A stretch of DNA of 64,000 nt from Simplicispira psychrophila DSM 11588 (GTDB taxonomy: Bacteria; Pseudomonadota; Gammaproteobacteria; Burkholderiales; Burkholderiaceae_C): NCBI RefSeq assembly GCF_000688255.1, contig NZ_JHYS01000006.1, positions 1-64,000 on the forward strand, written 5' to 3'. Shown here in pieces: positions 1-64,000 of this stretch; the first letter of the stretch is position 1; every line of letters begins with the position of its first letter. The translations under genes and the position numbers were made by a program. The notes beneath the pieces were generated by a model. The model did not search any database. It worked only from the letters and a program-made list of their open reading frames with translations, and had not been told where the DNA came from.

Positions 1-1185
1 ATGGTCTGAAAAACTCATAACTGAGCGTGCTACAGGCACTGGATTTTTCACTGGATGCAATATTGCACTGAGCAGGCATGAATTCATGCTTTTTCGCTCC
101 CCGCTGGGAGCGTTTCTGCCGCATTCGCAGCCCTCGCCCTGTTTTTGGGCGCACTCACCCCTGCGTCGCCATCAACGTATGGCGAAGCATCCACAGGTTT
201 GACAGCGCAAACAGCGTCTTGAGTTGCAGCGTGTTCTTCTTCAATCCCCGGTAGCGCACCTTCTCGTAGCCAACTTGGCGCTTGAGCACTCTGAACGGAT
301 GCTCAACCTTGGCACGGATGCCGGCCAAGACCTTCTCCAGCAAGTCAGTCAGGGCATCGATGGGATTGTTTTCCTTGTCCAGCGCTTTGCGCTTACCCGG
401 GCGCAGCGCCACATGCCAAGTGACTCCCTCTTTAGCATCAGCTCGCTTGTGCGAGCCCTGGTAGCCAGCATCACCGTAGACATCGGTTTCTGCGCCATGC
501 AGCAAGCTGTTGCCTTCAGTGACGTCGGCCACATTGCCCGAGGTGCCGCGCACGGTGTGTACCAGCCCTGAGTCAGCATCTACGCCGATGTGTGCCTTCA
601 TCCCAAAATACCACTGCTTGCCTTTCTGGCTCGAATGCATCTCAGGGTCGCGCTCCTTGGCTTTGTTCTTGGTGGAGCGGGGTGCGGCGATCAGTGTGGC
701 ATCGACTGCCGTGCCGGCCCTGAGCAGCAGGCCGCGCTGCTCGAGCAGGTCATTGACGGTGGCCAGGAGCTGATCGGCCAATTTATGGCGCTCCAGCCGG
801 TGGCGGAAACGCAGGATGGTGCTCTCATCGGGCAGCCGGCCATGGGCGTCAAGCTGGGCAAATTCGCGCAACAAAGGCGTATCGAAGAAGGCCTCTTCCA
901 TGGCCGACTCTGACAAGCTGAACCATTGCTGCATGAAATGCAACTCGCAGCATGGTCTCCAGCGCAAAGGGTGGGCGGCCGTTCTTGCCTTCGGGGTAGT
1001 ACGGGGCGATGAGCTCGACCAGCGCAGTCCAGGGGACCACGCGTTCCATCTGGGCCAGAAACTCCTGCTTGCGGGTTCTTCTGGTGCTCAGGTTCAGATC
1101 AAGGCTCGATTACTTCATGGGCAAAGAGGATGCCATGGCAGGCTGACGCCTGCCAGACAACGGAGGAGGTTTTGCAGAGTTTCCT
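1..1185 (-). mobile_element. IS5-family insertion sequence, degraded
   Basis: The element carries one transposase gene on the minus strand, which has lost its reading frame. A likely right terminal repeat lies at about 1163-1185 (reverse strand begins GGAAACTCTGCAAAACC). A similar but imperfect string, GGTCTGAAAAACTC at 4-17, may be the left terminal repeat, which would put the left end at or just outside the window edge. The resulting length near 1.19 kb matches the IS5 group. The right end stops about 15 bp before a copy of the dispersed palindromic repeat and about 100 bp before dinB. The target duplication cannot be seen because the left flank is missing. The ends are tentative; the family call is firm. 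Confidence 0.75.
155..1118 (-). pseudogene. IS5-family DDE transposase, inactivated by nonsense and frameshift
   Basis: The DDE residues can be seen in VDATLIAAP, GDAGYQG and RAKVEHPFRVLKRQ, in the order typical of IS5 transposases. Translation from the ATG at 1116-1118 runs MK and then hits TAA (1110-1112) where relatives would be expected to have CAA; it then continues in frame as SSLDLNLSTRRTRKQEF and MERVVPW. A second lesion is one extra base near 943-948. It splits ETMLR from LHFMQQWFSL, so the N-terminal 90 or so residues and the catalytic part lie in different frames. The two lesions make an active transposase very unlikely, although a single-base sequencing error could explain one of them. 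The catalytic remainder (155-967) is otherwise intact, so decay is recent. Confidence 0.85.
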
Positions 1186-1200
1186 ATAGGGTGTTTTACT

Positions 1201-1256
1201 ATTAAAAAAAGAGCTATAAGCGCTTACTGAATAAGCACTTGAGGCACATTTGATGC
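1201..1256 (+). repeat. Dispersed palindromic repeat, copy 1
   Basis: Matches the repeat family of this window: GAGCTATAAGCGCTT, a short loop, ATAAGCACTTGAGGC, then CATTTGATG. It sits between the IS right end and dinB. The A-rich string before it (CTATTAAAAAAA) is also present in the copy at 6799, so it belongs to the repeat and not to the IS. Confidence 0.75.
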
Positions 1257-1289
1257 TGAATTGAGGCGCCACGCCCAAGACCGCGCACA

Positions 1290-2537
1290 ATGGCCACCGT
1301 GACCGATATCGCCCCTGAGGTAACCCTGCCGCGCCGCATTGCCCACTTGGACATGGACGCCTTTTTTGCTAGCGTCGAGCTGCTGCGCTACCCGCAGCTC
1401 AAAGGCTTGCCGGTGGTGATTGGCGGTGGGCGTCGCCAGGCCGACGACGCGCTGCTGCGCAGCCCCGATGGCCTGGGCTTGCGCGCGCCGCACTGTGTGC
1501 CGGTGGCGGCATTTCCGCTGCTGCGCGACTACGTCGGACGCGGTGTCATCACCACCGCCACCTACGAGGCGCGGCAGTTTGGCGTCGGCTCGGCCATGGG
1601 CCTGATGAAAGCGGCGCGGCTGTGCCCGCAGGCCATCGTGCTGCCGGTGGATTTTGATGAAGTGCGGCGGTTTTCCCGGCTGTTCAAAAGCACCATCACC
1701 GACATTGCCCCCGCCATGCAGGATCGGGGCGTGGACGAGGTCTACATCGACTTCACCGACGTGCCCGGCGGCCAGCGCGAGGGTGGGCGGGTGCTGGCGC
1801 GGTTGATCCAGAAAAGTATTTTTGATGCCACCGGCCTGACCTGTTCGATTGGCGTGGCACCGAACCGCCTGCTGGCCAAGATGGCCAGCGAATTCAACAA
1901 ACCCCATGGTATCTCCATCGTCCAGGCGGCTGACTTGCAAACGCTGATCTGGCCGCTGGGCGTGCGCAAGATCAACGGTATCGGCCCCAAGTCGGGCGAA
2001 CGGCTGGCGGCATTGGGCGTGCGTACCATTGGCGAGTTGGCGGCGCAGGAGCCGCAATGGCTGATGGCGCGGTTTGGCAAATCCACCGGTGCCTGGATGC
2101 ACCGCGTCGCCTGGGGCCAGGACGACAGTCCGGTGGTCACGCACAGCGAACCCGTCAGCATGAGCCGCGAAACCACCTTCGAGCGCGACCTGCACGCGGT
2201 GCGCGACCGCGCCGAGCTGGGGCGCATCTTCACCGCGCTGTGCCAGCGCGTGGCGCAGGATCTGCAGCACAAGGGCTACGTCGGCCGCACCATTGGTGTC
2301 AAGCTGCGTTTTGACGATTTCAAAACTGCCACGCGCGACCACACTGTGTCGTGGCCCACGCAGGACGCCGCCGCCATCCGCCGCGTCGCCGGTCAATGCC
2401 TCAAGCGCGTGCCGCTGCAGCAGCCGCTGCGCTTGCTGGGGGTGCGCGTGGGCGCGCTGGTGCGTGTCGTCGACTTGGCGCAGTCGCCTGTGCACGCACC
2501 CTCATCCGACCCCTATACGGCAGCGCTTTTTGATTGA
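1290..2537 (+). CDS. dinB: DNA polymerase IV (Y-family translesion polymerase)
   Basis: An error-prone polymerase that copies past damaged bases. The N-terminal HLDMDAFFASVE (residues 19-30) holds one catalytic aspartate pair. The second acidic site is GVDEVYIDFTD (about 147-157), where many relatives have SIDE. IGVAPNRLLAKMASEFNKP, the helix-hairpin-helix KINGIGPKSGERL and the little-finger region follow. At 415 residues it is longer than the roughly 350 of E. coli DinB; an insert after VVIGGGRR (about residues 48-80) accounts for much of the excess. The C-terminus TAALFD may be a weak beta-clamp motif. No SOS box was recognised upstream, where the IS end and a repeat copy lie. The start at 1290 is the first ATG in frame before the conserved block. 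Confidence 0.93.
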   Translation: MATVTDIAPEVTLPRRIAHLDMDAFFASVELLRYPQLKGLPVVIGGGRRQADDALLRSPDGLGLRAPHCVPVAAFPLLRDYVGRGVITTATYEARQFGVGSAMGLMKAARLCPQAIVLPVDFDEVRRFSRLFKSTITDIAPAMQDRGVDEVYIDFTDVPGGQREGGRVLARLIQKSIFDATGLTCSIGVAPNRLLAKMASEFNKPHGISIVQAADLQTLIWPLGVRKINGIGPKSGERLAALGVRTIGELAAQEPQWLMARFGKSTGAWMHRVAWGQDDSPVVTHSEPVSMSRETTFERDLHAVRDRAELGRIFTALCQRVAQDLQHKGYVGRTIGVKLRFDDFKTATRDHTVSWPTQDAAAIRRVAGQCLKRVPLQQPLRLLGVRVGALVRVVDLAQSPVHAPSSDPYTAALFD

Positions 2538-2658
2538 GCGGCCTATCACCCGGCGCAGGTGAGGGCATGTGAGAAACAGAAAATTCTTACTTGTTTCTGA
2601 ATGTAGGATGGGTGTTATCCCCCGTAGAGGGAGTTTTTGAGACAAAAGGATTTTTGAT

Positions 2659-4221
2659 ATGCGCGTCAATTTGCCCGTTACGGCCGAGGAGTACGACTAC
2701 CCGGCCGAGCACATGCTGGTGTCCACCACCGACCCGCAGGGCCGCATCACGCACTGCAATCCGGCATTCATGGATGCCAGCGGTTATTCGTATGACGAAC
2801 TTATGGGGCAGCCGCACAACCTGATTCGCCATCCCGACATGCCGCCTCAGGCGTACAAGGATTTGTGGGCCACTATTGGCCGTGGACTGCCCTGGACCGG
2901 TTTGGTAAAGAATCGGCGCAAGAACGGCGGTTTTTATTGGGTGCGCGCCAACGTCACGCCGATCATGGAAAACGGTAAACCGCGCAGCTACATGTCGGTG
3001 CGCACCAAGCCGGCGCGTGCCGAGACGCAGCAGGCCGAGGCACTTTATGCCCTGCTACGCAGCGACCATGCCGCCGGGCGCGTCACCTTGCGCCTGCACC
3101 AGGGCCGTGTGATTTACCCCGGCCTACGCGGCGCCCTGCAGCGCTTGGGGCAGGTCTCTGCCACCCAGAGCCTGGGCTTGATGCTGCTGGGCGTGACCGG
3201 GGCGGGCGCGCTGCCGCACTTGCTGGGCGTGCAGGGTACGCCGGCCTGGATGGCGTCGCTGGCGCTGCTGCTGGTCGGCAACGCCGGCGTGCTGGCATGG
3301 TTTCACCGGCGTATCGTGCGTGGCCTGCGCACAGCCGAGCAATTTGCCAGCGATATTGCCGCCTGCAACCTGAGCACGTCTTTGAACCACGCTCAGTTCA
3401 CCCCGTCGATGGCGCCCATGGTGCGCAACCTGCAGCAGATCCAGGTCAACTTGCGCGCCGTGGTGGGCGATGTCCGTTCTGAAATTGCCGGTTTCATGCG
3501 TGTCGCCGATGAAATCTCGCAGGGCGGCAATGATTTGTATGCCCGCACCCAGGCCCAGGCGAGCAGCCTGGAAGAAACGGCTGCGGCCATGGAAGAGCTG
3601 GCCAGCACCGTGCGCCAGACGGCGGCGACAGCCACGCAAGTGTCCGGGGACAGCGAACAAAGTGCCGCCGTGGCGCGCCGGGGTGGCGCAGCGGTGCAGC
3701 AAGTGGGCCAGGCCATGCACGACATCGAGCGCTCTTCGCGCCAGGTCGGCGACATTGTGGCGGTGATTGAAGGCATTGCCTTTCAAACCAATCTGCTGGC
3801 CCTGAACGCTGCCGTTGAAGCGGCGCGTGCCGGCGAGCAGGGACGAGGCTTTGCCGTGGTAGCGGGCGAAGTGCGCGCTTTGGCGCAGCGCAGTGCCAGC
3901 GCCGCACAACAGATCCGTACGCTGATCGGTACATCGGTCGATCAGGTGGCCCAGGGCTCGCAGCAAATGACCGAGGCCGCCCAGACCATTGCCGATGTGG
4001 TGGCGTCGGTCTCGCGCGTGAGCCAGCTGGTACGCCAGATCAGCTTGGCCACCGCCGAGCAGTCGATCGGCATTGAACAGGCCAACCAGTCTGTCACCCA
4101 CATTGAAACCATGACCGAGCAAAACACCGCTCTGGTCGAGCAGACGGCAGCGTCTGCTGAGGGGCTCAAGGGCAACTCCAGTGCGCTGTGGAACTCGGTG
4201 CAGGTGTTTCGCATGATGTGA
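2659..4221 (+). CDS. Aer-like PAS-domain methyl-accepting chemotaxis protein
   Basis: A membrane chemoreceptor that probably senses redox state or oxygen through a flavin bound in its PAS domain, as E. coli Aer does. The PAS domain (about 10-120) has the Aer signature RHPDMP followed by a conserved Trp and KNRRKNG, the flavin-contacting region in Aer. Two hydrophobic segments follow (about 171-190 and 195-214), then FHRRIVRGL and a HAMP-like stretch. The signalling tip is at about residues 372-400 ([20 protein letters not shown]). There is no periplasmic domain, so sensing is cytoplasmic. No CheR-binding pentapeptide ends the protein. A paralogue follows directly downstream, so the two are a tandem duplication. 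Confidence in the receptor class is high; flavin binding is inferred from the family. Confidence 0.93.
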
Positions 4222-4234
4222 CGTAAAACTAACA

Positions 4235-4308
4235 CCTTGGGATATGTCGTGATGTTTTTACTGAAACACAACGAAACTTTTCTACACTTCCAGACCAGTC
4301 CCAAGGAG
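4235..4308 (+). promoter_or_regulatory. Inverted repeat overlapping the Shine-Dalgarno of the second Aer-like gene
   Basis: CCTTGGGA at 4235-4242 is the exact reverse complement of TCCCAAGG at 4299-4306. The downstream arm overlaps the ribosome-binding site AAGGAG (4303-4308), seven bases before the ATG at 4315. If both arms are on one transcript, pairing would hide the ribosome-binding site. The 56-base loop is long, so this is a candidate only. Confidence 0.4.
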
Positions 4309-4314
4309 TTTTGC

Positions 4315-5899
4315 ATGCGAACCAATCTGCCCGTGACGGGCAATGAGTACGATTTTCCCGGCGAAGAATTGTTGATGTCCACTACCGACCATAAAGGGGT
4401 CATGGTGCATTGCAATGCAGCGTTTGCCCGTGTGAGCGGTTACACAATGGAAGAGCTGATGGGCCAGCCCCACAGCATGGTGCGCCACCCCGACATGCCG
4501 CCAGAAGCGTTCAAGGACTTGTGGTCCACCATTGGTCACGGCCGCAGCTGGATCGGTTTTGTCAAAAATCGGCGCAAAAACGGTGATTTTTATTGGGTGC
4601 GTGCCCATGTCACGCCCATTATGGAAAACGGCAAGCCCAGGGGCTATATGTCGGTACGCGCCAAACCTTCGCGCGACGAGGTGCGCGGAGCCGAGGCGCT
4701 GTACGAGCGCATTAAGCGCCAGCGTGAATCGGGCAAAGCGCGTTTTCATTTGCACGCTGGCCGTGTGCGCCACACCGGTGCACGCAACCAGGTTGAGCGC
4801 CTGCAGCGCGCCTCGTTCACGCAGCGCTTATTGGTCATGATGCTGCCGCTGTGGGCGGCGGCACTGCTACCCCAGGCCATGGGCTGGGGTGGAAGTGCTG
4901 GCCCTGCAAGCGCTGGCGGTGGTGTTGTTATCGTGGCTCATGCTGTGGCGCTTTCATCGGCGCATTACCCAGGGACTGGACGATGTCAATCGCTTAGCGA
5001 CCAGCATTGCTGGCTGCTCGGTAGCGCACAACGATGATTTTGAAAAACCTGTCTCCGGGCGCCACCCGCTGGCCATGCTGATGGAGCGCCTACAGCAAAT
5101 CCAAATCAATACGCGCGCTGTGGTCGGTGATGCACGCGCTGAGATTGGCAGTTTTGGCGTTATCTCCACTGAAATCGCCCATGGCGCGCAAGACCTGTCC
5201 GAGCGCACCGAATCCCAGGCCAGCAGTCTGCAGGAAACCGCCGCCTCAATGGAGGAACTGTCCAGTACGGTGCGCCAGTCGGTCGATACCGTGAAGCAGG
5301 TGCTGCAGCAGAGCGCGCACAGCGCCGAACTGGCGCGGCGTGGCGGTCAGGCGGTGGCCGATATCAGCGCCGTCATGCAGTCGATTGAGCAGTCTTCGCG
5401 CAAGATGGGGCAGATCATCGCCACCATCGAGGGCATTGCCTTTCAGACCAATATCCTGGCGCTCAACGCTGCCGTCGAAGCGGCACGCGCCGGCGAGCAG
5501 GGTCGGGGCTTTGCCGTGGTGGCGGGTGAAGTGCGTGCGCTGGCGCAGCGCAGTGCGGCGGCGGCCGGTGAGATCCGTGGCTTGATCGGTGAGTCCAGTG
5601 CGCATATTCAGCGCGGCGCCGGGCAAATGCAGGCGGCGGGCCAGACCATTGACGAGGTGGTGCAGTCGGTGGCGCAGGTGAATCAGCTGATGGACCACAT
5701 CAGCACGGCAACCCACGAGCAGTCGATTGGCATTGCGCAAGTCAATGAGGCCGTGGCCGATCTGGACCGGGTGACGCAGCAAAACGCCGCGCTGGTCGAG
5801 GAATCGGCCGCGTCGGCCATCTCAATGAGTGCCAACGCCGGGGTGCTGGGGCGCACGCTGGCGGTGTTTCGGCTCTCGCCCGGCGCTGCGGGCGTTTGA
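4315..5899 (+). pseudogene. Second Aer-like PAS chemoreceptor, frameshifted
   Basis: A paralogue of the preceding gene. The PAS part (from MRTNLPVTGNEYDF) and the KNRRKNGDFYWVRAHVTPI block are intact, and so is the signalling domain with [20 protein letters not shown]. The reading frame breaks between the two hydrophobic segments. A run of four G at 4886-4889 reads W-G-G-S in the first frame; with three G it would read W-V-E-V-L-A-L and continue to the end of the gene, giving about 527 residues that align with the upstream copy. So one extra G is enough to explain the break. It could be a true mutation, a phase-variable run (short for that) or a sequencing error. The first frame alone ends at 5037 and would yield a PAS protein without signalling domain. 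A start at 4237 is open but lacks PAS homology before 4315. Confidence 0.8.
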
Positions 5900-5911
5900 A
5901 CCAGAGAAAAT

Positions 5912-6763
5912 CTACTGCCGCGCTGTGCGCGTATGCGCTGGCAGCGCCTGCGGGTGGCTGGTGCGCCAGGGGTTGATGTCCAGGCCGCCCCGGCGCGTGT
6001 AACGTGCGTAGACCTCCAGCTTGATCGGCTTGCAGCGCGTCCACAGGTCCATGAAGATGCGTTCGACGCATTGCTCATGGAATTCGTTGTGGTTGCGAAA
6101 ACTCACCAGGTATTGCAGCAGGCGCTCTTGGTCGATCTGCGGGCCGCTGTAGGCAATGCGCACGCTGGCCCAGTCGGGCTGGCCGGTGACCAGGCAGTTG
6201 CTTTTCAGCAGGTGGCTGACCAGTACCTCGCTGACCGGTGCTTCGTTGGTCTGCGCGGTCAGCAGCTCGGGCGCCGGGAGGTAGTGCGTGCATTCAATGT
6301 CCAGCCGGTCCAGGCTCAGGCCGTCGAGCTCATGCACTGGCTGGCGGTCAAACATTTCCGGCAGCAACAATTTCACACCCACGCTGCCGGCCACCGGCGC
6401 ACCGCGCCACACGGTCTGGCTGAGGTCGCTGCGGATGCGCGCCTGCACTTCGGCGGCATCGGCAAAACGCGTCTGGTTGAAGCTGTTGAGGTACAGCTTG
6501 AACGACTTGCTCTCGACGATGTGGGGCGTTTCGCACGGCACCGTGATGTGTGCCAGCGCCACCTGCGGTTTGCCGCGCAGGTTCAGCCACGACAGCTCAA
6601 ACGCCGTCCACAGGTCGGCGCCAAAAAAAGGTGCGGCCCCGGTGATACCGATCTCGGCGCGTTTACCAGCGCGGGGGAGCGCAAACAGCAGCGTAGCGTC
6701 GTACTGGTGGGCGTAGGCGGCAGCCTTGCCCAGCGGGGATTGTTCGGGCGTGGAGCTTGTCAT
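5912..6763 (-). CDS. queF: NADPH-dependent 7-cyano-7-deazaguanine reductase (preQ0 reductase)
   Basis: Reduces preQ0 to preQ1, the four-electron nitrile-to-amine step in making the tRNA base queuosine; cytosolic. It is the long, two-T-fold form (283 residues, like E. coli QueF). The NADPH-binding QueF motif ESKSFKLY is at 84-91. The catalytic cysteine and aspartate are in CLVTGQPDW, at Cys190 and Asp197, the same numbering as in E. coli. C-terminal blocks [12 protein letters not shown] and [15 protein letters not shown] are as expected. It stands alone between two chemoreceptor loci, so no other queuosine gene is linked here. The ATG start at 6763 leaves a normal N-terminus. Confidence 0.96.
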
Positions 6764-6798
6764 GGCGCAGAGGGGCAGAGTGGCAGAGTGGGGTAATT

Positions 6799-6867
6799 TG
6801 CTATTAAAAAAATAGCTATTAGCGCAATACCAGAATGCGCTAGAGGCTATTTAGATGCTTATTTTAG
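6799..6867 (+). repeat. Dispersed palindromic repeat, copy 2
   Basis: Long copy between queF and the Cache chemoreceptor gene. It has GCTATTAAAAAAATAGCTAT, then TAGCGC, a loop, GCGCTAGAGGC and TATTTAGATGC. It shows the fuller upstream A/T arm, in which TAGCTATT and the preceding GCTATTA can themselves pair. Confidence 0.8.
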
Positions 6868-6879
6868 GAGTTCTCCCAA

Positions 6880-8868
6880 TCATCGTCCCTGAATGAGGTT
6901 TTGGGCATGGCCGCTGTCGAGCTGGAACACGGCCACGGTTTGCACCAGGTCTTGTGCCTGGGTTTGCAGGCTGCTGGCGGCTGCGGCCATTTCTTCCACC
7001 AGAGCGGCGTTTTGCTGCGTCACCTGGTCCATCTGCACGATGGCTTCGCCCACTTGGCCGACGCCGGCGCTTTGCTCGGCGCTGGCAGCACTGATCGCAC
7101 TCATCAGGTCGGCCACCTGCTGGATCGACTGGACCACCTCGGTCATGGTGTGGCCGGCCTGATCGACTTGTGCAGTGCCGGCCTCGACGCGGTTGACGCT
7201 GGTGTCGATCAAGGAGCGAATTTCTTTGGCGGCATTGGCTGAGCGCCCGGCCAGGCTGCGCACCTCGCTGGCGACGACGGCAAAACCGCGCCCTTGTTCG
7301 CCTGCACGGGCGGCTTCGACGGCGGCGTTGAGCGCCAGGATGTTGGTTTGGAAGGCAATCGAGTCAATGACGCCGATGATGTCGGCGATCTTGTGCGAGC
7401 TGTCGTTGATGTCCTTCATGGTGTCAATCACCCGCGCCACGGCTGCGCCGCCCTGGGCCGCAACGCTGGAGGCGCTGCGTGCCAGCTGCGTGGCGTGGCG
7501 GGCGTTGTCGGCGTTTTGCGTCACGGTGGAGTTGAGCTGCTCCATCGAGGCGGCGGTCTGCTCCAGTGCGCTGGCCTGGCTTTCGGTGCGCCCCGACAGG
7601 TCGTGGTTGCCTTGCGCGATTTGCGCGCTGGCGGTGGCTACGCCTTCGGCGCCCTGGCGCACGCTGGCGACGACGCTGGCCAGGCTGCCCTGCATCTGCT
7701 GTAGTTGTGCCATCAGGCTGGTGCTGTCGTTGGCGCGCAGCTGGATGGGCTGGCTCAGGTTGCCCTGCGCCACGCGCGCCGCCATGGCGGCGGCATCGTC
7801 GGGCTCGCCGCCGATAGGGCGCAGCACCAGGCGGTTGAGCGCCCAGGCCAGGCCCAGCGACACCAGCAAGGTGCTTATCAAACCCAGGCCGATGGAGGAC
7901 AGGCGCAGTTGTCGCACTTCCGCCAGGATGGTGTCGTTGGGCACCGTGGCAGCGAATGACCAGGGGGTTTTACTGGCGCCGATCTGGATCGGCACATAAA
8001 TGCGCGTGACATCGGTTTGCAGGCGCTCGCTGAACAAATGGATTTCAATGCTGCGCCCTTGCGCGATGGCCGCGCGTGCCAGGTCCAGACTCTCGCCCCG
8101 GCCCATGTCTTGGCCGACGTTGTGTGGATCGTGGTCGCCAACCACCACCCCTTTGTTCGACAACAGGCTGGCAAAGCCGGTGTCATAGATGCGGATCGGC
8201 TCGACCGCCTGTTGCAGACTGGACAGGGCCAGGTCGATGCCGGCCACGCCGACAAAGCGGCCATCGATCTGGATCGGCACCACCAGGCTGGTCATCAGTA
8301 CGGATTGGCCGGCCAGTGGGTAGAGGTAGGGCTCCAGCACCGTCTCTTGTCCGCTGGCCTTGGCCAGTTGGTAGAAGTCGCCGGCGCCGGGTTTGTCGTA
8401 ATCGACCAGGGGCTCGACGTGCGAGGTGGCGCTGGCGTTACCGCGGTTCCAGTAGGGCACGTAGCGGCCGCTGGCGTCATGTCCGGGCTGGCCAGCGTGG
8501 GCACTGTCCTGACCGTCAAAAGCGTCCGGCTCCCAACCCGTCCAGACGCCCAGAAAGGCCGGATTGCCGCTCAGTACGCCCTTGAGCAGCGCATCGGCGC
8601 TGGCGCGATTGGCCAAGCCTGAGCTTTTCAGGCTGGACAGCCCCTGCGCCAGGGTGCGTGCTGCGTCCAGCGCCTGTTCCAAGTTGCGCGTGACTTTGTT
8701 GCCCTCACTGGTGGCCAGCTGGGTGGTGTATTGCAGTGCCGTGCGGTGTTGTAGCGCACTTGTCTGGCGCGACAGCAAGGTCAGGGTGATGGCAAAGCCA
8801 AATAGCACGATGCCGGTGACCAGCAGCTGTAATCGGAGACGTAAAGACATTTTTTTGTCGCGGGTCAT
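6880..8868 (-). CDS. Methyl-accepting chemotaxis protein with periplasmic Cache sensor
   Basis: A transmembrane chemoreceptor of 662 residues. The first membrane helix is at about 9-29 and the second at about 325-347. Between them is a periplasmic domain of about 290 residues with Cache-type blocks ([42 protein letters not shown]), which in this family bind small ligands such as amino acids or organic acids. HAMP and a coiled coil follow. The signalling hairpin contains [20 protein letters not shown]. Methylation helices such as [20 protein letters not shown] are present. The ligand cannot be read from the sequence. It is transcribed away from the Aer-like pair, and no che genes are in the window. 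AAGGACA lies before the ATG at 8868. Confidence 0.93.
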
Positions 8869-8929
8869 GAGAGTGTCCTTCTCAAAAAGGGAAAAATTCC
8901 AGATGCAGGCGGGTTGCTGCGGTCAGGGG

Positions 8930-9718
8930 TCAGGCCGTGCGGCGCCGAAACAGTAGCCGTTCGGGCTTGGACGCGCTGGCGTCAAAGGCATAGCCCTCGG
9001 CGTTGAAGCTTTCCAGCTGCTGCGGCGCCGTGGCGCGCTGGACAATGCAGTAACGCGCCATCAGGCCCCGCGCGCGTTTGGCGTGGACGCTGATGATCTT
9101 GTAGGCGCCGCTGTGGTAGTCCTCAAACACGCACTCAACCACGCGCGCCTGCAGCACTTGGCGGTGGATGGCCTTGAAGTACTCCTGCGACGCCAGGTTC
9201 AGCACCACCGGTACCGTCCCGGCGTGTATCGGCGCATGGAGTTGGGCGTTGAGGTACTCGGCAATCTGCGTGCCCCAGAACTGGTACAGGTTCTGTCCCT
9301 GGGGGGTAGCCAGGCGTGTACCCATTTCCAGCCGGTAAGGCCGCATTGCATCGAGCGGACGCAGCACGCCATACAGGCCGCTCAGGATGGCCAGGTGTTG
9401 CTGCGCCCAGTCCAGGTCGGCGCGGCTCAGGCTGCGTGCCTGCAGGCCTTCGTAAACGGCGCCGTTGAACGCCAGCAGGGCTGGGCGTGCCGCGGCGCCG
9501 TGGTCGTCGAGTGTCCACGTCTGGTAGCGCGCTACGTTCAGCGCTGCCAGCGGGTCGCTGATTTTCATCAGCATTGCCAGTTCTTGCGGCGATTTTTGCT
9601 GCAGCAGCGCGATCAGCGTGCTGGCCTGGGGGAGGAACTGTGCCCCGGTGTGCGGCAGATCGGCGGCAACCGGGGTGTCGTAGTCCAGAGATTTGGCGGG
9701 GGACAACAAAATCAGCAT
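8930..9718 (-). CDS. yaaA: Peroxide stress protein YaaA (DUF328 family)
   Basis: The family member in E. coli lowers free iron during hydrogen peroxide stress and binds DNA. The N-terminus MLILLSPAKSLDY is diagnostic. FNGAVYEGLQARSL, LSGLYGVLRPLD, PYRLEMGT and VVLNLASQEYFKAI follow in the expected order, ending with an ISVHAKRARGLMARY block. Length is 262 residues, close to the family norm of about 258. The frame is open for 20 more codons upstream, but homology begins at the ATG at 9718, so that start is used. The gene lies 60 bp upstream of the Cache receptor on the same strand; co-transcription is possible. Confidence 0.95.
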   Translation of the reverse strand: MLILLSPAKSLDYDTPVAADLPHTGAQFLPQASTLIALLQQKSPQELAMLMKISDPLAALNVARYQTWTLDDHGAAARPALLAFNGAVYEGLQARSLSRADLDWAQQHLAILSGLYGVLRPLDAMRPYRLEMGTRLATPQGQNLYQFWGTQIAEYLNAQLHAPIHAGTVPVVLNLASQEYFKAIHRQVLQARVVECVFEDYHSGAYKIISVHAKRARGLMARYCIVQRATAPQQLESFNAEGYAFDASASKPERLLFRRRTA

Positions 9719-9785
9719 GAGCGCGACACAGGTAGAAAAGCAGCCATACAGAGCAGGCACTGACAACAATATATTCAAAAAAGTG

Positions 9786-9866
9786 AGCTATAAGCGCTTG
9801 CCGCGATTGGTTTTCAAGTTGTTTTAAGCTTGAGAATCAATTAATAAGGGCGCTATAAGCTATTTA
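9786..9866. repeat. Two degenerate repeat copies head to head, forming a long imperfect palindrome
   Basis: AGCTATAAGCGC (9786-9797) faces GCGCTATAAGCT (9850-9861), and ATTGGTTTTCAAG (9806-9818) pairs with CTTGAGAATCAAT (9829-9841) at 11 of 13 positions. The arms are each about 35 bp with mismatches. Each outer arm resembles the left half of the dispersed repeat, so this seems to be two copies in inverted orientation. It lies between rne and yaaA, both on the minus strand. Confidence 0.55.
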
Positions 9867-9939
9867 TTTAGTATAGATGTAAGGATTGTTGCGCCACCGT
9901 TTCTGGCCGACGGTCTGCTGGCCGAAGTAGGGCATGGTA

Positions 9940-9978
9940 AAAAAAAGCGCCGACCCGCTGCTAGAGCGGGTCGGCGCA
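9940..9978 (-). terminator. Rho-independent terminator of rne
   Basis: A perfect 13-bp stem, GCGCCGACCCGCT (9948-9960) with AGCGGGTCGGCGC (9966-9978) and a 5-base loop. On the minus strand it is followed by a run of eight T. It lies 19 bp after the rne stop codon. Confidence 0.93.
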
Positions 9979-9996
9979 GAGGCTACTATCGCGTCT

Positions 9997-12900
9997 TTAC
10001 GCGGCTGGCGGCTGATCAAAGGGCAGGTGCAGTTCGCTCAGGTCACGGCGTGTTTCCACCAGCACCAGCGGGCCGTCGTCCAGCGCTACAGCCGGCTGGC
10101 GTTCGCGCGGTATGTGGATGGGGCGCGGCTCAGCGGCAATGGCGGCTTGCACGGCCGCAATTTTTTCAGCGTCCGAGGCGACCCATTGCAGTCCGACGTT
10201 CTGCGCGACCTGGTGCATTTGCTCTTCAGGCAGGACAAACGTCTGCACGCGCGGCATGCCGCTGGCGGCAGGCGCAGGTGCTGCTGTCACTCCAGGCGCT
10301 GGCTTGGGTGCTGGGGTTGGCATGGGGGCTGGCACTGGCGCAACCACTGGTGTCACCGTTGCCACAGAAGCGACAGGGGCCGGCGTGGGCGCAACAGGTA
10401 TTGCCGCCTCCACAGGCGCTACAGGCGCTACAGAGACTGCCGCCGCCCTTTCGACGGCAACGGTTTGCGGGGCCGGGGCGGCTGTGCCAGTCGCCGCCGG
10501 TGTCGGTGCCGGGGCAAAGTAGCTGCGGCGGACCGGTTCTTGCTGCTCTGGCGACTCTGGGGCTGCCATGGATGCGTGCTGCGCAGGAGCTGCGCTGTCG
10601 GCATCCACAGGGAGGTCCTGCAGGGCTGCCGTGGGGGCGTCCTGGCGTTGCGAGCCTCGGCCAGCGCGTTCACCGCGTTCACCCCGGTCGCGGCCATAGC
10701 GGTCACGCGAGCGGCGCTTGGTTTCGCCGTCAGCAGGCGTTGGCGCAGGAGTCTGCTCGTTGCCGGAGAGGTCCAGGTCGGGCAGGGCGGTCAGCGGGGC
10801 GGTATCGACAAAATCGCCCGCTTGCGTCTGTACCTGGCTTTGCTCAGTCGCAGCGCGGGGTGCGCGCTCACGACCATCGCCACGCGGTTCGCGCTCACGG
10901 CGGGCATTGCCGTTGGCGTTGCCTTCGCTGCGGTCATTGCGGTCATTGCGTTCGCGGCGTGGTCCGCGCTCGTTGCGCGTTTCCTGCGCAGCGGTATCGG
11001 AGGACGGCAGGGATACATCGTGCTGGACGACGTGGTTGCCCTGCTGTTCGTCCTGTGCCGGGCGTGCGTCGTTGTCGCGCGGTGCACGGCCTCGGCCCTC
11101 ACGGATTTCACGACCTTCACGCAGGTCGGGACGCTCCGCATCGCGCGGTGCACGGGGTTCCATCGCGCGGCCTTCGGAGCGGGTATCGGAGCGGCCTTCG
11201 GCGCTGCGATCAGGGCGCTCGTTACGGCGGCCCCGGTTGTCAGCCGGGGGATTGCCCGCGCTGTTGCCATTGCCGTTGCCATCGCGTGGTGCGGCATCGC
11301 GGTGGCCATCGCGGCCATTGCTGCGGGGGCGACCACGACCAGCTTCGCTGCCGCGTCCATCACGGCCATCACGGCCATCACGGCGTGGTTCGCGCTGCTG
11401 CACGGGTGCGGGTGTGGGAGCTGGGGCCGGTGGCGGCACCGGGGCTGCCATCGGTGTCGGTGCGCCGCCAAAGCCGAGCAGGCCTTTCAGCCAGGCAAAG
11501 AAACCCTGTTCTTGCGGTGCTGGGGCTGTCTGCGCTGGAATGGGCCGTGGTGTTGCCGCTGCTGGTGCGGGTTGCACTGCGGGGGCCGGCTGCGCGGCTG
11601 TGTGGCGCGGCTGGCGTACCTGGCCTTCAGCGCGGGGTGCCGCTTGCGGCGCTGGAGCGTCGGGCAGCACCCCCTTGATGATGGGGACCTGCTTGTTGGT
11701 TGGCTCTTGCGAGCGGCGCGTCACGGCGGTCGGGTCTTCGATCTCTTCGGCCAGCTTGTAGCTGGGCTCGATGCCTTCCAAGCGCGGGTCGTCGTGCTTC
11801 AGGCGCTCCAGCTTGTAGTTCGGCGTTTCGAGTGCTTTGTTCGGCACCATCAGCACGTTGACGCGCTGTTTCAGCTCGATCTTGGCGATTTCGGTGCGCT
11901 TTTCGTTCAGCAGGAAGCTGGCCACTTCTACCGGCACTTGGCAGTGCACGGCGGCGGTGTTGTCCTTCATCGACTCCTCTTGGATGATGCGCAGGATTTG
12001 CAGCGCCGACGATTCGGTGTCGCGGATATGGCCGGAGCCGCCGCAGCGTGGGCATGGAATCGACGAGCCTTCGCTCAGTGCCGGCTTCAAGCGCTGGCGG
12101 CTCATTTCCATCAGGCCAAATTTGCTGATGGTGCCGAACTGCACGCGTGCACGGTCTTGGCGCAGTGCGTCGCGCAGGCGGTTTTCGACCTCGCGGCGGT
12201 TCTTGCTCTCGTCCATATCGATGAAGTCGATGACGATCAAACCGCCCAGGTCGCGCAGGCGCATCTGGCGCGCCACTTCGTCAGCGGCTTCCAAGTTGGT
12301 GCGGGTGGCAGTCTCTTCGATGTCGCCGCCCTTGATGGCGCGGGCCGAGTTGACGTCCACGCTGACCAGCGCTTCGGTGTGGTCAATCACGATGGCGCCG
12401 CCGGAGGGCAGTTGTACCGTGCGGGCGTAGGCCGATTCGATCTGGTGCTCGATCTGGAAGCGCGAGAACAGCGCGGCGTCGTCGCGGTAACGCTTCACGC
12501 GGGCGGCATGCTCGGGCATGACATGCGCCATGAACTGCTGCGCCTGCTCGTAGATGTCGTCGGTATCGATGAGGATGTCACCGATGTCGTTGTTGAAGTA
12601 ATCGCGGATGGCGCGGATTACCAGACTGGATTCCTGGTAAATCAGGAACGCGCCCTTGCCGCCCTTGGCCGCGCCGTCAATGGCGCCCCAAAGTTTCAGC
12701 AGGTAGTTCAGGTCCCACTGCAGCTCGGGCGCGCTGCGGCCAATGCCGGCGGTGCGCGCAATGATGGACATGCCGTTGGGGTATTCCAACTGGTCCATGT
12801 TCTCTTTGAGCTCGGCGCGGTCTTCGCCCTCGATGCGGCGCGACACACCGCCGCCGCGTGGGTTGTTGGGCATCAGCACGACATAGCGGCCGGCCAGCGA

Positions 12901-13257
12901 GATGAAGGTGGTCAGGGCCGCGCCCTTGTTGCCGCGTTCTTCTTTTTCGACCTGGATCAGCAGCTCCTGGCCTTCGCGGATCACGTCATTGATGCGCGCT
13001 TGGCTGGGTGCTACACCAGGGGCAAAGTACTGCCTGGAGATTTCCTTGAATGGCAAAAAGCCGTGGCGGTCTTCGCCGTAATCGACAAAACAGGCTTCCA
13101 GCGACGGCTCAACGCGCGTGACGACGGCCTTGTAGATGTTGCCTTTGCGCTGCTCGCGCCCTTCGATTTCGATTTCGTAGTCGAGCAGTTTTTGTCCATC
13201 GACGATGGCCAGACGGCGTTCTTCAGGCTGGGTGGCGTTGATCAGCATCCGCTTCAT
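9997..13257 (-). CDS. rne: Ribonuclease E
   Basis: The endonuclease that starts most mRNA decay and matures rRNA and tRNA; in E. coli it is tethered to the inner membrane and scaffolds the degradosome. The N-terminal half holds the S1 domain ([20 protein letters not shown], about 39-58), the 5'-sensor region, the DNase I-like part with [17 protein letters not shown], and the zinc link CPRCGGSGH that joins subunits. The C-terminal half (about 530-1086) is low-complexity, rich in Arg/Asp/Gly, Pro and Ala, as expected of the RNA- and partner-binding scaffold. At 1086 residues it is about the length of E. coli RNase E, not of the shorter RNase G. A strong terminator follows and a long leader precedes it. 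The long plus-strand frame opposite it is a GC artefact. Confidence 0.97.
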
Positions 13258-13903
13258 GATGCGTTTCCTTTAAATTGTGCAGGGTCGGCAGCGCGCAGCG
13301 CTCTGGCTGCAAGGCTGGGGACCGTGATTCCAAACAAACAACAGGCTCGCTAGGAGCCAACAATGCCTGGACTGACGCTTTGAAACGAAGGGAATTGCCG
13401 GGTATGCCAAGTGCCGCAGGGCTTTAACTCTGCGGGGGTGGCAAGGGCGCGTGGAGGGGGGCGAGCCTGGGAGAGTGCCTTCTTGCTACTGGATAAATAG
13501 CTGATGGCGCAGGCGTGGAGGGCGTCAGAGTCAAATGCATAGTCCATTGGAGCAGCGCAGATCGCTGCCACAAAGGCTGAACCATCATCATGAGCATCCA
13601 CATATTCGCTTTGGTCCGCCGGCAGTCGTGGCCCGGAGTGGGCGGACTGCCAGCTAGGGTATTCCGTATCAGTGTTTCAATGTGTCAGCTTGGCGTGCGG
13701 CATACAGGCCATGACAGGCAACCGGCCTGTTATCTGCGTGTACGACACCCGCTGGCATCGACCGGCCTGCGCTGGGCGAAGGGCTGTGTGGACTAAACTC
13801 CAGACAAATCAACCACTTACAAAACGCTGCGCAGGTGAAACATATTATAGAGGCCAAAGCGCCATATCCCCGGGCTGCCGTCCCGGCTGTCCCCTCGACT
13901 GCC
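13258..13903 (-). other. Long intergenic region: probable structured rne leader plus rluC promoter side
   Basis: No convincing gene was found here; the 83-codon minus frame at 13350-13601 has no recognisable domain. Hairpins visible on either strand are GGCTC-GCTAG-GAGCC (13344-13358), CCGCAG paired with CTGCGG (13414-13419 with 13430-13435) and ACAGGCC paired with GGCCTGT (13704-13710 with 13724-13730). E. coli rne has a leader of several hundred bases whose hairpins let RNase E cut its own mRNA; the position here suggests the same arrangement. TATTAT at 13843-13848 may be a -10 element for rluC. A very degenerate repeat copy may lie at about 13494-13538. Confidence 0.4.
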
Positions 13904-14866
13904 ATGGCTCCTCCCACTGCCCGCATGGTCGAGGTGGATGCTGAATCGGACGGCCAGCGGCTGGACAATTTTCTGATTCGCCAGCTCAAGGGCGTGCCCA
14001 AAACCCACGTCTACCGCATCATCCGTAGCGGCGAGGTGCGCGTCAACAAAGGCCGTGCCAGCGCCGATACGCGTGTACACAGCGGCGATCTGATTCGCCT
14101 GCCGCCGGTGCGTGTCTCGGAAAAGATGGCTGAAAAAGCCGAACGCCCGGCGCCAGCGCGCGAATTTCCGCTGCTGCTCGAAGACGAGCACCTGATCGCC
14201 ATCGACAAACCCGCCGGCGTGGCGGTGCATGGCGGCAGCGGTGTCAGCTTTGGCGTCATCGAGCAATTGCGCCAAGCGCGACCGCAGGCGAAATTTTTAG
14301 AACTGGTGCACCGGCTCGATCGCGATACCTCGGGGCTGCTACTGGTCGCCAAAAAACGCTCGGCGCTGACGCACCTGCAAGACCAGTTCCGTGAGCGTGA
14401 AACCGGCAAAACTTATCTGGCGCTGGTCAGTGGCACTTGGCCGGCCAAGCTCAAGGTGATTGACACGCCGCTGCACAAGTTTCTGCAAGCCGATGGCGAG
14501 CGCCGTGTGCGGGTCACCACGCCGGAGGACCCCGAGGGGATGCGCTCTATCACCTTGGTCAAGGTGCGCCACACGCTGCCGGCGCGTCCGCTGCAGGGCT
14601 TGCCAGCAATGAGCTTGCTGGAAGTGACCATCAAAACCGGGCGCACGCACCAGATCCGCGTCCACCTGTCCAGCAGCGGTCACCCGATTGCCGGCGACGA
14701 TAAATATGGCGACTTTGAGCTGAACAAGCGCCTGTATAAATTCGGCTTCAAACGCATGTTCCTGCACGCTTGGCGCCTGCAATTTACCCACCCCGCTACC
14801 GGACGGCGCACTGAATTGAATGCCGAGCTGCCGCCCGAGCTGGCCGACTTTATTGTCACTGTATGA
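13904..14866 (+). CDS. rluC: 23S rRNA pseudouridine synthase RluC
   Basis: Isomerises uridines in 23S rRNA (positions 955, 2504 and 2580 in E. coli). An S4-type RNA-binding domain comes first (DGQRLDNFLIRQLKGVPK, then YRIIRSGEVRVNKGR). The catalytic aspartate is in LVHRLDRDTSGLLLVAK, and GRTHQIRVHL and FLHAWRLQF follow. The frame is open back to a GTG at 13835, but those codons overlap a promoter-like TATTATA and lack family similarity. The ATG at 13904 puts the protein start just before the S4 domain and gives 320 residues, close to E. coli RluC (319). It is divergent from rne, as in E. coli. Confidence 0.94.
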   Translation: MAPPTARMVEVDAESDGQRLDNFLIRQLKGVPKTHVYRIIRSGEVRVNKGRASADTRVHSGDLIRLPPVRVSEKMAEKAERPAPAREFPLLLEDEHLIAIDKPAGVAVHGGSGVSFGVIEQLRQARPQAKFLELVHRLDRDTSGLLLVAKKRSALTHLQDQFRERETGKTYLALVSGTWPAKLKVIDTPLHKFLQADGERRVRVTTPEDPEGMRSITLVKVRHTLPARPLQGLPAMSLLEVTIKTGRTHQIRVHLSSSGHPIAGDDKYGDFELNKRLYKFGFKRMFLHAWRLQFTHPATGRRTELNAELPPELADFIVTV

Positions 14867-14875
14867 CGATTTTTT

Positions 14876-15544
14876 ATGACTGACATCCGCCCCCGCCGTT
14901 TTGACCTGATTGCCTTTGACTGGGACGGCACGCTATTTGATTCGACACAAATCATCGTGCGCTGCATTCAGGCAGCGGTCAGCGATGTCGGCGGCGCTGT
15001 GCCCACTGACGAGGCTGCTGCCTATGTGATTGGCATGGCGCTGACGCAGGCACTGGCCCACGCCGCGCCAGATGTGCCGCCCGAAAAATACCCCGAACTG
15101 GGAAACCGCTACCGCTACCACTACGTGCGTCTGCAAGACGAAGTCAGCCTGTTTAAGGGTGTGTTACCGCTGCTGGATGACTTGCGCGCGCGCGGCCATT
15201 GGCTCGCCGTGGCGACTGGCAAGAGCCGGCGCGGCTTGAACGAGGCGTTGCACAGCGCGGCGCTGCGTGGTGTTTTTGACAGCTCGCGCACCGCCGACGA
15301 AACCGCTGGCAAACCGCATCCCCTGATGCTGCAAGAGTTGATGGCTGAATTCGATGTGGCGCCGCAGCGCGTGCTGATGATTGGCGACACCACCCACGAT
15401 TTGCAGATGGCGTTGAGCGCCGGTTGCCCCAGTGTCGGCGTCAGCTATGGCGCCCACCCGGCAGATGCCTTGACCGGATTGCAGCCGCTGGTCATCGCGC
15501 ACTCGGTGGCAGAGTTGCATGCCTGGCTGGTGCGCGAAGCTTGA
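14876..15544 (+). CDS. HAD-family phosphatase, phosphoglycolate-phosphatase-like
   Basis: A cytosolic hydrolase of the HAD superfamily, 222 residues. Motif I is FDWDGTLFDS (about 13-22) with the nucleophilic aspartate. Motif II is the Thr in LAVATGKSRRGL. The lysine of motif III is in AGKPHPLML, and the motif IV acids are in MIGDTTHDLQMA. A small helical cap lies between motifs I and II, the type seen in phosphoglycolate phosphatase. The substrate cannot be read from sequence. It starts 9 bp after rluC, the usual neighbour in betaproteobacteria, and is likely co-transcribed with it. Confidence 0.9.
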   Translation: MTDIRPRRFDLIAFDWDGTLFDSTQIIVRCIQAAVSDVGGAVPTDEAAAYVIGMALTQALAHAAPDVPPEKYPELGNRYRYHYVRLQDEVSLFKGVLPLLDDLRARGHWLAVATGKSRRGLNEALHSAALRGVFDSSRTADETAGKPHPLMLQELMAEFDVAPQRVLMIGDTTHDLQMALSAGCPSVGVSYGAHPADALTGLQPLVIAHSVAELHAWLVREA

Positions 15545-15552
15545 ACTGGCCT

Positions 15553-15954
15553 ATGCCCACGCCACCCGCTGATCTTTCGCCTGCGACTGACGCTGCTCTG
15601 GTGCCCCTGTGTGCCAGCAGCGACTTGGTCAACAGCGGGCTGGCCGTTCCTTTTGATGTGCGCTATGGCCGCCAGACTTGCCGTGCCTTTGCCGTCCGCT
15701 TTGAAGGTCAGGCGCATGCCTATCTGAACCGCTGCACTCACATCGCCATGGAAATGGACTATCAGCCCAACCAATTTTTCGATGACAGCGGGCGTTGGTT
15801 GCTGTGTGCCACGCATGGCGCCACCTACGCTCCAGACACGGGCGCCGGGGTCGGCGGGCCATGCCGGGGTGGTCTGGTGAAGATCGCCTTGTCCGAGGCA
15901 GCAGGTGTGGTGCACTGGCATACTGCGCACAACCTTCAACCCGTCGAATTCTGA
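15553..15954 (+). CDS. Rieske [2Fe-2S] domain protein
   Basis: A small stand-alone Rieske protein of 133 residues. The cluster ligands are CTH and CATH, with 21 residues between the two motifs, so both Cys-x-His and Cys-x-x-His boxes are complete. It has no signal peptide or membrane helix and should be cytosolic. It probably passes electrons to a partner oxygenase or reductase, but no partner gene is adjacent. It begins 8 bp after the HAD gene and ends 1 bp before the S49 peptidase start, so the four genes from rluC form an operon. The frame extends further upstream (to 15424) inside the HAD gene, but the first sensible ATG is 15553. Confidence 0.9.
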   Translation: MPTPPADLSPATDAALVPLCASSDLVNSGLAVPFDVRYGRQTCRAFAVRFEGQAHAYLNRCTHIAMEMDYQPNQFFDDSGRWLLCATHGATYAPDTGAGVGGPCRGGLVKIALSEAAGVVHWHTAHNLQPVEF

Positions 15955-15955
15955 A

Positions 15956-16996
15956 ATGACCCAGCCGAACCAGTTTCCCTCCAGTGGATCTGAACAAAAA
16001 CCGCCTGTAACGCCCGATTTGTGGGCGCAAGCAGCTTCTGTTTCAGGAGCAAAAAAACCTGCGGACACACCTGGCTGGGAGCGCAGTGTGCTGGAAAAAC
16101 TGGCTTTCTCCACCTTGACCGAACAGCGCAGCGCACGCCGCTGGCGCACCTTCACGCGCCTGGCGTGGCTGGTGTTTCTTATTTTCATCGTCTGGTGGGG
16201 CCTGTCGCGCGATATGGCCACCACCAGCAAAAGCGGTCCACACACCGCCGTGGTGGATATCAAGGGCGAAATCGCCTCGGGCGCCGAAGCCAGTGCCGAG
16301 TACGTGGTGGCGGCGCTGCGCAGTGCTTTTGAAGATGAAGGCTCCAAGGCGGTGGTGTTGCTGGTCAACTCGCCCGGCGGCAGCCCGGTGCAGGCCGGCA
16401 TCATCAACGATGAAATCATGCGCCTCAAGGTCAAGCACGGCAAACCGCTGTATGCCGTGGTCGAAGAAACCTGTGCCTCTGCTGCCTACTACATTGCCTC
16501 TGCCGCCGACGAGATCTATGTTGACAAAGCCAGCATCGTCGGCAGCATTGGCGTGCTCATGGATGGCTTTGGCTTCACCGGTACCATGGAAAAATTGGGT
16601 GTTGAGCGCCGTCTGCTCACGGCTGGCGAGAACAAGGGGTTTCTGGATCCCTTCAGCCCGCAAACGGAAAAGCAGCGCGCTTATGCCCAAGCCATGCTCG
16701 ACCAGATCCACCAGCAATTCATTGCCGTGGTCAAGGTCGGCCGCGGTGATCGCCTGAAAGAAACCCCTGAAATCTTCAGCGGCCTGTTCTGGACCGGTCA
16801 GCAGGCGATTGAGCTGGGGCTGGCAGACAAGCTGGGCAGCCTTGATTTTGTCGCGCGTGAAGTGGTGCACGCCGAGGAAATCATCGATTACACCCGCCGC
16901 GAAAATGTCGCCGAACGCTTGGCCAAGCGTTTTGGCGCCGCCATGGGCGGGGGCGCAGCGCAGGCTTTGCAATCGACAATGGCGCGTCTGCGCTGA
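15956..16996 (+). CDS. S49 family signal peptide peptidase (SppA-like)
   Basis: A membrane-bound serine protease that degrades cleaved signal peptides or membrane protein fragments. One N-terminal anchor (about 67-83, [15 protein letters not shown]) follows a cytosolic tail. The protease domain has VNSPGGSP, the nucleophilic serine in [18 protein letters not shown], and the general-base lysine in [12 protein letters not shown], which are the Ser/Lys dyad positions of the family. Length is 346 residues, the short single-domain form and not the double-length E. coli SppA. Its ATG is one base after the Rieske stop. It is followed by a hairpin and then hisI. Confidence 0.93.
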
Positions 16997-17000
16997 AATA

Positions 17001-17027
17001 CGTTGGCACGCGCTTGGCGCGCCAACG
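17001..17027. other. GC-rich hairpin between the S49 peptidase gene and hisI
   Basis: CGTTGGC (17001-17007) pairs with GCCAACG (17021-17027), and an inner CGCGC can pair with GCGCG. No T-run follows, so it is not a standard terminator. It may stabilise or separate transcripts of the two neighbouring operons. Confidence 0.5.
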
Positions 17028-17042
17028 CTGAAATCACTGACA

Positions 17043-17441
17043 ATGCGCCCCATGAAATGGCTTAATGAAGTGAAATGGGATGCGCAAGGCCTGGTGCCGG
17101 TGATTGCGCAGGAGCAGGGTACGGGCGACGTGCTGATGTTTGCCTGGATGAACCGCGAGGCACTACAAAAAACAGCCGAGCTCGGTCGTGCGGTGTATTT
17201 CAGCCGATCGCGCAAAAAGCTCTGGTTCAAGGGCGAAGAATCGGGCCATGTGCAAACTGTGCACAGCATCCGTGTTGATTGCGATCAGGATGTCATCTTG
17301 CTCACCGTGACGCAGCAAGGCCACCAGCCCGGTATCGCCTGCCATACCGGACGCCACAGCTGTTTTTTCAGCGTGCTGCGCGGCGGTGTCTGGCAAGCCA
17401 CCGAGCCGGTCTTGAAAGATCCGCAAACCATCTATAAGTAA
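17043..17441 (+). CDS. hisI: Phosphoribosyl-AMP cyclohydrolase
   Basis: Opens the adenine ring of PR-AMP, the third step of histidine synthesis, in the cytosol. It is the monofunctional form of 132 residues. Metal and catalytic residues are in DCDQD and [11 protein letters not shown], and the N-terminal FAWMNREAL and [14 protein letters not shown] blocks are as expected. The next gene is hisE, overlapping by one base (TAATG). In some bacteria hisI and hisE are fused; here they are separate. No other his gene is in the window, so this pair is unlinked from the main his operon within the visible range. The start at 17043 is used; 17052 is an alternative. Confidence 0.95.
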
Positions 17442-17854
17442 TGCCGATCATGTCCTTGAATTCTTTGCCCCTTTCCGCCCCGCTGTCGCAAGACACGCTC
17501 GCTCGCCTGGCCGCCATCATTGAAAGCCGCAAGCCCAGCCAGGGTGGCGATCCGCAGACCAGTTATGTCTCGCGCTTGCTGCACAAAGGGCCGGATGCAT
17601 TTCTGAAGAAAATAGGCGAAGAGGCCACCGAAGTGGTCATGGCGGCCAAGGATGTGGACCATGGGGCTGATCCGGCCAGTCTGGTGTATGAGGTGGCAGA
17701 TCTGTGGTTTCACTCCATGATCGCTCTGGCCCACTATGGCCTGACGCCAGGCGATGTCTTGGCCGAACTGGAGCGCCGCGAGGGCACCAGCGGTATCGAA
17801 GAAAAAGCCTTGCGCAAGGCGGATGCGCGGGCCGTACAGGAAGCCTCGCCATGA
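17441..17854 (+). CDS. hisE: Phosphoribosyl-ATP pyrophosphatase
   Basis: Hydrolyses PR-ATP to PR-AMP, the second step of histidine synthesis, supplying the substrate of the HisI encoded just upstream. The all-alpha MazG-like fold is marked by [15 protein letters not shown] and [13 protein letters not shown], whose acidic residues bind magnesium. Length is 137 residues, with an N-terminal extension of about 15 residues before [12 protein letters not shown]. The start may be the ATG at 17441, overlapping the hisI stop, or the one at 17450. The stop overlaps the next start by four bases (ATGA), so translation is coupled. Confidence 0.94.
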
Positions 17855-18243
17855 ACGATATCGATATCGTGGACGTGCAGACCCATGCCGAGCGGGCCGA
17901 AGGCCTCAAGGCGTGGGGCTGGGCGAGCTATGTGCTGCATCTGATCGTCGCTGTCGGCGCCGTCATTCCTAGCGCCCAGCCTGGTGCGGCGCTGCTGATC
18001 ATTGCCCTCATCATTGATTTGGTGAAAAAAAGCGATGCCCAAGGTACATGGCAGGCCAGTCATTTTTCGTGGCGCATCCGCACCGTGTTGTGGGCGGGGC
18101 TGCTGTATGTGCTGACGGCGCCGTTGTGGCTGCTGTTTGTCTTTCCCGGTTGGATCGCCTGGGGCTTGATCTCGATCTGGTTCCTCTACCGCATCGTGCG
18201 TGGCATGGTCGCCATGAACCGCAGCGAGGCCCTTGCCGCCTGA
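17851..18243 (+). CDS. DUF4870-type small membrane protein
   Basis: A 130-residue integral membrane protein of unknown function. Three or four hydrophobic segments are visible: about 25-40 ([14 protein letters not shown]), 44-58, 82-97 and 100-120. The pattern of a short polar N-terminus, helices, and a charged SHFSWRIRT loop resembles the DUF4870 family. Its ATG overlaps the hisE stop (ATGA), so it is translated with hisE, and it is followed by HIT and tatABC. That position suggests nothing definite about its role. I am sure of the gene and less sure of the family. Confidence 0.8.
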
Positions 18244-18327
18244 GATGGCAGACGGGCCGATATGGGCCTGTCAGACGTCCCGTTCCTGCCCAGTGGCATG
18301 CCCTTCTCCCCCTTTTTGGACTGACCT

Positions 18328-18672
18328 ATGCATGATGCCGATTGTATTTTTTGCAAAATTATTGCGGGTCAGATTCCCTCCCGCAAAGTGTATGAAGATG
18401 AAGAGATTTTTGCCTTTCACGACATTCATCCTTCAGCGCCCGTGCATTTCCTGATGGTGCCCAAAGTCCATCTGCCGTCGTTGGTACAAGCGCAGCCGGC
18501 GCAGGCCGCTCTGTTGGGGCGCATGCTGCTGCTGGCACCGCAACTGGCGCAAGAGCAAGGTTGTGCGCCTTACCCTGAGGGTGGGTGTCGGCTGATGATC
18601 AATACAGGTACCCAAGGGGGGCAAGAAGTCGATCATTTGCATGTTCATGTGCTGGCCGGTCCACGTCCCTAG
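18328..18672 (+). CDS. HIT-family purine nucleoside phosphoramidase (HinT-like)
   Basis: A small cytosolic hydrolase of nucleoside phosphoramidates and aminoacyl adenylates. The histidine triad reads HLHVHV near the C-terminus, and the N-terminus has CIFCKIIAGQIPS, typical of the HinT branch. VYEDEEIFAFHDIHPSAPVH matches the family core. Length is 114 residues, as expected. It lies between the DUF4870 gene and tatA on the same strand, with gaps of 84 and 110 bp, and is probably part of the same transcription unit. Confidence 0.95.
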   Translation: MHDADCIFCKIIAGQIPSRKVYEDEEIFAFHDIHPSAPVHFLMVPKVHLPSLVQAQPAQAALLGRMLLLAPQLAQEQGCAPYPEGGCRLMINTGTQGGQEVDHLHVHVLAGPRP

Positions 18673-18782
18673 CGCAAGGGCTAAAAGTGCGGACAGCAGC
18701 CACTGACATGGTTGTTGCAAGGGCTATAAAAATCGTGTCATATCCGCCGTCTAAAATGGATGGTATTCGTTAGGAGATTCTC

Positions 18783-19025
18783 ATGGGCTCGTTTTCTATC
18801 TGGCACTGGTTGATTGTGCTGTTGATTGTGGTGATGGTGTTTGGCACCAAAAAGCTTAAGAACATGGGTTCTGATCTGGGCGGTGCTGTCAAAGGCTTTA
18901 AAGATGGCATGAGAGACGGTGGCGCCACCGACAGCGATGCCGTCACACCGCCGCCCAGTCAGGTAGCCAATCAGGCGGCAGTGGACAAGACCACGATCGA
19001 CGTCGAAGCGCGGCAAAAGAGCTGA
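18783..19025 (+). CDS. tatA: Sec-independent translocase subunit TatA
   Basis: Forms the size-adjustable pore of the twin-arginine system that exports folded proteins. The short N-terminal membrane helix is [15 protein letters not shown], then the hinge and amphipathic helix [18 protein letters not shown], and a polar tail with scattered acidic residues. Length is 80 residues. The start follows TAGGAGA at a normal distance. It leads a tatA-tatB-tatC run. One predicted substrate, the Rieske subunit PetA, is encoded about 5 kb downstream. Confidence 0.96.
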
Positions 19026-19045
19026 CCCGTTGAGTTGGCACACGC

Positions 19046-19519
19046 ATGATTGATATTGGCCTGTCTAAAATGGCGCTGATTGGTGCGGTGGCGCTCATTG
19101 TCATCGGACCGGAAAAATTGCCGCGCGTCGCCCGCACCGTGGGCACGCTGCTGGGCAAGGCGCAGCGCTATGTGGCCGACGTCAAGTCCGAGGTCAATCG
19201 CTCGATGGAGCTCGATGAGCTCAAGAAAATGAAACAGACCATGGAAGGCGCGGCGCGCGACGTCGAGCAGTCCATTCGAACCAATGCCAGCGAGTTTGAA
19301 AAAGACATGAACCATGCCGCCGGTCTCGGCCATGGGGACGTCAGCAATGATTTCGGCGACCCGTATAACGTGGTGCCCGCGTACCACAACCCGGGTAAAA
19401 AATGGCGTCTCAAGCGCGGTGCTATGCCCCAGTGGTACAAGTCGCGTAACGGTGTGCGCACCAAAGCCCTGTCGGGCGCGGCGCGCGTAGCGCGCTACCG
19501 GCCACAGAAATTCCATTGA
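19046..19519 (+). CDS. tatB: Sec-independent translocase subunit TatB
   Basis: Works with TatC to recognise twin-arginine signal peptides. The N-terminal helix is [20 protein letters not shown], followed by [13 protein letters not shown], the conserved Glu-Lys-Leu-Pro hinge. A long amphipathic helix with many Lys/Glu follows. Length is 157 residues. A basic C-terminal tail (about 117-157) ends the protein. It begins 20 bp after tatA. Confidence 0.95.
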
Positions 19520-19572
19520 TGCGGGCGCGCTCTGCGCCGCATGGGCGGATGTGAGATCCGCAGCACTTCAAC

Positions 19573-20358
19573 ATGTCCGATACCCCCTCCAAAGACGACG
19601 AACTCTCGGGCACTGAGCAGCCGTTTGTGCAGCACCTCATGGAGCTGCGCGACCGCTTGGTCAAGGCGGCTATCGCCATTGGTATTGCAGCAGCCCTGCT
19701 GTTCTTTTTTCCGGGCCCGGGCGCACTTTACGACCTGCTGGCAGCACCGCTGGTAGCGCATTTGCCCAAAGGCGCCACGCTGATTGCCACCTCGGTGATC
19801 TCGCCTTTCATGGTGCCTTTGAAGATTTTGCTGATGGCGGCTTTTTTGCTGGCCTTACCGGTGGTGCTGTGGCAGATCTGGGGCTTTGTCGCTCCCGGGC
19901 TGTACGTGCATGAGAAAAAACTCGTATTGCCCTTGGTGGTGTCGAGCACTTTACTGTTTCTGGTCGGCGTGGCGTTTTGCTATTTTTTCGTCTTTGGCCA
20001 AGTGTTCAGCTTTATCCAGAGCTTTGCGCCCAAAAGCATCACCGCCGCGCCAGATATCGAGGCCTACCTGGGTTTTGTATTGACCATGTTCATAGCCTTT
20101 GGCATGGCCTTTGAGGTGCCTATCGTGGTGATCGTGCTGGCCCGCATGGGGCTGGTGAGCGTCGAAAAGCTCAAAGCTTTTCGCGGTTATTTCATCGTCC
20201 TGGCTTTCATCATTGCCGCCGTCGTCACCCCTCCCGATGTGGTGTCGCAGTTGGCACTGGCCGTTCCCATGTGCCTGCTGTATGAGGTGGGCATCTGGGC
20301 GGCGCAGATCTTCATCAAGCATACCCAGGCGCCCGAGGACGCTGATCAGACGGCCTGA
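19573..20358 (+). CDS. tatC: Sec-independent translocase subunit TatC
   Basis: The polytopic receptor of the Tat pathway, with six membrane helices expected in 261 residues. The N-terminal HLMELRDRLVKA (about 16-27) is the cytoplasmic signal-binding region, and FVAPGLYVHEKK is the conserved first loop block. Later segments such as FVLTMFIAFGMAFEVPI and VVTPPDVVSQLALAVPM are also typical. It ends the tat run. Downstream lies a repeat copy with a 7-bp stem, then a convergent protease gene. Confidence 0.96.
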   Translation: MSDTPSKDDELSGTEQPFVQHLMELRDRLVKAAIAIGIAAALLFFFPGPGALYDLLAAPLVAHLPKGATLIATSVISPFMVPLKILLMAAFLLALPVVLWQIWGFVAPGLYVHEKKLVLPLVVSSTLLFLVGVAFCYFFVFGQVFSFIQSFAPKSITAAPDIEAYLGFVLTMFIAFGMAFEVPIVVIVLARMGLVSVEKLKAFRGYFIVLAFIIAAVVTPPDVVSQLALAVPMCLLYEVGIWAAQIFIKHTQAPEDADQTA

Positions 20359-20396
20359 AATGCTCTTGGAGTCGTTGTTTCGATATTGAGGATAAA

Positions 20397-20446
20397 AACA
20401 GCGCTTGTCGCTTACGGTATAAGCGCTAGATGCTATTGATTTTATA
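20397..20446 (+). repeat. Dispersed palindromic repeat, copy 3
   Basis: AGCGCTT (20400-20406) pairs with AAGCGCT (20421-20427), followed by AGATGCTATTGATTTTATAG. It lies between the convergent tatC and protease genes, where it may also act as a hairpin at both 3' ends. Confidence 0.8.
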
Positions 20447-20467
20447 GTGATTGTATGGCGGTGCAGG

Positions 20468-21619
20468 TCAGCGCCGCGCCGGGCGTCGGGCCACCGGGCG
20501 CAGTCCGGGCGTGACCTTCAATTCCAGCATGCGACCCGCGCGCTGTACCTCGAACGTGGCCGCTATATCCGGTTTGAGCGCGGCCACGGTGGACAGCAGG
20601 GTAGGCACCGTATTGGTGCTGGTACCGGCGACGCGTACGATCACATCGCCGGGACGTATGCCTGCCTTGGCGCCCGGGCCATCTTGCAGCACGCCAGTGA
20701 CAATTACACCCTCGGTGGCCTTTACGCCAAAGGTTTCCGCCAGTTCGGGTGACAACTCGCTCGGCTCCACGCCAATCCAGCCGCGTGTCACCTGGCCATC
20801 CTTGACGATGCCGTCCAGCACCATCTTGGCCGTCGATACCGGAATGGCAAAACCAATCCCCATGCTGCCGCCTGAGCGCGAATAAATGGCGGTGTTGATG
20901 CCCAGCAGGTTGCCATTGACATCGACCAGCGCGCCGCCTGAGTTGCCCGGGTTGATGGCGGCATCGGTCTGGATGAAATTTTCAAAAGTGTTGATGCCCA
21001 GTTGCGTGCGTCCGAGTGCACTGACGATGCCGCTGGTCACGGTCTGTCCGACACCAAACGGGTTGCCAATGGCCAGTACGCGGTCGCCCACGGCCAGCGC
21101 GTCAGAGTTGCCCAGCACGATCACCGGCAGCTTGTCGAGCTCGACTTTCAGGATCGCCAGATCAGTTTCCGGGTCGGTGCCAATAACGCGGGCGCGGGCG
21201 TGGCGACTGTCAGTCAGCGTGACCTCGATCTCGTCGGCGCCTTCCACCACGTGGTTGTTGGTCAGAATGTAGCCATCGGGGCTGATGATGACGCCGCTGC
21301 CCAGCCCCGCTTGGGCCTGCTGATCGCCCTGGTCGCCAAAGAAAAACTGAAACCACGGATCGTCACTGCGTGGGTGGCGCACGGCGGCCTTGCTGGTGTT
21401 GATACTGACCACCGCCGGCGCTGCCTTGCGTGCGGCCCCACTCAGGCTGCCGGACGCCGGCTGTGCCACGGAGGCGGGTGGGGCTTCGATCAGCGCGATG
21501 CCTGCGCTCGAAAGGCTGGTGCCACGGCGTATCCAGTCGGGCTGCAGCGTGGCCACGACGAAATAAGCCGCGACCAGAACAGTCACAGTTTGGGAAAATA
21601 GCAGCCAGAGGCGTTTCAT
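20468..21619 (-). CDS. DegS/DegQ-type trypsin-like serine protease with one PDZ domain
   Basis: A periplasmic quality-control or stress-sensing protease. It has an uncleaved-looking N-terminal anchor (about 5-25). The catalytic triad is His in LTNNHVVEGADE, Asp in DPETDLAILK and Ser in INPGNSGGALVD. A single PDZ domain follows (about 280-365, with RPGDVIVRVAG). One PDZ plus a membrane anchor is the DegS layout; DegP and DegQ have two PDZ domains and a cleaved signal. At 383 residues it fits. Whether it starts the RseA/sigma-E cascade cannot be judged, as no rse genes are here. A TTG at 21631 is in frame, but the ATG at 21619 is a better start. Confidence 0.92.
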   Translation of the reverse strand: MKRLWLLFSQTVTVLVAAYFVVATLQPDWIRRGTSLSSAGIALIEAPPASVAQPASGSLSGAARKAAPAVVSINTSKAAVRHPRSDDPWFQFFFGDQGDQQAQAGLGSGVIISPDGYILTNNHVVEGADEIEVTLTDSRHARARVIGTDPETDLAILKVELDKLPVIVLGNSDALAVGDRVLAIGNPFGVGQTVTSGIVSALGRTQLGINTFENFIQTDAAINPGNSGGALVDVNGNLLGINTAIYSRSGGSMGIGFAIPVSTAKMVLDGIVKDGQVTRGWIGVEPSELSPELAETFGVKATEGVIVTGVLQDGPGAKAGIRPGDVIVRVAGTSTNTVPTLLSTVAALKPDIAATFEVQRAGRMLELKVTPGLRPVARRPARR

Positions 21620-21719
21620 GGAGTCGGTCAATCGTTGAGCCTGAGTGGGGGCTCATTGTCGCGCAAGCACCGCAGCCGTGCAGGGTGCAGGGCTGCGGCG
21701 CTGATAGGACAATAAAACC

Positions 21720-22478
21720 ATGCACACCACCCGAGACACCCTGCGGCAGGCTTTTGATGCGCTGCTGCAACCCGAACGCTTCAAGGACTACAGCCCCAAC
21801 GGCTTGCAAGTTGAAGGCAAATCGCGCATTGAGCGCCTGGTCAGCGGCGTCACCGCCAGCCAAGCGTTGATTGATGCCGCGATTGCCGAGCGTGCCGATG
21901 CCATTTTTGTCCACCATGGCCTGTTCTGGCGCGGTCAGAACGGGTGCGTCACCGGCTGGATGAAGCAGCGTCTGCAGCGCCTGCTCGTGCACGACATCAA
22001 CCTGTTTGCCTACCACCTGCCGCTCGATGCCCACCCACAGTGGGGCAACAACGCACAATTGGGCCAGCGGCTGGGCTGGGTGGCGGACGCCCATTTTGGC
22101 GAGCAAGACCTGGGCTGCATCGCCAGTGCACCATACGACAGCGCGCAAGCGGTGGCGCAGCAGCTAGAGCAGGTGCTGGGTCGGCCCACTACATTGGTGC
22201 AGCCGCCACATGCCCAGGAGCGGCCGGTGCGGCGTGTGGCTTGGTGCACGGGTGGCGCACAGAGCTATTTTGAAGCCGCCATTGCTGCAGGAGCCGAGGT
22301 GTTTGTCACTGGCGAAATTTCTGAGCCTCAGGCCCACTTGGCGCGTGAGATGGGTGTCGCCTTCATCGCTGCCGGTCACCATGCTACCGAGCGCTATGGC
22401 TCCCCTGCGGTGGCAGCGCATGTGGCACAGGCGCATGGCTTCAGTCATGTTTTTATTGATATCGACAACCCGGCTTGA
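21720..22478 (+). CDS. Nif3-like dinuclear metal centre protein
   Basis: A member of the Nif3/YbgI family, which forms hexameric rings with a two-metal site and is often annotated as GTP cyclohydrolase I type 2. Its physiological role is not settled. Metal ligands are visible in FVHHGLFWRG (about 62-71) and in AGHHATERYG near the C-terminus, and the INLFAYHLPLDAHPQWGNN block is typical. Length is 252 residues. The ATG at 21720 is 100 bp from the divergent protease start, so both promoters share that gap. Confidence 0.92.
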   Translation: MHTTRDTLRQAFDALLQPERFKDYSPNGLQVEGKSRIERLVSGVTASQALIDAAIAERADAIFVHHGLFWRGQNGCVTGWMKQRLQRLLVHDINLFAYHLPLDAHPQWGNNAQLGQRLGWVADAHFGEQDLGCIASAPYDSAQAVAQQLEQVLGRPTTLVQPPHAQERPVRRVAWCTGGAQSYFEAAIAAGAEVFVTGEISEPQAHLAREMGVAFIAAGHHATERYGSPAVAAHVAQAHGFSHVFIDIDNPA

Positions 22479-22508
22479 GAGCGCGTCCTGAGCGCAGTGC
22501 ACAATATT

Positions 22509-22567
22509 TTGCTATTTTTTACCTAGCTAAAAGCGCTTGCATTTAAAGGCTTTGAAGCCATTTTTAC
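22509..22567 (+). repeat. Dispersed palindromic repeat, copy 4
   Basis: Reads TAGCTAAAAGCGCTTG, loop, then AAGGCTTTGAAGCCATTTTTA, preceded by the A/T arm GCTATTTTTTACC. It lies in the leader of pdxA, ending 40 bp before the start codon. Confidence 0.7.
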
Positions 22568-22606
22568 TACAACTCTTTCATTTTGCTGCCCGCAGCAATC
22601 CGCTCC

Positions 22607-23632
22607 ATGACTCTTTTAGCCATCACCCAGGGCGATTGCGCTGGCATCGGTCCCGAAATCATTGCCAAAGCGTTTCGCGATGCGCCCGACGATCTGCGCG
22701 GCTGCTTTGCGGTGGGCGATCTGGCCACGCTGCGCCGTGCGGCACAGTGCATCGAGCGTCCGGGTATGCCGGCCTTGCCGGTGGCGTTGATCACCGAGCC
22801 AGCGGCTGCGCTGTCGGTGCCGCTGCGCTGTTTGCCGGTGCTCCAGCTGGACGGCATCGCCGGTCCCCAGCCTTTTGGACAGATCAGTGCTGCTGCCGGC
22901 CAAGCGGCGGCGCAATGTGTGGTGTGGGCTGCGCAGGCGGCGCTGCGTGGCGCGATTGCCGGCCTGGTCACGGCGCCACTGCACAAAGAGGCGCTGCACG
23001 CGGCGGGCGTGGCTTACCCCGGTCACACCGAGTTATTGCAGGCCGAAGCGGCAGCGTGGCGTGGGGTGGTGCTGGCAGACATGCCGGTGCGCATGATGCT
23101 GGCCAGCGACGAGCTGCGCACCGTGCTGGTCAGCATCCATATGTCGATGCGTGCGGCGCTCGATGCCGTCACTTTCGACAACGTTTTGCAGACCTTGCAC
23201 ATCACCCACGCCGCCTTGCTGCGCAGCCTGGGGCACGCGCCGCGCATCGCCGTGGCGGGACTCAATCCGCACGCGGGCGAAGGCGGTCTGTTTGGGCGTG
23301 AAGAACTCGACGTGATTGCTCCGGCCGTGGCGCAGGCGCGCGCCCAGGGGCTGGACGTGACCGGGCCGTTGGCGCCGGATACGGTGTTCATGCGCGCCCG
23401 CCACACCGCTGGCAAACCTCGTGAATTTGACGTGGTCCTGGCTATGTACCACGACCAGGGATTGATCCCGGTGAAGTACCTGGGAGTCGACAAGGGCGTG
23501 AATGTCACCCTGGGCCTGCCGCTGGTGCGCACCAGCCCGGACCACGGCACAGCGTTTGATATTGCCGGTCAAGGTGTCGCCGATGCCTCCAGCTTGATCG
23601 AGGCTGTGCGCATGGCCAAAAAACTGGCATAA
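22607..23632 (+). CDS. pdxA: 4-hydroxythreonine-4-phosphate dehydrogenase
   Basis: Oxidises 4-phosphohydroxy-threonine in the DXP-dependent route to pyridoxal phosphate. Opening motif ITQGDCAGIGPEI. The metal-binding histidines are in YPGHTELL, VSIHMSMRAAL and AMYHDQGLIPVKYL, and the block GLNPHAGEGGLFG is intact. Length is 341 residues from the ATG at 22607; the frame is open 8 codons further up but without similarity. In many relatives pdxA lies beside surA and rsmA, which are absent here. It is convergent with mscL, with a repeat copy in the gap. Confidence 0.95.
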   Translation: MTLLAITQGDCAGIGPEIIAKAFRDAPDDLRGCFAVGDLATLRRAAQCIERPGMPALPVALITEPAAALSVPLRCLPVLQLDGIAGPQPFGQISAAAGQAAAQCVVWAAQAALRGAIAGLVTAPLHKEALHAAGVAYPGHTELLQAEAAAWRGVVLADMPVRMMLASDELRTVLVSIHMSMRAALDAVTFDNVLQTLHITHAALLRSLGHAPRIAVAGLNPHAGEGGLFGREELDVIAPAVAQARAQGLDVTGPLAPDTVFMRARHTAGKPREFDVVLAMYHDQGLIPVKYLGVDKGVNVTLGLPLVRTSPDHGTAFDIAGQGVADASSLIEAVRMAKKLA

Positions 23633-23633
23633 A

Positions 23634-23690
23634 GTGCCTCTAGCCCTTATGGGGTAAGCGCCTTAAGCTCTTGAATTTAGAGTGTTTTGG
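23634..23690 (-). repeat. Dispersed palindromic repeat, copy 5
   Basis: On the minus strand it reads AGCTTAAGGCGCTTACCCCA, then TAAGGGCTAGAGGCACTTTATG. It fills the gap between the convergent pdxA and mscL and starts within two bases of the pdxA stop codon. Confidence 0.75.
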
Positions 23691-23699
23691 TGCTTGGAA

Positions 23700-24128
23700 T
23701 CAGCGCTTGAGGCTGTCGCGGATTTCGCGCAGCAGTACGATATCTTCCGGGGTCACGACGACGGCGACTGGCACCACCGGCTGATTGCGCTTGAGCCGGT
23801 TGATTTGTCGCACCATCATGAAAATGATGAACGCCAGAATGAAAAAATTAACCGCCACAGTGATGAAATTGCCGTAGGCAAACACCGGTACGCCAGCTTT
23901 CTTCAACGCATCCAGCGTCCGGGGGATATCTGGCGGTACGCTGCCCAGCGCCACAAATAGGTTGGAAAAATCGAGCTTGCCAAACACCAGGCCGACGATC
24001 GGCATGATGAGGTCGCTCACGATGGAATCGACGATCTTGCCAAAGGCTGCACCAATGATCACGCCCACAGCGAGATCCAGCGCGTTGCCCTTGATCGCAA
24101 ATTCCTTGAATTCTTGCACCATGCCCAT
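23700..24128 (-). CDS. mscL: Large-conductance mechanosensitive channel
   Basis: An inner-membrane pentameric pore that opens under strong membrane tension to release solutes on osmotic down-shock. The N-terminal amphipathic helix is [19 protein letters not shown], the first membrane helix holds [12 protein letters not shown], and the second is [13 protein letters not shown]. The C-terminal bundle ends [14 protein letters not shown]. Length is 142 residues. The start at 24128 (MGMVQEF) removes five weak residues from the longer frame; the family usually begins at this point. Confidence 0.95.
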
Positions 24129-24296
24129 GGCATTCCCCTTCAAAGTGATGGATGCGCAGAGTATCCGTCAGCAGGCACTTATGCGGTTGAACGCGGCGCA
24201 CATCGGTCTGTTTGCAGAAAATGCAAGAGGTACTATTCACTCCGCTACAATTTGCGGTTGTCTCCCCAACCCTAGCGATGTTCATCGAGGACCCCC

Positions 24297-24896
24297 ATGA
24301 GTGACAATCCAATCGACTCCAGTAAGCGGACGTGGCTGATCGCGACCGGCTGTGCGGGCGCCGTGGGCGGCGTGGCAACCGCCGTTCCTTTTGTAAGTTC
24401 TTTCCAGCCCTCCGAGAAGGCCAAAGCCGCTGGTGCTGCCGTCGAAGTGGATATTTCCGCTCTCAAGCCCGGTGAAAAAATGACCGTGGAATGGCGCGGC
24501 AAGCCTGTCTGGATCGTCAAGCGCACGCCCGAACAACTGGAGATACTGCCGACGCTGGATGGCCAATTGGCCGATCCCCGCTCCGAGCGCAAGCCGGATG
24601 AATTTACGCCCGTCTATGCTCGTAATGAGCATCGCTCGATCAAGCCCGAAATTCTCGTGGCTGTGGGTATTTGCCCGCACCTGGGGTGTTCACCTTCCGA
24701 TAAATTCGCAGGGGGTCCACAACCGTCGCTTCCCGACGATTGGAAAGGCGGCTTTCTGTGTCCTTGCCACGGCTCTACCTTCGACATGGCAGGTCGCGTC
24801 TTCAAGAACAAGCCTTCGCCAGACAATCTGGAAGTGCCGCCGCATGTCTATCTCACAGACTCGCGCCTGCTCATCGGCTCCGATAAGAAAGCCTGA
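24297..24896 (+). CDS. petA: Ubiquinol-cytochrome c reductase, Rieske iron-sulfur subunit
   Basis: Carries electrons from ubiquinol to cytochrome c1 in respiratory complex III, anchored in the inner membrane with its [2Fe-2S] head in the periplasm. The cluster ligands are in CPHLGCSP and CPCHGSTFD, including the two disulfide cysteines. The N-terminal region SSKRTWLIATGCAGAVGG (about 8-25) is a Tat-like signal anchor with Lys-Arg instead of two arginines. Length is 199 residues. It starts a petABC operon, with petB 11 bp downstream. TACAAT at 24246-24251 is a possible -10 element, though no good -35 was found. Confidence 0.96.
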   Translation: MSDNPIDSSKRTWLIATGCAGAVGGVATAVPFVSSFQPSEKAKAAGAAVEVDISALKPGEKMTVEWRGKPVWIVKRTPEQLEILPTLDGQLADPRSERKPDEFTPVYARNEHRSIKPEILVAVGICPHLGCSPSDKFAGGPQPSLPDDWKGGFLCPCHGSTFDMAGRVFKNKPSPDNLEVPPHVYLTDSRLLIGSDKKA

Positions 24897-24907
24897 GGGA
24901 CTGCACT

Positions 24908-26344
24908 ATGGCTACATTCAAGGAAATTTCTCCCAATGCTTCGGGGGGCGCAAAGCTCACGAACTGGTTTGAAAACCGTTTTCCCACGGCATTTGACGCT
25001 TACCGCGTCCACATGTCCGAGTACTACGCGCCCAAGAATTTCAATTTCTGGTACATCTTTGGCTCGCTAGCGCTGTTGGTGCTGGTGATCCAGATCGTTA
25101 CCGGCATTTTCCTGGTGATGCACTACAAGCCCGACGCTGCCAAGGCGTTCGAGTCGGTCGAGTACATCATGCGCGACGTGCCCTGGGGCTGGTTGATCCG
25201 CTACATGCACTCCACGGGTGCTTCGGCGTTCTTCATCGTCGTCTACCTGCACATGTTCCGCGGTCTGCTGTATGGCAGCTACCGCAAGCCACGTGAGCTG
25301 GTCTGGATTTTCGGTTGCGCGATTTTCCTCGCTCTGATGGCCGAAGCCTTCATGGGTTACCTGCTGCCTTGGGGCCAGATGTCGTACTGGGGCGCCCAGG
25401 TGATCGTTAACCTGTTCGCTGCCATTCCATTTGTCGGTCCTGACCTGGCGCTGCTGATTCGCGGTGATTACGTGGTCGGTGACGCTACCCTGAACCGCTT
25501 CTTCAGTTTCCACGTCATTGCCGTGCCGCTGGTGTTGATTGGTTTGGTCGTGGCGCACTTGCTGGCTCTGCACGACGTGGGTTCAAACAACCCTGATGGC
25601 ATTGAAATCAAGGGCCCCAACGCCCCCAGGGACGCTCAGGGCCACCCGCTCGATGGCATTCCCTTCCACCCTTATTACACGGTGCATGACATCCTGGGTG
25701 TCTGCCTGTTCCTGATGGCCTTCACGGCGGTGATCTTCTTTGGTCCTGAGCTTGGCGGTTACTTTCTGGAGTACAACAACTTCATACCGGCCGATCCGCT
25801 GAAGACTCCGCTGCACATCGCTCCCGTCTGGTACTTCACGCCGTTCTATTCGATGCTGCGTGCCATTACCAGCGAGATGATGTATGCCCTGATTGTCTGC
25901 GTGCTGCTCGGTGCCGGTCTGGGCGTCCTCAAAGGTCGTATGCCTGCCATCATCAAGGGCGGCATCATGGTGGCCGCGCTGGTTGGCGTGGCGTTGATGC
26001 TCTCGATCGATGCCAAGTTCTGGGGCGTGGTCGTGATGGGTGGTGCTGTCGTCATCCTGTTCTTCCTGCCTTGGCTTGACTGTAGCCCGGTCAAGTCGAT
26101 CCGCTACCGCCCGACATGGCACAAGTACATGTACGCCGTCTTCGTTTTCGTCTTTTTTGTCCTCGGCTACTTGGGTATCAAGGCACCCGGGGCTTGGGGC
26201 GAACTGGCTGGCCAGGATATTGCTCAGCGCGTATCCCAGATATTTACGCTGTTCTATTTCGGCTTCTTCCTGTTGATGCCGTGGTGGAGCCGTATCGGTG
26301 AGCCCAAGCGGGTTCCTGACCGCGTGACGTTCGCGGCGCATTGA
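24908..26344 (+). CDS. petB: Cytochrome b subunit of complex III
   Basis: Binds two b-type hemes and both quinone sites of the bc1 complex; polytopic in the inner membrane. The protein opens with a soluble helix followed by WYIFGSLALLVLVIQIVTG. WLIRYMHSTGASAFF carries heme ligands, PWGQMSYWGAQVI is the quinol-site block, and FFSFHVIAVPLVLIGLVVAH holds the second pair of histidines. PEW is replaced by APVWYFTPFYSML in the ef-loop region (PVWY here), a pattern I would check against relatives. Length is 478 residues, longer than the 380-430 usual for mitochondrial-type subunits. Confidence 0.95.
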   Translation: MATFKEISPNASGGAKLTNWFENRFPTAFDAYRVHMSEYYAPKNFNFWYIFGSLALLVLVIQIVTGIFLVMHYKPDAAKAFESVEYIMRDVPWGWLIRYMHSTGASAFFIVVYLHMFRGLLYGSYRKPRELVWIFGCAIFLALMAEAFMGYLLPWGQMSYWGAQVIVNLFAAIPFVGPDLALLIRGDYVVGDATLNRFFSFHVIAVPLVLIGLVVAHLLALHDVGSNNPDGIEIKGPNAPRDAQGHPLDGIPFHPYYTVHDILGVCLFLMAFTAVIFFGPELGGYFLEYNNFIPADPLKTPLHIAPVWYFTPFYSMLRAITSEMMYALIVCVLLGAGLGVLKGRMPAIIKGGIMVAALVGVALMLSIDAKFWGVVVMGGAVVILFFLPWLDCSPVKSIRYRPTWHKYMYAVFVFVFFVLGYLGIKAPGAWGELAGQDIAQRVSQIFTLFYFGFFLLMPWWSRIGEPKRVPDRVTFAAH

Positions 26345-26359
26345 GTGGAGATGCACACC

Positions 26360-27118
26360 ATGAAAAAAATATTTCTCTCGATCATTGCCGCTCTGGGTCT
26401 GGTTGCAGGTGCTGCACACGCATCTGGTGGCTCCATGCCGCTGGATCAGGCGCCCAACAAGATCAATGACCAGGGTGCATTGCAAAATGGCGCCAAATTG
26501 TTTGTCAATTACTGCATTGGCTGCCATTCGGCGGCGTACATGCGCTACAACCGCCTGACCGACATTGGCCTGACCGAAGCCCAGATCAAGGACAACCTGC
26601 TGTTCACCACCGACAAAATCGGTGAAACCATGAAGTCCGCCATTGATTCCAAGCAAGCCAAGGAATGGTTTGGTGCCAATCCTCCTGACCTGACGGTGAT
26701 TGCTCGTTCGCGCGCCGGTTTGGGTGGCACAGGTTCTGACTACCTCTACACCTTCTTGCGCACGTTTTATCGTGACGAGACCAAGGCTACCGGCTGGAAT
26801 AACCTAGTCTTCCCGAGCGTTGGCATGCCGCACGCGCTGTGGCAATTGCAAGGTGAACGCCGTCCTATTTTTGAGGCCCACGAAAGCCATGGCAAGACCA
26901 CCCAGGTGTTCAAGGGCTGGGAGCAAACTGCTGCTGGCACCATGACGCCCTTGCAATACGATGAAGCGGTCGGTGATCTGGTGGGTTATCTCCAGTGGAT
27001 GGGCGAGCCCATACAAAACACCCGGGTTCGCATTGGCGTATGGGTTTTGATTTTCCTGGCCTTCACCACGGTGCTTGCTTGGAAACTGAATGCGTCTTTC
27101 TGGAAAGACGTCAAATAA
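26360..27118 (+). CDS. petC: Cytochrome c1 subunit of complex III
   Basis: Periplasmic c-type cytochrome anchored by a C-terminal helix; passes electrons to soluble cytochrome c. A cleavable signal peptide, KKIFLSIIAALGLVAGAAHA, precedes the mature chain. The heme site is NYCIGCHSAAY (about 51-61). The C-terminal anchor is RIGVWVLIFLAFTTVLAW. Length is 252 residues from the ATG at 26360, which has TGGAG at a good distance; the upstream ATG at 26351 and GTG at 26345 lie on that ribosome-binding site. It follows petB by 15 bp. Confidence 0.95.
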   Translation: MKKIFLSIIAALGLVAGAAHASGGSMPLDQAPNKINDQGALQNGAKLFVNYCIGCHSAAYMRYNRLTDIGLTEAQIKDNLLFTTDKIGETMKSAIDSKQAKEWFGANPPDLTVIARSRAGLGGTGSDYLYTFLRTFYRDETKATGWNNLVFPSVGMPHALWQLQGERRPIFEAHESHGKTTQVFKGWEQTAAGTMTPLQYDEAVGDLVGYLQWMGEPIQNTRVRIGVWVLIFLAFTTVLAWKLNASFWKDVK

Positions 27119-27133
27119 AGTATTTTTTGCCAA

Positions 27134-27160
27134 GCCGCACCTTTGGGTGCGGCCCCGTTT
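27134..27160 (+). terminator. Hairpin after petC
   Basis: GCCGCACC (27134-27141), loop TTTG, then GGTGCGGC (27146-27153), followed by CCCGTTT. The stem is perfect but the T-run is short, so some read-through into sspA is likely. Confidence 0.6.
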
Positions 27161-27215
27161 CTAGAGTGGGCGCGCAATGCGTTCCACTCTTTTGGTTTTT
27201 TAGGAGTCTCTTGCC

Positions 27216-27827
27216 ATGATGGTGCTTTATTCGGGTACAACTTGCCCTTTTTCCCACCGCTGCCGCTTTGTCTTGTTTGAAAAGGGTATGGATTTTGAAA
27301 TCCGTGACGTTGACCTGTACAACAAGCCTGAAGACATCAACGTGATGAACCCATATGGCCAGGTGCCTATCTTGGTCGAGCGCGATCTGATCTTGTACGA
27401 ATCGAACATCATCAATGAGTACATTGATGAGCGTTTTCCGCATCCGCAATTGATGCCCGGCGATCCAGTTGACCGTGCCCGCGTACGGCTGTTCTTGCTG
27501 AACTTTGAAAAAGAGTTGTTCGTACACGTCAATATCCTTGAGTCCCGCGTGACCAAGGGCAACGAGAAAGCACTTGAAAAAGCACGCGCTCACATACGAG
27601 ATCGCCTGACTCAGCTGGCCCCAGTGTTCCTGAAAAACAAATACATGCTGGGCGAGAGTTTCTCTATGCTCGACGTCGCCATTGCACCACTGCTGTGGCG
27701 CCTGGACTACTACGGCATCGATCTGAGCAAGAATGCGGCGCCTTTGCTGAAATACGCGGAGCGTATTTTTTCGCGTCCTGCTTATATTGAAGCACTCACG
27801 CCTTCCGAGAAGGTCATGCGCAAATAA
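27216..27827 (+). CDS. sspA: Stringent starvation protein A (GST-fold)
   Basis: A glutathione-transferase-like protein that in E. coli binds RNA polymerase and supports survival under acid or starvation stress. The thioredoxin-like N-terminal half begins MMVLYSGTTCPFSHRCRFVL, and the PYGQVPILVERDLILYES block follows. The helical C-terminal half has GESFSMLDVAIAPLLWRLDY. Length is 203 residues. It follows petABC and precedes sspB, the standard betaproteobacterial order. TAGGAG lies before the ATG. Confidence 0.95.
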   Translation: MMVLYSGTTCPFSHRCRFVLFEKGMDFEIRDVDLYNKPEDINVMNPYGQVPILVERDLILYESNIINEYIDERFPHPQLMPGDPVDRARVRLFLLNFEKELFVHVNILESRVTKGNEKALEKARAHIRDRLTQLAPVFLKNKYMLGESFSMLDVAIAPLLWRLDYYGIDLSKNAAPLLKYAERIFSRPAYIEALTPSEKVMRK

Positions 27828-27864
27828 GCAGCGTACGTTTGTCTTTAACTTGTAGATCTGCACC

Positions 27865-28392
27865 ATGAATGCACAGGAATCGACCACCACCCGTCCCTAT
27901 CTGATCCGGGCGCTACATGAGTGGTGTACGGACAATGGCTTTACGCCGTATCTGGCCGTGCGCGTTGACGACTCCGTGCAGGTGCCGCGTGAATACGTCA
28001 AGGACGGTGAAATCGTGCTCAACGTGGGTATCGATGCTACCAATGCCTTGCAATTGGGTAACGATTTCATTGAATTTACAGCGCGTTTTGGCGGCAAGCC
28101 GCGTGACATCATGGTACCTGTGGGGCGGGTGATTGCCATTTATGCACGTGAAAATGGCCAAGGCATGGCATTTCCGCCGCCGCTGGATGTACTCACAAAT
28201 ATGGATGAATCGTCTTTTGGTACGGCACATATGCCGCTGCATGAGGTCGGAGCAGCCGATGCCGACGGTGCCGACGACGAGCGCGTGGTGCAATTGGTGC
28301 CCACCGAGACGGCGCCTGGGGATAGCGGCGATGCGCCCCGTCCACCGCCACATGCAGGTCCAAAGCGAGCAGCCTTGAAGCGGGTGAAATAA
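27865..28392 (+). CDS. sspB: ClpXP adaptor SspB
   Basis: Binds ssrA-tagged polypeptides released from stalled ribosomes and delivers them to the ClpXP protease. The folded domain (about 8-115) has the SspB blocks RPYLIRALHEWCTDNGFTPY, VPREYVKDGEIVLN and ALQLGNDFIEFTARFGG. A long acidic and proline-rich linker follows, and the tail ends in GPKRAALKRVK, the short basic segment that docks on ClpX. Length is 175 residues. It lies 37 bp after sspA and just before tRNA-Thr. Confidence 0.95.
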   Translation: MNAQESTTTRPYLIRALHEWCTDNGFTPYLAVRVDDSVQVPREYVKDGEIVLNVGIDATNALQLGNDFIEFTARFGGKPRDIMVPVGRVIAIYARENGQGMAFPPPLDVLTNMDESSFGTAHMPLHEVGAADADGADDERVVQLVPTETAPGDSGDAPRPPPHAGPKRAALKRVK

Positions 28393-28411
28393 ACGCAGTA
28401 GAGATGCAATA

Positions 28412-28436
28412 AATTTAGGCCAATTTCGCTATTAGA
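28412..28436 (+). repeat. Fragment of the dispersed repeat (right arm only)
   Basis: AATTTAGGCCAATTTCGCTA resembles the right arm of the copy at 50589 (CAGGCCAATTTCACTATA). The palindromic core is missing. It lies just ahead of the tRNA-Thr gene, so it could overlap the tRNA promoter (TAGAAT at 28433-28438). Weak evidence. Confidence 0.35.
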
Positions 28437-28447
28437 ATATGGCCTTC

Positions 28448-28523
28448 GCCGATTTAGCTCAGTTGGTAGAGCAACCGCCTTGTAAGCGGTAGGTCGTCAG
28501 TTCGATTCCGACAATCGGCACCA
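28448..28523 (+). tRNA. tRNA-Thr (anticodon TGT)
   Basis: A 76-base cloverleaf. The acceptor stem is GCCGATT (28448-28454) with AATCGGC (28513-28519). The anticodon stem is ACCGC with GCGGT around the loop CTTGTAA, giving anticodon TGT (28481-28483), which reads ACA. The T-loop is TTCGATT. The CCA end is encoded in the gene (28521-28523). Confidence 0.98.
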
Positions 28524-28534
28524 TCACAAAGCCC

Positions 28535-28570
28535 AAGGCCGCTGACTGCTATGCAGTGAGCGGCCTTTTG
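28535..28570 (+). terminator. Terminator after tRNA-Thr
   Basis: AAGGCCGCT (28535-28543) pairs with AGCGGCCTT (28559-28567), with an inner ACTGC/GCAGT stem and a three-base loop, followed by TTG. It can also end the dciA-like transcript arriving from the other side. Confidence 0.85.
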
Positions 28571-28612
28571 CATTGTTGACTGAGGCAGCGCTGCCGACTA
28601 CTGCAGACCGCG

Positions 28613-28918
28613 TCAGTGAGAGGTTTGAACTTTCAGCCGGATGGTGTTGACGTTCCAGCCCTTGGTGCGCAAATGTGCTGCCAAGGCGGGCAAAAGTTGG
28701 CGCAGTTTGGCCGCTGCTGCGTTGTTTTTCACCAGCAAGCACCAGCTATCACCCTCAATGGGTCCGGCCTGGATGGCAGCGTGGAGGCCGATGGGAATTA
28801 ATGCCTGCACCACGCGTAGGCGCTCGCTAGAGTCGCGCGTCAATGCCACCAGTTTGGCCAGCATGGGGGCTTCTTGTGAGGCTTGCGCTAGCGTGATGGC
28901 GTAGTGGCGGCGATTCAT
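28613..28918 (-). CDS. DciA-like protein (DUF721 family)
   Basis: DciA proteins load or recruit the replicative helicase in bacteria without DnaC. The reading from ATG at 28918 gives 101 residues: an N-terminal helix (LAKLVALTRDSSERLRVVQA), then a KH-like fold with GDSWCLLVKNNAAAAKLRQL and a C-terminal strand VNTIRLKVQ, the pattern of DUF721. The frame is open to 29053, but the extra residues lack similarity. It is divergent from secA, the usual neighbour in this order. The family call comes from pattern and position and is of moderate certainty. Confidence 0.72.
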   Translation of the reverse strand: MNRRHYAITLAQASQEAPMLAKLVALTRDSSERLRVVQALIPIGLHAAIQAGPIEGDSWCLLVKNNAAAAKLRQLLPALAAHLRTKGWNVNTIRLKVQTSH

Positions 28919-29161
28919 GGCAAATAGCCCGAGGGGCAGAGCAAACAATGCATAGTGCTGCTGATTATGAGCGGCGCTCAGCCTCGCTTGATTTCGGTGC
29001 GCAAAGGCCAAGCTGCAGGCGGCTAAAATCATCGGCTCGGATCCCACCGGCACGCATTTGCCAAACTTGGAATGTCGCTTGGTGGCCCCAACTGAAATTA
29101 CTTCTTTTTAGGGATTCTGGCCGCTGGCTGTGCCTTGCGCATGGAAAGCGGACCTATTCGC

Positions 29162-31921
29162 ATGGCCACCAACTTCCTCACTAAAATTTTCGGTAGCCGC
29201 AATGACCGGCTGCTCAAGCAATACCGCAAGACCGTCGCCCAGATCAACGCCATGGAACCCTCCTTTGAGGGTTTGAGCGATGAGGCACTGCGCGCCAAGA
29301 CGCAAGAATTCAAGGATCGCGTCGCCAAGGGCGAGACCCTGGATGCGGTGTTGCCTGAAGCCTTTGCCGTAGTGCGCGAGGGTTCCAAGCGCATCATGAA
29401 AATGCGCCACTTCGACGTGCAGCTGGTAGGCGGCATGGCGCTGCACTACGGCAAGGTCGCTGAAATGCGCACTGGTGAGGGTAAAACCCTGACCGCTACC
29501 TTGCCGGTGTACCTGAATGCCTTGTCGGGCAACGGGGTGCATTTGGTGACGGTGAACGATTACCTTGCCAGCCGTGACGCCAAATGGATGGGGCGTTTGT
29601 ACAACTTCCTCGGGCTGACGGTGGGCATCAACCTGCCCAATCTGCCGCGCGAAGAAAAGCAGGCAGCGTACGCCTCTGACATCACCTACGGTACCAACAA
29701 CGAGTACGGTTTTGACTATCTGCGCGACAACATGGTCTATGAAGCACACGATCGTGTGCAGCGCAAACTCAATTACGCCATCATCGACGAGGTCGATTCG
29801 ATCCTGATCGACGAAGCGCGCACACCGCTCATCATCAGCGGTCAGGCGGAAGACCACACGGCCATGTACTTGGCGATGCACAAGGTGGTGCCGATGCTGG
29901 TGCGCCAAGAGGGCGAAGCCGACCCACGCACCGGCGAGGGCGTGACCAAGCCAGGCGACTTCACATTGGATGAGAAAACCCACCAAGTCTTTCTGACCGA
30001 GCAAGGCCACGAAACCGCTGAGCGCGTGCTGGCTGCGCAGGGCTTGATTGCGTCCGGAGCCTCGCTGTACGATCCGTCCAACATCTCGCTGATGCACCAC
30101 TTGTACGCAGCGCTGCGGGCCACGAACCTGTACCACCGCGACCAGCATTACGTGGTGCAAGAGGGTGAAATTGTCATCGTGGACGAGTTCACTGGCCGCC
30201 TGATGGCAGGTCGGCGCTGGAGTGAAGGCCTGCACCAAGCCGTGGAAGCCAAGGAAGGCGTGCAGATCCAGGCAGAAAACCAGACGCTGGCTTCCATCAC
30301 CTTCCAGAACTATTTCCGCTTGTACAACAACCTCGGTGGCATGACCGGCACGGCGGACACTGAAGCCTACGAATTCCAGGAAATCTACGGCTTGGAGACC
30401 GTGGTCATTCCACCCAACCGTCCGAGCAAACGCGAAGACCAGCTCGATCGCGTCTACAAGACCACGCGCGAAAAATATGAAGCTGCGATCAAGGACATCC
30501 GCGAGTGCTATGAGCGCGGCCAGCCGGTGCTGGTGGGTACCTCGTCGATTGAAAACTCTGAAATCATCGACCAGTTGCTGAACGAGGCCAAGCTGCCGCA
30601 CCAAGTGCTCAACGCCAAGCAGCATGCCCGCGAGGCCGACATCGTGGCCCAAGCCGGGCGCGCCGGCATGATCACTATCGCTACCAACATGGCGGGCCGG
30701 GGCACGGACATTGTGCTGGGCGGCAATATTGAGAAAGACATTTCGGCTATTGAAATGGATGAGTCGCTGGACGAGGCTACGAAGCAGTCGCGCATCGCCC
30801 AATTGCGTGCCGACTGGGCCGTGGACCACGAAAAAATCAAGGCGCTGGGCGGCTTGCGCATTATTGCGACCGAGCGCCATGAATCGCGCCGTATCGATAA
30901 CCAGCTGCGCGGGCGTTCCGGCCGCCAGGGTGACCCGGGTTCTTCGCGTTTTTATCTGAGCCTGGACGATTCCTTGATGCGTATCTTCGCGGGCGACCGC
31001 GTCAAGGCCATCATGGACCGACTGAAGATGCCCGATGGTGAAGCTATTGAGGCCGGCATCGTCACGCGCAGCATCGAGTCGGCACAGCGCAAGGTCGAGG
31101 CGCGCAACTTTGACGTGCGCAAGCAGTTGCTGGAATACGACGACGTCGCCAATGACCAGCGCAAGGTCATCTACGAGCAGCGCAACGACATTCTGGATGC
31201 CTCCGATCTGTCGGAGGTGCTTGCCGCCATGCGCGAAGACAGCTTTACCGACCTAGTGCGCCAATACGTCCCCGCCGAATCGGTGGAAGAGCAATGGAAC
31301 CTGCCGGCGCTGGAAAAGGTACTGGCTGAAGACTGGCAGATGACGCTGCCGTTGCAATCGTTGTTGGAAGGGGCACAGTCGATTACCGACGATGAGATTC
31401 TGGAAAAGGTCGTCCAGGCCGGACATGCCATTTTTGATGCCAAGGTCGAGTTGGTGGGCCATGAAAACTTCACCCAGTTCGAACGTGCGGTGCTGCTGCA
31501 AAGCTTTGACTCGAACTGGCGCGACCATTTGAGCGCGCTCGATTACTTGCGCCAGGGGATTCATTTGCGCGGCTATGCGCAAAAGCAGCCCAAGCAGGAA
31601 TACAAGCGCGAAGCGTTCGAGCTGTTCCGCCAGCTGATTGACATGGTGAAAAATGAAGTCACCAAGACACTGATGACGGTGCAGGTGCAATCGCCGACGC
31701 AATTGGACCAGGCGGCGGAAGACATGGAGCAGCGTGCCGAAAGCATCGCCAACCTCACTTACAGCTCGCCGACCGAGACCGGTGAAGTGGAAACGGTAGT
31801 CGATGAGAGTACGCTGCGCCATGCCCAGCCAGCGATGCCGGGTGCGCGTACCGGGCGCAACGACCCCTGCCCGTGCGGCAGCGGCAAAAAATACAAGCAG
31901 TGCCACGGTAAGCTGGCGTAA
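29162..31921 (+). CDS. secA: Preprotein translocase ATPase SecA
   Basis: The motor that drives unfolded proteins through SecYEG. Walker A is in [14 protein letters not shown] (about 103-116). [20 protein letters not shown] is the DEAD-motif block, and [14 protein letters not shown] marks the second nucleotide-binding domain. The C-terminus has the zinc finger [13 protein letters not shown], which binds SecB and ribosomes, after an acidic linker. Length is 919 residues. The frame is open to 29135, but the family start is [14 protein letters not shown] at 29162. A hairpin follows. Confidence 0.98.
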
Positions 31922-31937
31922 TTTCTGCGCGATCAAT

Positions 31938-31968
31938 ACACGGGCTGCGGCCCGTGTTGTCATTTTCA
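31938..31968 (+). terminator. Terminator after secA
   Basis: ACACGGG (31938-31944) pairs with CCCGTGT (31951-31957), loop of six bases, then TGTCATTTTC. The T-run is interrupted. Confidence 0.7.
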
Positions 31969-32008
31969 AACCCGGTGTTGTGTGCCTCCGATTTTTTGAA
32001 AGAAATCC

Positions 32009-33238
32009 ATGCCAGTGAATCTCCCTGTTCCCGTTGCCGCTGATCTCCATGCCATCGCCGGTGTCCGCATCGGTGTCACCGAAGCAGGCGTGCGCAAGAC
32101 GCAGCGCAAGGACTTGACGGTGTTTCTGCTCGATGAAGGCACCGCTGTGGCCGGTGTATTCACGCAAAACCGCTTTTGTGCCGCCCCAGTGCAGATTTGC
32201 CGCGAGCACTTGGCGGGTGGATCGGCCATCCGCGCCATGGTGATCAACACCGGCAATGCCAACGCCGGCACCGGCGCTGATGGATTGGCGCGTGCACGCC
32301 AGACCTGCGGCGCACTGGCCGAAGAGCTGGCGTTGGCGCCGGGGCAAATTCTGCCGTTCTCCACGGGCGTCATCATGGAGCCGCTGCCGGTCGAGCGCAT
32401 CGTCGCCGGCCTGCCGGCCGCCATTAGCGACGCGTCGCCAGCGCATTGGGGCCGCGCTGCTGAAGGCATCATGACCACCGACACCGTGCCCAAGGCGTGC
32501 AGCGCTCAGGTGCAGATTGGCGGCGTCACCGTATCGATCACCGGCATCAGCAAGGGCGCCGGCATGATTCGCCCGAACATGGCGACCATGCTCGGTTTCA
32601 TGGCCACCGATGCCCGCATTGCCCCCGCGCTGTTGCAGCAGTTGGCGAAGGAGCTGGCCGATCAGTCGTTTAACCGCATCACCATTGATGGCGACACTTC
32701 GACCAATGACTCTTTCATCGTCATGGCCACGCAGCGCGCCGCCCATGCGCCGATCACCTCGCTGGACAGCACCGAAGGGCAGGCCTTGAAGGCTGCTTTG
32801 CTGGCCGTAGCGCAACAGCTGGCCCAGGCCATCGTGCGCGATGGTGAAGGTGCCACCAAGTTCATCACCGTGCGGGTGGAAGGGGGCAAAAGCAGCGAAG
32901 AATGCCGCAAAGTGGCCTACGCCATTGCCCACTCACCACTGGTCAAGACGGCTTTTTTTGCCAGCGACCCGAACCTGGGCCGTATTTTGGCGGCTGTGGG
33001 CTATGCCGGCATCGACGATCTGGACCAGACTGGCATTGATCTGTATCTGGACGATGTAGCGGTGGCGCTGCAAGGTGGGCGCAACCCCGATTACCGCGAA
33101 GAAGATGGCCAGCGGGTGATGCAGCAAAGCGAAATCACCGTGCGTGTGCTGCTCGGGCGTGGCACGGCACAGGACACCGTCTGGACCTGCGATCTGAGCC
33201 ACGAGTACGTCACCATCAACGCTGATTATCGCTCTTGA
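32009..33238 (+). CDS. argJ: Bifunctional ornithine acetyltransferase / N-acetylglutamate synthase
   Basis: Transfers the acetyl group of N-acetylornithine to glutamate, recycling acetate in arginine synthesis; some members also make acetylglutamate from acetyl-CoA. The proenzyme cuts itself before the threonine in [14 protein letters not shown] to give alpha and beta chains, and the site is intact. Other blocks are [12 protein letters not shown] and [12 protein letters not shown]. Length is 409 residues. Whether it is mono- or bifunctional cannot be told from sequence alone. It is 87 bp after secA, with a terminator between. Confidence 0.96.
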
Positions 33239-33242
33239 AATC

Positions 33243-33285
33243 ATAGCTGTTAGCGCTTGCCGTATAAGGGCTAGAAGCCAAAATG
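33243..33285 (+). repeat. Dispersed palindromic repeat, copy 6, supplying a start codon
   Basis: ATAGCTGTTAGCGCTTGCC, GTATAAGGGC, then TAGAAGCCAAAATG. The last three bases are the ATG of the DUF815 gene (33283-33285). The copy begins four bases after the argJ stop, so it fills the whole gap. Confidence 0.85.
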
Positions 33286-34155
33286 AACCAAAAATTTGAA
33301 CATTTGATGCTGCGTGCCGAACAGCTGATTGTGCGCATCGAAGCCGTCCTGCCTCAGCCTCTGGGCGCACCCGACTGGACGGCAGCCATTGCTTGGCGCT
33401 ACCGCAAGCGCAGCAGCGGGCATGGTGCGCTGGAGCCGGTGCGCCATGTGGCGCCTCTGCAGCTGAGCGACCTGCAAGAAATCGACGGCCAGAAAGAAAA
33501 AATCCAGCGCAATACCGCACAATTTGTGCGCGGTGCGCTGGCCAACAATGTGCTACTGACAGGCGCGCGCGGCACTGGTAAATCATCGCTGATCAAGGCC
33601 TGCCTGAATGCCTATGCCGCACAAGGTCTGCGCCTGATCGAAGTCGATAAGGCTGATTTGATCGATCTGCCTGACATCATGGAGGTGGTGTCTGGCCGGC
33701 CCGAAAAATTCATCGTGTTTTGTGATGACCTGAGTTTTGACGAGGGCGAATCAGGCTACAAGGCCCTCAAGTCGATGCTGGATGGCTCGATTTCCGCTGC
33801 CACGCCGAACGTGCTGATCTACGCCACCAGCAACCGCCGCCACCTGCTGCCCGAGTACATGAAGGACAACCTGAGCTACACCCGTACGGAGGACGGCGAG
33901 GTGCACCCGGGCGAAGTCATCGAAGAAAAAATTTCGCTGTCCGAGCGCTTTGGCTTATGGGTCAGTTTTTACCCATTTAGCCAGGATGAATATCTGGCTA
34001 TCGTGGCGCAATGGCTGTCGTCTTTTGGCGTGGATGCGCAGACCATTGCCCAGGCGCGGCCGCAGGCGCTGATCTGGGCGCTGGAGCGCGGCTCGCGCAG
34101 TGGCCGTGTCGCCTACCAGTTTGCGCGCGACTTTTCTGGGCGCAGCGGTGTCTGA
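33283..34155 (+). CDS. DUF815-family AAA-type ATPase
   Basis: A predicted cytosolic ATPase of unknown role, 290 residues. Walker A is GARGTGKSS (94-102) and Walker B is FIVFCDDLSFD (about 146-156). A sensor-type asparagine and arginine follow in YATSNRRHLLPEYM. The C-terminus ends with a helical lid (ALERGSRSGRVAYQFARDF). The family is widely conserved but not assigned a process. Its start codon is the end of a repeat copy, and it overlaps the mutT-like gene by eight bases, which suggests translational coupling. Confidence 0.92.
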   Translation: MNQKFEHLMLRAEQLIVRIEAVLPQPLGAPDWTAAIAWRYRKRSSGHGALEPVRHVAPLQLSDLQEIDGQKEKIQRNTAQFVRGALANNVLLTGARGTGKSSLIKACLNAYAAQGLRLIEVDKADLIDLPDIMEVVSGRPEKFIVFCDDLSFDEGESGYKALKSMLDGSISAATPNVLIYATSNRRHLLPEYMKDNLSYTRTEDGEVHPGEVIEEKISLSERFGLWVSFYPFSQDEYLAIVAQWLSSFGVDAQTIAQARPQALIWALERGSRSGRVAYQFARDFSGRSGV

Positions 34156-34609
34156 CGCTGTGTCACAGTCCGATGCGTCGCTGGTGCGACCGCACACGGA
34201 GGTGGCCGTCGGCATCTTGCTGCGCGCCGATGGCGCCTTGCTGCTGACGACCCGGCCAGCGGGCAAGGCGTATGCCGGGTACTGGGAGTTTCCTGGCGGC
34301 AAGCTCGAAGCGGGTGAGAGCGTAGCGCAGGCATTGCGCCGCGAATTGATCGAAGAGTTGGGTATCACCATCGGCCCAGCCGAGGTCTGGAAAGTGACCG
34401 AGCACGATTACCCGCATGCACTGGTGCGTTTGCACTGGTGCAAGGTGTACGAGTGGACCGGTGAATTGCAGATGCGCGAGGGCCAGCGCATGGCCTGGCA
34501 GCCGTGGCCACCGACGGTGCGACCGATTTTGCCGGGCGCCTTGCCTGTGCTGCAGTGGCTGGCACAAGAACATGGCCAGGATTTTGATCCGTTAATACTA
34601 TTTATTTGA
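34148..34609 (+). CDS. mutT: MutT-type NUDIX hydrolase
   Basis: Probably removes 8-oxo-dGTP from the nucleotide pool, preventing A-to-C changes; other oxidised nucleotides are possible substrates. The Nudix box runs from GGKLEAGES to RRELIEELGI, with all catalytic glutamates present. The start is not certain. The GTG at 34148 gives 153 residues and overlaps the preceding gene by eight bases; the frame stays open to 34100, and a GTG at 34160 is another option. No strong ribosome-binding site distinguishes them. Confidence 0.88.
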   Translation: MSDAVSQSDASLVRPHTEVAVGILLRADGALLLTTRPAGKAYAGYWEFPGGKLEAGESVAQALRRELIEELGITIGPAEVWKVTEHDYPHALVRLHWCKVYEWTGELQMREGQRMAWQPWPPTVRPILPGALPVLQWLAQEHGQDFDPLILFI

Positions 34610-34652
34610 TAGCTTTATCCGCAGGTTCCATAACCGCTTGAGGCCTATTTAA
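34608..34652 (+). repeat. Dispersed palindromic repeat, copy 7 (diverged)
   Basis: GATAGCTTTATCCGCAGG, TTCCATAACCGC, then TTGAGGCCTATTTAAC. The core stem has decayed, but both flanks match. It lies between the convergent mutT and yacG. Confidence 0.6.
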
Positions 34653-34679
34653 CCCCTATCGGAAGCCATTCTGGGTGCT

Positions 34680-34910
34680 TTAGTCCTGCTGGCGTGGATC
34701 GCCATAGGGTGCGTCATCGGGCGGTGCCTCTGTCGGCACGCGAAAGCTCTCTGCCGCCCAAGCGCCAAAATCGATCTGTTTGCAGCGCTCACTGCAAAAA
34801 GGGCGCCACGGATTGGCCGGGCTGTACAGGCTGGGGCCACCGCAGCGCGGACAGACCACTTGCCTGGGGGCTGGGGTGTCGGAGGAGGGTGGTTTTTTGT
34901 GATTGCTCAT
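34680..34910 (-). CDS. yacG: DNA gyrase inhibitor YacG (zinc-binding)
   Basis: A small zinc protein that in E. coli binds GyrB and blocks gyrase. The four zinc ligands are CPRCG and CSERCK, with SPANPWRPF between them and the block [14 protein letters not shown] after. Length is 76 residues from the ATG at 34910; ATGs at 34916 and 34940 are in frame, and the last would overlap zapD. The acidic, proline-rich tail is normal. It closes a pilB-pilC-pilD-coaE-zapD-yacG run. Confidence 0.93.
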
Positions 34911-34930
34911 GGACATGGGCCAGCCGTCAT

Positions 34931-35686
34931 TCAGGCGCACAGCGTCAGTTCAAAAGAGGCATTTTCGGTGCTGGCTTGCAGATGGCCATCGTCCAGGGGG
35001 CGCATCAAGCGCACCGATACCATCAGGCGGTTGCCGCTGATTTCAGGAATAACGCCTTGTGCCGGGTCCATGCGCAAGCGCAGCAACTGAAAAGTGCGCC
35101 CAGAGGGCAGATTTTGCTGAAAATGCCCGCGTTCAGCCGCCACTTTTTGCGGTGCGCCAGAGTCGCGCAACAACTTGAGTAACACGTAGATGGCTTCAGC
35201 CAAAGGCGCCAAGCTGGAGGCCCAGCCTTCCAACGCTTGCTGGCGCAGCTCGGGTGCATGGTGCTGCCAAGCGTAGTAGCTTGGCAGGTCAAAGCCGCAG
35301 GTGCCGCCGGGAATACCGATACGACTGCGGATGCTCATCAGCCAATCGTTTTCTGTCAGGGTCTGGCCCGCCTTGCCAGCCTGGGCATTGAGGGCCTGAA
35401 AACACCGGTCCAATTGCGCAAAAATACCGTCCAGGGCCGTTTCGGAGATGGATGGATTGCCCCGGTAGCTGGCGAGCAGCTGCTTTTGCTTTTCGATGTC
35501 TTTGAGAATATCGGACTTGAGATCCGCACGCGCCGCCACATCCATGATTTCAAAAATCGTGGCCAGGGCGAAATGGTGGTCCAGCGCGTGGATGCGCGGG
35601 ATGAGCTCACCCAACCGCAGAAGCAGCTGTTCCAGCCGCAGGTAGGTTCGGATGCGTTCGTTAAATGGATATTCGTAAAGAATCAC
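34931..35686 (-). CDS. zapD: Cell division protein ZapD
   Basis: Crosslinks FtsZ filaments at the division ring. The opening [18 protein letters not shown] is diagnostic, followed by a mostly helical protein ([19 protein letters not shown]) and a C-terminal beta domain with VSVRLMRPL. Length is 251 residues. The start codon is GTG at 35686; no ATG lies near the conserved N-terminus. coaE ends 85 bp upstream on the same strand. Confidence 0.95.
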
Positions 35687-35770
35687 GCTGCCGGGTTCCT
35701 GGAGGAGCGGTGGAAAAATGCGGGTGCGAACCAGGGAGGGGTTGAAAGAATGGTCAGTATGGGGGTCGAA

Positions 35771-36391
35771 TCATAGCCCGAACTGCACGGCCACCTGGTG
35801 CACCTGAGCCTGCAGCGCCTGAAGTGACAGACCATCGTTATACAACACCACATCTGCCGCTGCGCGCCGTGCACTGCGGCTGGCCTGGGCGGTAATGATG
35901 TTTTCAATGGCTTCTGGCGCCAGCGCATTGCGTGCCATGACGCGGCCCATTTGTGTTTCTATTCGGCAGTCCACCACCACAACAGCGTCGAGCTGGCGTC
36001 GCCAGTGACCGGATTCGACCAGCAAAGGGATATCAAAAACTACCAGACGCTGGCCTGCAGCGACGGCGGCATCCACCTGGGCGGTAGTGAGCTGCCCCAC
36101 CAGGGGGTGCACGATGGCTTCCAGTCGCTTGCGCGAAGCCGGCGCGGAAAATGCCAGTGCGCGCATACGGTCGCGATGGAGTGCGCCGTTGGCATCTATG
36201 TAGTCTGGCCCGAACGTCTGCGCAATGGCGGCCATGGCGGCGCCGCCAGGCCCGGTCACAGTGCGCGCCAAGCAGTCAGCATCGATCAGCACTGCGCCGC
36301 AGTGCACCAGTATTTGCGCCACTGTACTTTTGCCACTGCCAATGCCTCCGGTCAGTCCCAATCGGGTGGTGTGCTGCCTGTGGGTGCTCAC
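35771..36391 (-). CDS. coaE: Dephospho-CoA kinase
   Basis: Catalyses the last step of coenzyme A synthesis, phosphorylating the ribose 3' hydroxyl. Walker A is GLTGGIGSGKSTVAQ (about 12-26). The conserved DADCLARTVTGPGG, LEAIVHPLV and FDIPLLVESG blocks are present. Length is 206 residues. It starts with GTG, whose last bases overlap the pilD stop (GTGA), so the two are translationally coupled. Confidence 0.95.
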   Translation of the reverse strand: MSTHRQHTTRLGLTGGIGSGKSTVAQILVHCGAVLIDADCLARTVTGPGGAAMAAIAQTFGPDYIDANGALHRDRMRALAFSAPASRKRLEAIVHPLVGQLTTAQVDAAVAAGQRLVVFDIPLLVESGHWRRQLDAVVVVDCRIETQMGRVMARNALAPEAIENIITAQASRSARRAAADVVLYNDGLSLQALQAQVHQVAVQFGL

Positions 36392-37263
36392 AGACCGAGC
36401 GCTCCCAGAATGGTATTGAGGACTGCTTGTGGGCCAAATACCATGGCGATCAGTCCCGCACCCACCAGAAAAGGCCCAAATGGAATGTAGCCGCCTTCGC
36501 GCAGGCCGCTAGAGAATTTCATGGCGATGCCCACCACCGCGCCAACGACTGAGGCGAGCAGGATCAGAGGTACCAGCGCTTGCCAGCCAAACCAGGCGCC
36601 CAAGGCGGCATACAACTTGAAGTCGCCAAAACCCATGCCCTCTTTGCCGGTAGCGAGCTTGAATCCCCAGTACACCGTCCACAAAGATAGGTATCCAGCA
36701 GCAGCACCTATTACAGAATCAAACAAAGGAGCCTGAATCCATTGCAGCGCGGAGGCCAGCAATCCGGCCCACAAGAGCGGCAATGTCAGGTTGTCGGGCA
36801 GCAGCGTGGTATCCCAGTCAATCATTGCCAGGGTCACCAGTACGGCAGAAAAACCACACCACGCCAGACCGGTAGGCGTTGCGCCCCAGCGCTGGACGCA
36901 GAGGAAAAATAAGGCCGCTGTGACCAGTTCGATTACGGGGTAGCGGGCGCTGATGGGCGCAGTGCAAGAGGAGCAACGACCGCGCAGGAACAGATAGCTC
37001 AGGACGGGAATGTTTTCATGTGCGCGTAACTGGTGGCCACAGCTTTGGCACCGTGAACGCGGCATCCACAGGTTGAAGACTTCCGGTGCAGGCGCTGCGC
37101 CAGCTGGGGCAGCGCCCAGATCGGCAGCATAGTCGGCGGCTTCAGCCGCCCATTGGCGCTCCAAAATTTGGGGCAGGCGGTAGATAACGACGTTTAAGAA
37201 ACTACCAATCAGCAGTCCAAAAATACCAGCCAAGGCGGCGTTCAGCCAAGGTTCGAGCCACAT
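36388..37263 (-). CDS. pilD: Type IV prepilin peptidase / N-methyltransferase
   Basis: Cuts the leader of type IV prepilins and methylates the new N-terminus; polytopic in the inner membrane. The two CxxC pairs (CQSC and CSSC) mark the cytosolic loop. The catalytic aspartates are in MIDWDTTLLPDNLTL and GFGDFKL. Length is 291 residues, with an alanine-rich insert at about 45-65. The start overlaps the pilC stop by one base (TGATG). It also serves type II secretion pseudopilins in some bacteria. Confidence 0.96.
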   Translation of the reverse strand: MWLEPWLNAALAGIFGLLIGSFLNVVIYRLPQILERQWAAEAADYAADLGAAPAGAAPAPEVFNLWMPRSRCQSCGHQLRAHENIPVLSYLFLRGRCSSCTAPISARYPVIELVTAALFFLCVQRWGATPTGLAWCGFSAVLVTLAMIDWDTTLLPDNLTLPLLWAGLLASALQWIQAPLFDSVIGAAAGYLSLWTVYWGFKLATGKEGMGFGDFKLYAALGAWFGWQALVPLILLASVVGAVVGIAMKFSSGLREGGYIPFGPFLVGAGLIAMVFGPQAVLNTILGALGL

Positions 37264-38480
37264 CAGACGACCTGACCGAGTTTGAAGATGGGCAGGTACA
37301 TGGAGACCACGATGCCGCCAATCAGGGAGCCTAGAAAGACGATGATGATGGGTTCCATGAGGCTGGAAAGGCCGGCCACCATTTCGTCCACTTCTGCTTC
37401 ATAAAAATCAGCTGCTTTACCCAGCATATGGTCGATGGAGCCGGATTCTTCGCCAATGGCGCACATTTGCAGCACCATCGAAGGAAAAATATTGGCATTG
37501 CCCATGGCGGCCGTCAGGCTGGTGCCGGTCGAGACCTCTTGTTGAATTTTTTCGGTGGCTATGGCGTAGACCGAGTTGCCGGCTGCTCCGCCGACTGAAT
37601 CGAGTGCTTCCACTAGAGGCACACCAGCAGCAAACATGGTGGAGAGCGTGCGTGTCCAGCGTGCCACGGCTGATTTCTCAATCAGGATACCAAAAACGGG
37701 GATACGCAGCACCACCCGGTCCATGACCTGCTGCATTTTTTCACTGCGTCGCCAAGCCTGCATGAAAAAATAGAAACCGCCGCCGATGACACCAAAAATA
37801 AGCCACCACCATTGCACAAATACTTCGCTGATGGCCATCACGAAAAGCGTGGGAGCGGGCAGGTCAGCGCCGAAAGAGGAAAATACTTCCTTGAAAGCCG
37901 GAATCACAAAAATCATAATTACGGTGACAACGACAAAAGCTACGATCACCACAGAAATTGGATACATCAAGGCCGATTTAATTTTTGACTTGATAGCTTC
38001 GGTTTTCTCCATATAGAGCGCCAGCCGGTCGAGCAATGCCTCCAGAATACCGGCTGCTTCACCAGCACCCACCAGATTGCAATAGAGGCTGTCGAAATAC
38101 AGTGGATATTTTCGAAAGGCACCACTCAATGAGGTGCCGGTTTCGACATCGGCTCGAATGTCATTGAGTAGTTTTCCTACGCTGGGATTGGTGTTGCCAC
38201 GTCCCACAATATCAAACGACTGCAGTAGGGGTACGCCAGCTTTCATCATGGTGGCCATCTGGCGTGTGAACAGTGCAATATCCTTGGGCTTTATCTTTTT
38301 GCCCGCACGCATCCGGCGTTTTTTGATTTTTGTTGGAAAAACGCCCTGGCGGCGCAAGGTGGCCTGGACCTGATTTTCACCTGAGGCACGCAGTTCGCCG
38401 CGTACGATTTTTCCGTGGCGGTCTTTACCTTCCCATTCAAAGACAAAATCTTTGACGCTCCGTGATGCAGCCGTTGCCAT
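37263..38480 (-). CDS. pilC: Type IV pilus inner-membrane platform protein PilC
   Basis: Platform of the pilus machine (GspF family). Two repeated helical domains are visible, the first around LFTRQMATMMKAGVPLLQSF and the second around WTRTLSTMFAAGVPLVEAL. Three membrane segments are seen: ISVVIVAFVVVTVIMIFV, WWWLIFGVIGGGFYFFM and the C-terminal IIIVFLGSLIGGIVVSMYL. Length is 405 residues. It lies 23 bp after pilB on the same strand. Confidence 0.95.
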   Translation of the reverse strand: MATAASRSVKDFVFEWEGKDRHGKIVRGELRASGENQVQATLRRQGVFPTKIKKRRMRAGKKIKPKDIALFTRQMATMMKAGVPLLQSFDIVGRGNTNPSVGKLLNDIRADVETGTSLSGAFRKYPLYFDSLYCNLVGAGEAAGILEALLDRLALYMEKTEAIKSKIKSALMYPISVVIVAFVVVTVIMIFVIPAFKEVFSSFGADLPAPTLFVMAISEVFVQWWWLIFGVIGGGFYFFMQAWRRSEKMQQVMDRVVLRIPVFGILIEKSAVARWTRTLSTMFAAGVPLVEALDSVGGAAGNSVYAIATEKIQQEVSTGTSLTAAMGNANIFPSMVLQMCAIGEESGSIDHMLGKAADFYEAEVDEMVAGLSSLMEPIIIVFLGSLIGGIVVSMYLPIFKLGQVV

Positions 38481-38503
38481 AGCGCTTCCTCTTTGGATCG
38501 GTC

Positions 38504-40243
38504 TTATAAGTTGGTCACGGCCAGAACTTCTTCGATAGAAGTCATGCCCAGTTTGGCTTTATGCAGGCCGGCGTCGCGCAGTGATCGCACGCCTTCGAGT
38601 TTGGCTTGGGCAGCAATTTCAAGGGCATTGCCATCGCGCAAGATAATGCGCTGAATTTCTTCAGTAATGGGCATAACCTGGTAGATGCCCACGCGTCCTT
38701 TGTAGCCGTTGTTGCAGGCGCTGCAGCCTATGGGTTTATAAGGAGCCCATGAACCATCAATTTCTTCATCAGAATATCCGGCATCTAGAAGTGCCTCATG
38801 GGGAATGTCGGAGGGTGCCTTGCACTGCGGACACAAGCGCCGTGCCAGTCGCTGAGCGGTAATCAGAATGACGCTGGAGGCAATATTGAAGGGCGCAATC
38901 CCCATGTTGCGCATCCGTGTAAGTGTGGTTGGTGCGTCGTTGGTATGCAGGGTGGATAACACCAAGTGGCCTGTTTGCGCGGCCTTGATCGAAATATCTG
39001 CAGTTTCAATATCGCGAATTTCTCCGACCATGATGATGTCCGGATCTTGGCGCAGAAAGGACTTCAGGGCTACGGCAAAAGTCAGCCCGGCCTTGTCATT
39101 GACACTCACCTGGTTGACGCCTGGCAGGGTAATTTCACAGGGGTCCTCTGCCGTGGCGATATTTACGCCAGGCTTGTTTAGAAGATTAAGGCAGGTGTAG
39201 AGAGACACAGTTTTGCCTGATCCCGTAGGACCAGTGACCAAAATCATGCCGTAGGGCCTGGAAATGGCATCTAACAGACGTGCTTTTTCTATCGGCTCAT
39301 ACCCCAGTGCATCAATACCCATTTTGGCACTGCTGGGGTCGAGGATACGAATAACAATTTTTTCACCAAACAGTGTGGGCAGGGTGCTCACCCGAAAATC
39401 GATCACCCGATCCGGGCCGACTTTCAATTTCATCTTGCCGTCTTGGGGCACACGTTTTTCGGAGATGTCCAGACGTGAAATTACCTTGATGCGGGATGCC
39501 AGCTTGTCCTTGATGGCGATGGGCGGCGAGGCAATTTCACGCAGCTCTCCATCGACTCGAAAGCGCACCCGGTAATGGTGTTCATAGGGTTCAAAATGCA
39601 AATCGGAAGCACGCATGTTGAAGGCATCTACCAGCATTTTGTGCAAGAACCTGACAATCGGGGCGTCTTCGACTTCGGTGGTATTAGTCTCTGGTGCCTC
39701 GGGTGTGTCTTCTACCGGAGCATCATCAAATTCAAAATCGCCACCGCCACTGGTGAGGGTGTCGAGCGCTTCCCCGGCCGTCTTGCTGTTGCTTTCAACC
39801 AGTTTGGTCAGTTTGTCATATTCGGCAATGACCCAGTCCACACCCATTTGGGTAGAAAATTTTATTTTCTCCGCGGCTTCCTGATCAGTGGGATCGGCGG
39901 TGGCGACCGTCAGGCGATTATTACGTTTACTGAGTACAACAACTCGGTAAGACAGGCAGATTTTGGTGTCGAGTAAATCGCGCGGCAGCCGCAGCGGATC
40001 AATTGCGTTGAGATCCAGCAAGGGGGCGCCAAAAACCGCCGATACTGTGTGCGCTAAGTCGGCCGCAGAAACGACTCCAGAGCCAGTCAGCTCAGCTATG
40101 AAGCTGGTTTTGCTCGCCTGTGATTTTTTGTAAGTATCTTCGGCTGATTTTTGTGTCAGTTTGCCAGCAGAAATCAGCGCCCGACCTAAGCCTGGGAGGG
40201 CAGCTGTTGCCGGTTCTTTTTGAGTGTTATCAACAGCAGCCAT
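38504..40243 (-). CDS. pilB: Type IV pilus assembly ATPase PilB
   Basis: The hexameric motor that powers pilus extension. An N-terminal GspE/MshEN-type domain comes first, and the ATPase core has Walker A in GPTGSGKTVSLYTCL, the Asp box, and the Walker B region DPDIIMVGEIRD. The zinc site CPQC plus CSACNNGYKGRVGIY is complete. Length is 579 residues. It leads pilB-pilC-pilD. No pilin gene is in the window. Confidence 0.96.
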   Translation of the reverse strand: MAAVDNTQKEPATAALPGLGRALISAGKLTQKSAEDTYKKSQASKTSFIAELTGSGVVSAADLAHTVSAVFGAPLLDLNAIDPLRLPRDLLDTKICLSYRVVVLSKRNNRLTVATADPTDQEAAEKIKFSTQMGVDWVIAEYDKLTKLVESNSKTAGEALDTLTSGGGDFEFDDAPVEDTPEAPETNTTEVEDAPIVRFLHKMLVDAFNMRASDLHFEPYEHHYRVRFRVDGELREIASPPIAIKDKLASRIKVISRLDISEKRVPQDGKMKLKVGPDRVIDFRVSTLPTLFGEKIVIRILDPSSAKMGIDALGYEPIEKARLLDAISRPYGMILVTGPTGSGKTVSLYTCLNLLNKPGVNIATAEDPCEITLPGVNQVSVNDKAGLTFAVALKSFLRQDPDIIMVGEIRDIETADISIKAAQTGHLVLSTLHTNDAPTTLTRMRNMGIAPFNIASSVILITAQRLARRLCPQCKAPSDIPHEALLDAGYSDEEIDGSWAPYKPIGCSACNNGYKGRVGIYQVMPITEEIQRIILRDGNALEIAAQAKLEGVRSLRDAGLHKAKLGMTSIEEVLAVTNL

Positions 40244-40333
40244 AGAACCGGGAATGTATAAGATAGTAAATGAATCATCCTATCATCGTTGCCAGGTTGG
40301 CAACTGTAATCAAAGTCCCCCAGATGGCCCGTT

Positions 40334-41320
40334 TCAGGTGCGCCGGGCAAGAAGTTGGGCTGCCAACTGGAGCAACGAGGTGGTGTATTGGTTGGCCGGG
40401 AGTTGGTCCAGCGCAGTGATGGCGCGCCGTGCTTCAGCCGCTGCAGCCTCCCGGGCGACATCCAGCGCGCCTGTTTTACGGACGATCTGGGCGATGGTGT
40501 CAAGTTGCTCGGTGCTGCCGCTTTCAATGGCTTCGCGCACCGTCGCCGCGTCGGCTTCGGTGCCGCGTTGCATGGCGGCTATCAGGGGCAAGGTGGCTTT
40601 GCCTTCGCGCAGATCATCGCCCAGATTTTTTCCCATCTCGGCCGCATCACCGTCGTAGTCGAGTACGTCGTCAATGATCTGAAAGGCGGTGCCCAGTGCT
40701 TGACCATAGGTGGCGCAGGCCTCCTCGACCAAGGCGCTACTGCCGGCCAGCACTGCTGCCAGACGTGCGCTGGCTTCAAACAATTTGGCTGTCTTGGAGC
40801 GGATGACGTGCAAGTAGGCGGCTTCATCGAGAGATGCGTCATGCATGTTCATCAGTTGCATCACTTCGCCCTCGGCAATGACGTTGGTGGCGTCGGCGAG
40901 AATTTCCATGATGCGCATTTCTCCCGTCTCTACCATCATCTGGAAAGCACGCGAGTACAAAAAATCTCCAACCAGCACGCTGGCCGGATTGCCAAAATTT
41001 TCATTGGCGGTGGCGCGGCCGCGGCGCAGGGTGGACTCGTCCACTACATCGTCATGCAGCAAGGTGGCCGTGTGGATGAACTCCACCACGGCAGCCAGGG
41101 TGAAGCGCTTGTCCTCGCGGTAAGCCAATGCGCCGCACACCATCAGGAGCAGCGCCGGACGCAGGCGCTTGCCACCAGCCGCAATGATGTAATGGGAGAT
41201 TTGCCCCACCAAGGGAACGCCAGACGCCAAGCGTTGGGCAATGATGCGATCCACTTCCAGCATGTCACTGGTGATGGGAGCGAGCGGCGAGTGGGCTGGG
41301 GGGAGGGCTGAGGCAGTCAA
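40334..41320 (-). CDS. ispB: Octaprenyl diphosphate synthase (polyprenyl synthase)
   Basis: Builds the polyprenyl tail of ubiquinone from farnesyl diphosphate and isopentenyl diphosphate. The first aspartate-rich motif is in LLHDDVVDES (about 90-99) and the second in FQIIDDVLDYDGD (about 213-225). GGKRLRPALLL is the conserved N-terminal block. Length is 328 residues if the TTG at 41320 is used; an ATG at 41263 would cut 19 residues but leave the core intact. The chain length (C40) is inferred from the family. It is divergent from rplU. Confidence 0.93.
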   Translation of the reverse strand: MTASALPPAHSPLAPITSDMLEVDRIIAQRLASGVPLVGQISHYIIAAGGKRLRPALLLMVCGALAYREDKRFTLAAVVEFIHTATLLHDDVVDESTLRRGRATANENFGNPASVLVGDFLYSRAFQMMVETGEMRIMEILADATNVIAEGEVMQLMNMHDASLDEAAYLHVIRSKTAKLFEASARLAAVLAGSSALVEEACATYGQALGTAFQIIDDVLDYDGDAAEMGKNLGDDLREGKATLPLIAAMQRGTEADAATVREAIESGSTEQLDTIAQIVRKTGALDVAREAAAAEARRAITALDQLPANQYTTSLLQLAAQLLARRT

Positions 41321-41402
41321 GGTAATGGTCGCAAATTGTGTTGCGAATTATAGGAAGCTGTGTGTGAGCGTCGATCAAGACGGCAGCTTGCAACTCACCA
41401 AG

Positions 41403-41430
41403 TTCTTGTGGCGTCGGCTAATGGTAGAAT
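41403..41430 (+). promoter_or_regulatory. Possible promoter of the rplU-rpmA operon
   Basis: TAGAAT (41425-41430) fits a sigma-70 -10 box, with TTCTTG (41403-41408) 16 bases upstream as a modest -35. Downstream, CTCTGCA (41437-41443) is complementary to TGCAGAG (41494-41500), so the leader can fold just ahead of the rplU ribosome-binding site. Confidence 0.4.
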
Positions 41431-41515
41431 CCTGGGCTCTGCAGAAATTCTTCTGTGGAAACTCACAAAATGTACCTGGGTTTATCCTGGGTATGCAGAG
41501 TCATAAGAGGTCAAC

Positions 41516-41827
41516 ATGTACGCGGTCATAAAAACCGGCGGCAAGCAGTATCGCGTTGCTTCCGGCGAAAAAATTAAAGTAGAACAGATTGCTGCGGACG
41601 TAGGCCAGGAAATCGTCATCGACCAGGTTCTGGCCGTCGGAAACGGCGCTGAACTGAAAGTTGGTACGCCCCTGGTGTCCGGCGCAACCGTGACAGCCAC
41701 TATCGTGGCACACGGCAAGCACGACAAAGTGCACATCTTCAAGATGCGCCGTCGCAAGCACTATCAAAAACGCCAAGGTCACCGTCAGCAGTTCACCGAA
41801 CTGCAAATCGGCGCCATTGTTGGTTAA
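41516..41827 (+). CDS. rplU: 50S ribosomal protein L21
   Basis: Binds 23S rRNA and L20 in the large subunit. It opens [14 protein letters not shown] and contains the signature [19 protein letters not shown] (about 78-96). Length is 103 residues, as usual. It leads the rplU-rpmA-obgE order. AAGAGGT stands before the ATG. Confidence 0.98.
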
Positions 41828-41842
41828 AGAAGGAGCTCAGTC

Positions 41843-42103
41843 ATGGCACAGAAAAAAGGCGGCGGCTCTACGCGAAATGGGCGCGATTCCAAGCCCAAAA
41901 TGCTCGGTGTGAAGGCTTTTGGTGGTGAACTGATCAGCGCCGGCTCCATCATCGTGCGCCAGCGCGGCACCAAGTTCCATCCCGGCAGCAATGTCGGCCT
42001 GGGCAAGGACCACACGCTGTTTGCTTTGGTGGACGGCCACGTGTCGTTTTCCCACAAGGGCGCGTTGTCCAAGCACATGGTCAACGTGACTGCTGCGGCC
42101 TGA
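41843..42103 (+). CDS. rpmA: 50S ribosomal protein L27
   Basis: Located near the peptidyl transferase centre. It opens [19 protein letters not shown], with no cleavable extension like that of some Firmicutes, and contains [19 protein letters not shown]. Length is 86 residues. It is 15 bp after rplU, with AAGGAG before the start. Two terminators follow. Confidence 0.98.
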
Positions 42104-42128
42104 GGCTTTACCGCTTCATCTGCATCTG

Positions 42129-42158
42129 AAGCCCCGCCTGGTCGGGGCTTTGTTTTTT
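42129..42158 (+). terminator. First terminator after rpmA
   Basis: AAGCCCCG pairs with CGGGGCTT around a six-base loop (42129-42150), followed by TGTTTTTT. A strong intrinsic terminator. Confidence 0.9.
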
Positions 42159-42194
42159 GGGCGCGCAGCGCCGGTAGCACCGCCGCACGCCGTT

Positions 42195-42225
42195 GCCCCG
42201 CATTGCCGGGGCTTTGTGCTTTTTG
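42195..42225 (+). terminator. Second terminator after rpmA
   Basis: GCCCCG (42195-42200) pairs with CGGGGC (42207-42212), then TTTGTGCTTTTT. The stem and sequence mirror the first terminator 60 bp upstream, so the two may be a duplication. Confidence 0.75.
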
Positions 42226-42261
42226 GTAGGTAGCCCATAGGGGCGAGCCGCTGTTTTCTAA

Positions 42262-43347
<1,086 letters not shown>

Positions 43348-43407
43348 AAAGGTGAGTGTTTCAAGAGCATAGGGTCGGTTTTGACCTTGACTGATTTTTG
43401 CTCTTGA

Positions 43408-43464
43408 TTGCTATATTTATAATAGCTATAAACGCTGGTACAGTAAGCGCTGCAAGCCAAAATG
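43408..43464 (+). repeat. Dispersed palindromic repeat, copy 8, supplying a start codon
   Basis: GATTGCTATATTTATA, ATAGCTATAAACGCTGG, loop, then GTAAGCGCTGCAAGCC and AAAATG. The ATG at 43462-43464 is the proB start. The right end is the same as in the copy before the DUF815 gene. Confidence 0.8.
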
Positions 43465-44613
43465 ACTCAAAAAAATAATTCTGATGTGCTGCGCAATGCG
43501 CGCCGTATCGTGGTGAAGGTGGGTTCCAGCCTTGTCACCAACGAGGGCCGTGGCCTGGATGAAGCGGCCATTGGCGAGTGGAGCCGGCAGTTGGCGGCGC
43601 TGGTGCGCGCGCAAGGGGCGCAGCACCGCGAAGTCATCATGGTGTCCAGCGGTGCGGTGGCAGAAGGCATGAAGCGCCTGGGTTGGAGCACGCGCCCGCG
43701 CCAGATCCACGAATTGCAAGCGGCCGCGGCTGTCGGGCAAATGGGCCTGGCGCAAATGTACGAAACCAAGTTGCGTGAGCAAGGCATGGGCAGTGCGCAG
43801 GTGCTGCTGACGCACGCCGATCTGGCGGATCGCGAGCGCTACCTGAATGCGCGCAGTACGCTGCTGACGCTGCTGAGCCTGGGTGTGGTGCCGGTCATCA
43901 ATGAAAACGACACCGTCGTCAATGATGAAATCAAATTTGGCGACAACGACACCCTGGGTGCGCTGGTGGCCAATTTGGTCGAGGCCGATGCGCTCATCAT
44001 CCTGACCGATCAAAAGGGCTTGTACACCGCTGATCCACGGCGTGACCCGACGGCGCAGTTGGTCCACGAGGCCCGTGCGGGCGACGTGGCCCTGGAAGCG
44101 ATGGCTGGCGGTGTCGGCTCCAGCATTGGCAGCGGTGGCATGATCACCAAGATCATCGCTGCCAAGCGCGCAGCCGGCTCGGGTGCTTCGACCGTGATTG
44201 CCTGGGGGCGCGAGCCGGATGTGCTGTTGCGTCTGGCGCAAGGTGAGAGCATTGGCACATTGTTAGTCGCACAAACGGCCAAGACACAGGCGCGCAAACA
44301 ATGGATGGTCGATCATCTGCAGTTGCGTGGCGCCGTGGTGGTGGATGCCGGTGCAGCCACCAAGCTGCGCGCTGAGGGCAAAAGCCTGCTGCCGATTGGC
44401 ATGACGGCGGTCGAGGGCGATTTCTCGCGCGGCGATGTGATTGCTGTGCGTGACCCGGCGGGCAGTGAAATCGCCCGTGGTCTGGCCAACTACGCCAGCG
44501 CCGAGGCGCGGCTGTTGTGCCGCAAACCCTCTGCCGAGTTTCAGAACCTGCTCGGTTACATGGCAGAGCCAGAAATGGTGCACCGCGACAACCTGGTGCT
44601 GATGGGCGGGTGA
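43462..44613 (+). CDS. proB: Glutamate 5-kinase
   Basis: First step of proline synthesis, phosphorylating glutamate; in E. coli it is inhibited by proline. The amino-acid kinase domain (1-265) has [24 protein letters not shown] and [16 protein letters not shown]-terminal PUA domain (about 290-370) contains [12 protein letters not shown]. Length is 383 residues. The start is the ATG at the right edge of a repeat copy. proA is not next to it; rppH is convergent downstream. Confidence 0.95.
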
Positions 44614-44720
44614 GCTTGCAGCGTTGCTGAGGAATCAAGCGAATCAGCGTAGATGAACGCTATCCGCTTTTTGTCATCCATCGTCTGGCATTGGCGTACC
44701 CCTTTGGTGCGCAGGTAGCC

Positions 44721-45443
44721 TTATTTCGTGGGGGTCGGCACGGTGTCCAGTGGCTTCGTCTTGGCATCCGCAGGCAGGTCAGGCCCCAGCGGGGCGGCGG
44801 CCATATGGCTGCCCTTGTAACTGGTTTGCGGGTCAGGATCAAAGCTCGCGCCCGGAGGCAACTCCACGTCAGGATGCAGCAGCAACTGCCCGGTGCGGTG
44901 CATGTACATCCCTGCTGTATCGTGGTCACGCGTGCGCATACCGCTACGCAGGTAGCGGTTGCGCGGTTCCTGGCGCGGCAAAAAGCGGGCGAGCTCAATT
45001 AGCGCCATTTCATAGACGCCGCGTTTGAACTCCACCACAGCCTCTAGAGGCACCCAATACTCGTGCCATCGCCAAGCATCGAACTCTGGGTGGTTGGTGG
45101 CACGCAGGTTTAAATCCCAGTCGTGTCCGACCAATTGCAGCAGATACCAAATTTGTTTTTGGCCTTTGTAGTGTCCCCGCGCATCGCGGCGGATATACCG
45201 GTCAGGCACCTCATAGCGCAACCAGTCCCGGGTGCGGGCGACCACGCGTACATGGGTTGGCTGCAAGCCCACTTCTTCGTGCAATTCACGAAACATGGCT
45301 TGTTCGGGGGATTCTCCCCGGTCAATGCCACCTTGCGGAAACTGCCAGCTGTGGGTGCGTATGCGCTTTCCCCAGAATACCTGGTTCTTCTGGTTGAGCA
45401 GGATGATGCCGACGTTCGGCCGAAAGCCGTCCCGGTCAAGCAT
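44721..45443 (-). CDS. rppH: RNA pyrophosphohydrolase RppH
   Basis: Removes pyrophosphate from the 5' end of mRNA, opening it to RNase E decay. The N-terminus [17 protein letters not shown] and [17 protein letters not shown], followed by RELHEEVGL, form the RppH-type Nudix region. Length is 240 residues, longer than the 176 of E. coli. The extra C-terminal part is polar and proline-rich (from about residue 175), ending in [18 protein letters not shown] at 45449 is in frame, but the ATG at 45443 is at the conserved N-terminus. Confidence 0.94.
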
Positions 45444-45534
45444 AATCAAACCCCAAAATCTTTAATTGTGTCCATTATGCACGGCCCCTTGCGTGCGGCA
45501 AGGGAGCCCTATCCCTTGGCCTGACATTGATCCG

Positions 45535-47277
45535 ATGAAAGCTTCACAGTTCTTTATTTCCACCCTCAAAGAGGCCCCGGCAGATGCCGAAATCGTCAGC
45601 CACCAGCTGATGACGCGCGCCGGCCTGATCAAAAAGCTGGGTGCCGGCATTTACAGCTACATGCCCATGGGCCTGCGGGTGGTGCGCAAGGTTGAGGCCA
45701 TCGTGCGCGAGGAAATGAACCGCGCCGGTGCCGTCGAACTGACCATGCCCGTAGTGCAGCCAGCCGAGCTGTGGCAAGAAACCGGTCGCTTTGAAAAAAT
45801 GGGCCCCGAGCTGCTGCGTATCAAAGACCGCCACGGCCGCGACTACGTGGTGCAGCCGACCAGTGAAGAAGTGGTGACCGACATTGCGCGCCAAGAGCTG
45901 CGCAGCTATAAGCAGTTGCCCAAAAACTTCTATCAAATCCAGACCAAGTTCCGCGATGAGCGTCGGCCACGTTTTGGTCTGATGCGTGGGCGCGAGTTCA
46001 CCATGAAGGACGCTTACAGTTTCGACCGCGATCAAACCGCCGCCAAGGCCAGTTATCAGGTCATGGCCGATGCCTATCGCAAGATCTTTGACCGCTTTGG
46101 CCTGACCTACCGCGCCGTAGCCGCTGACAGCGGCGCCATTGGTGGTGATTTGAGCGAAGAATTCCAGGTGATTGCCGCCACCGGCGAAGACGCCATCGTT
46201 TACTGCCCGGGCAGCGATTACGCTGCCAATATGGAAAAAGCCGAGGCGCTGGCGCCCGCTGGTCCACGCGGCGGCGCCACCCAGCCTTTGACCAAGACCG
46301 CTACCCCTGGCAAAAGCACCTGCCCCGAGGTGGCCGAGTTACTGGGCGTGCCGCTCGCCACCACCGTCAAATCGCTGGTGCTGGCCACCGATGAAACCAA
46401 TGAGACGGGCGAAATCGTCAAAACCCAAGTCTGGCTGCTGCTGCTGCGCGGTGACCATGACATGAACGAGATCAAAGTCGGCAAAGTGCCGGGTCTAGCA
46501 GCGTTCCGTTTTGCTACGCCGGCTGAAATCGACACGCACTTTGGCTGCAAGCCGGGTTACCTCGGCCCCATCGGCCTGCAAAAACCACTGCCGATGGTGG
46601 TTGATCGTGAAGTGGCGGCGATGGCCGATTGGATTTGTGGCGCCAATGAGCCTGATTTCCATAGGGTCGGCGTCAACTGGGGCCGCGATCTGCCCGAACC
46701 CACGTTGGTGGCGGACATCCGCAACGTGGTGGCTGGCGATGCCTCGCCCGACGGCCAAGGCGTGCTGGCGATTGAGCGCGGCATTGAAGTCGGCCATGTG
46801 TTCTATTTGGGCACAAAATACAGCCAAGCCATGAACGCCACCTTCTTGGGTGAAAACGGCAAACCCACCTTCTTTGAAATGGGCTGCTACGGCATTGGTA
46901 TCACGCGTCTGCCCGCGGCGGCGATTGAGCAAAACCACGATGAGCGCGGCATCATCTGGCCCGATGCGATCGCACCGTTCACGGTGGTGCTGTGTCCGAT
47001 CACGCCGGAGCGTTTCCCAGACGTCAAAGCCGCTGCCGAATTGCTTTACGGCCAATTGATGGCCGCCGGTGTCGATGTGATTCTGGACGACCGGGGTGAG
47101 CGCCCGGGCGCCATGTTTGCCGACTGGGAACTGATCGGCGTACCGCACCGCGTCACCATTGGCGATCGGGGCCTGAAAGAAGGCCAAGTCGAATACCAGC
47201 ACCGCCGCGACAGTGCCGCCACCAAAGTGGCTACTTCTGACATCCTGGCTCTGCTTAAGGGCCGCTTGGCAATATGA
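45535..47277 (+). CDS. proS: Prolyl-tRNA synthetase
   Basis: Charges tRNA-Pro with proline; a class II synthetase of the bacterial type. Motif 2 is in [17 protein letters not shown] and motif 3 in [10 protein letters not shown]. An editing domain that clears mischarged alanine lies between them (about 225-405). Length is 580 residues. The frame is open to 45466, but the family start [14 protein letters not shown] begins at 45535. It overlaps the next gene by four bases (ATGA). Confidence 0.97.
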
Positions 47278-47927
47278 GCGCAGCAGGTCTTTCACGGCGC
47301 TCCTGCCTGGTTTCGCTGGGCTCGTTCAGTGTGGCCCCGGCGGCTTGGCTGGGTATGCCCACGCAAGCCCACGCAGGCAGCCAACTCGAAGAGCCGCTGA
47401 TGGACTCGGTGCGTACGGCGCTGAACTCTGCCGTTTCCAATGCCGCGCCACCTGAGCCGGATTTTCCCAATACCGAGACGCGTCTGGTGTATTTGCGCTG
47501 GCTGGGCACCATGAGCGACCGCCTGCGCAAGCGCAAGCCCGAGTGGGAAGTACGCCGTGATTTTTTGCAGACCGTCTGGTACGAGAGTCGGCGCGCGGGC
47601 CTGGATGTGTCGCTGGTGCTGGGTTTGATCCAGGTCGAGAGCGCTTTTCGCAAGTTTGCCGTCTCCAGTGTGGGCGCGCGTGGCTACATGCAGGTCATGC
47701 CGTTTTGGACGCGCGTGATTGGCGACGGTGATGCTGGCAAGCTGTTCCATATGCAGACCAATTTGCGTTTTGGCTGCGTCATCTTGCGCCACTACTTGGA
47801 CCGCGAGCGCGGCGATTTGTTTCTGACGCTGGGCCGCTACAACGGCAGTCGGGGGCGTGATCCGTATCCGAATGCCGTCTTTGCTGCCCAGCGCAACTGG
47901 TTGTTTGATGGGCGCATGACGGGTTAA
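47274..47927 (+). CDS. Lytic transglycosylase, SLT domain
   Basis: Cuts peptidoglycan between sugars, leaving 1,6-anhydro ends. A signal peptide-like start ([17 protein letters not shown]) is followed by the SLT domain, with the catalytic glutamate in [17 protein letters not shown] and the [15 protein letters not shown] block. The C-terminal [17 protein letters not shown] closes the fold. Length is 217 residues. It is translationally coupled to proS, a common betaproteobacterial pair whose link is not explained. Confidence 0.92.
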
Positions 47928-49234
47928 GCGGCACTATCCGCAACACCCGTGTCTTGCGGCAAGCGCGACACCATCACTTGATCGATGCGGTAGCTGTCCA
48001 CGTCCAGCACCTCAAACTTGTAGCCGCTCCACGTCACGCTGTCAGTGCGCCGGGGTACACGGCGCAGCATCACCATCAGAAATCCGGCGATGGTTTCGTA
48101 CTCGTCATCGTGCGGCAACGCGTCGAGCGACAGGGCGTGCAGCACTTCTTCAATCGGTGTCATGCCATCGATTAGCCAGGAGTTTTCGTCGCGCCGGACG
48201 ATGCGCTCTTCATCGTCCGGGCCAATCAGGTCGCCCATGACGGTGCTCATCACATCGTTCAGCGTGACCACGCCAACCACGCGGCTGTATTCGTTGACGA
48301 TGACGGCAAAGTCTTCGTGCGCTTGGCGAAACTGCTCCAGCACTTCGGACAGCGTCAGCCGGTCAGGCAAGATCAACGCTTTGCGCACTAAGCTGTCGCC
48401 GGCCAGCGAGATGGGTTGGTTGTTCAAAATGCGCTGGAACAGGTCTTTGGCGTCCACATAGCCGACCACATGGTCAATATCGCCCTCACATACCGGGTAG
48501 GTCGAAAACGGCTCCGCAGCAATGCGTACGCGAATGACATCGTCCGGGTCGTCGCGCAAAAAGAAGGCGACGCGCTCGCGGTGTGACATGGCGCTAGCCA
48601 CTGTGCGCGTGTCGAGCTCAAACACGTTGGTAATCACCTGCTGCTCGCGCTCGGGCAGTACGCCGGCGCGTGCACCGGCTTCCATCATCGCCAGCACATC
48701 GTCCGAGGTGATGCGGTCGTCGCGCAGCATCGGCAGGCCCAGCAGACGAAACAATGCGTCCGCCATGCGGCTGTAGATCCACACCAGCGGACGCAGTGCG
48801 CTGATGCTCCAGCCCATCGGCCGCGCCACTACCAGCGCCAGGCGCTCGGGGTTGGTCATGGCCAAGCGCTTGGGGAACAGGTCGGCAAACAGGATGAACA
48901 GCGAAGTGATGATGAAAAATGACGCCAGAAAGGCGGCAGTCTGGGCCCGCGCAGTCTCCAGCCACAGGGAGAACAGCGAGAAAAAATACGGCGTCAGCGC
49001 GCCTTCACCGACGATGCCGCCCAGGATGGCGACAGCGTTCAGGCTGACCTGCACTACGGTGAAATAGTCGCCCGGCTGCTCTTGCATCCGCAGCACACGG
49101 TCGGCGCGGCTGTCCCCCTCGTCAGCGATCTGGCGCAGACGCAGGCGGCGCGAGGCGGCCAAGGCAATTTCAGCGACCGAGAAAAAGGCGCTGGCAGAAA
49201 TTAGGGACAGGATGAGGAGGGTGTTTTCGAGCAT
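47924..49234 (-). CDS. CNNM/CorC-type membrane protein (DUF21 plus CBS pair, HlyC family)
   Basis: A probable magnesium or divalent cation transporter. The DUF21 membrane domain (about 1-190) has LLILSLISASAFFSVAEIAL and the GDYFTVVQVSLNAVAILGG segment. A CBS pair follows (about 205-330), then a C-terminal CorC/HlyC domain with DENSWLIDGMTPIEEVL. Length is 436 residues from the ATG at 49234; the frame is open for 12 more codons. Its stop codon overlaps that of the transglycosylase gene (TTAA at 47924-47927). Annotation as haemolysin is historical. Confidence 0.9.
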   Translation of the reverse strand: MLENTLLILSLISASAFFSVAEIALAASRRLRLRQIADEGDSRADRVLRMQEQPGDYFTVVQVSLNAVAILGGIVGEGALTPYFFSLFSLWLETARAQTAAFLASFFIITSLFILFADLFPKRLAMTNPERLALVVARPMGWSISALRPLVWIYSRMADALFRLLGLPMLRDDRITSDDVLAMMEAGARAGVLPEREQQVITNVFELDTRTVASAMSHRERVAFFLRDDPDDVIRVRIAAEPFSTYPVCEGDIDHVVGYVDAKDLFQRILNNQPISLAGDSLVRKALILPDRLTLSEVLEQFRQAHEDFAVIVNEYSRVVGVVTLNDVMSTVMGDLIGPDDEERIVRRDENSWLIDGMTPIEEVLHALSLDALPHDDEYETIAGFLMVMLRRVPRRTDSVTWSGYKFEVLDVDSYRIDQVMVSRLPQDTGVADSAA

Positions 49235-49321
49235 GGAGCAGTAGCGCACGCGCAGAAGGGTGGGCGCCATGTTTCAGTGTAGCGGTGAACTTCAGCCCCT
49301 CAAGCCGGTATGCGTCAGACG

Positions 49322-49347
49322 CAAAAAAGCCGCCTCACAAGGCGGCT
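49322..49347 (-). terminator. Terminator after grxD
   Basis: AGCCGCCT (49328-49335) pairs with AGGCGGCT (49340-49347) around CACA. On the minus strand a T-run of six follows. Confidence 0.9.
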
Positions 49348-49368
49348 GTGGGGAGCGAAACGGGTCGA

Positions 49369-49692
49369 TTAAACCGTGGTGCCGAGCGCCTGCTTGAGTT
49401 CACCCGACTCGTACATCTCCATCATGATGTCCGAGCCGCCAATGAATTCGCCCTTAATGTAGAGCTGTGGAATGGTGGGCCACTTGCTGTAGTCCTTGAT
49501 GCCTTGGCGAATTTCTTCGTCTTCCAGCACATTGACAGTGACGATAGCCTTGGGATCTACGCCGCAGGCCTTGAGCACCTGGATGGCGCGGCCGGAAAAA
49601 CCGCACTGAGGGAAGCTGGCCGTGCCTTTCATGAACAGCAGCACGTCGCTGGATTTAACGAGATCGTCGATGCGTTTCTGGGTATCGCTCAT
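49369..49692 (-). CDS. grxD: Monothiol glutaredoxin (Grx4 type)
   Basis: Carries [2Fe-2S] clusters between proteins with glutathione and BolA partners. The active site is CGFS in FPQCGFSGRA (about 28-37), with WPTIPQLYIKGEFIGGSDI after it. Length is 107 residues, as usual for single-domain CGFS glutaredoxins. It lies between the CNNM gene and prmC on the same strand, 37 bp downstream of prmC. Confidence 0.97.
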   Translation of the reverse strand: MSDTQKRIDDLVKSSDVLLFMKGTASFPQCGFSGRAIQVLKACGVDPKAIVTVNVLEDEEIRQGIKDYSKWPTIPQLYIKGEFIGGSDIMMEMYESGELKQALGTTV

Positions 49693-49729
49693 GAAAACTC
49701 CGGTAGGTAAAAAGAGAACTATGCCGTGA

Positions 49730-50578
49730 TTATTTCACTGTCGGCCATTGCCCGCCTGAGCAACGCGCGATGCCGGCGAGGTCTTTGCGGCTTTGTACCT
49801 GCACGAATCCGGCGGCGCGCAGCAGCGCTTGCACCGCCTCGGCCTGATCCCAGCCGTGCTCCAGCAGTAGCCAGCCACCGGGGTGCAGGTGCGCCGGCGC
49901 TTGGGCGACGATGTGGCGGATGTCGTCCAGCCCATCAGCGCCGCTGGCCAGCGCCTGCAGCGGCTCGTGGCGCAGCGCAGCCAAGTGCGGGTCGGCAGCG
50001 GCAATGTAGGGTGGATTGGAGACGATGGCGTCAAACCAGCCGGTGACACCGCGCAGCCAGTCGCCGTGCGCAAACTGCACCGCCAAGCCCAGCTGCGTAG
50101 CGTTGGCCTGCGCCACCGCCAACGCATCGTGGCTGGCATCGATGGCCCTGACCTGTGCATCCGGGCGCTGGTGTTGCAGGGCGAGGGCGATAGCGCCGCT
50201 GCCAGTGCCCAAGTCGAGCACGCGCGGCGTGTGTACCGGTGCCAGCAGCTCCAGCGCCCAATCGACCAAGGTTTCGGTGTCGGGGCGCGGGTCGAGCACG
50301 CGTGCGTCAATGTGCAGTGGCAGGCCGTAAAACTCTTTCGTGCCGCGCAGGTAGGCCACGGGTTCACCGGCAGCGCGGCGCTGGCACAGGGCGATAAAGC
50401 AGGCGTGCTCAGGCGGCGCCAGGGCGTCGTTGTCGTGCGCCAGCAGCCAGGCGCGGCCGGCGTCGGCGCGATTCAGCACGTGCAGCAGCAGCAATTGGGC
50501 GTCGATGCGCTCTAAACCCAGCGTCTGGGCTTGCGCCAAGGCATCGCGCAAAGTCAAAAGTGTAGGCAGTGCAGACAT
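49730..50578 (-). CDS. prmC: Peptide chain release factor N5-glutamine methyltransferase
   Basis: Methylates the glutamine of the GGQ motif of RF1 and RF2. The SAM-binding loop is VLDLGTGSGAIALAL (about 115-129) and the substrate motif is SNPPYIAA. An N-terminal helical domain contacts the release factor. Length is 282 residues. Its natural substrate RF1 is encoded just upstream (prfA), with only a repeat copy between them. Confidence 0.95.
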   Translation of the reverse strand: MSALPTLLTLRDALAQAQTLGLERIDAQLLLLHVLNRADAGRAWLLAHDNDALAPPEHACFIALCQRRAAGEPVAYLRGTKEFYGLPLHIDARVLDPRPDTETLVDWALELLAPVHTPRVLDLGTGSGAIALALQHQRPDAQVRAIDASHDALAVAQANATQLGLAVQFAHGDWLRGVTGWFDAIVSNPPYIAAADPHLAALRHEPLQALASGADGLDDIRHIVAQAPAHLHPGGWLLLEHGWDQAEAVQALLRAAGFVQVQSRKDLAGIARCSGGQWPTVK

Positions 50579-50588
50579 TTTGCTCTGT

Positions 50589-50640
50589 TTTTAATAGCTA
50601 CTGGCGCACGTTTTTAAAGGGTTACAGGCCAATTTCACTA
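50589..50640 (+). repeat. Dispersed palindromic repeat, copy 9
   Basis: TTTTTAATAGCTACTGGCGC, loop, then AAAGGGTTACAGGCC and AATTTCACTATA. It lies in the 73-bp gap between prfA and prmC, both on the minus strand. Confidence 0.7.
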
Positions 50641-50651
50641 TAAATTGCCAG

Positions 50652-51740
50652 TTATAGCTGCCCGCTACGCTCCAGATCGGCCAGCAACTCGGCTTCGCGG
50701 GCGTGTTGCAGCGCTTGCAGCACCTCGCCCAAATCACCTTCCATCACGTACAGCAGCTTGTACAGCGTCAGGTTGATGCGGTGGTCGGTTAGACGGCCTT
50801 GCGGAAAGTTGTAGGTACGGATGCGATCCGAGCGGTCGCCGCTGCCAATCAGCCCCTTGCGCTCGGCGGCTTCTTTGGCGGCGCGTTCGCTGCGGTCTTT
50901 TTCTTGGATGCGTGCCTGTAGCACTTGTAGTGCTTTGGCCTTGTTGGCGTGCTGGCTGCGCCCGTCTTGACACTCGGCGACGATGCCGGTCGGCAGGTGC
51001 ACCACGCGCACGGCGGAGTCAGTTTTGTTGATGTGCTGGCCACCGGCGCCGCTGGCGCGGAAGGTGTCGATGCGTAAATCGGCCGGATTGAGCTTGATGG
51101 CCTCCTGCGCGTCCGGCTCGGGCATGACCGCCACGGTGCAGGCGCTGGTATGGATGCGGCCTTGGGTCTCGGTCGTCGGCACGCGCTGCACGCGGTGGCC
51201 ACCGGACTCAAAACGCAGCTGGCCGTAAATATCGTCGCCGGCCACGCGCAGCACGATTTCTTTATAGCCACCCAACTCGGCGGCGTGCTCGCTGACGATT
51301 TCGACGGTCCAACCGACACGGTCGGCGTAGCGCATGTACATGCGCGCCAAATCGCCGGCAAACAGCGCGGATTCGTCGCCGCCGGTGCCGGCGCGGATTT
51401 CGACAAACGCATTGCGCGCGTCTTGCGGGTCTTTGGGCAGCAGCAGGCGCTGCAGTTCGTCTTCCAGCGCCAGCAATTCGGTTTGGGCGCTGTCGATTTC
51501 TTCTTGCGCCATCTCCGCCATGTCGGGGTCACTGAGCATGTCCTGCGCGCCCGCCAAATCGCTGCTGCGCTGGCACCAGCGCGCGTAGCGGCCGGCAATT
51601 TGTGTCACTTCGGCGTGCTCGCGCGACAGCAGGCGGTACTGCGCCATGTCGCCCATGATGTCTTCGCGCGACAGCAGAAAGTCAAGCTCGCCCAAGCGCC
51701 GGGCGTAGCGCTCCAGCTGGTTTTGGAGGAAGGGTTGCAT
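50652..51740 (-). CDS. prfA: Peptide chain release factor 1
   Basis: Ends translation at UAA and UAG. The stop-codon motif P-x-T reads PTT in [17 protein letters not shown], and the peptidyl-transferase motif GGQ is in [15 protein letters not shown]. Length is 362 residues. Typical N-terminal coiled region and C-terminal [16 protein letters not shown] are present. prmC follows on the same strand, and hemA precedes it. Confidence 0.97.
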
Positions 51741-51767
51741 GGAAATAGAAATTTTTAGCTACTGAAA

Positions 51768-51810
51768 TAGTAGCTATTAGCGCAAGCCAGGTGGCCGCTA
51801 GAGGGTTTTT
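51768..51810 (+). repeat. Dispersed palindromic repeat, copy 10, overlapping the hemA stop codon
   Basis: TAGTAGCTATTAGCGCAAGC, loop, then CGCTAGAGGGTTTTTTTGCC. The CTA of CGCTAGAG (51798-51800) is the hemA stop on the minus strand, so the last codons of hemA (KKTL) come from the repeat. Confidence 0.75.
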
Positions 51811-53096
51811 TTGCCCTGCGAACGCAGGAACAGGCGCGAAGCAGTGTGTGCGGTCTGGGCGCGTGCGGCGCCGTCGGCGTTGCGCAGCTCGGCCAGGGTG
51901 CCATGCAGCATTTTTTTGGCGACACCGCGCGACAGGGCTTCCAGCACCGATTCGATGTCTTCGCCTCGTGCAATGCGCCGGCGGGCGCGTGCCAGTTCGG
52001 TGGCGCGCCAGGCATCAGATTGGCCCTGCAATTGCTGGATCAACGGCACCACACCGTGTTGCGGGTCGCGCTGGTCCATCCAGTGCAGAAAGCTTTGCAC
52101 ACCGGCGTCGATGATGGCCTCGGCCTGTTCGACCGCGGCCTGGCGGCTGGCCTGCGCGGTTTGCACCACGCTGGCCAGGTCGTCCACGGTGTAGAGGTAA
52201 ACGTCTTCGAGCTGTTTGACTTCGGGCTCAATATCACGCGGCACGGCTAAATCGACCATGAACATCGGGCGGTGGCGGCGTTTTTTCAGCGCACGCTCCA
52301 CAGCGCCCAAGCCGACAATGGGCAGGCTGCTGGCGGTGCAGCTGACGACGATGTCGAATTCGTGCAGACGATCGGGCAGCTCGCTCAGGCGCAGCACTTC
52401 GCCGCCAAAGCGGGTGGCGAGCTTTTCGCCGCGCTCCAGCGTGCGGTTGGCGATGGCGATGGCTTTGGGCATACGCGCGGCAAAGTGCGTGGCGGTCAGC
52501 TCAATCATTTCGCCGGCGCCAACAAACAGCACGCGTGTTTGGCTTAAATCTTCAAATAACTGGCTGGCTAAACGCACCGCAGCGGCGGCCATGCTGATGC
52601 TGTGCGCGCCAATCTCGGTGGAGGTGCGGACTTCTTTGGCGACGGCAAAACTGCGCTGAAACAGCTGGTTCAGTGTCGAACCGAGTGCGCCGGCACTGTC
52701 GGCGGCGCGCACGGCGTCTTTCATTTGGCCGAGGATTTGTGGTTCGCCCAGCACCATCGAATCGAGTCCGCTGGCGACGCGGAAAGCGTGGCGCGCCACC
52801 GGGCCGTCTTCCAGGGTGTAGGAATGGGCGCGCAGCACGTCGGTGCTGACGCCGCCGCTTTGGGCGAGCCAGCCTAGGGTGTGATCGAGCGCGGCGTGGT
52901 CACCAGCGCAATAAATCTCGGTGCGGTTGCAGGTGGAGATGATGGCCGACTCGACGCGGTGGTGCGGGCTGCCCTGTCCCAGCGCTTGGCGCAAGCCTTG
53001 CAAGGTGGGTGGTATTTGATCGACCGCGAACGCAAAACGACCGCGCAGATCAAGCGGCGCGGTGGTGTGGTTAATGCCTAAAGCCCAGACTGCCAT
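51798..53096 (-). CDS. hemA: Glutamyl-tRNA reductase
   Basis: Reduces glutamyl-tRNA to glutamate-1-semialdehyde, the first committed step of tetrapyrrole synthesis. The catalytic cysteine is in [11 protein letters not shown] (about 49-59). The NADPH-binding domain has [20 protein letters not shown], and the C-terminal dimerisation helices follow. Length is 432 residues from the ATG at 53096 ([15 protein letters not shown]); the frame is open to 53144. The final residues lie in a repeat copy, and RSQGKKTL is not a conserved end. In E. coli, hemA, prfA and prmC form an operon in this order, as here. Confidence 0.95.
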
Positions 53097-53167
53097 TTTC
53101 GAATTATAAAATTTGTTGCAGCTGCGCGCCGCTGGTGCGGGCACAAACCTTGATCTGCGTTAGTTTT

Positions 53168-53446
53168 ATGACTCCTTTCGTTGCTTTTAACCACCTGCTC
53201 AATTTTGTCGGCCCAGCCGCTGTGGTGGCACTGGTGCTGTGCATGGGGACGCTGATTTTTTGGTCAAAACGACCGCTAGCGCTTTCCTGGTCTGCGCAAT
53301 TAGCTCTTAATTTTATAGTGGGCTGCGCAGTACTGCTGGCTGGCTTGTGGTGGGGCGGACGCGACGGCAAGATGCTCACCTACGCCGCGCTGGTGCTGGC
53401 GTGTGCCAGCTGCCAGTGGATCGTGCTGCGCGGCTGGCGCGGCTGA
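53168..53446 (+). CDS. Small membrane protein, unknown function
   Basis: A 92-residue protein with three hydrophobic segments: about 12-31 (VGPAAVVALVLCMGTLIFW), 46-62 (ALNFIVGCAVLLAGLWW) and 69-84. I do not recognise the family. Residues 34-51 or so (KRPLALSWSAQLALNFIV) are encoded by a reverse copy of the dispersed repeat, read through in frame. It is divergent from hemA and its start falls 72 bp from hemA. The small size and position between hemA and ftsY make it credible but not certain. Confidence 0.6.
   Translation: MTPFVAFNHLLNFVGPAAVVALVLCMGTLIFWSKRPLALSWSAQLALNFIVGCAVLLAGLWWGGRDGKMLTYAALVLACASCQWIVLRGWRG
53268..53322 (-). repeat. Dispersed palindromic repeat, copy 11, inside a coding sequence
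   Basis: On the minus strand: AGCTAATTGCGCAGACCAGG, then AAAGCGCTAGCGGTC and GTTTTGA, matching the consensus in both arms and in the trailing TTTTGA. It lies wholly inside the 92-codon gene, within the loop and the start of the second membrane helix. Confidence 0.7.
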
Positions 53447-53455
53447 CAGCAATCG

Positions 53456-54664
53456 TCATGCCAGCAGCGCCTGGGCAAATTCGCGCGCGTTGAAGGTTTC
53501 CAGGTCTTCCAGCTTTTCGCCGACGCCGATGAAATACACCGGAAACGGTCGCTCTTGGGCAATCGCCGCCAGCACGCCGCCCTTGGCCGTGCCGTCGAGC
53601 TTGGTGATGATCAGTCCGGTGAGTTGCAGCGCATCGTCAAAGGCGCGCACTTGGGCCAGGGCGTTCTGACCGGTGTTGCCGTCGATCACCAGCAGCACTT
53701 CGTGCGGCGCGCTGGCATCGGCCTTGGTGACGACACGGCGGATTTTTTTCAGCTCTTCCATCAGGTGCAGCTGCGTCGGCAGGCGCCCGGCGGTATCGAC
53801 CAGCACTACATCCTTGCGCCGTGCCTTGCCGGCGGTGACGGCGTCAAAGCTCACGGCCGCCGGATCGCCGCCTTCCTGGCTGACGATTTCGACCAGATTG
53901 CGGTCGGCCCAGACATTGAGTTGCTCGCGCGCAGCGGCGCGGAAGGTGTCGGCGGCGGCCAGCAGCACGCTGGCGCCGCCGTTGGCCAGGTGTTTGGTCA
54001 GCTTGCCGATGGAGGTGGTTTTGCCGGCGCCGTTGACGCCGGCCACCATGATCACGGTGGGCTGGTGTTGGCCGATGACCAGCGCCTTTTCTAGCGGTCG
54101 CAGCAATTCGGTCAGTGCCTGGGTCAGCAGGTCTTTCACGGCAGTGGGGTCGGTGGTCTTGCTTTCCTTGACGCGGCGCTTGAGGTCGTTCAGCAGCCAC
54201 TGTGTGGCCTTGACGCCGGTGTCGGCCATCAGCAGGGCTTCTTCCAGTTGCTCATACAGCGCGTCATCGATTTTGGTACCGGTGAACACCGTGGTGATGC
54301 TGGAGCCGGTCTTGCGCAGGCCGGTTTTCAGGCGATGGAGCCAGCCGCTGCGCCCGTCAGCGGGCGCGGGCGGCGCCCGCAGTGCCGCTTCTGGCGCAAG
54401 GGGAACGGTAGGGGCGGTCAGGGTGACGGGAGCCTTGAGCGCGTCCAGCGGTGCCGGTGGTGCGGGCGGTGTGGCTTTGGCGCCAAAGGGCTTGCGCAGC
54501 CAGTCCAGCGCCGCATTGGCGCCCGTCGGCGTTGCAGCGGGCAGTGGTGCGGCGGTGTCAGGCGACTGGATCTGCACCGGAGCAGCAGCAGGGGAGGCGA
54601 GCGGTGCCGACAGCGTGTCGGCAGCGGGCGGTAGAGGGGGTTTCTTTTTGAAAAAGCTGAACAT
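53456..54664 (-). CDS. ftsY: Signal recognition particle receptor FtsY
   Basis: Docks ribosome-SRP complexes at the membrane. The NG GTPase part has G1 in VAGVNGAGKTTSIGKL, DTAGRLPTQ, and TKLDGTAKGG. The N-terminal A region (about 1-110) is rich in Pro and Ala and short compared with E. coli FtsY (about 200 residues). Length is 402 residues from the ATG at 54664 (MFSFFKKKPPLPP); the frame is open upstream to 54997 opposite the peptidase gene, with no similarity. It is divergent from the M16 peptidase genes. Confidence 0.95.
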   Translation of the reverse strand: MFSFFKKKPPLPPAADTLSAPLASPAAAPVQIQSPDTAAPLPAATPTGANAALDWLRKPFGAKATPPAPPAPLDALKAPVTLTAPTVPLAPEAALRAPPAPADGRSGWLHRLKTGLRKTGSSITTVFTGTKIDDALYEQLEEALLMADTGVKATQWLLNDLKRRVKESKTTDPTAVKDLLTQALTELLRPLEKALVIGQHQPTVIMVAGVNGAGKTTSIGKLTKHLANGGASVLLAAADTFRAAAREQLNVWADRNLVEIVSQEGGDPAAVSFDAVTAGKARRKDVVLVDTAGRLPTQLHLMEELKKIRRVVTKADASAPHEVLLVIDGNTGQNALAQVRAFDDALQLTGLIITKLDGTAKGGVLAAIAQERPFPVYFIGVGEKLEDLETFNAREFAQALLA

Positions 54665-54692
54665 TGCAGGGTTCTTAGAATCACTGCATTCT

Positions 54693-56138
54693 ATGAAACA
54701 CGCTATCACCTTATTGGGCCTGCTGGCCTGCCTCACCGCCGCAGCCCAGCCTGCGGCGCTTTCTAGTCCGGCGCTGGCGCCGCCAGCCGTGCCCTCTGGT
54801 GCGGCCACCGCCTCGGGCGCCCAGCAGTTCACGCTGTCCAACGGCATGACGTTGCTGGTGCAGCCCGACCGGCGCGCGCCCACGGCGATGCACATGGTCT
54901 GGGTGCGTGTGGGCGCTATCGACGAGGTCGATGGCACCTCGGGCGTAGCCCATGTGCTGGAGCACATGCTGTTCAAGGGCACGAAGAAGGTGCCCACGGG
55001 CGAGTTTTCCCGCCGTGTCGCGGCGCTGGGTGGCCAGGAAAACGCCTTTACCAGCCGCGATTACACCGGCTATTACCAGCAGATCCCGGCCAACAAGCTG
55101 GAAGACGTGATGCGCCTGGAGTCCGACCGCTTTGCCCACAACCAGTGGCCGGACGAGGAGTTTCGCAAGGAGTTGGAAGTGGTCAAGGAAGAGCGCCGGA
55201 TGCGCACCGACGACCAGCCGCGCGCACTGCTGATGGAGCAGTTGCATGCGGCGGTGTTTGTGGCCTCGCCTTATCACCGCCCCATCGTCGGCTGGATGAG
55301 CGACCTGGACGCCATGACGCCCGACGACGCGCGCCAGTTCTATCAGCGCTGGTATGTGCCGGCTAACGCCGCCATCGTGGTGGCGGGTGATGTCGATGTG
55401 CCGCGCGTGCGCGCACTGGCTGAAAAATACTATGGCCGTATTCCGGCCCGTGCCGTGCCGGTGCGCAAGCCGCGCACTGAGCCGGTGCAGCCGGGCCTGC
55501 GCCGCATTACGGTCAAGGCGCCGGCCGAGCAGGCCTATGTGGCGCTGGCGTTCCGTGCGCCGAGTCTGGAACGGCTGGAAGCCTTGACGGGCAGTGACCA
55601 GGATGCGCTGGCGCTGGTGGTGCTGTCGGCGGTGCTCAGTGGTTACGACGGCGCCCGTTTGGAGCGGGCTCTGAGCCAGGGCGCTGATCGCGTGGCCGAC
55701 ACCTCGGGCAGCAGCGCCGACGTGATGGGGCGCGGTCCGAGTCTGTTTTATTTGAACGGTGTGCCAGCCCAGGGCAAAACCGCCCAGCAGGTCGAAGATG
55801 CCCTGCGCGCGCAAGTGGCGCGTGTCGCCAGCGCGGGCGTCAACCCGGCCGAATTGGAGCGCGTCAAGACGCAGTGGGTGGCCAGCACGGTGTACCAGCG
55901 CGATTCGCTCACCAGCCAAGCCAGCGATCTGGGCAGCAACTGGGTGCAAGGGCTGCCGCTGGATGCCGAAGAGCGCCTGTTGGCTTTGCTGCGCGGTGTC
56001 ACGCCGGAGCAGGTGCAAAGCGTAGCGCAGCGGTACTTTGGCGATGACCAGTTGACGGTAGCCACCTTGGCGCCGCAGCCGCTCGATCCGAACCGCAAGC
56101 CCCCGACAGCCCCGGCTGCGGGCGATCGGCTGCACTGA
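54693..56138 (+). CDS. M16-family zinc peptidase, catalytic subunit
   Basis: A secreted metallopeptidase with a signal peptide (HAITLLGLLACLTAAAQP). The inverted zinc motif HxxEH is in HVLEHMLFKGTKKVP (about 83-97), and the third ligand, a glutamate some 70 residues later, lies in ELEVVKEERRMRTDDQPR. Both M16 domains are present (about 45-190 and 205-400). Length is 481 residues. The next gene encodes a partner without the zinc motif, so the active enzyme is probably a heterodimer in the periplasm. The substrate is unknown. Confidence 0.92.
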   Translation: MKHAITLLGLLACLTAAAQPAALSSPALAPPAVPSGAATASGAQQFTLSNGMTLLVQPDRRAPTAMHMVWVRVGAIDEVDGTSGVAHVLEHMLFKGTKKVPTGEFSRRVAALGGQENAFTSRDYTGYYQQIPANKLEDVMRLESDRFAHNQWPDEEFRKELEVVKEERRMRTDDQPRALLMEQLHAAVFVASPYHRPIVGWMSDLDAMTPDDARQFYQRWYVPANAAIVVAGDVDVPRVRALAEKYYGRIPARAVPVRKPRTEPVQPGLRRITVKAPAEQAYVALAFRAPSLERLEALTGSDQDALALVVLSAVLSGYDGARLERALSQGADRVADTSGSSADVMGRGPSLFYLNGVPAQGKTAQQVEDALRAQVARVASAGVNPAELERVKTQWVASTVYQRDSLTSQASDLGSNWVQGLPLDAEERLLALLRGVTPEQVQSVAQRYFGDDQLTVATLAPQPLDPNRKPPTAPAAGDRLH

Positions 56139-56160
56139 ACTACGCTCCAGGGATTGATCC

Positions 56161-57513
56161 ATGTTTAATTTTAAAAAGATAGCTGCTCGCGCTGTATTCA
56201 TCAGTGCTGGGGTGGTTTTTTATACCCAATCGGCTTGGGCCTTGCTGCCCATCGAACACTGGAGCGAGCCCAGCGGCGCGCAAGTCTGGCTGGTGCAAAG
56301 CCCAGGCATTCCGATGGTCGATGTGCAGATCGACTTTGACGCCGGCGACCGGCGCGATCCAGCAGAGCAAGCCGGCCTGGCCAGCGCCGTGGCCACCATG
56401 GCCAGCAAGGGCGTGCGCGCGGTCGGTGATGCACCGGCGCTGGACGAAAACCAGCTCGGCGAGGCTTGGGCTGATCTGGGTGCCAACCTGGGTATGGGCG
56501 CTGGAAACGATGCTTTCAGCTTGTCGCTGCGCTCGCTAACCGAGCCGGACTTGCTCGGTAAAGCGGTGCAACTGGCAGCGCGCCAACTGGCCGAGCCGTC
56601 CTGGCCCGAAGATATTTGGCAGCGCGAACGGTCGCGCTGGGATGCCGCCATCCGTGAGTCCAACACCCGCCCGGGCACCGTAGCCGGGGATGCCTTTGCT
56701 GCTGCCGTGTATGGCAGCCACCCCTATGGCCAGCGCGTGACCGAAGAGACGCTGGCGCACATCAGCGTGGCCGATATGCAGCAATTCCACGTGCACTATT
56801 TGCAGGCGTGCCGTGCGCGCGTGGCCATCGTCGGCGCGGTGGACCGCGCCCAGGCGCAGGCGCTGGTGACGCAGTTGCTGGCGCGTCTGCCTGCCACCAC
56901 GCCAGCGCAGTGCGCGCCGCTGCCAGCGGTGCCGGAGGTGGCGCCTTTGACGGCGGCAGTGGAAAAAGACATTCCGTTTGCTTCGGCGCAGGCCTATGTG
57001 CTGATTGGCCAGCCCGGCTTCCAGCGCAAAGACCCGGACTTTCTGGCGCTGCTGGTGGGCAACCACATTTTGGGCGGCGGCGGCTTTACTTCACGCCTGA
57101 CCAACGAGGTGCGCGAAAAGCGCGGCCTGAGCTACAGCGTCTACAGCCATTTTTCGCCCGGACTGAACGCCGGCGCTTTTCTGATTGGCCTGCAAACGCG
57201 CCCCGACCAGGCCGCCCAGGCGCTGCAAGTGGCGCGTGAAACGCTGATGCGCTATGTCGCCGACGGCCCTACCGAGACCGAGCTGCGCGCTGCCAAGGAC
57301 AACCTGATTGGCGGCTTTGCCCTGCGCATTGACAGCAACCGCAAACTGCTGGGCAACGTGGTCAACATCGCCACCAACGGTTTGCCGCTGGACTATCTGG
57401 AGCATTGGACCGAGCGCGTGCAGGCGCTGACGGCGGCGCAGGTGCGCGCTGCGATGCAGCGCAAGCTGCAGTCTGAGCGCATGGCCACCGTGGTGTTGGG
57501 AGCCCAGCCATGA
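56161..57513 (+). CDS. M16-family peptidase homologue lacking the zinc motif
   Basis: The second member of an M16 pair, 450 residues. The region that would hold HxxEH reads ASAVATMASKGVRAV, so the zinc site is absent. The C-terminal domain keeps GGGGFTSRLTNEVREKRGLS, the substrate-binding R/Y block of the family. The signal peptide (KKIAARAVFISAGVVF, about 5-20) resembles a copy of the dispersed repeat at DNA level. It begins 22 bp after the active subunit and overlaps rsmD by four bases. Confidence 0.9.
   Translation: MFNFKKIAARAVFISAGVVFYTQSAWALLPIEHWSEPSGAQVWLVQSPGIPMVDVQIDFDAGDRRDPAEQAGLASAVATMASKGVRAVGDAPALDENQLGEAWADLGANLGMGAGNDAFSLSLRSLTEPDLLGKAVQLAARQLAEPSWPEDIWQRERSRWDAAIRESNTRPGTVAGDAFAAAVYGSHPYGQRVTEETLAHISVADMQQFHVHYLQACRARVAIVGAVDRAQAQALVTQLLARLPATTPAQCAPLPAVPEVAPLTAAVEKDIPFASAQAYVLIGQPGFQRKDPDFLALLVGNHILGGGGFTSRLTNEVREKRGLSYSVYSHFSPGLNAGAFLIGLQTRPDQAAQALQVARETLMRYVADGPTETELRAAKDNLIGGFALRIDSNRKLLGNVVNIATNGLPLDYLEHWTERVQALTAAQVRAAMQRKLQSERMATVVLGAQP
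56179..56215 (+). repeat. Possible repeat copy 12 within the signal-peptide codons
   Basis: ATAGCTGCTCGCGCTG, loop, ATCAGTGCTGGGG aligns to the repeat consensus at about 23 of 35 positions, after an A/T stretch TTTAATTTTAAAAAG. It lies in the first 18 codons of the M16 partner gene. Chance similarity cannot be ruled out. Confidence 0.4.
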
Positions 57514-58178
57514 CGCGCCGTCTGACCCCCGCCCAAGCCGTAGCCGCACTGCGCACGCCGCCGGCTGCTGCGGCCCCGGCCCCGAAAGCCCCGACCGCCA
57601 AAACCACCCCCAAAGCGCCGACCGGCGCCGGCCAGATCCGCATCATTGGCGGCCAGTGGAAACGCACGCGCTTGTCGGTGGCGCAGCGCCCCGGTTTGCG
57701 CCCGACGCCGGACCGCGTGCGCGAGACCTTGTTCAACTGGCTCGGCCAAGACTTGGTCGGCTGGCGCTGTTTTGATGCCTTTGCCGGCACCGGGGCGCTG
57801 GGCCTAGAAGCGGCTTCGCGCGGCGCGGCGGCGGTGCAACTGGTCGAGAACGACGCCGCGTTGGTGGCGCAGCTGGGTGTGCTGTGCCAGCGCCTGCAAG
57901 CCACCACGGTGCAGCTGCGCCGGGGCGATGGTGTGGCGTTGCTGCGCCAGTGCGCCCCGGCCAGCCTGGATCTGGTGTTGCTCGACCCGCCGTTTGGCAG
58001 TGATTTGTTCGAGCCCGCCCTGCAAGCTGCAGCGCGCGCCATCGGGCCGCAAGGCTTTATCTATCTGGAGGCCGCCAGCACCTGGAGCGACGAAGCGCTG
58101 GCGCCGCTGGGGCTGGTACTGCAGCGCCACCTGCGTGCTGGGGCCGTACATGCGCATCTGCTGCGCTTGGCAGGCTGA
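57510..58178 (+). CDS. rsmD: 16S rRNA (guanine-966 N2)-methyltransferase
   Basis: Methylates G966 of 16S rRNA. The SAM domain begins IRIIGGQWKRTRLSV (about 46-60), then GLRPTPDRVRETLFNWL, FDAFAGTGALGLEA and the catalytic LLDPPFGSDLFE. Length is 222 residues, with an N-terminal tail of about 45 residues rich in Ala, Pro and Lys that E. coli RsmD lacks. It is coupled to the M16 gene by an ATGA overlap. coaD follows after a repeat copy; rsmD-coaD is a common pair. Confidence 0.94.
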   Translation: MTRRLTPAQAVAALRTPPAAAAPAPKAPTAKTTPKAPTGAGQIRIIGGQWKRTRLSVAQRPGLRPTPDRVRETLFNWLGQDLVGWRCFDAFAGTGALGLEAASRGAAAVQLVENDAALVAQLGVLCQRLQATTVQLRRGDGVALLRQCAPASLDLVLLDPPFGSDLFEPALQAAARAIGPQGFIYLEAASTWSDEALAPLGLVLQRHLRAGAVHAHLLRLAG

Positions 58179-58192
58179 GCCACTTCTTTTTT

Positions 58193-58245
58193 AATAGCTG
58201 TTAGCGCTTTCCCCATAAGCGCTTGAGGCACTTTTTGCTTAAATT
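58193..58245 (+). repeat. Dispersed palindromic repeat, copy 13
   Basis: AATAGCTGTTAGCGCTTTCC, CCATAAGCGCTTGAGGC, then ACTTTTTGCTTAAA. One of the best-preserved copies. It lies in the gap between rsmD and coaD. Confidence 0.85.
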
Positions 58246-58275
58246 TTTGATCTCGCCCCCTAGGAGAGCTTCCCC

Positions 58276-58764
58276 ATGACCCGAAACGTGCTTGCCGTCT
58301 ATCCCGGCACCTTTGACCCTTTGACACTGGGACATGAAGACTTGGTGCGCCGCGCCGCGCAGATGTTTGACCAGGTCATCGTGGCTGTGGCGATGGCCCA
58401 CCACAAAAAAACCCTTTTCAGCCTGGAAGAGCGCATGGAAATGGCGCGCGAAGCGCTGAGCGATTGCCCACAAGTGCGGGTCGAGGCGTTTGAGGGGCTG
58501 GTGACCACCTTTGCGGCGGCGCGCGATGGCAACGTGATGGTGCGCGGTCTGCGCTCGGGTACCGACTTTGATTACGAGTTTCAGCTGGCCGGCATGAATC
58601 ATGCATTGGTGCCCGAGTTGGACACGGTCTTTTTGACGCCGTCCAGCCAGTACCAGTTCATCAGCAGCACGCTGGTGCGTGAAATCGCCACGCTGGGGGG
58701 CGATGTGGCGCAGTTTGTCTCACCCACGGTGCTGCAGTGCTTGCTGGCCAAGGTGCAGCTATAG
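58276..58764 (+). CDS. coaD: Phosphopantetheine adenylyltransferase
   Basis: Adds AMP to 4'-phosphopantetheine in coenzyme A synthesis. The nucleotidyl-transferase TxGH motif is in YPGTFDPLTLGHEDL (about 9-23), followed by RGLRSGTDFDYEFQLA and ISSTLVREIA. Length is 162 residues. TAGGAGA precedes the ATG. With coaE at 35.8-36.4 kb, two CoA genes are in the window but not linked. Confidence 0.97.
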   Translation: MTRNVLAVYPGTFDPLTLGHEDLVRRAAQMFDQVIVAVAMAHHKKTLFSLEERMEMAREALSDCPQVRVEAFEGLVTTFAAARDGNVMVRGLRSGTDFDYEFQLAGMNHALVPELDTVFLTPSSQYQFISSTLVREIATLGGDVAQFVSPTVLQCLLAKVQL

Positions 58765-58792
58765 AATTTTTTCTTCTTTAGCAGCACCACGC

Positions 58793-58837
58793 AAAAGGCC
58801 GTGGCCTGCACAGTACGTGCGGGCCACGGCCTTTTTA
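58793..58837. terminator. Bidirectional terminator between coaD and the BON gene
   Basis: AAAAGGCCGTGGCC pairs with GGCCACGGCCTTTTT around a 15-base loop. The A-run and T-run on opposite sides let it serve both convergent genes. Confidence 0.93.
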
Positions 58838-58850
58838 GCGATGTGCTGGA

Positions 58851-59165
58851 TCAGGGGCGCACAACAATGCTGTTGCGCACTTCGCGTACGTGCTTGCTGC
58901 TGCGTGCAATGGCTTCAGCTTGGTTCTTTTCAGCTTGCGATTTGGCAAAACCCGACAGCTGTACGGTACCGTTCAGCGTTTCCACGCTGATGGCGGCAGC
59001 CGAGACGTTCTTGTCTTCAGCCATCTTGGCCTTGACGGCGGTGGTGATACCAGCGTCATCGACATAAGAGCCGACAGTTTGCTGGTCGCGGGTCACCGAG
59101 CAACCGGTAGAGACGATGGTGATGCCGGCAATAGCGGCAAAGGCAAGGGCGCGTGCGTATTTCAT
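58851..59165 (-). CDS. BON-domain lipoprotein (OsmY-like)
   Basis: A 104-residue protein with a lipoprotein signal; the lipobox is VSTGC (about 18-22), so the mature form starts at Cys22. One BON domain (about 38-104), with DDAGITTAVKAKMAEDKNVS and VSGFAKSQAE-like strands (LSGFAKSQAEKNQAE), follows. BON proteins bind phospholipids or keep the outer membrane intact in stress. It belongs to a cluster with ferritin-like, DUF883 and DUF1328 genes. An inverted repeat at 59228-59253 lies 63-88 bp upstream. Confidence 0.9.
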   Translation of the reverse strand: MKYARALAFAAIAGITIVSTGCSVTRDQQTVGSYVDDAGITTAVKAKMAEDKNVSAAAISVETLNGTVQLSGFAKSQAEKNQAEAIARSSKHVREVRNSIVVRP

Positions 59166-59305
59166 GGTTCTTTTTCTTTCTGGATAGTGTGCTGCATGAG
59201 CACGGGTGCTGGGCTATTTGCAGTCGGCCGATCTGTTGCACCCCCCGGATCGGCTGGCTGTTCAAAAAATGGCTGGACAGGATGGAGTGCTATTGAGCAC
59301 GCCTT

Positions 59306-59854
59306 TTACTGCGCCAACCAATCCTTTATTTCGTCGGCATGTTCTTCTTCATCGGCCAAGATGCTTTCGAGCATGCGCTTGGTAGTCGGGTCTTTGTCAC
59401 CAATCAAAGCAATCATTTGCCGGTAGGCCTCGACCGCTACACGCTCGGCTGCCAGATCGGCGCGCAGCATGGCTTTGAGGTCGCTCGAGTCATCGTAGGG
59501 CGCATGGCTGCGCTGTAGCAGGCTGTTAGGCTCAAAGTCTGGCTCGCCGCCCAGCTGCACGATGCGCCGCGCCAGCAAGTCGGCATGGGCAGTCTCTTCG
59601 TTGGCATGTACCAGCAACTCAGCGGCAATGGCGGGTGAAGCCAAGCCATGGGCCGTGAAATGGTGGCGTTTGTAGCGCAGTATGCAGACCAGTTCCGTTG
59701 CCAGCGCGCCGTTGAGCAAGCCCACGATGGCGTTGCGGTACGGACTGGAGGCCGGCGTAATGGCCCCTTCGTCCAGATCGTGCGTGGCAGCGGCCTTGAG
59801 TGCCGCTTCATCCAAGGTCAAGTTGAAGCTGGAAGAATCGGGGGGCGAGGTCAT
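59306..59854 (-). CDS. Ferritin-like (bacterioferritin-type) diiron protein
   Basis: A 182-residue helical protein with diiron-type motifs: glutamate and Glu-x-x-His pairs in LATELVCILRYKRHHF, HANEETAHADLLARR, AAERVAVEAYRQM and ADEEEHADEIKDWL. This is the four-helix pattern of bacterioferritin and Dps-like proteins. It probably stores or detoxifies iron. It is longer at the N-terminus than bacterioferritin by about 25 residues, with DLDEGAITPASSPYR. The start is the ATG at 59854, well inside a longer open frame. Confidence 0.85.
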   Translation of the reverse strand: MTSPPDSSSFNLTLDEAALKAAATHDLDEGAITPASSPYRNAIVGLLNGALATELVCILRYKRHHFTAHGLASPAIAAELLVHANEETAHADLLARRIVQLGGEPDFEPNSLLQRSHAPYDDSSDLKAMLRADLAAERVAVEAYRQMIALIGDKDPTTKRMLESILADEEEHADEIKDWLAQ

Positions 59855-59904
59855 GGCGAGTCTTTTCAAAATACCAGGAGGAGGGTGCGTTGGCGAACTG
59901 GTTT

Positions 59905-60336
59905 TCAGTCGCGGCGGCGCAGCAAGGCCAGGGTTGCCAGCGTCACGGCGGCGCCGGTGGCGGCGGCGATAGCGATGGCTTTGCCTGGCTGCTCCGTCAC
60001 GTAGCGTGTGGTGGCTTCGGTGCACTTGTCCATCTGCTCGCGCATTTGTGCGCCGGTTTCGGCACAGTAATTGATGCTGCGTTCGGCCAGGGCTTGCGCC
60101 TTGGCGGTCAGGTCCGCTACGGCCGGCTCGGCTTCGCTGCGCCACTTTTCGACGCGTTCTTCGGCCTTGTCGATGGAGGCAGTGGCTGCGTCACGCGTAG
60201 CGTCCACAGCGCTTTTTGCGCCCTGCAACACGCCATCGGTCATATTGCGAGCCTTGTCGGCCACTTTGTTGATGGTGTCGGTGGCAGCGTTTTCCGTGCT
60301 GTTCTTGATGTCGGCGGCAGAAGTAGGGGTGGTCAT
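59905..60336 (-). CDS. DUF883 (ElaB/YqjD-like) membrane-anchored protein
   Basis: A 143-residue protein of long charged helix and a C-terminal anchor. The stretch to about residue 110 is rich in Ala, Glu, Lys and Thr, with NMTDGVLQGAKSAVDATRDA. The end has EQPGKAIAIAAATGAAVTLA and RRRD, as in ElaB and YqjD, which in E. coli bind inactive ribosomes at the membrane in stationary phase. It lies between the ferritin-like and DUF1328 genes on the same strand. Confidence 0.85.
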   Translation of the reverse strand: MTTPTSAADIKNSTENAATDTINKVADKARNMTDGVLQGAKSAVDATRDAATASIDKAEERVEKWRSEAEPAVADLTAKAQALAERSINYCAETGAQMREQMDKCTEATTRYVTEQPGKAIAIAAATGAAVTLATLALLRRRD

Positions 60337-60389
60337 GGTGGCGTCCTTAAGAGGTAAAGCGTAAGAGGGGAGAGGAAAGCAAGCTGGGC

Positions 60390-60554
60390 TTATCCGCGCT
60401 TGATGAGGCCGATGACGAAGGTCACTATGGCCATCACCACGAAGACGAAAAACAGCACCTTGGCAATACCCACGGCGCCTGCAGCAATGCCGCCGAAGCC
60501 AAACACGGCAGCTATCAATGCAATCACCAGAAAAACAACTGCGTAATGCAACAT
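60390..60554 (-). CDS. DUF1328 small membrane protein (YtjA-like)
   Basis: A 54-residue protein, almost all membrane: [20 protein letters not shown] and [20 protein letters not shown]-like helices ([19 protein letters not shown]), with a Lys-Arg-Gly end. These are typical of DUF1328, often found near stress genes. The ATG at 60554 has AAGGAG seven bases upstream; the longer open frame up to 60719 has no similarity. Confidence 0.88.
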
Positions 60555-60723
60555 AAAAATCTCCTTGGCTGATCCGGTATCGGATCGGTAGTGGCGAGCG
60601 ACCTTTTTTACATGGTGCGCTTGGGATCCACTGTAGATGCCAGGCCGTGATGAGTGCGCCGGTGTCAGGCGCTTGCGACTGTCAGTGCTGCGGCTGCTGC
60701 CCTGTAGGAGATACCGCACAAAG

Positions 60724-60740
60724 CCCGCTTACAGCGGGGA
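60724..60740 (-). terminator. Short hairpin after the histidine kinase gene
   Basis: CCCGCT (60724-60729) pairs with AGCGGG (60733-60738); on the minus strand CTTTGT follows. Weak T-run. Confidence 0.45.
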
Positions 60741-60746
60741 TCGCTT

Positions 60747-62084
60747 TCACGCCAGGGGCAGAATCGCCGACACCAATGTGCCCTGGCCACGTTGCGATGC
60801 CACCGTCAGGCGGCCTCCGGCTGCCTCCACGCGCTGGCGCATTCCCACTAGGCCGTGGGAGCTGCGGGCGATGCCTGCCACGTCAAATCCCTTGCCATCG
60901 TCGCGAATCTGCACGGCGACATGGGAGGGGTAGTTGTGCACTGTGATGGTGATTTTTTGTGCATCGGCATATTTGCCAATGTTGGTCAGCGACTCCTGCA
61001 CCATGCGGTACACGGTGAGTTCGGTGGCCTCGGGCAAGGTGACGGTTTCAAAGTCGGTTTCTACCTGAATGCCGGCGGTGTCGGCGTATTCACGTGCCAG
61101 TATCTCCAGCGCTGCCGTCAGCCCCAGGTGCGCCAGCGACGAGGGACGCAGATTCTCGACAATGCGTCGTTTGAGCGCGATGCCACTGTTGAGCATTTCG
61201 ACCAGGTGGCTCAGACGCTCGGCGATGTCGGGAGTATTGACATCTATTTTTGATTTCAGCCGTGCCACGTCGAGTTTGGCCGCCGTCAGCAAAGCACCCA
61301 ATTCATCGTGCAGTTCGCGTGCCAGGTGGCCACGCTCGTCTTCACGCACCGCTTGCAGGTGGTTGGCCAGCTCGGACAACGACAGGGTGCGCTCGCGCAC
61401 CAGCTCTTCAAGTCGTGCCCGCTCGGCCTCCAGTACATCCTGTTCACGCTCGGCAGCGCGCCGCAGCGCCGTGGCCTGGCGCAGGAACATATAAAACCCC
61501 AGCAGCCCCAGGGCGGTGCCGGCGGCGATGCCGGCCCGTGCCAGCCATAAGGAGCGGTTGACCTGGATTTGGCTTTCCAAGGTTTGTTTCTCTTGTGCTT
61601 GCAGCAAGCTACCCGCCAGGGCGCGGATCGCATCCATATTTTTTTTGCCGACATCGGTGGACAGGACAAACTTCCAAGCATCTTCGTTGCCTTGGCGGCG
61701 AAATTGCAAGCTCAGATCCATTTCTGAGAGCTTGCGCGCGACTTGGCGCGCGAGTTCCGAAAACTGCGACAGCTGGACGGGATCGTTGATGAGGGCGTCG
61801 CGCAATTGATCCAGTTGGGCACTGATGGTGGCGATGGATCGGTCATAGGGCACCAGATAGGGCTGTTCGCCGGTGAGCAGATAGCCGCGATGGCTGGACT
61901 CGGCGTCCAGCATGGTTTGCAACAATTTGCTCAGCAGTGCGTGGGTGCTTTGCACATGGGCCATGCCAGTCATGGCAGCGCTGGAGCGCTGGTAGCTGGC
62001 TTCGTTGATACCGATCAGCAAGATGGCCGTCAACACCGCCAATGGCAGGCTGAGTGTGATTTCTTTGAACTGAGACCAGCGCAT
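60747..62084 (-). CDS. Sensor histidine kinase with CHASE3 domain
   Basis: A membrane kinase of 445 residues. A first helix (about 11-27) and a second (about 183-202) flank a periplasmic CHASE3 domain (about 35-175) with the hallmark SHRGYLLTG (64-72). A coiled coil follows. The HisKA_3 block RGHLARELHDELGALL (251-266) puts the phosphorylated histidine at 259. The ATPase domain has TVYRMVQESLTNIGKYA and DDGKGFD. It is the NarX/DegS type, which pairs with LuxR-type regulators, one of which is divergent next to it. The signal is unknown. Confidence 0.94.
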   Translation of the reverse strand: MRWSQFKEITLSLPLAVLTAILLIGINEASYQRSSAAMTGMAHVQSTHALLSKLLQTMLDAESSHRGYLLTGEQPYLVPYDRSIATISAQLDQLRDALINDPVQLSQFSELARQVARKLSEMDLSLQFRRQGNEDAWKFVLSTDVGKKNMDAIRALAGSLLQAQEKQTLESQIQVNRSLWLARAGIAAGTALGLLGFYMFLRQATALRRAAEREQDVLEAERARLEELVRERTLSLSELANHLQAVREDERGHLARELHDELGALLTAAKLDVARLKSKIDVNTPDIAERLSHLVEMLNSGIALKRRIVENLRPSSLAHLGLTAALEILAREYADTAGIQVETDFETVTLPEATELTVYRMVQESLTNIGKYADAQKITITVHNYPSHVAVQIRDDGKGFDVAGIARSSHGLVGMRQRVEAAGGRLTVASQRGQGTLVSAILPLA

Positions 62085-62142
62085 GATTTTTCCTTGTCGT
62101 GGGATATGGTGGTTTCGTGATAATGCACACTAAGTCGCGTAC

Positions 62143-62174
62143 ACCCCACAGCGGGGTAGTTGCCCAAAAAGGGC
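62143..62174. promoter_or_regulatory. Paired inverted repeats in the kinase/regulator promoter gap
   Basis: ACCCC-ACAGC-GGGGT (62143-62157) and GCCC-AAAAA-GGGC (62162-62174) lie in the 119-bp gap between the divergent kinase and regulator genes. The spacing suits a dimeric regulator, so they are candidate operators for autoregulation. Confidence 0.35.
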
Positions 62175-62203
62175 GTCAGACCTGTCTTTTGAAAGTAGAT
62201 TCA

Positions 62204-62836
62204 ATGATAAAAATCGGCATTGTGGATGACCACGCCATCGTTCGTTCCGGCCTGCGGCAGTTTCTCGCGGAACATGTGGACTTGCGCGTGGCGGGCGAAG
62301 CATCGAACGGGCGCGAAGCGATTGACTTGGTGCGCAACACTGAGATTGACGTGTTGATCATGGATCTTTCGATGCCCGGACAAAGCGGGCTGGATGCCTT
62401 GGCCATGTTGCGTGCCAAGGCGCCCGATATGGGTATTTTGATCTTGAGTGGCTACCCGGAAGAGCATTACGCCATGAACCTGATCCGCCAGGGTGCCAGC
62501 GGCTATCTGAACAAGGAGTGCGAGCCCAAAGAGATCGTTGAGGCCATTCGCACCATTTCCCTGGGCCGGCGTTACATCACACCGGTAGTAGCCGAACTGC
62601 TGGCGCAGCAACTCAACCGCAAAGACAACGCATTGCCGCATGAGCAACTGTCCGAGCGTGAATTCCAGGTTTTTCTGAAGCTCGCCAAAGGCGAAACCGC
62701 CGGTGACATCGCCAAAACATTGTCTCTGAGCGTCAAGACCGTCAGTACCTATCGGACGCGGCTGATGGAAAAAATGGCGCTATCGTCTAATAGCGACCTG
62801 ACCTATTACGCACTGAAAAACAGTTTGATTGATTAA
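62204..62836 (+). CDS. LuxR/NarL-family response regulator
   Basis: A 210-residue two-domain regulator. The receiver domain begins IKIGIVDDHAIVRSGLRQF; Asp54 in VLIMDLSMPG is the phosphoacceptor and Lys104 or so is in GYLNKECEP. The GerE-type helix-turn-helix (about 148-205) has LSEREFQVFLKLAKGE and SVKTVSTYRTRLMEKM. It resembles UvrY/GacA in form. It is divergent from the CHASE3 kinase, its likely partner. Targets may include the adjacent stress-type genes (inference). Confidence 0.94.
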   Translation: MIKIGIVDDHAIVRSGLRQFLAEHVDLRVAGEASNGREAIDLVRNTEIDVLIMDLSMPGQSGLDALAMLRAKAPDMGILILSGYPEEHYAMNLIRQGASGYLNKECEPKEIVEAIRTISLGRRYITPVVAELLAQQLNRKDNALPHEQLSEREFQVFLKLAKGETAGDIAKTLSLSVKTVSTYRTRLMEKMALSSNSDLTYYALKNSLID

Positions 62837-62850
62837 GTGGCCGCTAACGC

Positions 62851-63264
62851 TCAGGCCGCTTCAGGAGGGACATCGACTGCAGCATTGCTGCGGTCAATGC
62901 AGTAATCCACCAAGGCCTCGATTTCATTGGATTTGTCAAACACGGCGTCTACCCCCAGTTGCGCGCAGCGCATCCGTACATCGGGGGTGGCGTAATTGCT
63001 CAATACCACCATGCGCTGGTGCGGGTGGCGGGCACGGCAAGCGGCCAGCACCCCCAGGCCACTGCCTTGGCGCAAAAACAGATCCACGATGGCCAAGTCC
63101 CATTGGGTATTGTTGGTCGTGAGCCAGGATTTGCCGTCGTCTTCGGTTTCGGCTATGCCGACGGATTCAACGCTGGCCAATTCTTCGAGAGTGGCAATCA
63201 GATTCTCTCGAATGGTCGCGTTGTCTTCAACGATATAGGTTTTGAGTTTCACTCTGGAGTCCAT
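62851..63264 (-). CDS. Stand-alone receiver-domain protein
   Basis: A 137-residue single receiver domain with no output domain. The acidic pocket is in TYIVEDNATIRENLI, the phosphoacceptor is Asp61 in LAIVDLFLRQGSG, and Lys111 is in VFDKSNE. The switch serine is in VVLSNYAT. It is convergent with the LuxR-type regulator, 14 bp apart. It may act as a phosphate sink for the nearby kinase or pair with another one. The frame is open for 13 codons above the ATG at 63264, but receiver similarity begins at KLKTYIVED. Confidence 0.88.
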   Translation of the reverse strand: MDSRVKLKTYIVEDNATIRENLIATLEELASVESVGIAETEDDGKSWLTTNNTQWDLAIVDLFLRQGSGLGVLAACRARHPHQRMVVLSNYATPDVRMRCAQLGVDAVFDKSNEIEALVDYCIDRSNAAVDVPPEAA

Positions 63265-63364
63265 TGCATGGCGGGCACAAGGGAGCGCCGACTTGACATT
63301 CAATGTAAGTGTAATTGTGTCTAAATTTTGCCAGTCAGTGCATGAGCTCAGCGTCAGTCAGTTC

Positions 63365-64000
63365 CTACGCTGCACAGACGGCACAATTTGTATCACGCCG
63401 CACCTGCAGCGCGCTCCACTCCATGTTGCGCGCATCCAGCATCAGCAAACGCCCGGCCAGCGACGGGCCTGCACCCGATACCAGTTTGAGGGCTTCTGCC
63501 GCCTGCATGGCGCCGACGATGCCCACCAGCGGCGCAAACACCCCCATGGTGGAGCACTGCACTTCTTCAAATTCGGCGTTCGGGGCAAAAATGCAGGCAT
63601 AGCACGGTGCATTTGCCTGGCGCGGGTCCACTACGGTGATCTGTCCGTCAAAGCGAATTGCTGCACCCACCACCAGCGGTTTGGCATGGCGCACGCAGGC
63701 GGCATTGATGGCGTGGCGCGTGGCGTAGTTGTCGGTGCAGTCCAGCACCACGGTGGCCGTGGCGACCAGGCCATCCAGCAAAGTCGCATCGGCACGCGCC
63801 TGGATGCAGGTGATAGCCGCGTCCGGGTTGATGGCGAGCACCGCTTCGGCTGCCGAAGTCACCTTGGGCTGACCGACGCGCGCGCTGGTGTGGGCAATCT
63901 GGCGCTGTAGATTGGTCAGATCGACGGCGTCATCATCGACCAGCGTGATGTGGCCGATGCCGGCAGAACCCAAGTACAGCGCCGCGGGTGAGCCCAGGCC
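63365..64000 (-). CDS. MoeB/ThiF-family sulfur-carrier adenylyltransferase, N-terminus outside the window
   Basis: Activates the C-terminal glycine of a ubiquitin-like sulfur carrier (MoaD or ThiS) with ATP. The visible part starts inside the nucleotide loop (GLGSPAALYLGSAGIGH) and continues with LVDDDAVDLTNLQRQ, DCTDNYATR, FDGQITVVDP and the CSTMGVFAP cysteine region. Zinc ligands are CYAC and CAVC. The missing N-terminus is roughly 35-40 residues. MoeB (molybdopterin) and ThiF (thiamine) cannot be told apart without neighbours; the absence of a rhodanese tail rules out the MoeZ form. Confidence 0.92.
   Translation of the reverse strand, partial: GLGSPAALYLGSAGIGHITLVDDDAVDLTNLQRQIAHTSARVGQPKVTSAAEAVLAINPDAAITCIQARADATLLDGLVATATVVLDCTDNYATRHAINAACVRHAKPLVVGAAIRFDGQITVVDPRQANAPCYACIFAPNAEFEEVQCSTMGVFAPLVGIVGAMQAAEALKLVSGAGPSLAGRLLMLDARNMEWSALQVRRDTNCAVCAA

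What the first reader, a model, noticed from the sequence alone, without database searches (positions are those of the whole stretch)
1201..58245. Family of about 14 dispersed palindromic repeats scattered through housekeeping DNA
Copies at 1201, 6799, 9786 (two, inverted), 20397, 22509, 23634, 33243, 34608, 43408, 50589, 51768, 53268, 58193, plus weaker ones at 28412 and 56179, share a layout: an A/T arm, ATAGCTATT, a core AGCGCTT-loop-AAGCGCT, then AGAGGCC and ATTTTGA. Most fill short gaps between genes, in either orientation, with varied degrees of decay. They are too short to move on their own, which suggests a MITE- or REP-like element moved by something else, or a hairpin kept for RNA function. 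I recall similar motifs from Comamonadaceae but know of no assigned function.
Basis: partly seen in the sequence, partly recalled or inferred. Interest (0 to 1): 0.72.

Follow-up and report, generated by a model that had tools for sequence, protein, structure and literature searches.

The report
Long-lived palindromic repeats rewritten in place
This bacterium carries roughly 500 copies of a 60-letter palindromic DNA motif that sit at the same places in related species, even inside genes, and seem to be kept and rewritten in place rather than hopping, by a process not yet identified.

Summary
The repeat is real. A 61-nt matrix from 11 copies finds 17 places above 20 bits in the window; 100 shuffles give none, and the 11 keep 40-64 bits when left out in turn. 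All 14 main copies and the weak one at 56179 are supported; 28412 is not; 13480 and 15995 were missed. The 14-mer ATAGCTATTAGCGC (up to 2 mismatches) occurs 350 times genome-wide, its reversed control 9 times; about 500-600 copies by extrapolation.

In congeners, 70 of 72 anchored copies, over 11 sites, lie where this genome has one, same orientation. There, variable columns approach saturation while motif columns stay 83% identical. Copies lie in selO and hscA without length change. A nested clade has lost them (0 in 64 kb, 11.8 expected) yet keeps the RAYT. A clade-specific sub-family stands on old sites, once inside selO.

Best reading: a DNA-level motif maintained at fixed sites by an unknown trans process, with templated rewriting between copies.

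The parts
1193..1253 (+). repeat copy
   Evidence: training row; 64.8 model bits; 64.3 bits left out of the matrix
6795..6855 (+). repeat copy
   Evidence: training row; 64.6 bits; 60.0 left out
9767..9827 (+). repeat copy, degenerate, one of an inverted pair
   Evidence: 26.4 matrix bits; E 0.037 as 9768-9827
9820..9880 (-). repeat copy, degenerate, partner of the inverted pair
   Evidence: 21.6 matrix bits; no model match at E up to 5
   Evidence: 24.8 bits; present at the same site in G547, the one congener anchored there
   Evidence: 41.6 bits; present in G547, the one congener anchored there
20393..20453 (-). repeat copy with longer loop
   Evidence: 25.6 bits; 38.9 matrix bits
22506..22566 (+). 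repeat copy; absent with flanking DNA in G547, present in G551
   Evidence: training row; 59 bits
23628..23688 (-). repeat copy in a convergent gap
   Evidence: training row; 56.5 bits; present in both congeners anchored
33226..33286 (+). repeat copy filling the gap between two co-directional genes; upstream stop and downstream ATG lie inside it
   Evidence: training row; 63.1 bits; present in 16 of 19 congeners
34592..34652 (+). repeat copy
   Evidence: training row; 59.5 bits; recognisable in 18 of 18 congeners by eye, one much degraded; 17 of 18 by model
43405..43465 (+). repeat copy; its tail holds the ATG of the next gene
   Evidence: training row; 57.3 bits; 12 of 12 congeners
50577..50637 (+). 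repeat copy, sub-family B type
   Evidence: training row; 55.8 bits; 9 of 9 congeners hold a copy; sub-family match with up to 3 mismatches
51753..51813 (+). repeat copy
   Evidence: training row; 60.1 bits; 9 of 9 congeners by eye, 8 of 9 by model
53264..53324 (-). repeat copy inside an open frame read on the + strand (membrane-protein-like)
   Evidence: training row; 55.5 bits; open frame; ortholog comparison
56162..56222 (+). weak copy inside the start of an ORF (56161 onward)
   Evidence: 29.8 matrix bits, 12.7 model bits, E 0.5
58177..58237 (+). repeat copy
   Evidence: training row; 58.3 bits

Best explanation
A dispersed, roughly 60-bp imperfect palindrome acts as a DNA-level recognition motif kept at several hundred fixed chromosomal sites by a trans-acting process, and renewed in place by templated rewriting between copies (ectopic conversion or template switching), with rare colonisation of new sites. 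Shown: high copy number, shared sites within the genus, constraint on motif columns, presence inside two genes without length change, absence from one nested clade, and a clade-specific sub-family standing on old sites. Inferred: that recognition is of DNA, that the replacement is conversion, that the absence is loss of one trans factor, and that the sites sampled stand for the rest. The process most like it is the drive or selection that keeps DNA uptake sequences in Neisseriaceae and Pasteurellaceae; I put uptake itself at about 0.2.
For: Copy number and chance controls. 70 of 72 anchored congener copies fall on a site occupied here, all 70 in the same orientation (11 sites, 62 of the 70 on five of them). 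Within-site identity of 22 high-information columns 0.83 (cross-site 0.80) against 0.44 (cross-site 0.36) for 13 low-information columns and 0.58 (0.49) for 13 between (57 ungapped congener rows plus 5 own, 5 rows dropped for length). selO copy: same length in all 20 congeners aligned; model match in 18 of 21 loci that cover it, none in G552, G542, G546. hscA copy: model match in 11 of 17 congener loci, and 17 congeners that cover it have the same protein length. At 53264, G516, G545 and G556 have non-motif sequence, an open frame of similar protein in G516. Clade G542/G544/G546 is nested and has 0 matches in 64.2 kb against 11.8 expected. Sub-family GCGCACGTATYTAAAGGGCTAGAGG (up to 3 mismatches): 11 in 464 kb here, 1 in G547, 4 in G558, none in 19 other congeners (about 595 kb), reversed control 0; three of the four G558 copies stand where other congeners have other motif sequence, one of them in selO. 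No replication-strand bias among the matches listed and no gene-strand bias.
Against: No trans factor found. Covariation is weak, so 'hairpin' may be incidental. Five intergenic sites and two genes carry most of the comparative weight, and congener rows are related, not independent. A new-site copy exists in G558, and G550 differs from the empty site here by 59 nt, close to unit length. GluQRS and CobU have extra residues at or around their copies compared with distant solved homologs, which fits insertion. Copies lie next to the RAYT more often than elsewhere in RAYT neighbourhoods (7 of 8 places; 10 of 22 places at E up to 5, my count), without a control for gap bias. Third-position conservation is only weakly raised in selO and not in hscA. 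The stretches compared for the clade without repeats are only partly syntenic with the window. Several congeners are incomplete drafts (G558 61%, G547 64% complete).
Confidence: 0.55

Rival explanations
1. REP/REPIN-like element mobilised by the RAYT gene of the genome.
For: Palindromic, REP-sized; one full-length RAYT (NF047646 75.7 bits, below its cut-off of 80; PF01797 39.9 bits, over its cut-off) with a copy at its 3' end and a weak one (10.4 bits) upstream; 7 of 8 places in 20 RAYT neighbourhoods of repeat-rich genomes lie within about 105 bp of the RAYT.
Against: The conserved flank of this RAYT family is another motif: GGGGTCAGA lies within 200 bp in 62 of 79 loci and in the far flanks of 2; GGGGTCAGAGTCG with one mismatch occurs 7 times here, as often as its reversed control, so it is not dispersed. 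RAYT is intact in the clade without repeats, and only 55-56% identical in repeat-bearing G433, G560, G561; 237 of 250 family genomes have a RAYT-like protein while 37 rows reach 30 matches (my count). The two copies at the own RAYT are in the same, not inverted, orientation.
Confidence: 0.08
2. RNA hairpin at gene ends (terminator or mRNA stabiliser) kept by selection, working in both directions because it is palindromic.
For: Of gaps of 40 bp or more, 14 of 35 convergent ones hold a copy against 7 of 49 divergent ones, p 0.010, and 38 of 164 tandem ones; tandem copies are nearer the stop in 25 and nearer the start in 13. Covariation exceeds shuffles on a structure-fitted alignment and is marginal in the swap test (p 0.05 and 0.03).
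Against: No covariation that stands out from other column pairs on ungapped rows; conserved copies inside selO and hscA; no orientation preference; no Rfam match at a copy.
Confidence: 0.2
3. DNA uptake-type sequence kept by molecular drive through natural transformation.
For: Dynamics like those described for USS, which evolve by point mutation and are under-represented in coding sequence (passages of PMC7811141): here shared sites, in-place change, 15 of 75 places inside called genes although 84% is called coding; absence from whole lineages (large count differences within genera g3, g173, g250).
Against: 61 bp and about 53 bits against 9-10 bp cores; shared loop sequence shows copying between sites; competence genes and uptake were not examined.
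Confidence: 0.2
4. Neutral relic of an ancient transposition burst.
For: Shared sites would also follow from old insertions.
Against: Variable columns approach saturation while motif columns do not; a clade-specific sub-family has spread.
Confidence: 0.03

Closest known systems
DNA uptake sequences (DUS of Neisseriaceae, USS of Pasteurellaceae)
   Same: Many dispersed copies (1,465 to 2,206 quoted in PMC7811141), sparse in coding DNA, evolving in place by point mutation (passages of PMC7811141); recombination given a key role (PMC2397512, abstract and outline only).
   Different: About 60 bp with two palindromic parts instead of 9- to 10-bp cores with flanking A/T-rich parts; copies share loops by descent; uptake untested.
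REP elements and REPINs with RAYT
   Same: Short palindromes, hundreds of copies, mostly between genes.
   Different: No conserved GT(A/G)G head, RAYT does not track the repeat, sites shared across a genus (compared with passages of PMC2817692).
Rickettsia palindromic elements (RPE)
   Same: Palindromic repeats inside open reading frames (passages of PMC10969869).
   Different: RPEs are given as about 150 bp and inserted in frame; here two tested genes show no added length.
BRE, the beta-proteobacterial repeat element
   Same: Repeat of beta-proteobacteria including Comamonadaceae.
   Different: About 90 bp, 69% G+C in Bordetella, at most 29 per genome, partly in tandem (PMC3110155 section 14 read); this one has 31-51% G+C in the 12 strongest window copies and hundreds of copies.

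Membership tests
REP/RAYT | RAYT flanked by two inverted copies of the repeat | tested here: not met
   Own RAYT has two copies in the same orientation, one weak; the general flank is GGGGTCAGA
REP/RAYT | GT(A/G)G head next to the palindrome | tested here: not met
   No such conserved columns in 57 ungapped rows, read by eye
REP/RAYT | repeat tracks its RAYT across genomes | tested here: not met
MITE | empty sites in relatives with unit-length insertion | tested here: not met
   2 of 72 anchored copies lie on a site empty here; gap differences 59 and 90 nt, boundaries not resolved; absence at 22506 in G547 and at 33226 in three congeners is not unit-length
MITE | target-site duplication | tested here: inconclusive
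   flanks of the closest pairs compared by eye only
DUS/USS | dispersed motif shared at orthologous sites and evolving in place | tested here: met
DUS/USS | raises DNA uptake in a competent host | not testable with these tools
   needs experiment; competence genes were not searched either
RPE | inserts in frame into protein genes, adding a peptide | tested here: inconclusive
   no added length in selO and hscA; extra residues at or around the copies in GluQRS and CobU against distant homologs
BRE | about 90 bp, G+C-rich repeat | tested here: not met
   61-nt copies of 31-51% G+C; PMC3110155 section 14; sequences not aligned
Rfam families | match to a curated RNA family | tested here: not met
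   only the tRNA matched at gathering score; none of the 5 matches at E up to 5 lies on a copy

The most novel reading that the evidence does not exclude
A self-rewriting, drive-maintained genomic motif in the Comamonadaceae, an uptake-sequence-like system outside Neisseriaceae and Pasteurellaceae or an equivalent with another driver, which spreads new variants by overwriting old copies, even inside conserved genes, without insertion.
Probability: 0.25. Interest if true: 0.85.

Novelty: new variant of a known kind. Interest (0 to 1): 0.68.

Why it matters
Short palindromic repeats are usually read as transposase-driven parasites or RNA hairpins. Here a family of several hundred copies behaves as a maintained, site-stable motif, present in most members of a genus examined and missing from a nested clade. 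That gives a natural experiment for finding the trans factor, and the in-gene copies suggest that a repeat can reshape coding sequence without adding length. I found no description of it: six motif strings occur in none of the papers held, and no title or abstract start listed describes this family; most subscription papers are not in that library.

Tried and rejected
Replication-strand bias, suggested by the truncated listing, vanished with model positions and dnaA (31/44, 19/19, 13/13, using only the rows listed). RAYT as mobiliser: first favoured by its flanking copies, set aside, left standing against that. IS200/IS605 fragments at contig ends: no likeness to the repeat by eye. Compensatory evolution looked strong by eye, and one search supported it on a structure-fitted alignment (less so), but ungapped rows and the swap test gave little. 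An outer stem (columns 17-23 with 51-57) had no support in the swap test and one marginal pair. One-copy searches of plasmids and phages found nothing. Third-position conservation: selO element codons 0.672 against a gene mean of 0.580 (rank 61 of 473), hscA 0.603 against 0.583 (rank 235 of 612). Corrections made on re-checking: searches had left out two ungapped rows at 51753, redone with the same outcome; one search had counted one convergent copy whose gap is under 40 bp, redone; one search took 20 loci without turning those on the minus strand, so its mean identity is not used; one search covered the plus strand only, so its 11 hscA rows are not all that exist.
Full report
CHECKING THE OBSERVATION. 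Eleven copies align without gaps over 61 columns. A matrix from them finds 17 places above 20 bits in the window, of which six are outside the training set; 100 shuffles that keep dinucleotides give none and the reversed window none. Left out one at a time, the eleven keep 40.2 to 64.3 bits. The covariance model R1 built from the same rows finds 15995 and 13480 as further copies. The weak copy 28412 is not supported. In the own genome (3.60 Mb, 38 contigs) the 14-mer ATAGCTATTAGCGC with up to two mismatches occurs 165 + 185 times, its reversed control 4 + 5. R1 scored only 150 candidates genome-wide and all 150 matched at E up to 1. In the window plus 20 stretches of 20 kb taken at round coordinates there are 85 rows at E up to 0.5 (71 at E up to 0.01, my count), 75 non-overlapping places, hence some 500-600 per genome by extrapolation.

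DISTRIBUTION. In 300 genomes of the order the counts outside the window's family are mostly near or below the control; the largest are 37 (control 32) and 31 (control 11), both in small genomes of family f42. In the family draw of 250, 37 rows, own included, have 30 or more matches (my count of the table), in many genera, with large differences inside genera: g3 136 and 3, g173 179, 14 and 143, g250 164 and 7. The named genomes whose RAYT is closest are Giesbergeria and Acidovorax, then Extensimonas and others, so the host is probably a Comamonadaceae bacterium near these. That is an inference; one congener contig also has the length of an Acidovorax sp. SRB_14 contig.

PLACES. With a home-made gene caller, 15 of 75 places lie inside called genes, 38 in tandem gaps, 15 in convergent and 7 in divergent gaps. 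Of gaps of 40 bp or more, 14 of 35 convergent, 38 of 164 tandem and 7 of 49 divergent ones hold a copy (convergent against divergent p 0.010). Tandem copies are nearer the stop in 25 and nearer the start in 13, and orientation to the gene is even, 20 to 18. There is no replication-strand bias in the three genomes tested, using the matches listed.

SITES ARE SHARED WITHIN THE GENUS. DNA around the window was taken from 22 congeners (aligned pieces 66 to 81% identical). By flank anchoring, independent of the model, the copy at 33226 is present in 16 of 19, at 34592 in 18 of 18 (one much degraded), at 43405 in 12 of 12, at 50577 in 9 of 9 and at 51753 in 9 of 9 (judged by eye; by model 16, 17, 12, 9 and 8). 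The other way round, R1 finds 106 non-overlapping copies in these stretches at E up to 0.05; 72 can be anchored on both sides to the window, 70 of them on a site where the window has a copy, all 70 in the same orientation, and 2 where it has none; 34 could not be anchored. The 70 fall on 11 sites, 62 of them on the five named.

MOTIF COLUMNS ARE KEPT. At those five sites, columns with under 0.5 bit are 44% identical within a site and 36% between sites, those of 0.5 to 1 bit 58% and 49%, while columns with at least 1 bit are 83% and 80% (five rows of other length dropped). Column classes come from own-genome copies only. Old neutral insertions would lose all classes alike. Ascertainment by the model is limited, because flank anchoring alone found nearly the same copies.

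STRUCTURE. The columns allow an A/T hairpin (6-22) and a G+C-containing one (25-49), or a longer hairpin with a mismatch; of eight strands folded, only one (6795) was far below its shuffles (z -4.0), the rest between -1.9 and 0.4. Covariation exceeds shuffles on a structure-fitted alignment of congener copies and less so on own copies, but on ungapped rows it does not stand out from other column pairs, and arms of one species pair only slightly better than arms swapped between species at the same site (0.781 against a permuted mean of 0.766, p 0.03; 0.793 against 0.778, p 0.05; outer stem no difference). Sequence, more than pairing, is conserved.

COPIES INSIDE GENES. In selO the copy spans 61 nt of coding sequence and all 20 congeners aligned have the same length there; G542 and G546 have unrelated codons of equal length. 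R1 matches the selO site in 18 of 21 loci that cover it (none in G552, G542, G546). The solved SelO homolog aligns there with a difference of two residues. In hscA the 17 congeners that cover the site have equal protein length, one residue less than six outgroups, with R1 matches at the site in 11 of 17 congener loci (none in G542, G544, G546, G548, G555, G516). At 53264 G516, G545 and G556 carry non-motif sequence, in G516 an open frame of similar protein. Against this, GluQRS has a longer segment around its copy and CobU extra residues at it compared with distant solved structures, so insertion is possible there. Other in-gene copies were not compared.

ABSENCE FROM ONE CLADE. G542, G544 and G546 lack the copy at 33226 and in hscA, G542 and G546 also in selO, and the three have no R1 match in 64.2 kb, against 11.8 expected from the rate in other congeners. 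A protein tree of one gene puts them inside the genus, next to G548 (5 matches in 40 kb, one shared site degraded) and G541 (9 in 40 kb); the branch holding these five is well supported (100/99), deeper ones less so. The RAYT is intact in all three.

REWRITING. In the own genome a sub-family, GCGCACGTATYTAAAGGGCTAGAGG with up to 3 mismatches, has 11 members in 464 kb; G547 and G558, which group with the own genome, have 1 and 4, the other 19 congeners scanned none in about 595 kb, and the reversed sequence none. Best pairs agree in up to 52 of 61 positions with unrelated flanks. In G558 three of the four members stand at sites where other congeners have other motif sequence (34592, 43405, selO), and in selO a block of changes to the sub-family loop is seen without length change. 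The fourth stands at a site empty here and, by eye, in most others. The simplest reading is copying of sequence from one copy onto another, plus rare new sites.

THE RAYT. The genome has one full-length RAYT and four partial Y1 matches at or near contig ends. Copies lie beside the RAYT in the own genome and in 7 of 8 places found in 20 neighbourhoods of repeat-rich genomes, which is a real hint; but the family's general flank is another motif, and presence or kind of RAYT does not follow the repeat.

WHAT IS NOT KNOWN. No trans factor was identified, no experiment exists here, and competence genes were not searched. Uptake-sequence dynamics are the closest published parallel that I saw (passages of PMC7811141; abstract and outline of PMC2397512). 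No paper held contains the six motif strings searched.

Noticed in passing
L036:4400-5300 and 79 RAYT loci: A conserved motif around GGGGTCAGATTCCAATTA flanks this RAYT family (GGGGTCAGA within 200 bp in 62 of 79 loci, in the far flanks of 2) and is not dispersed in the own genome: a single-copy RAYT with its own ends.
   Followed up: partly
L037:1-330, L038:1-330, L040:7100-7430: Three contigs end in the same IS200/IS605-like transposase fragment with a shared right end, likely a multi-copy insertion sequence collapsed in assembly.
   Followed up: no
window 2659-5817: Stretches 72-76% identical about 1660 bp apart, probably a tandem gene duplication.
   Followed up: no
site of own 33238 in G433, G552, G560: About 175 nt of G+C-rich palindromic DNA precede the repeat in these three congeners; similar-looking sequence stands by the 50577 site in G433: perhaps another dispersed repeat.
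   Followed up: no
window 33226-33286 and 43405-43465: The repeat's tail CCAAAATGA supplies the ATG of the downstream gene at both sites, and often in congeners.
   Followed up: no
window 56162-56222: A weak copy lies in the first codons of an ORF whose start looks like a signal peptide.
   Followed up: no
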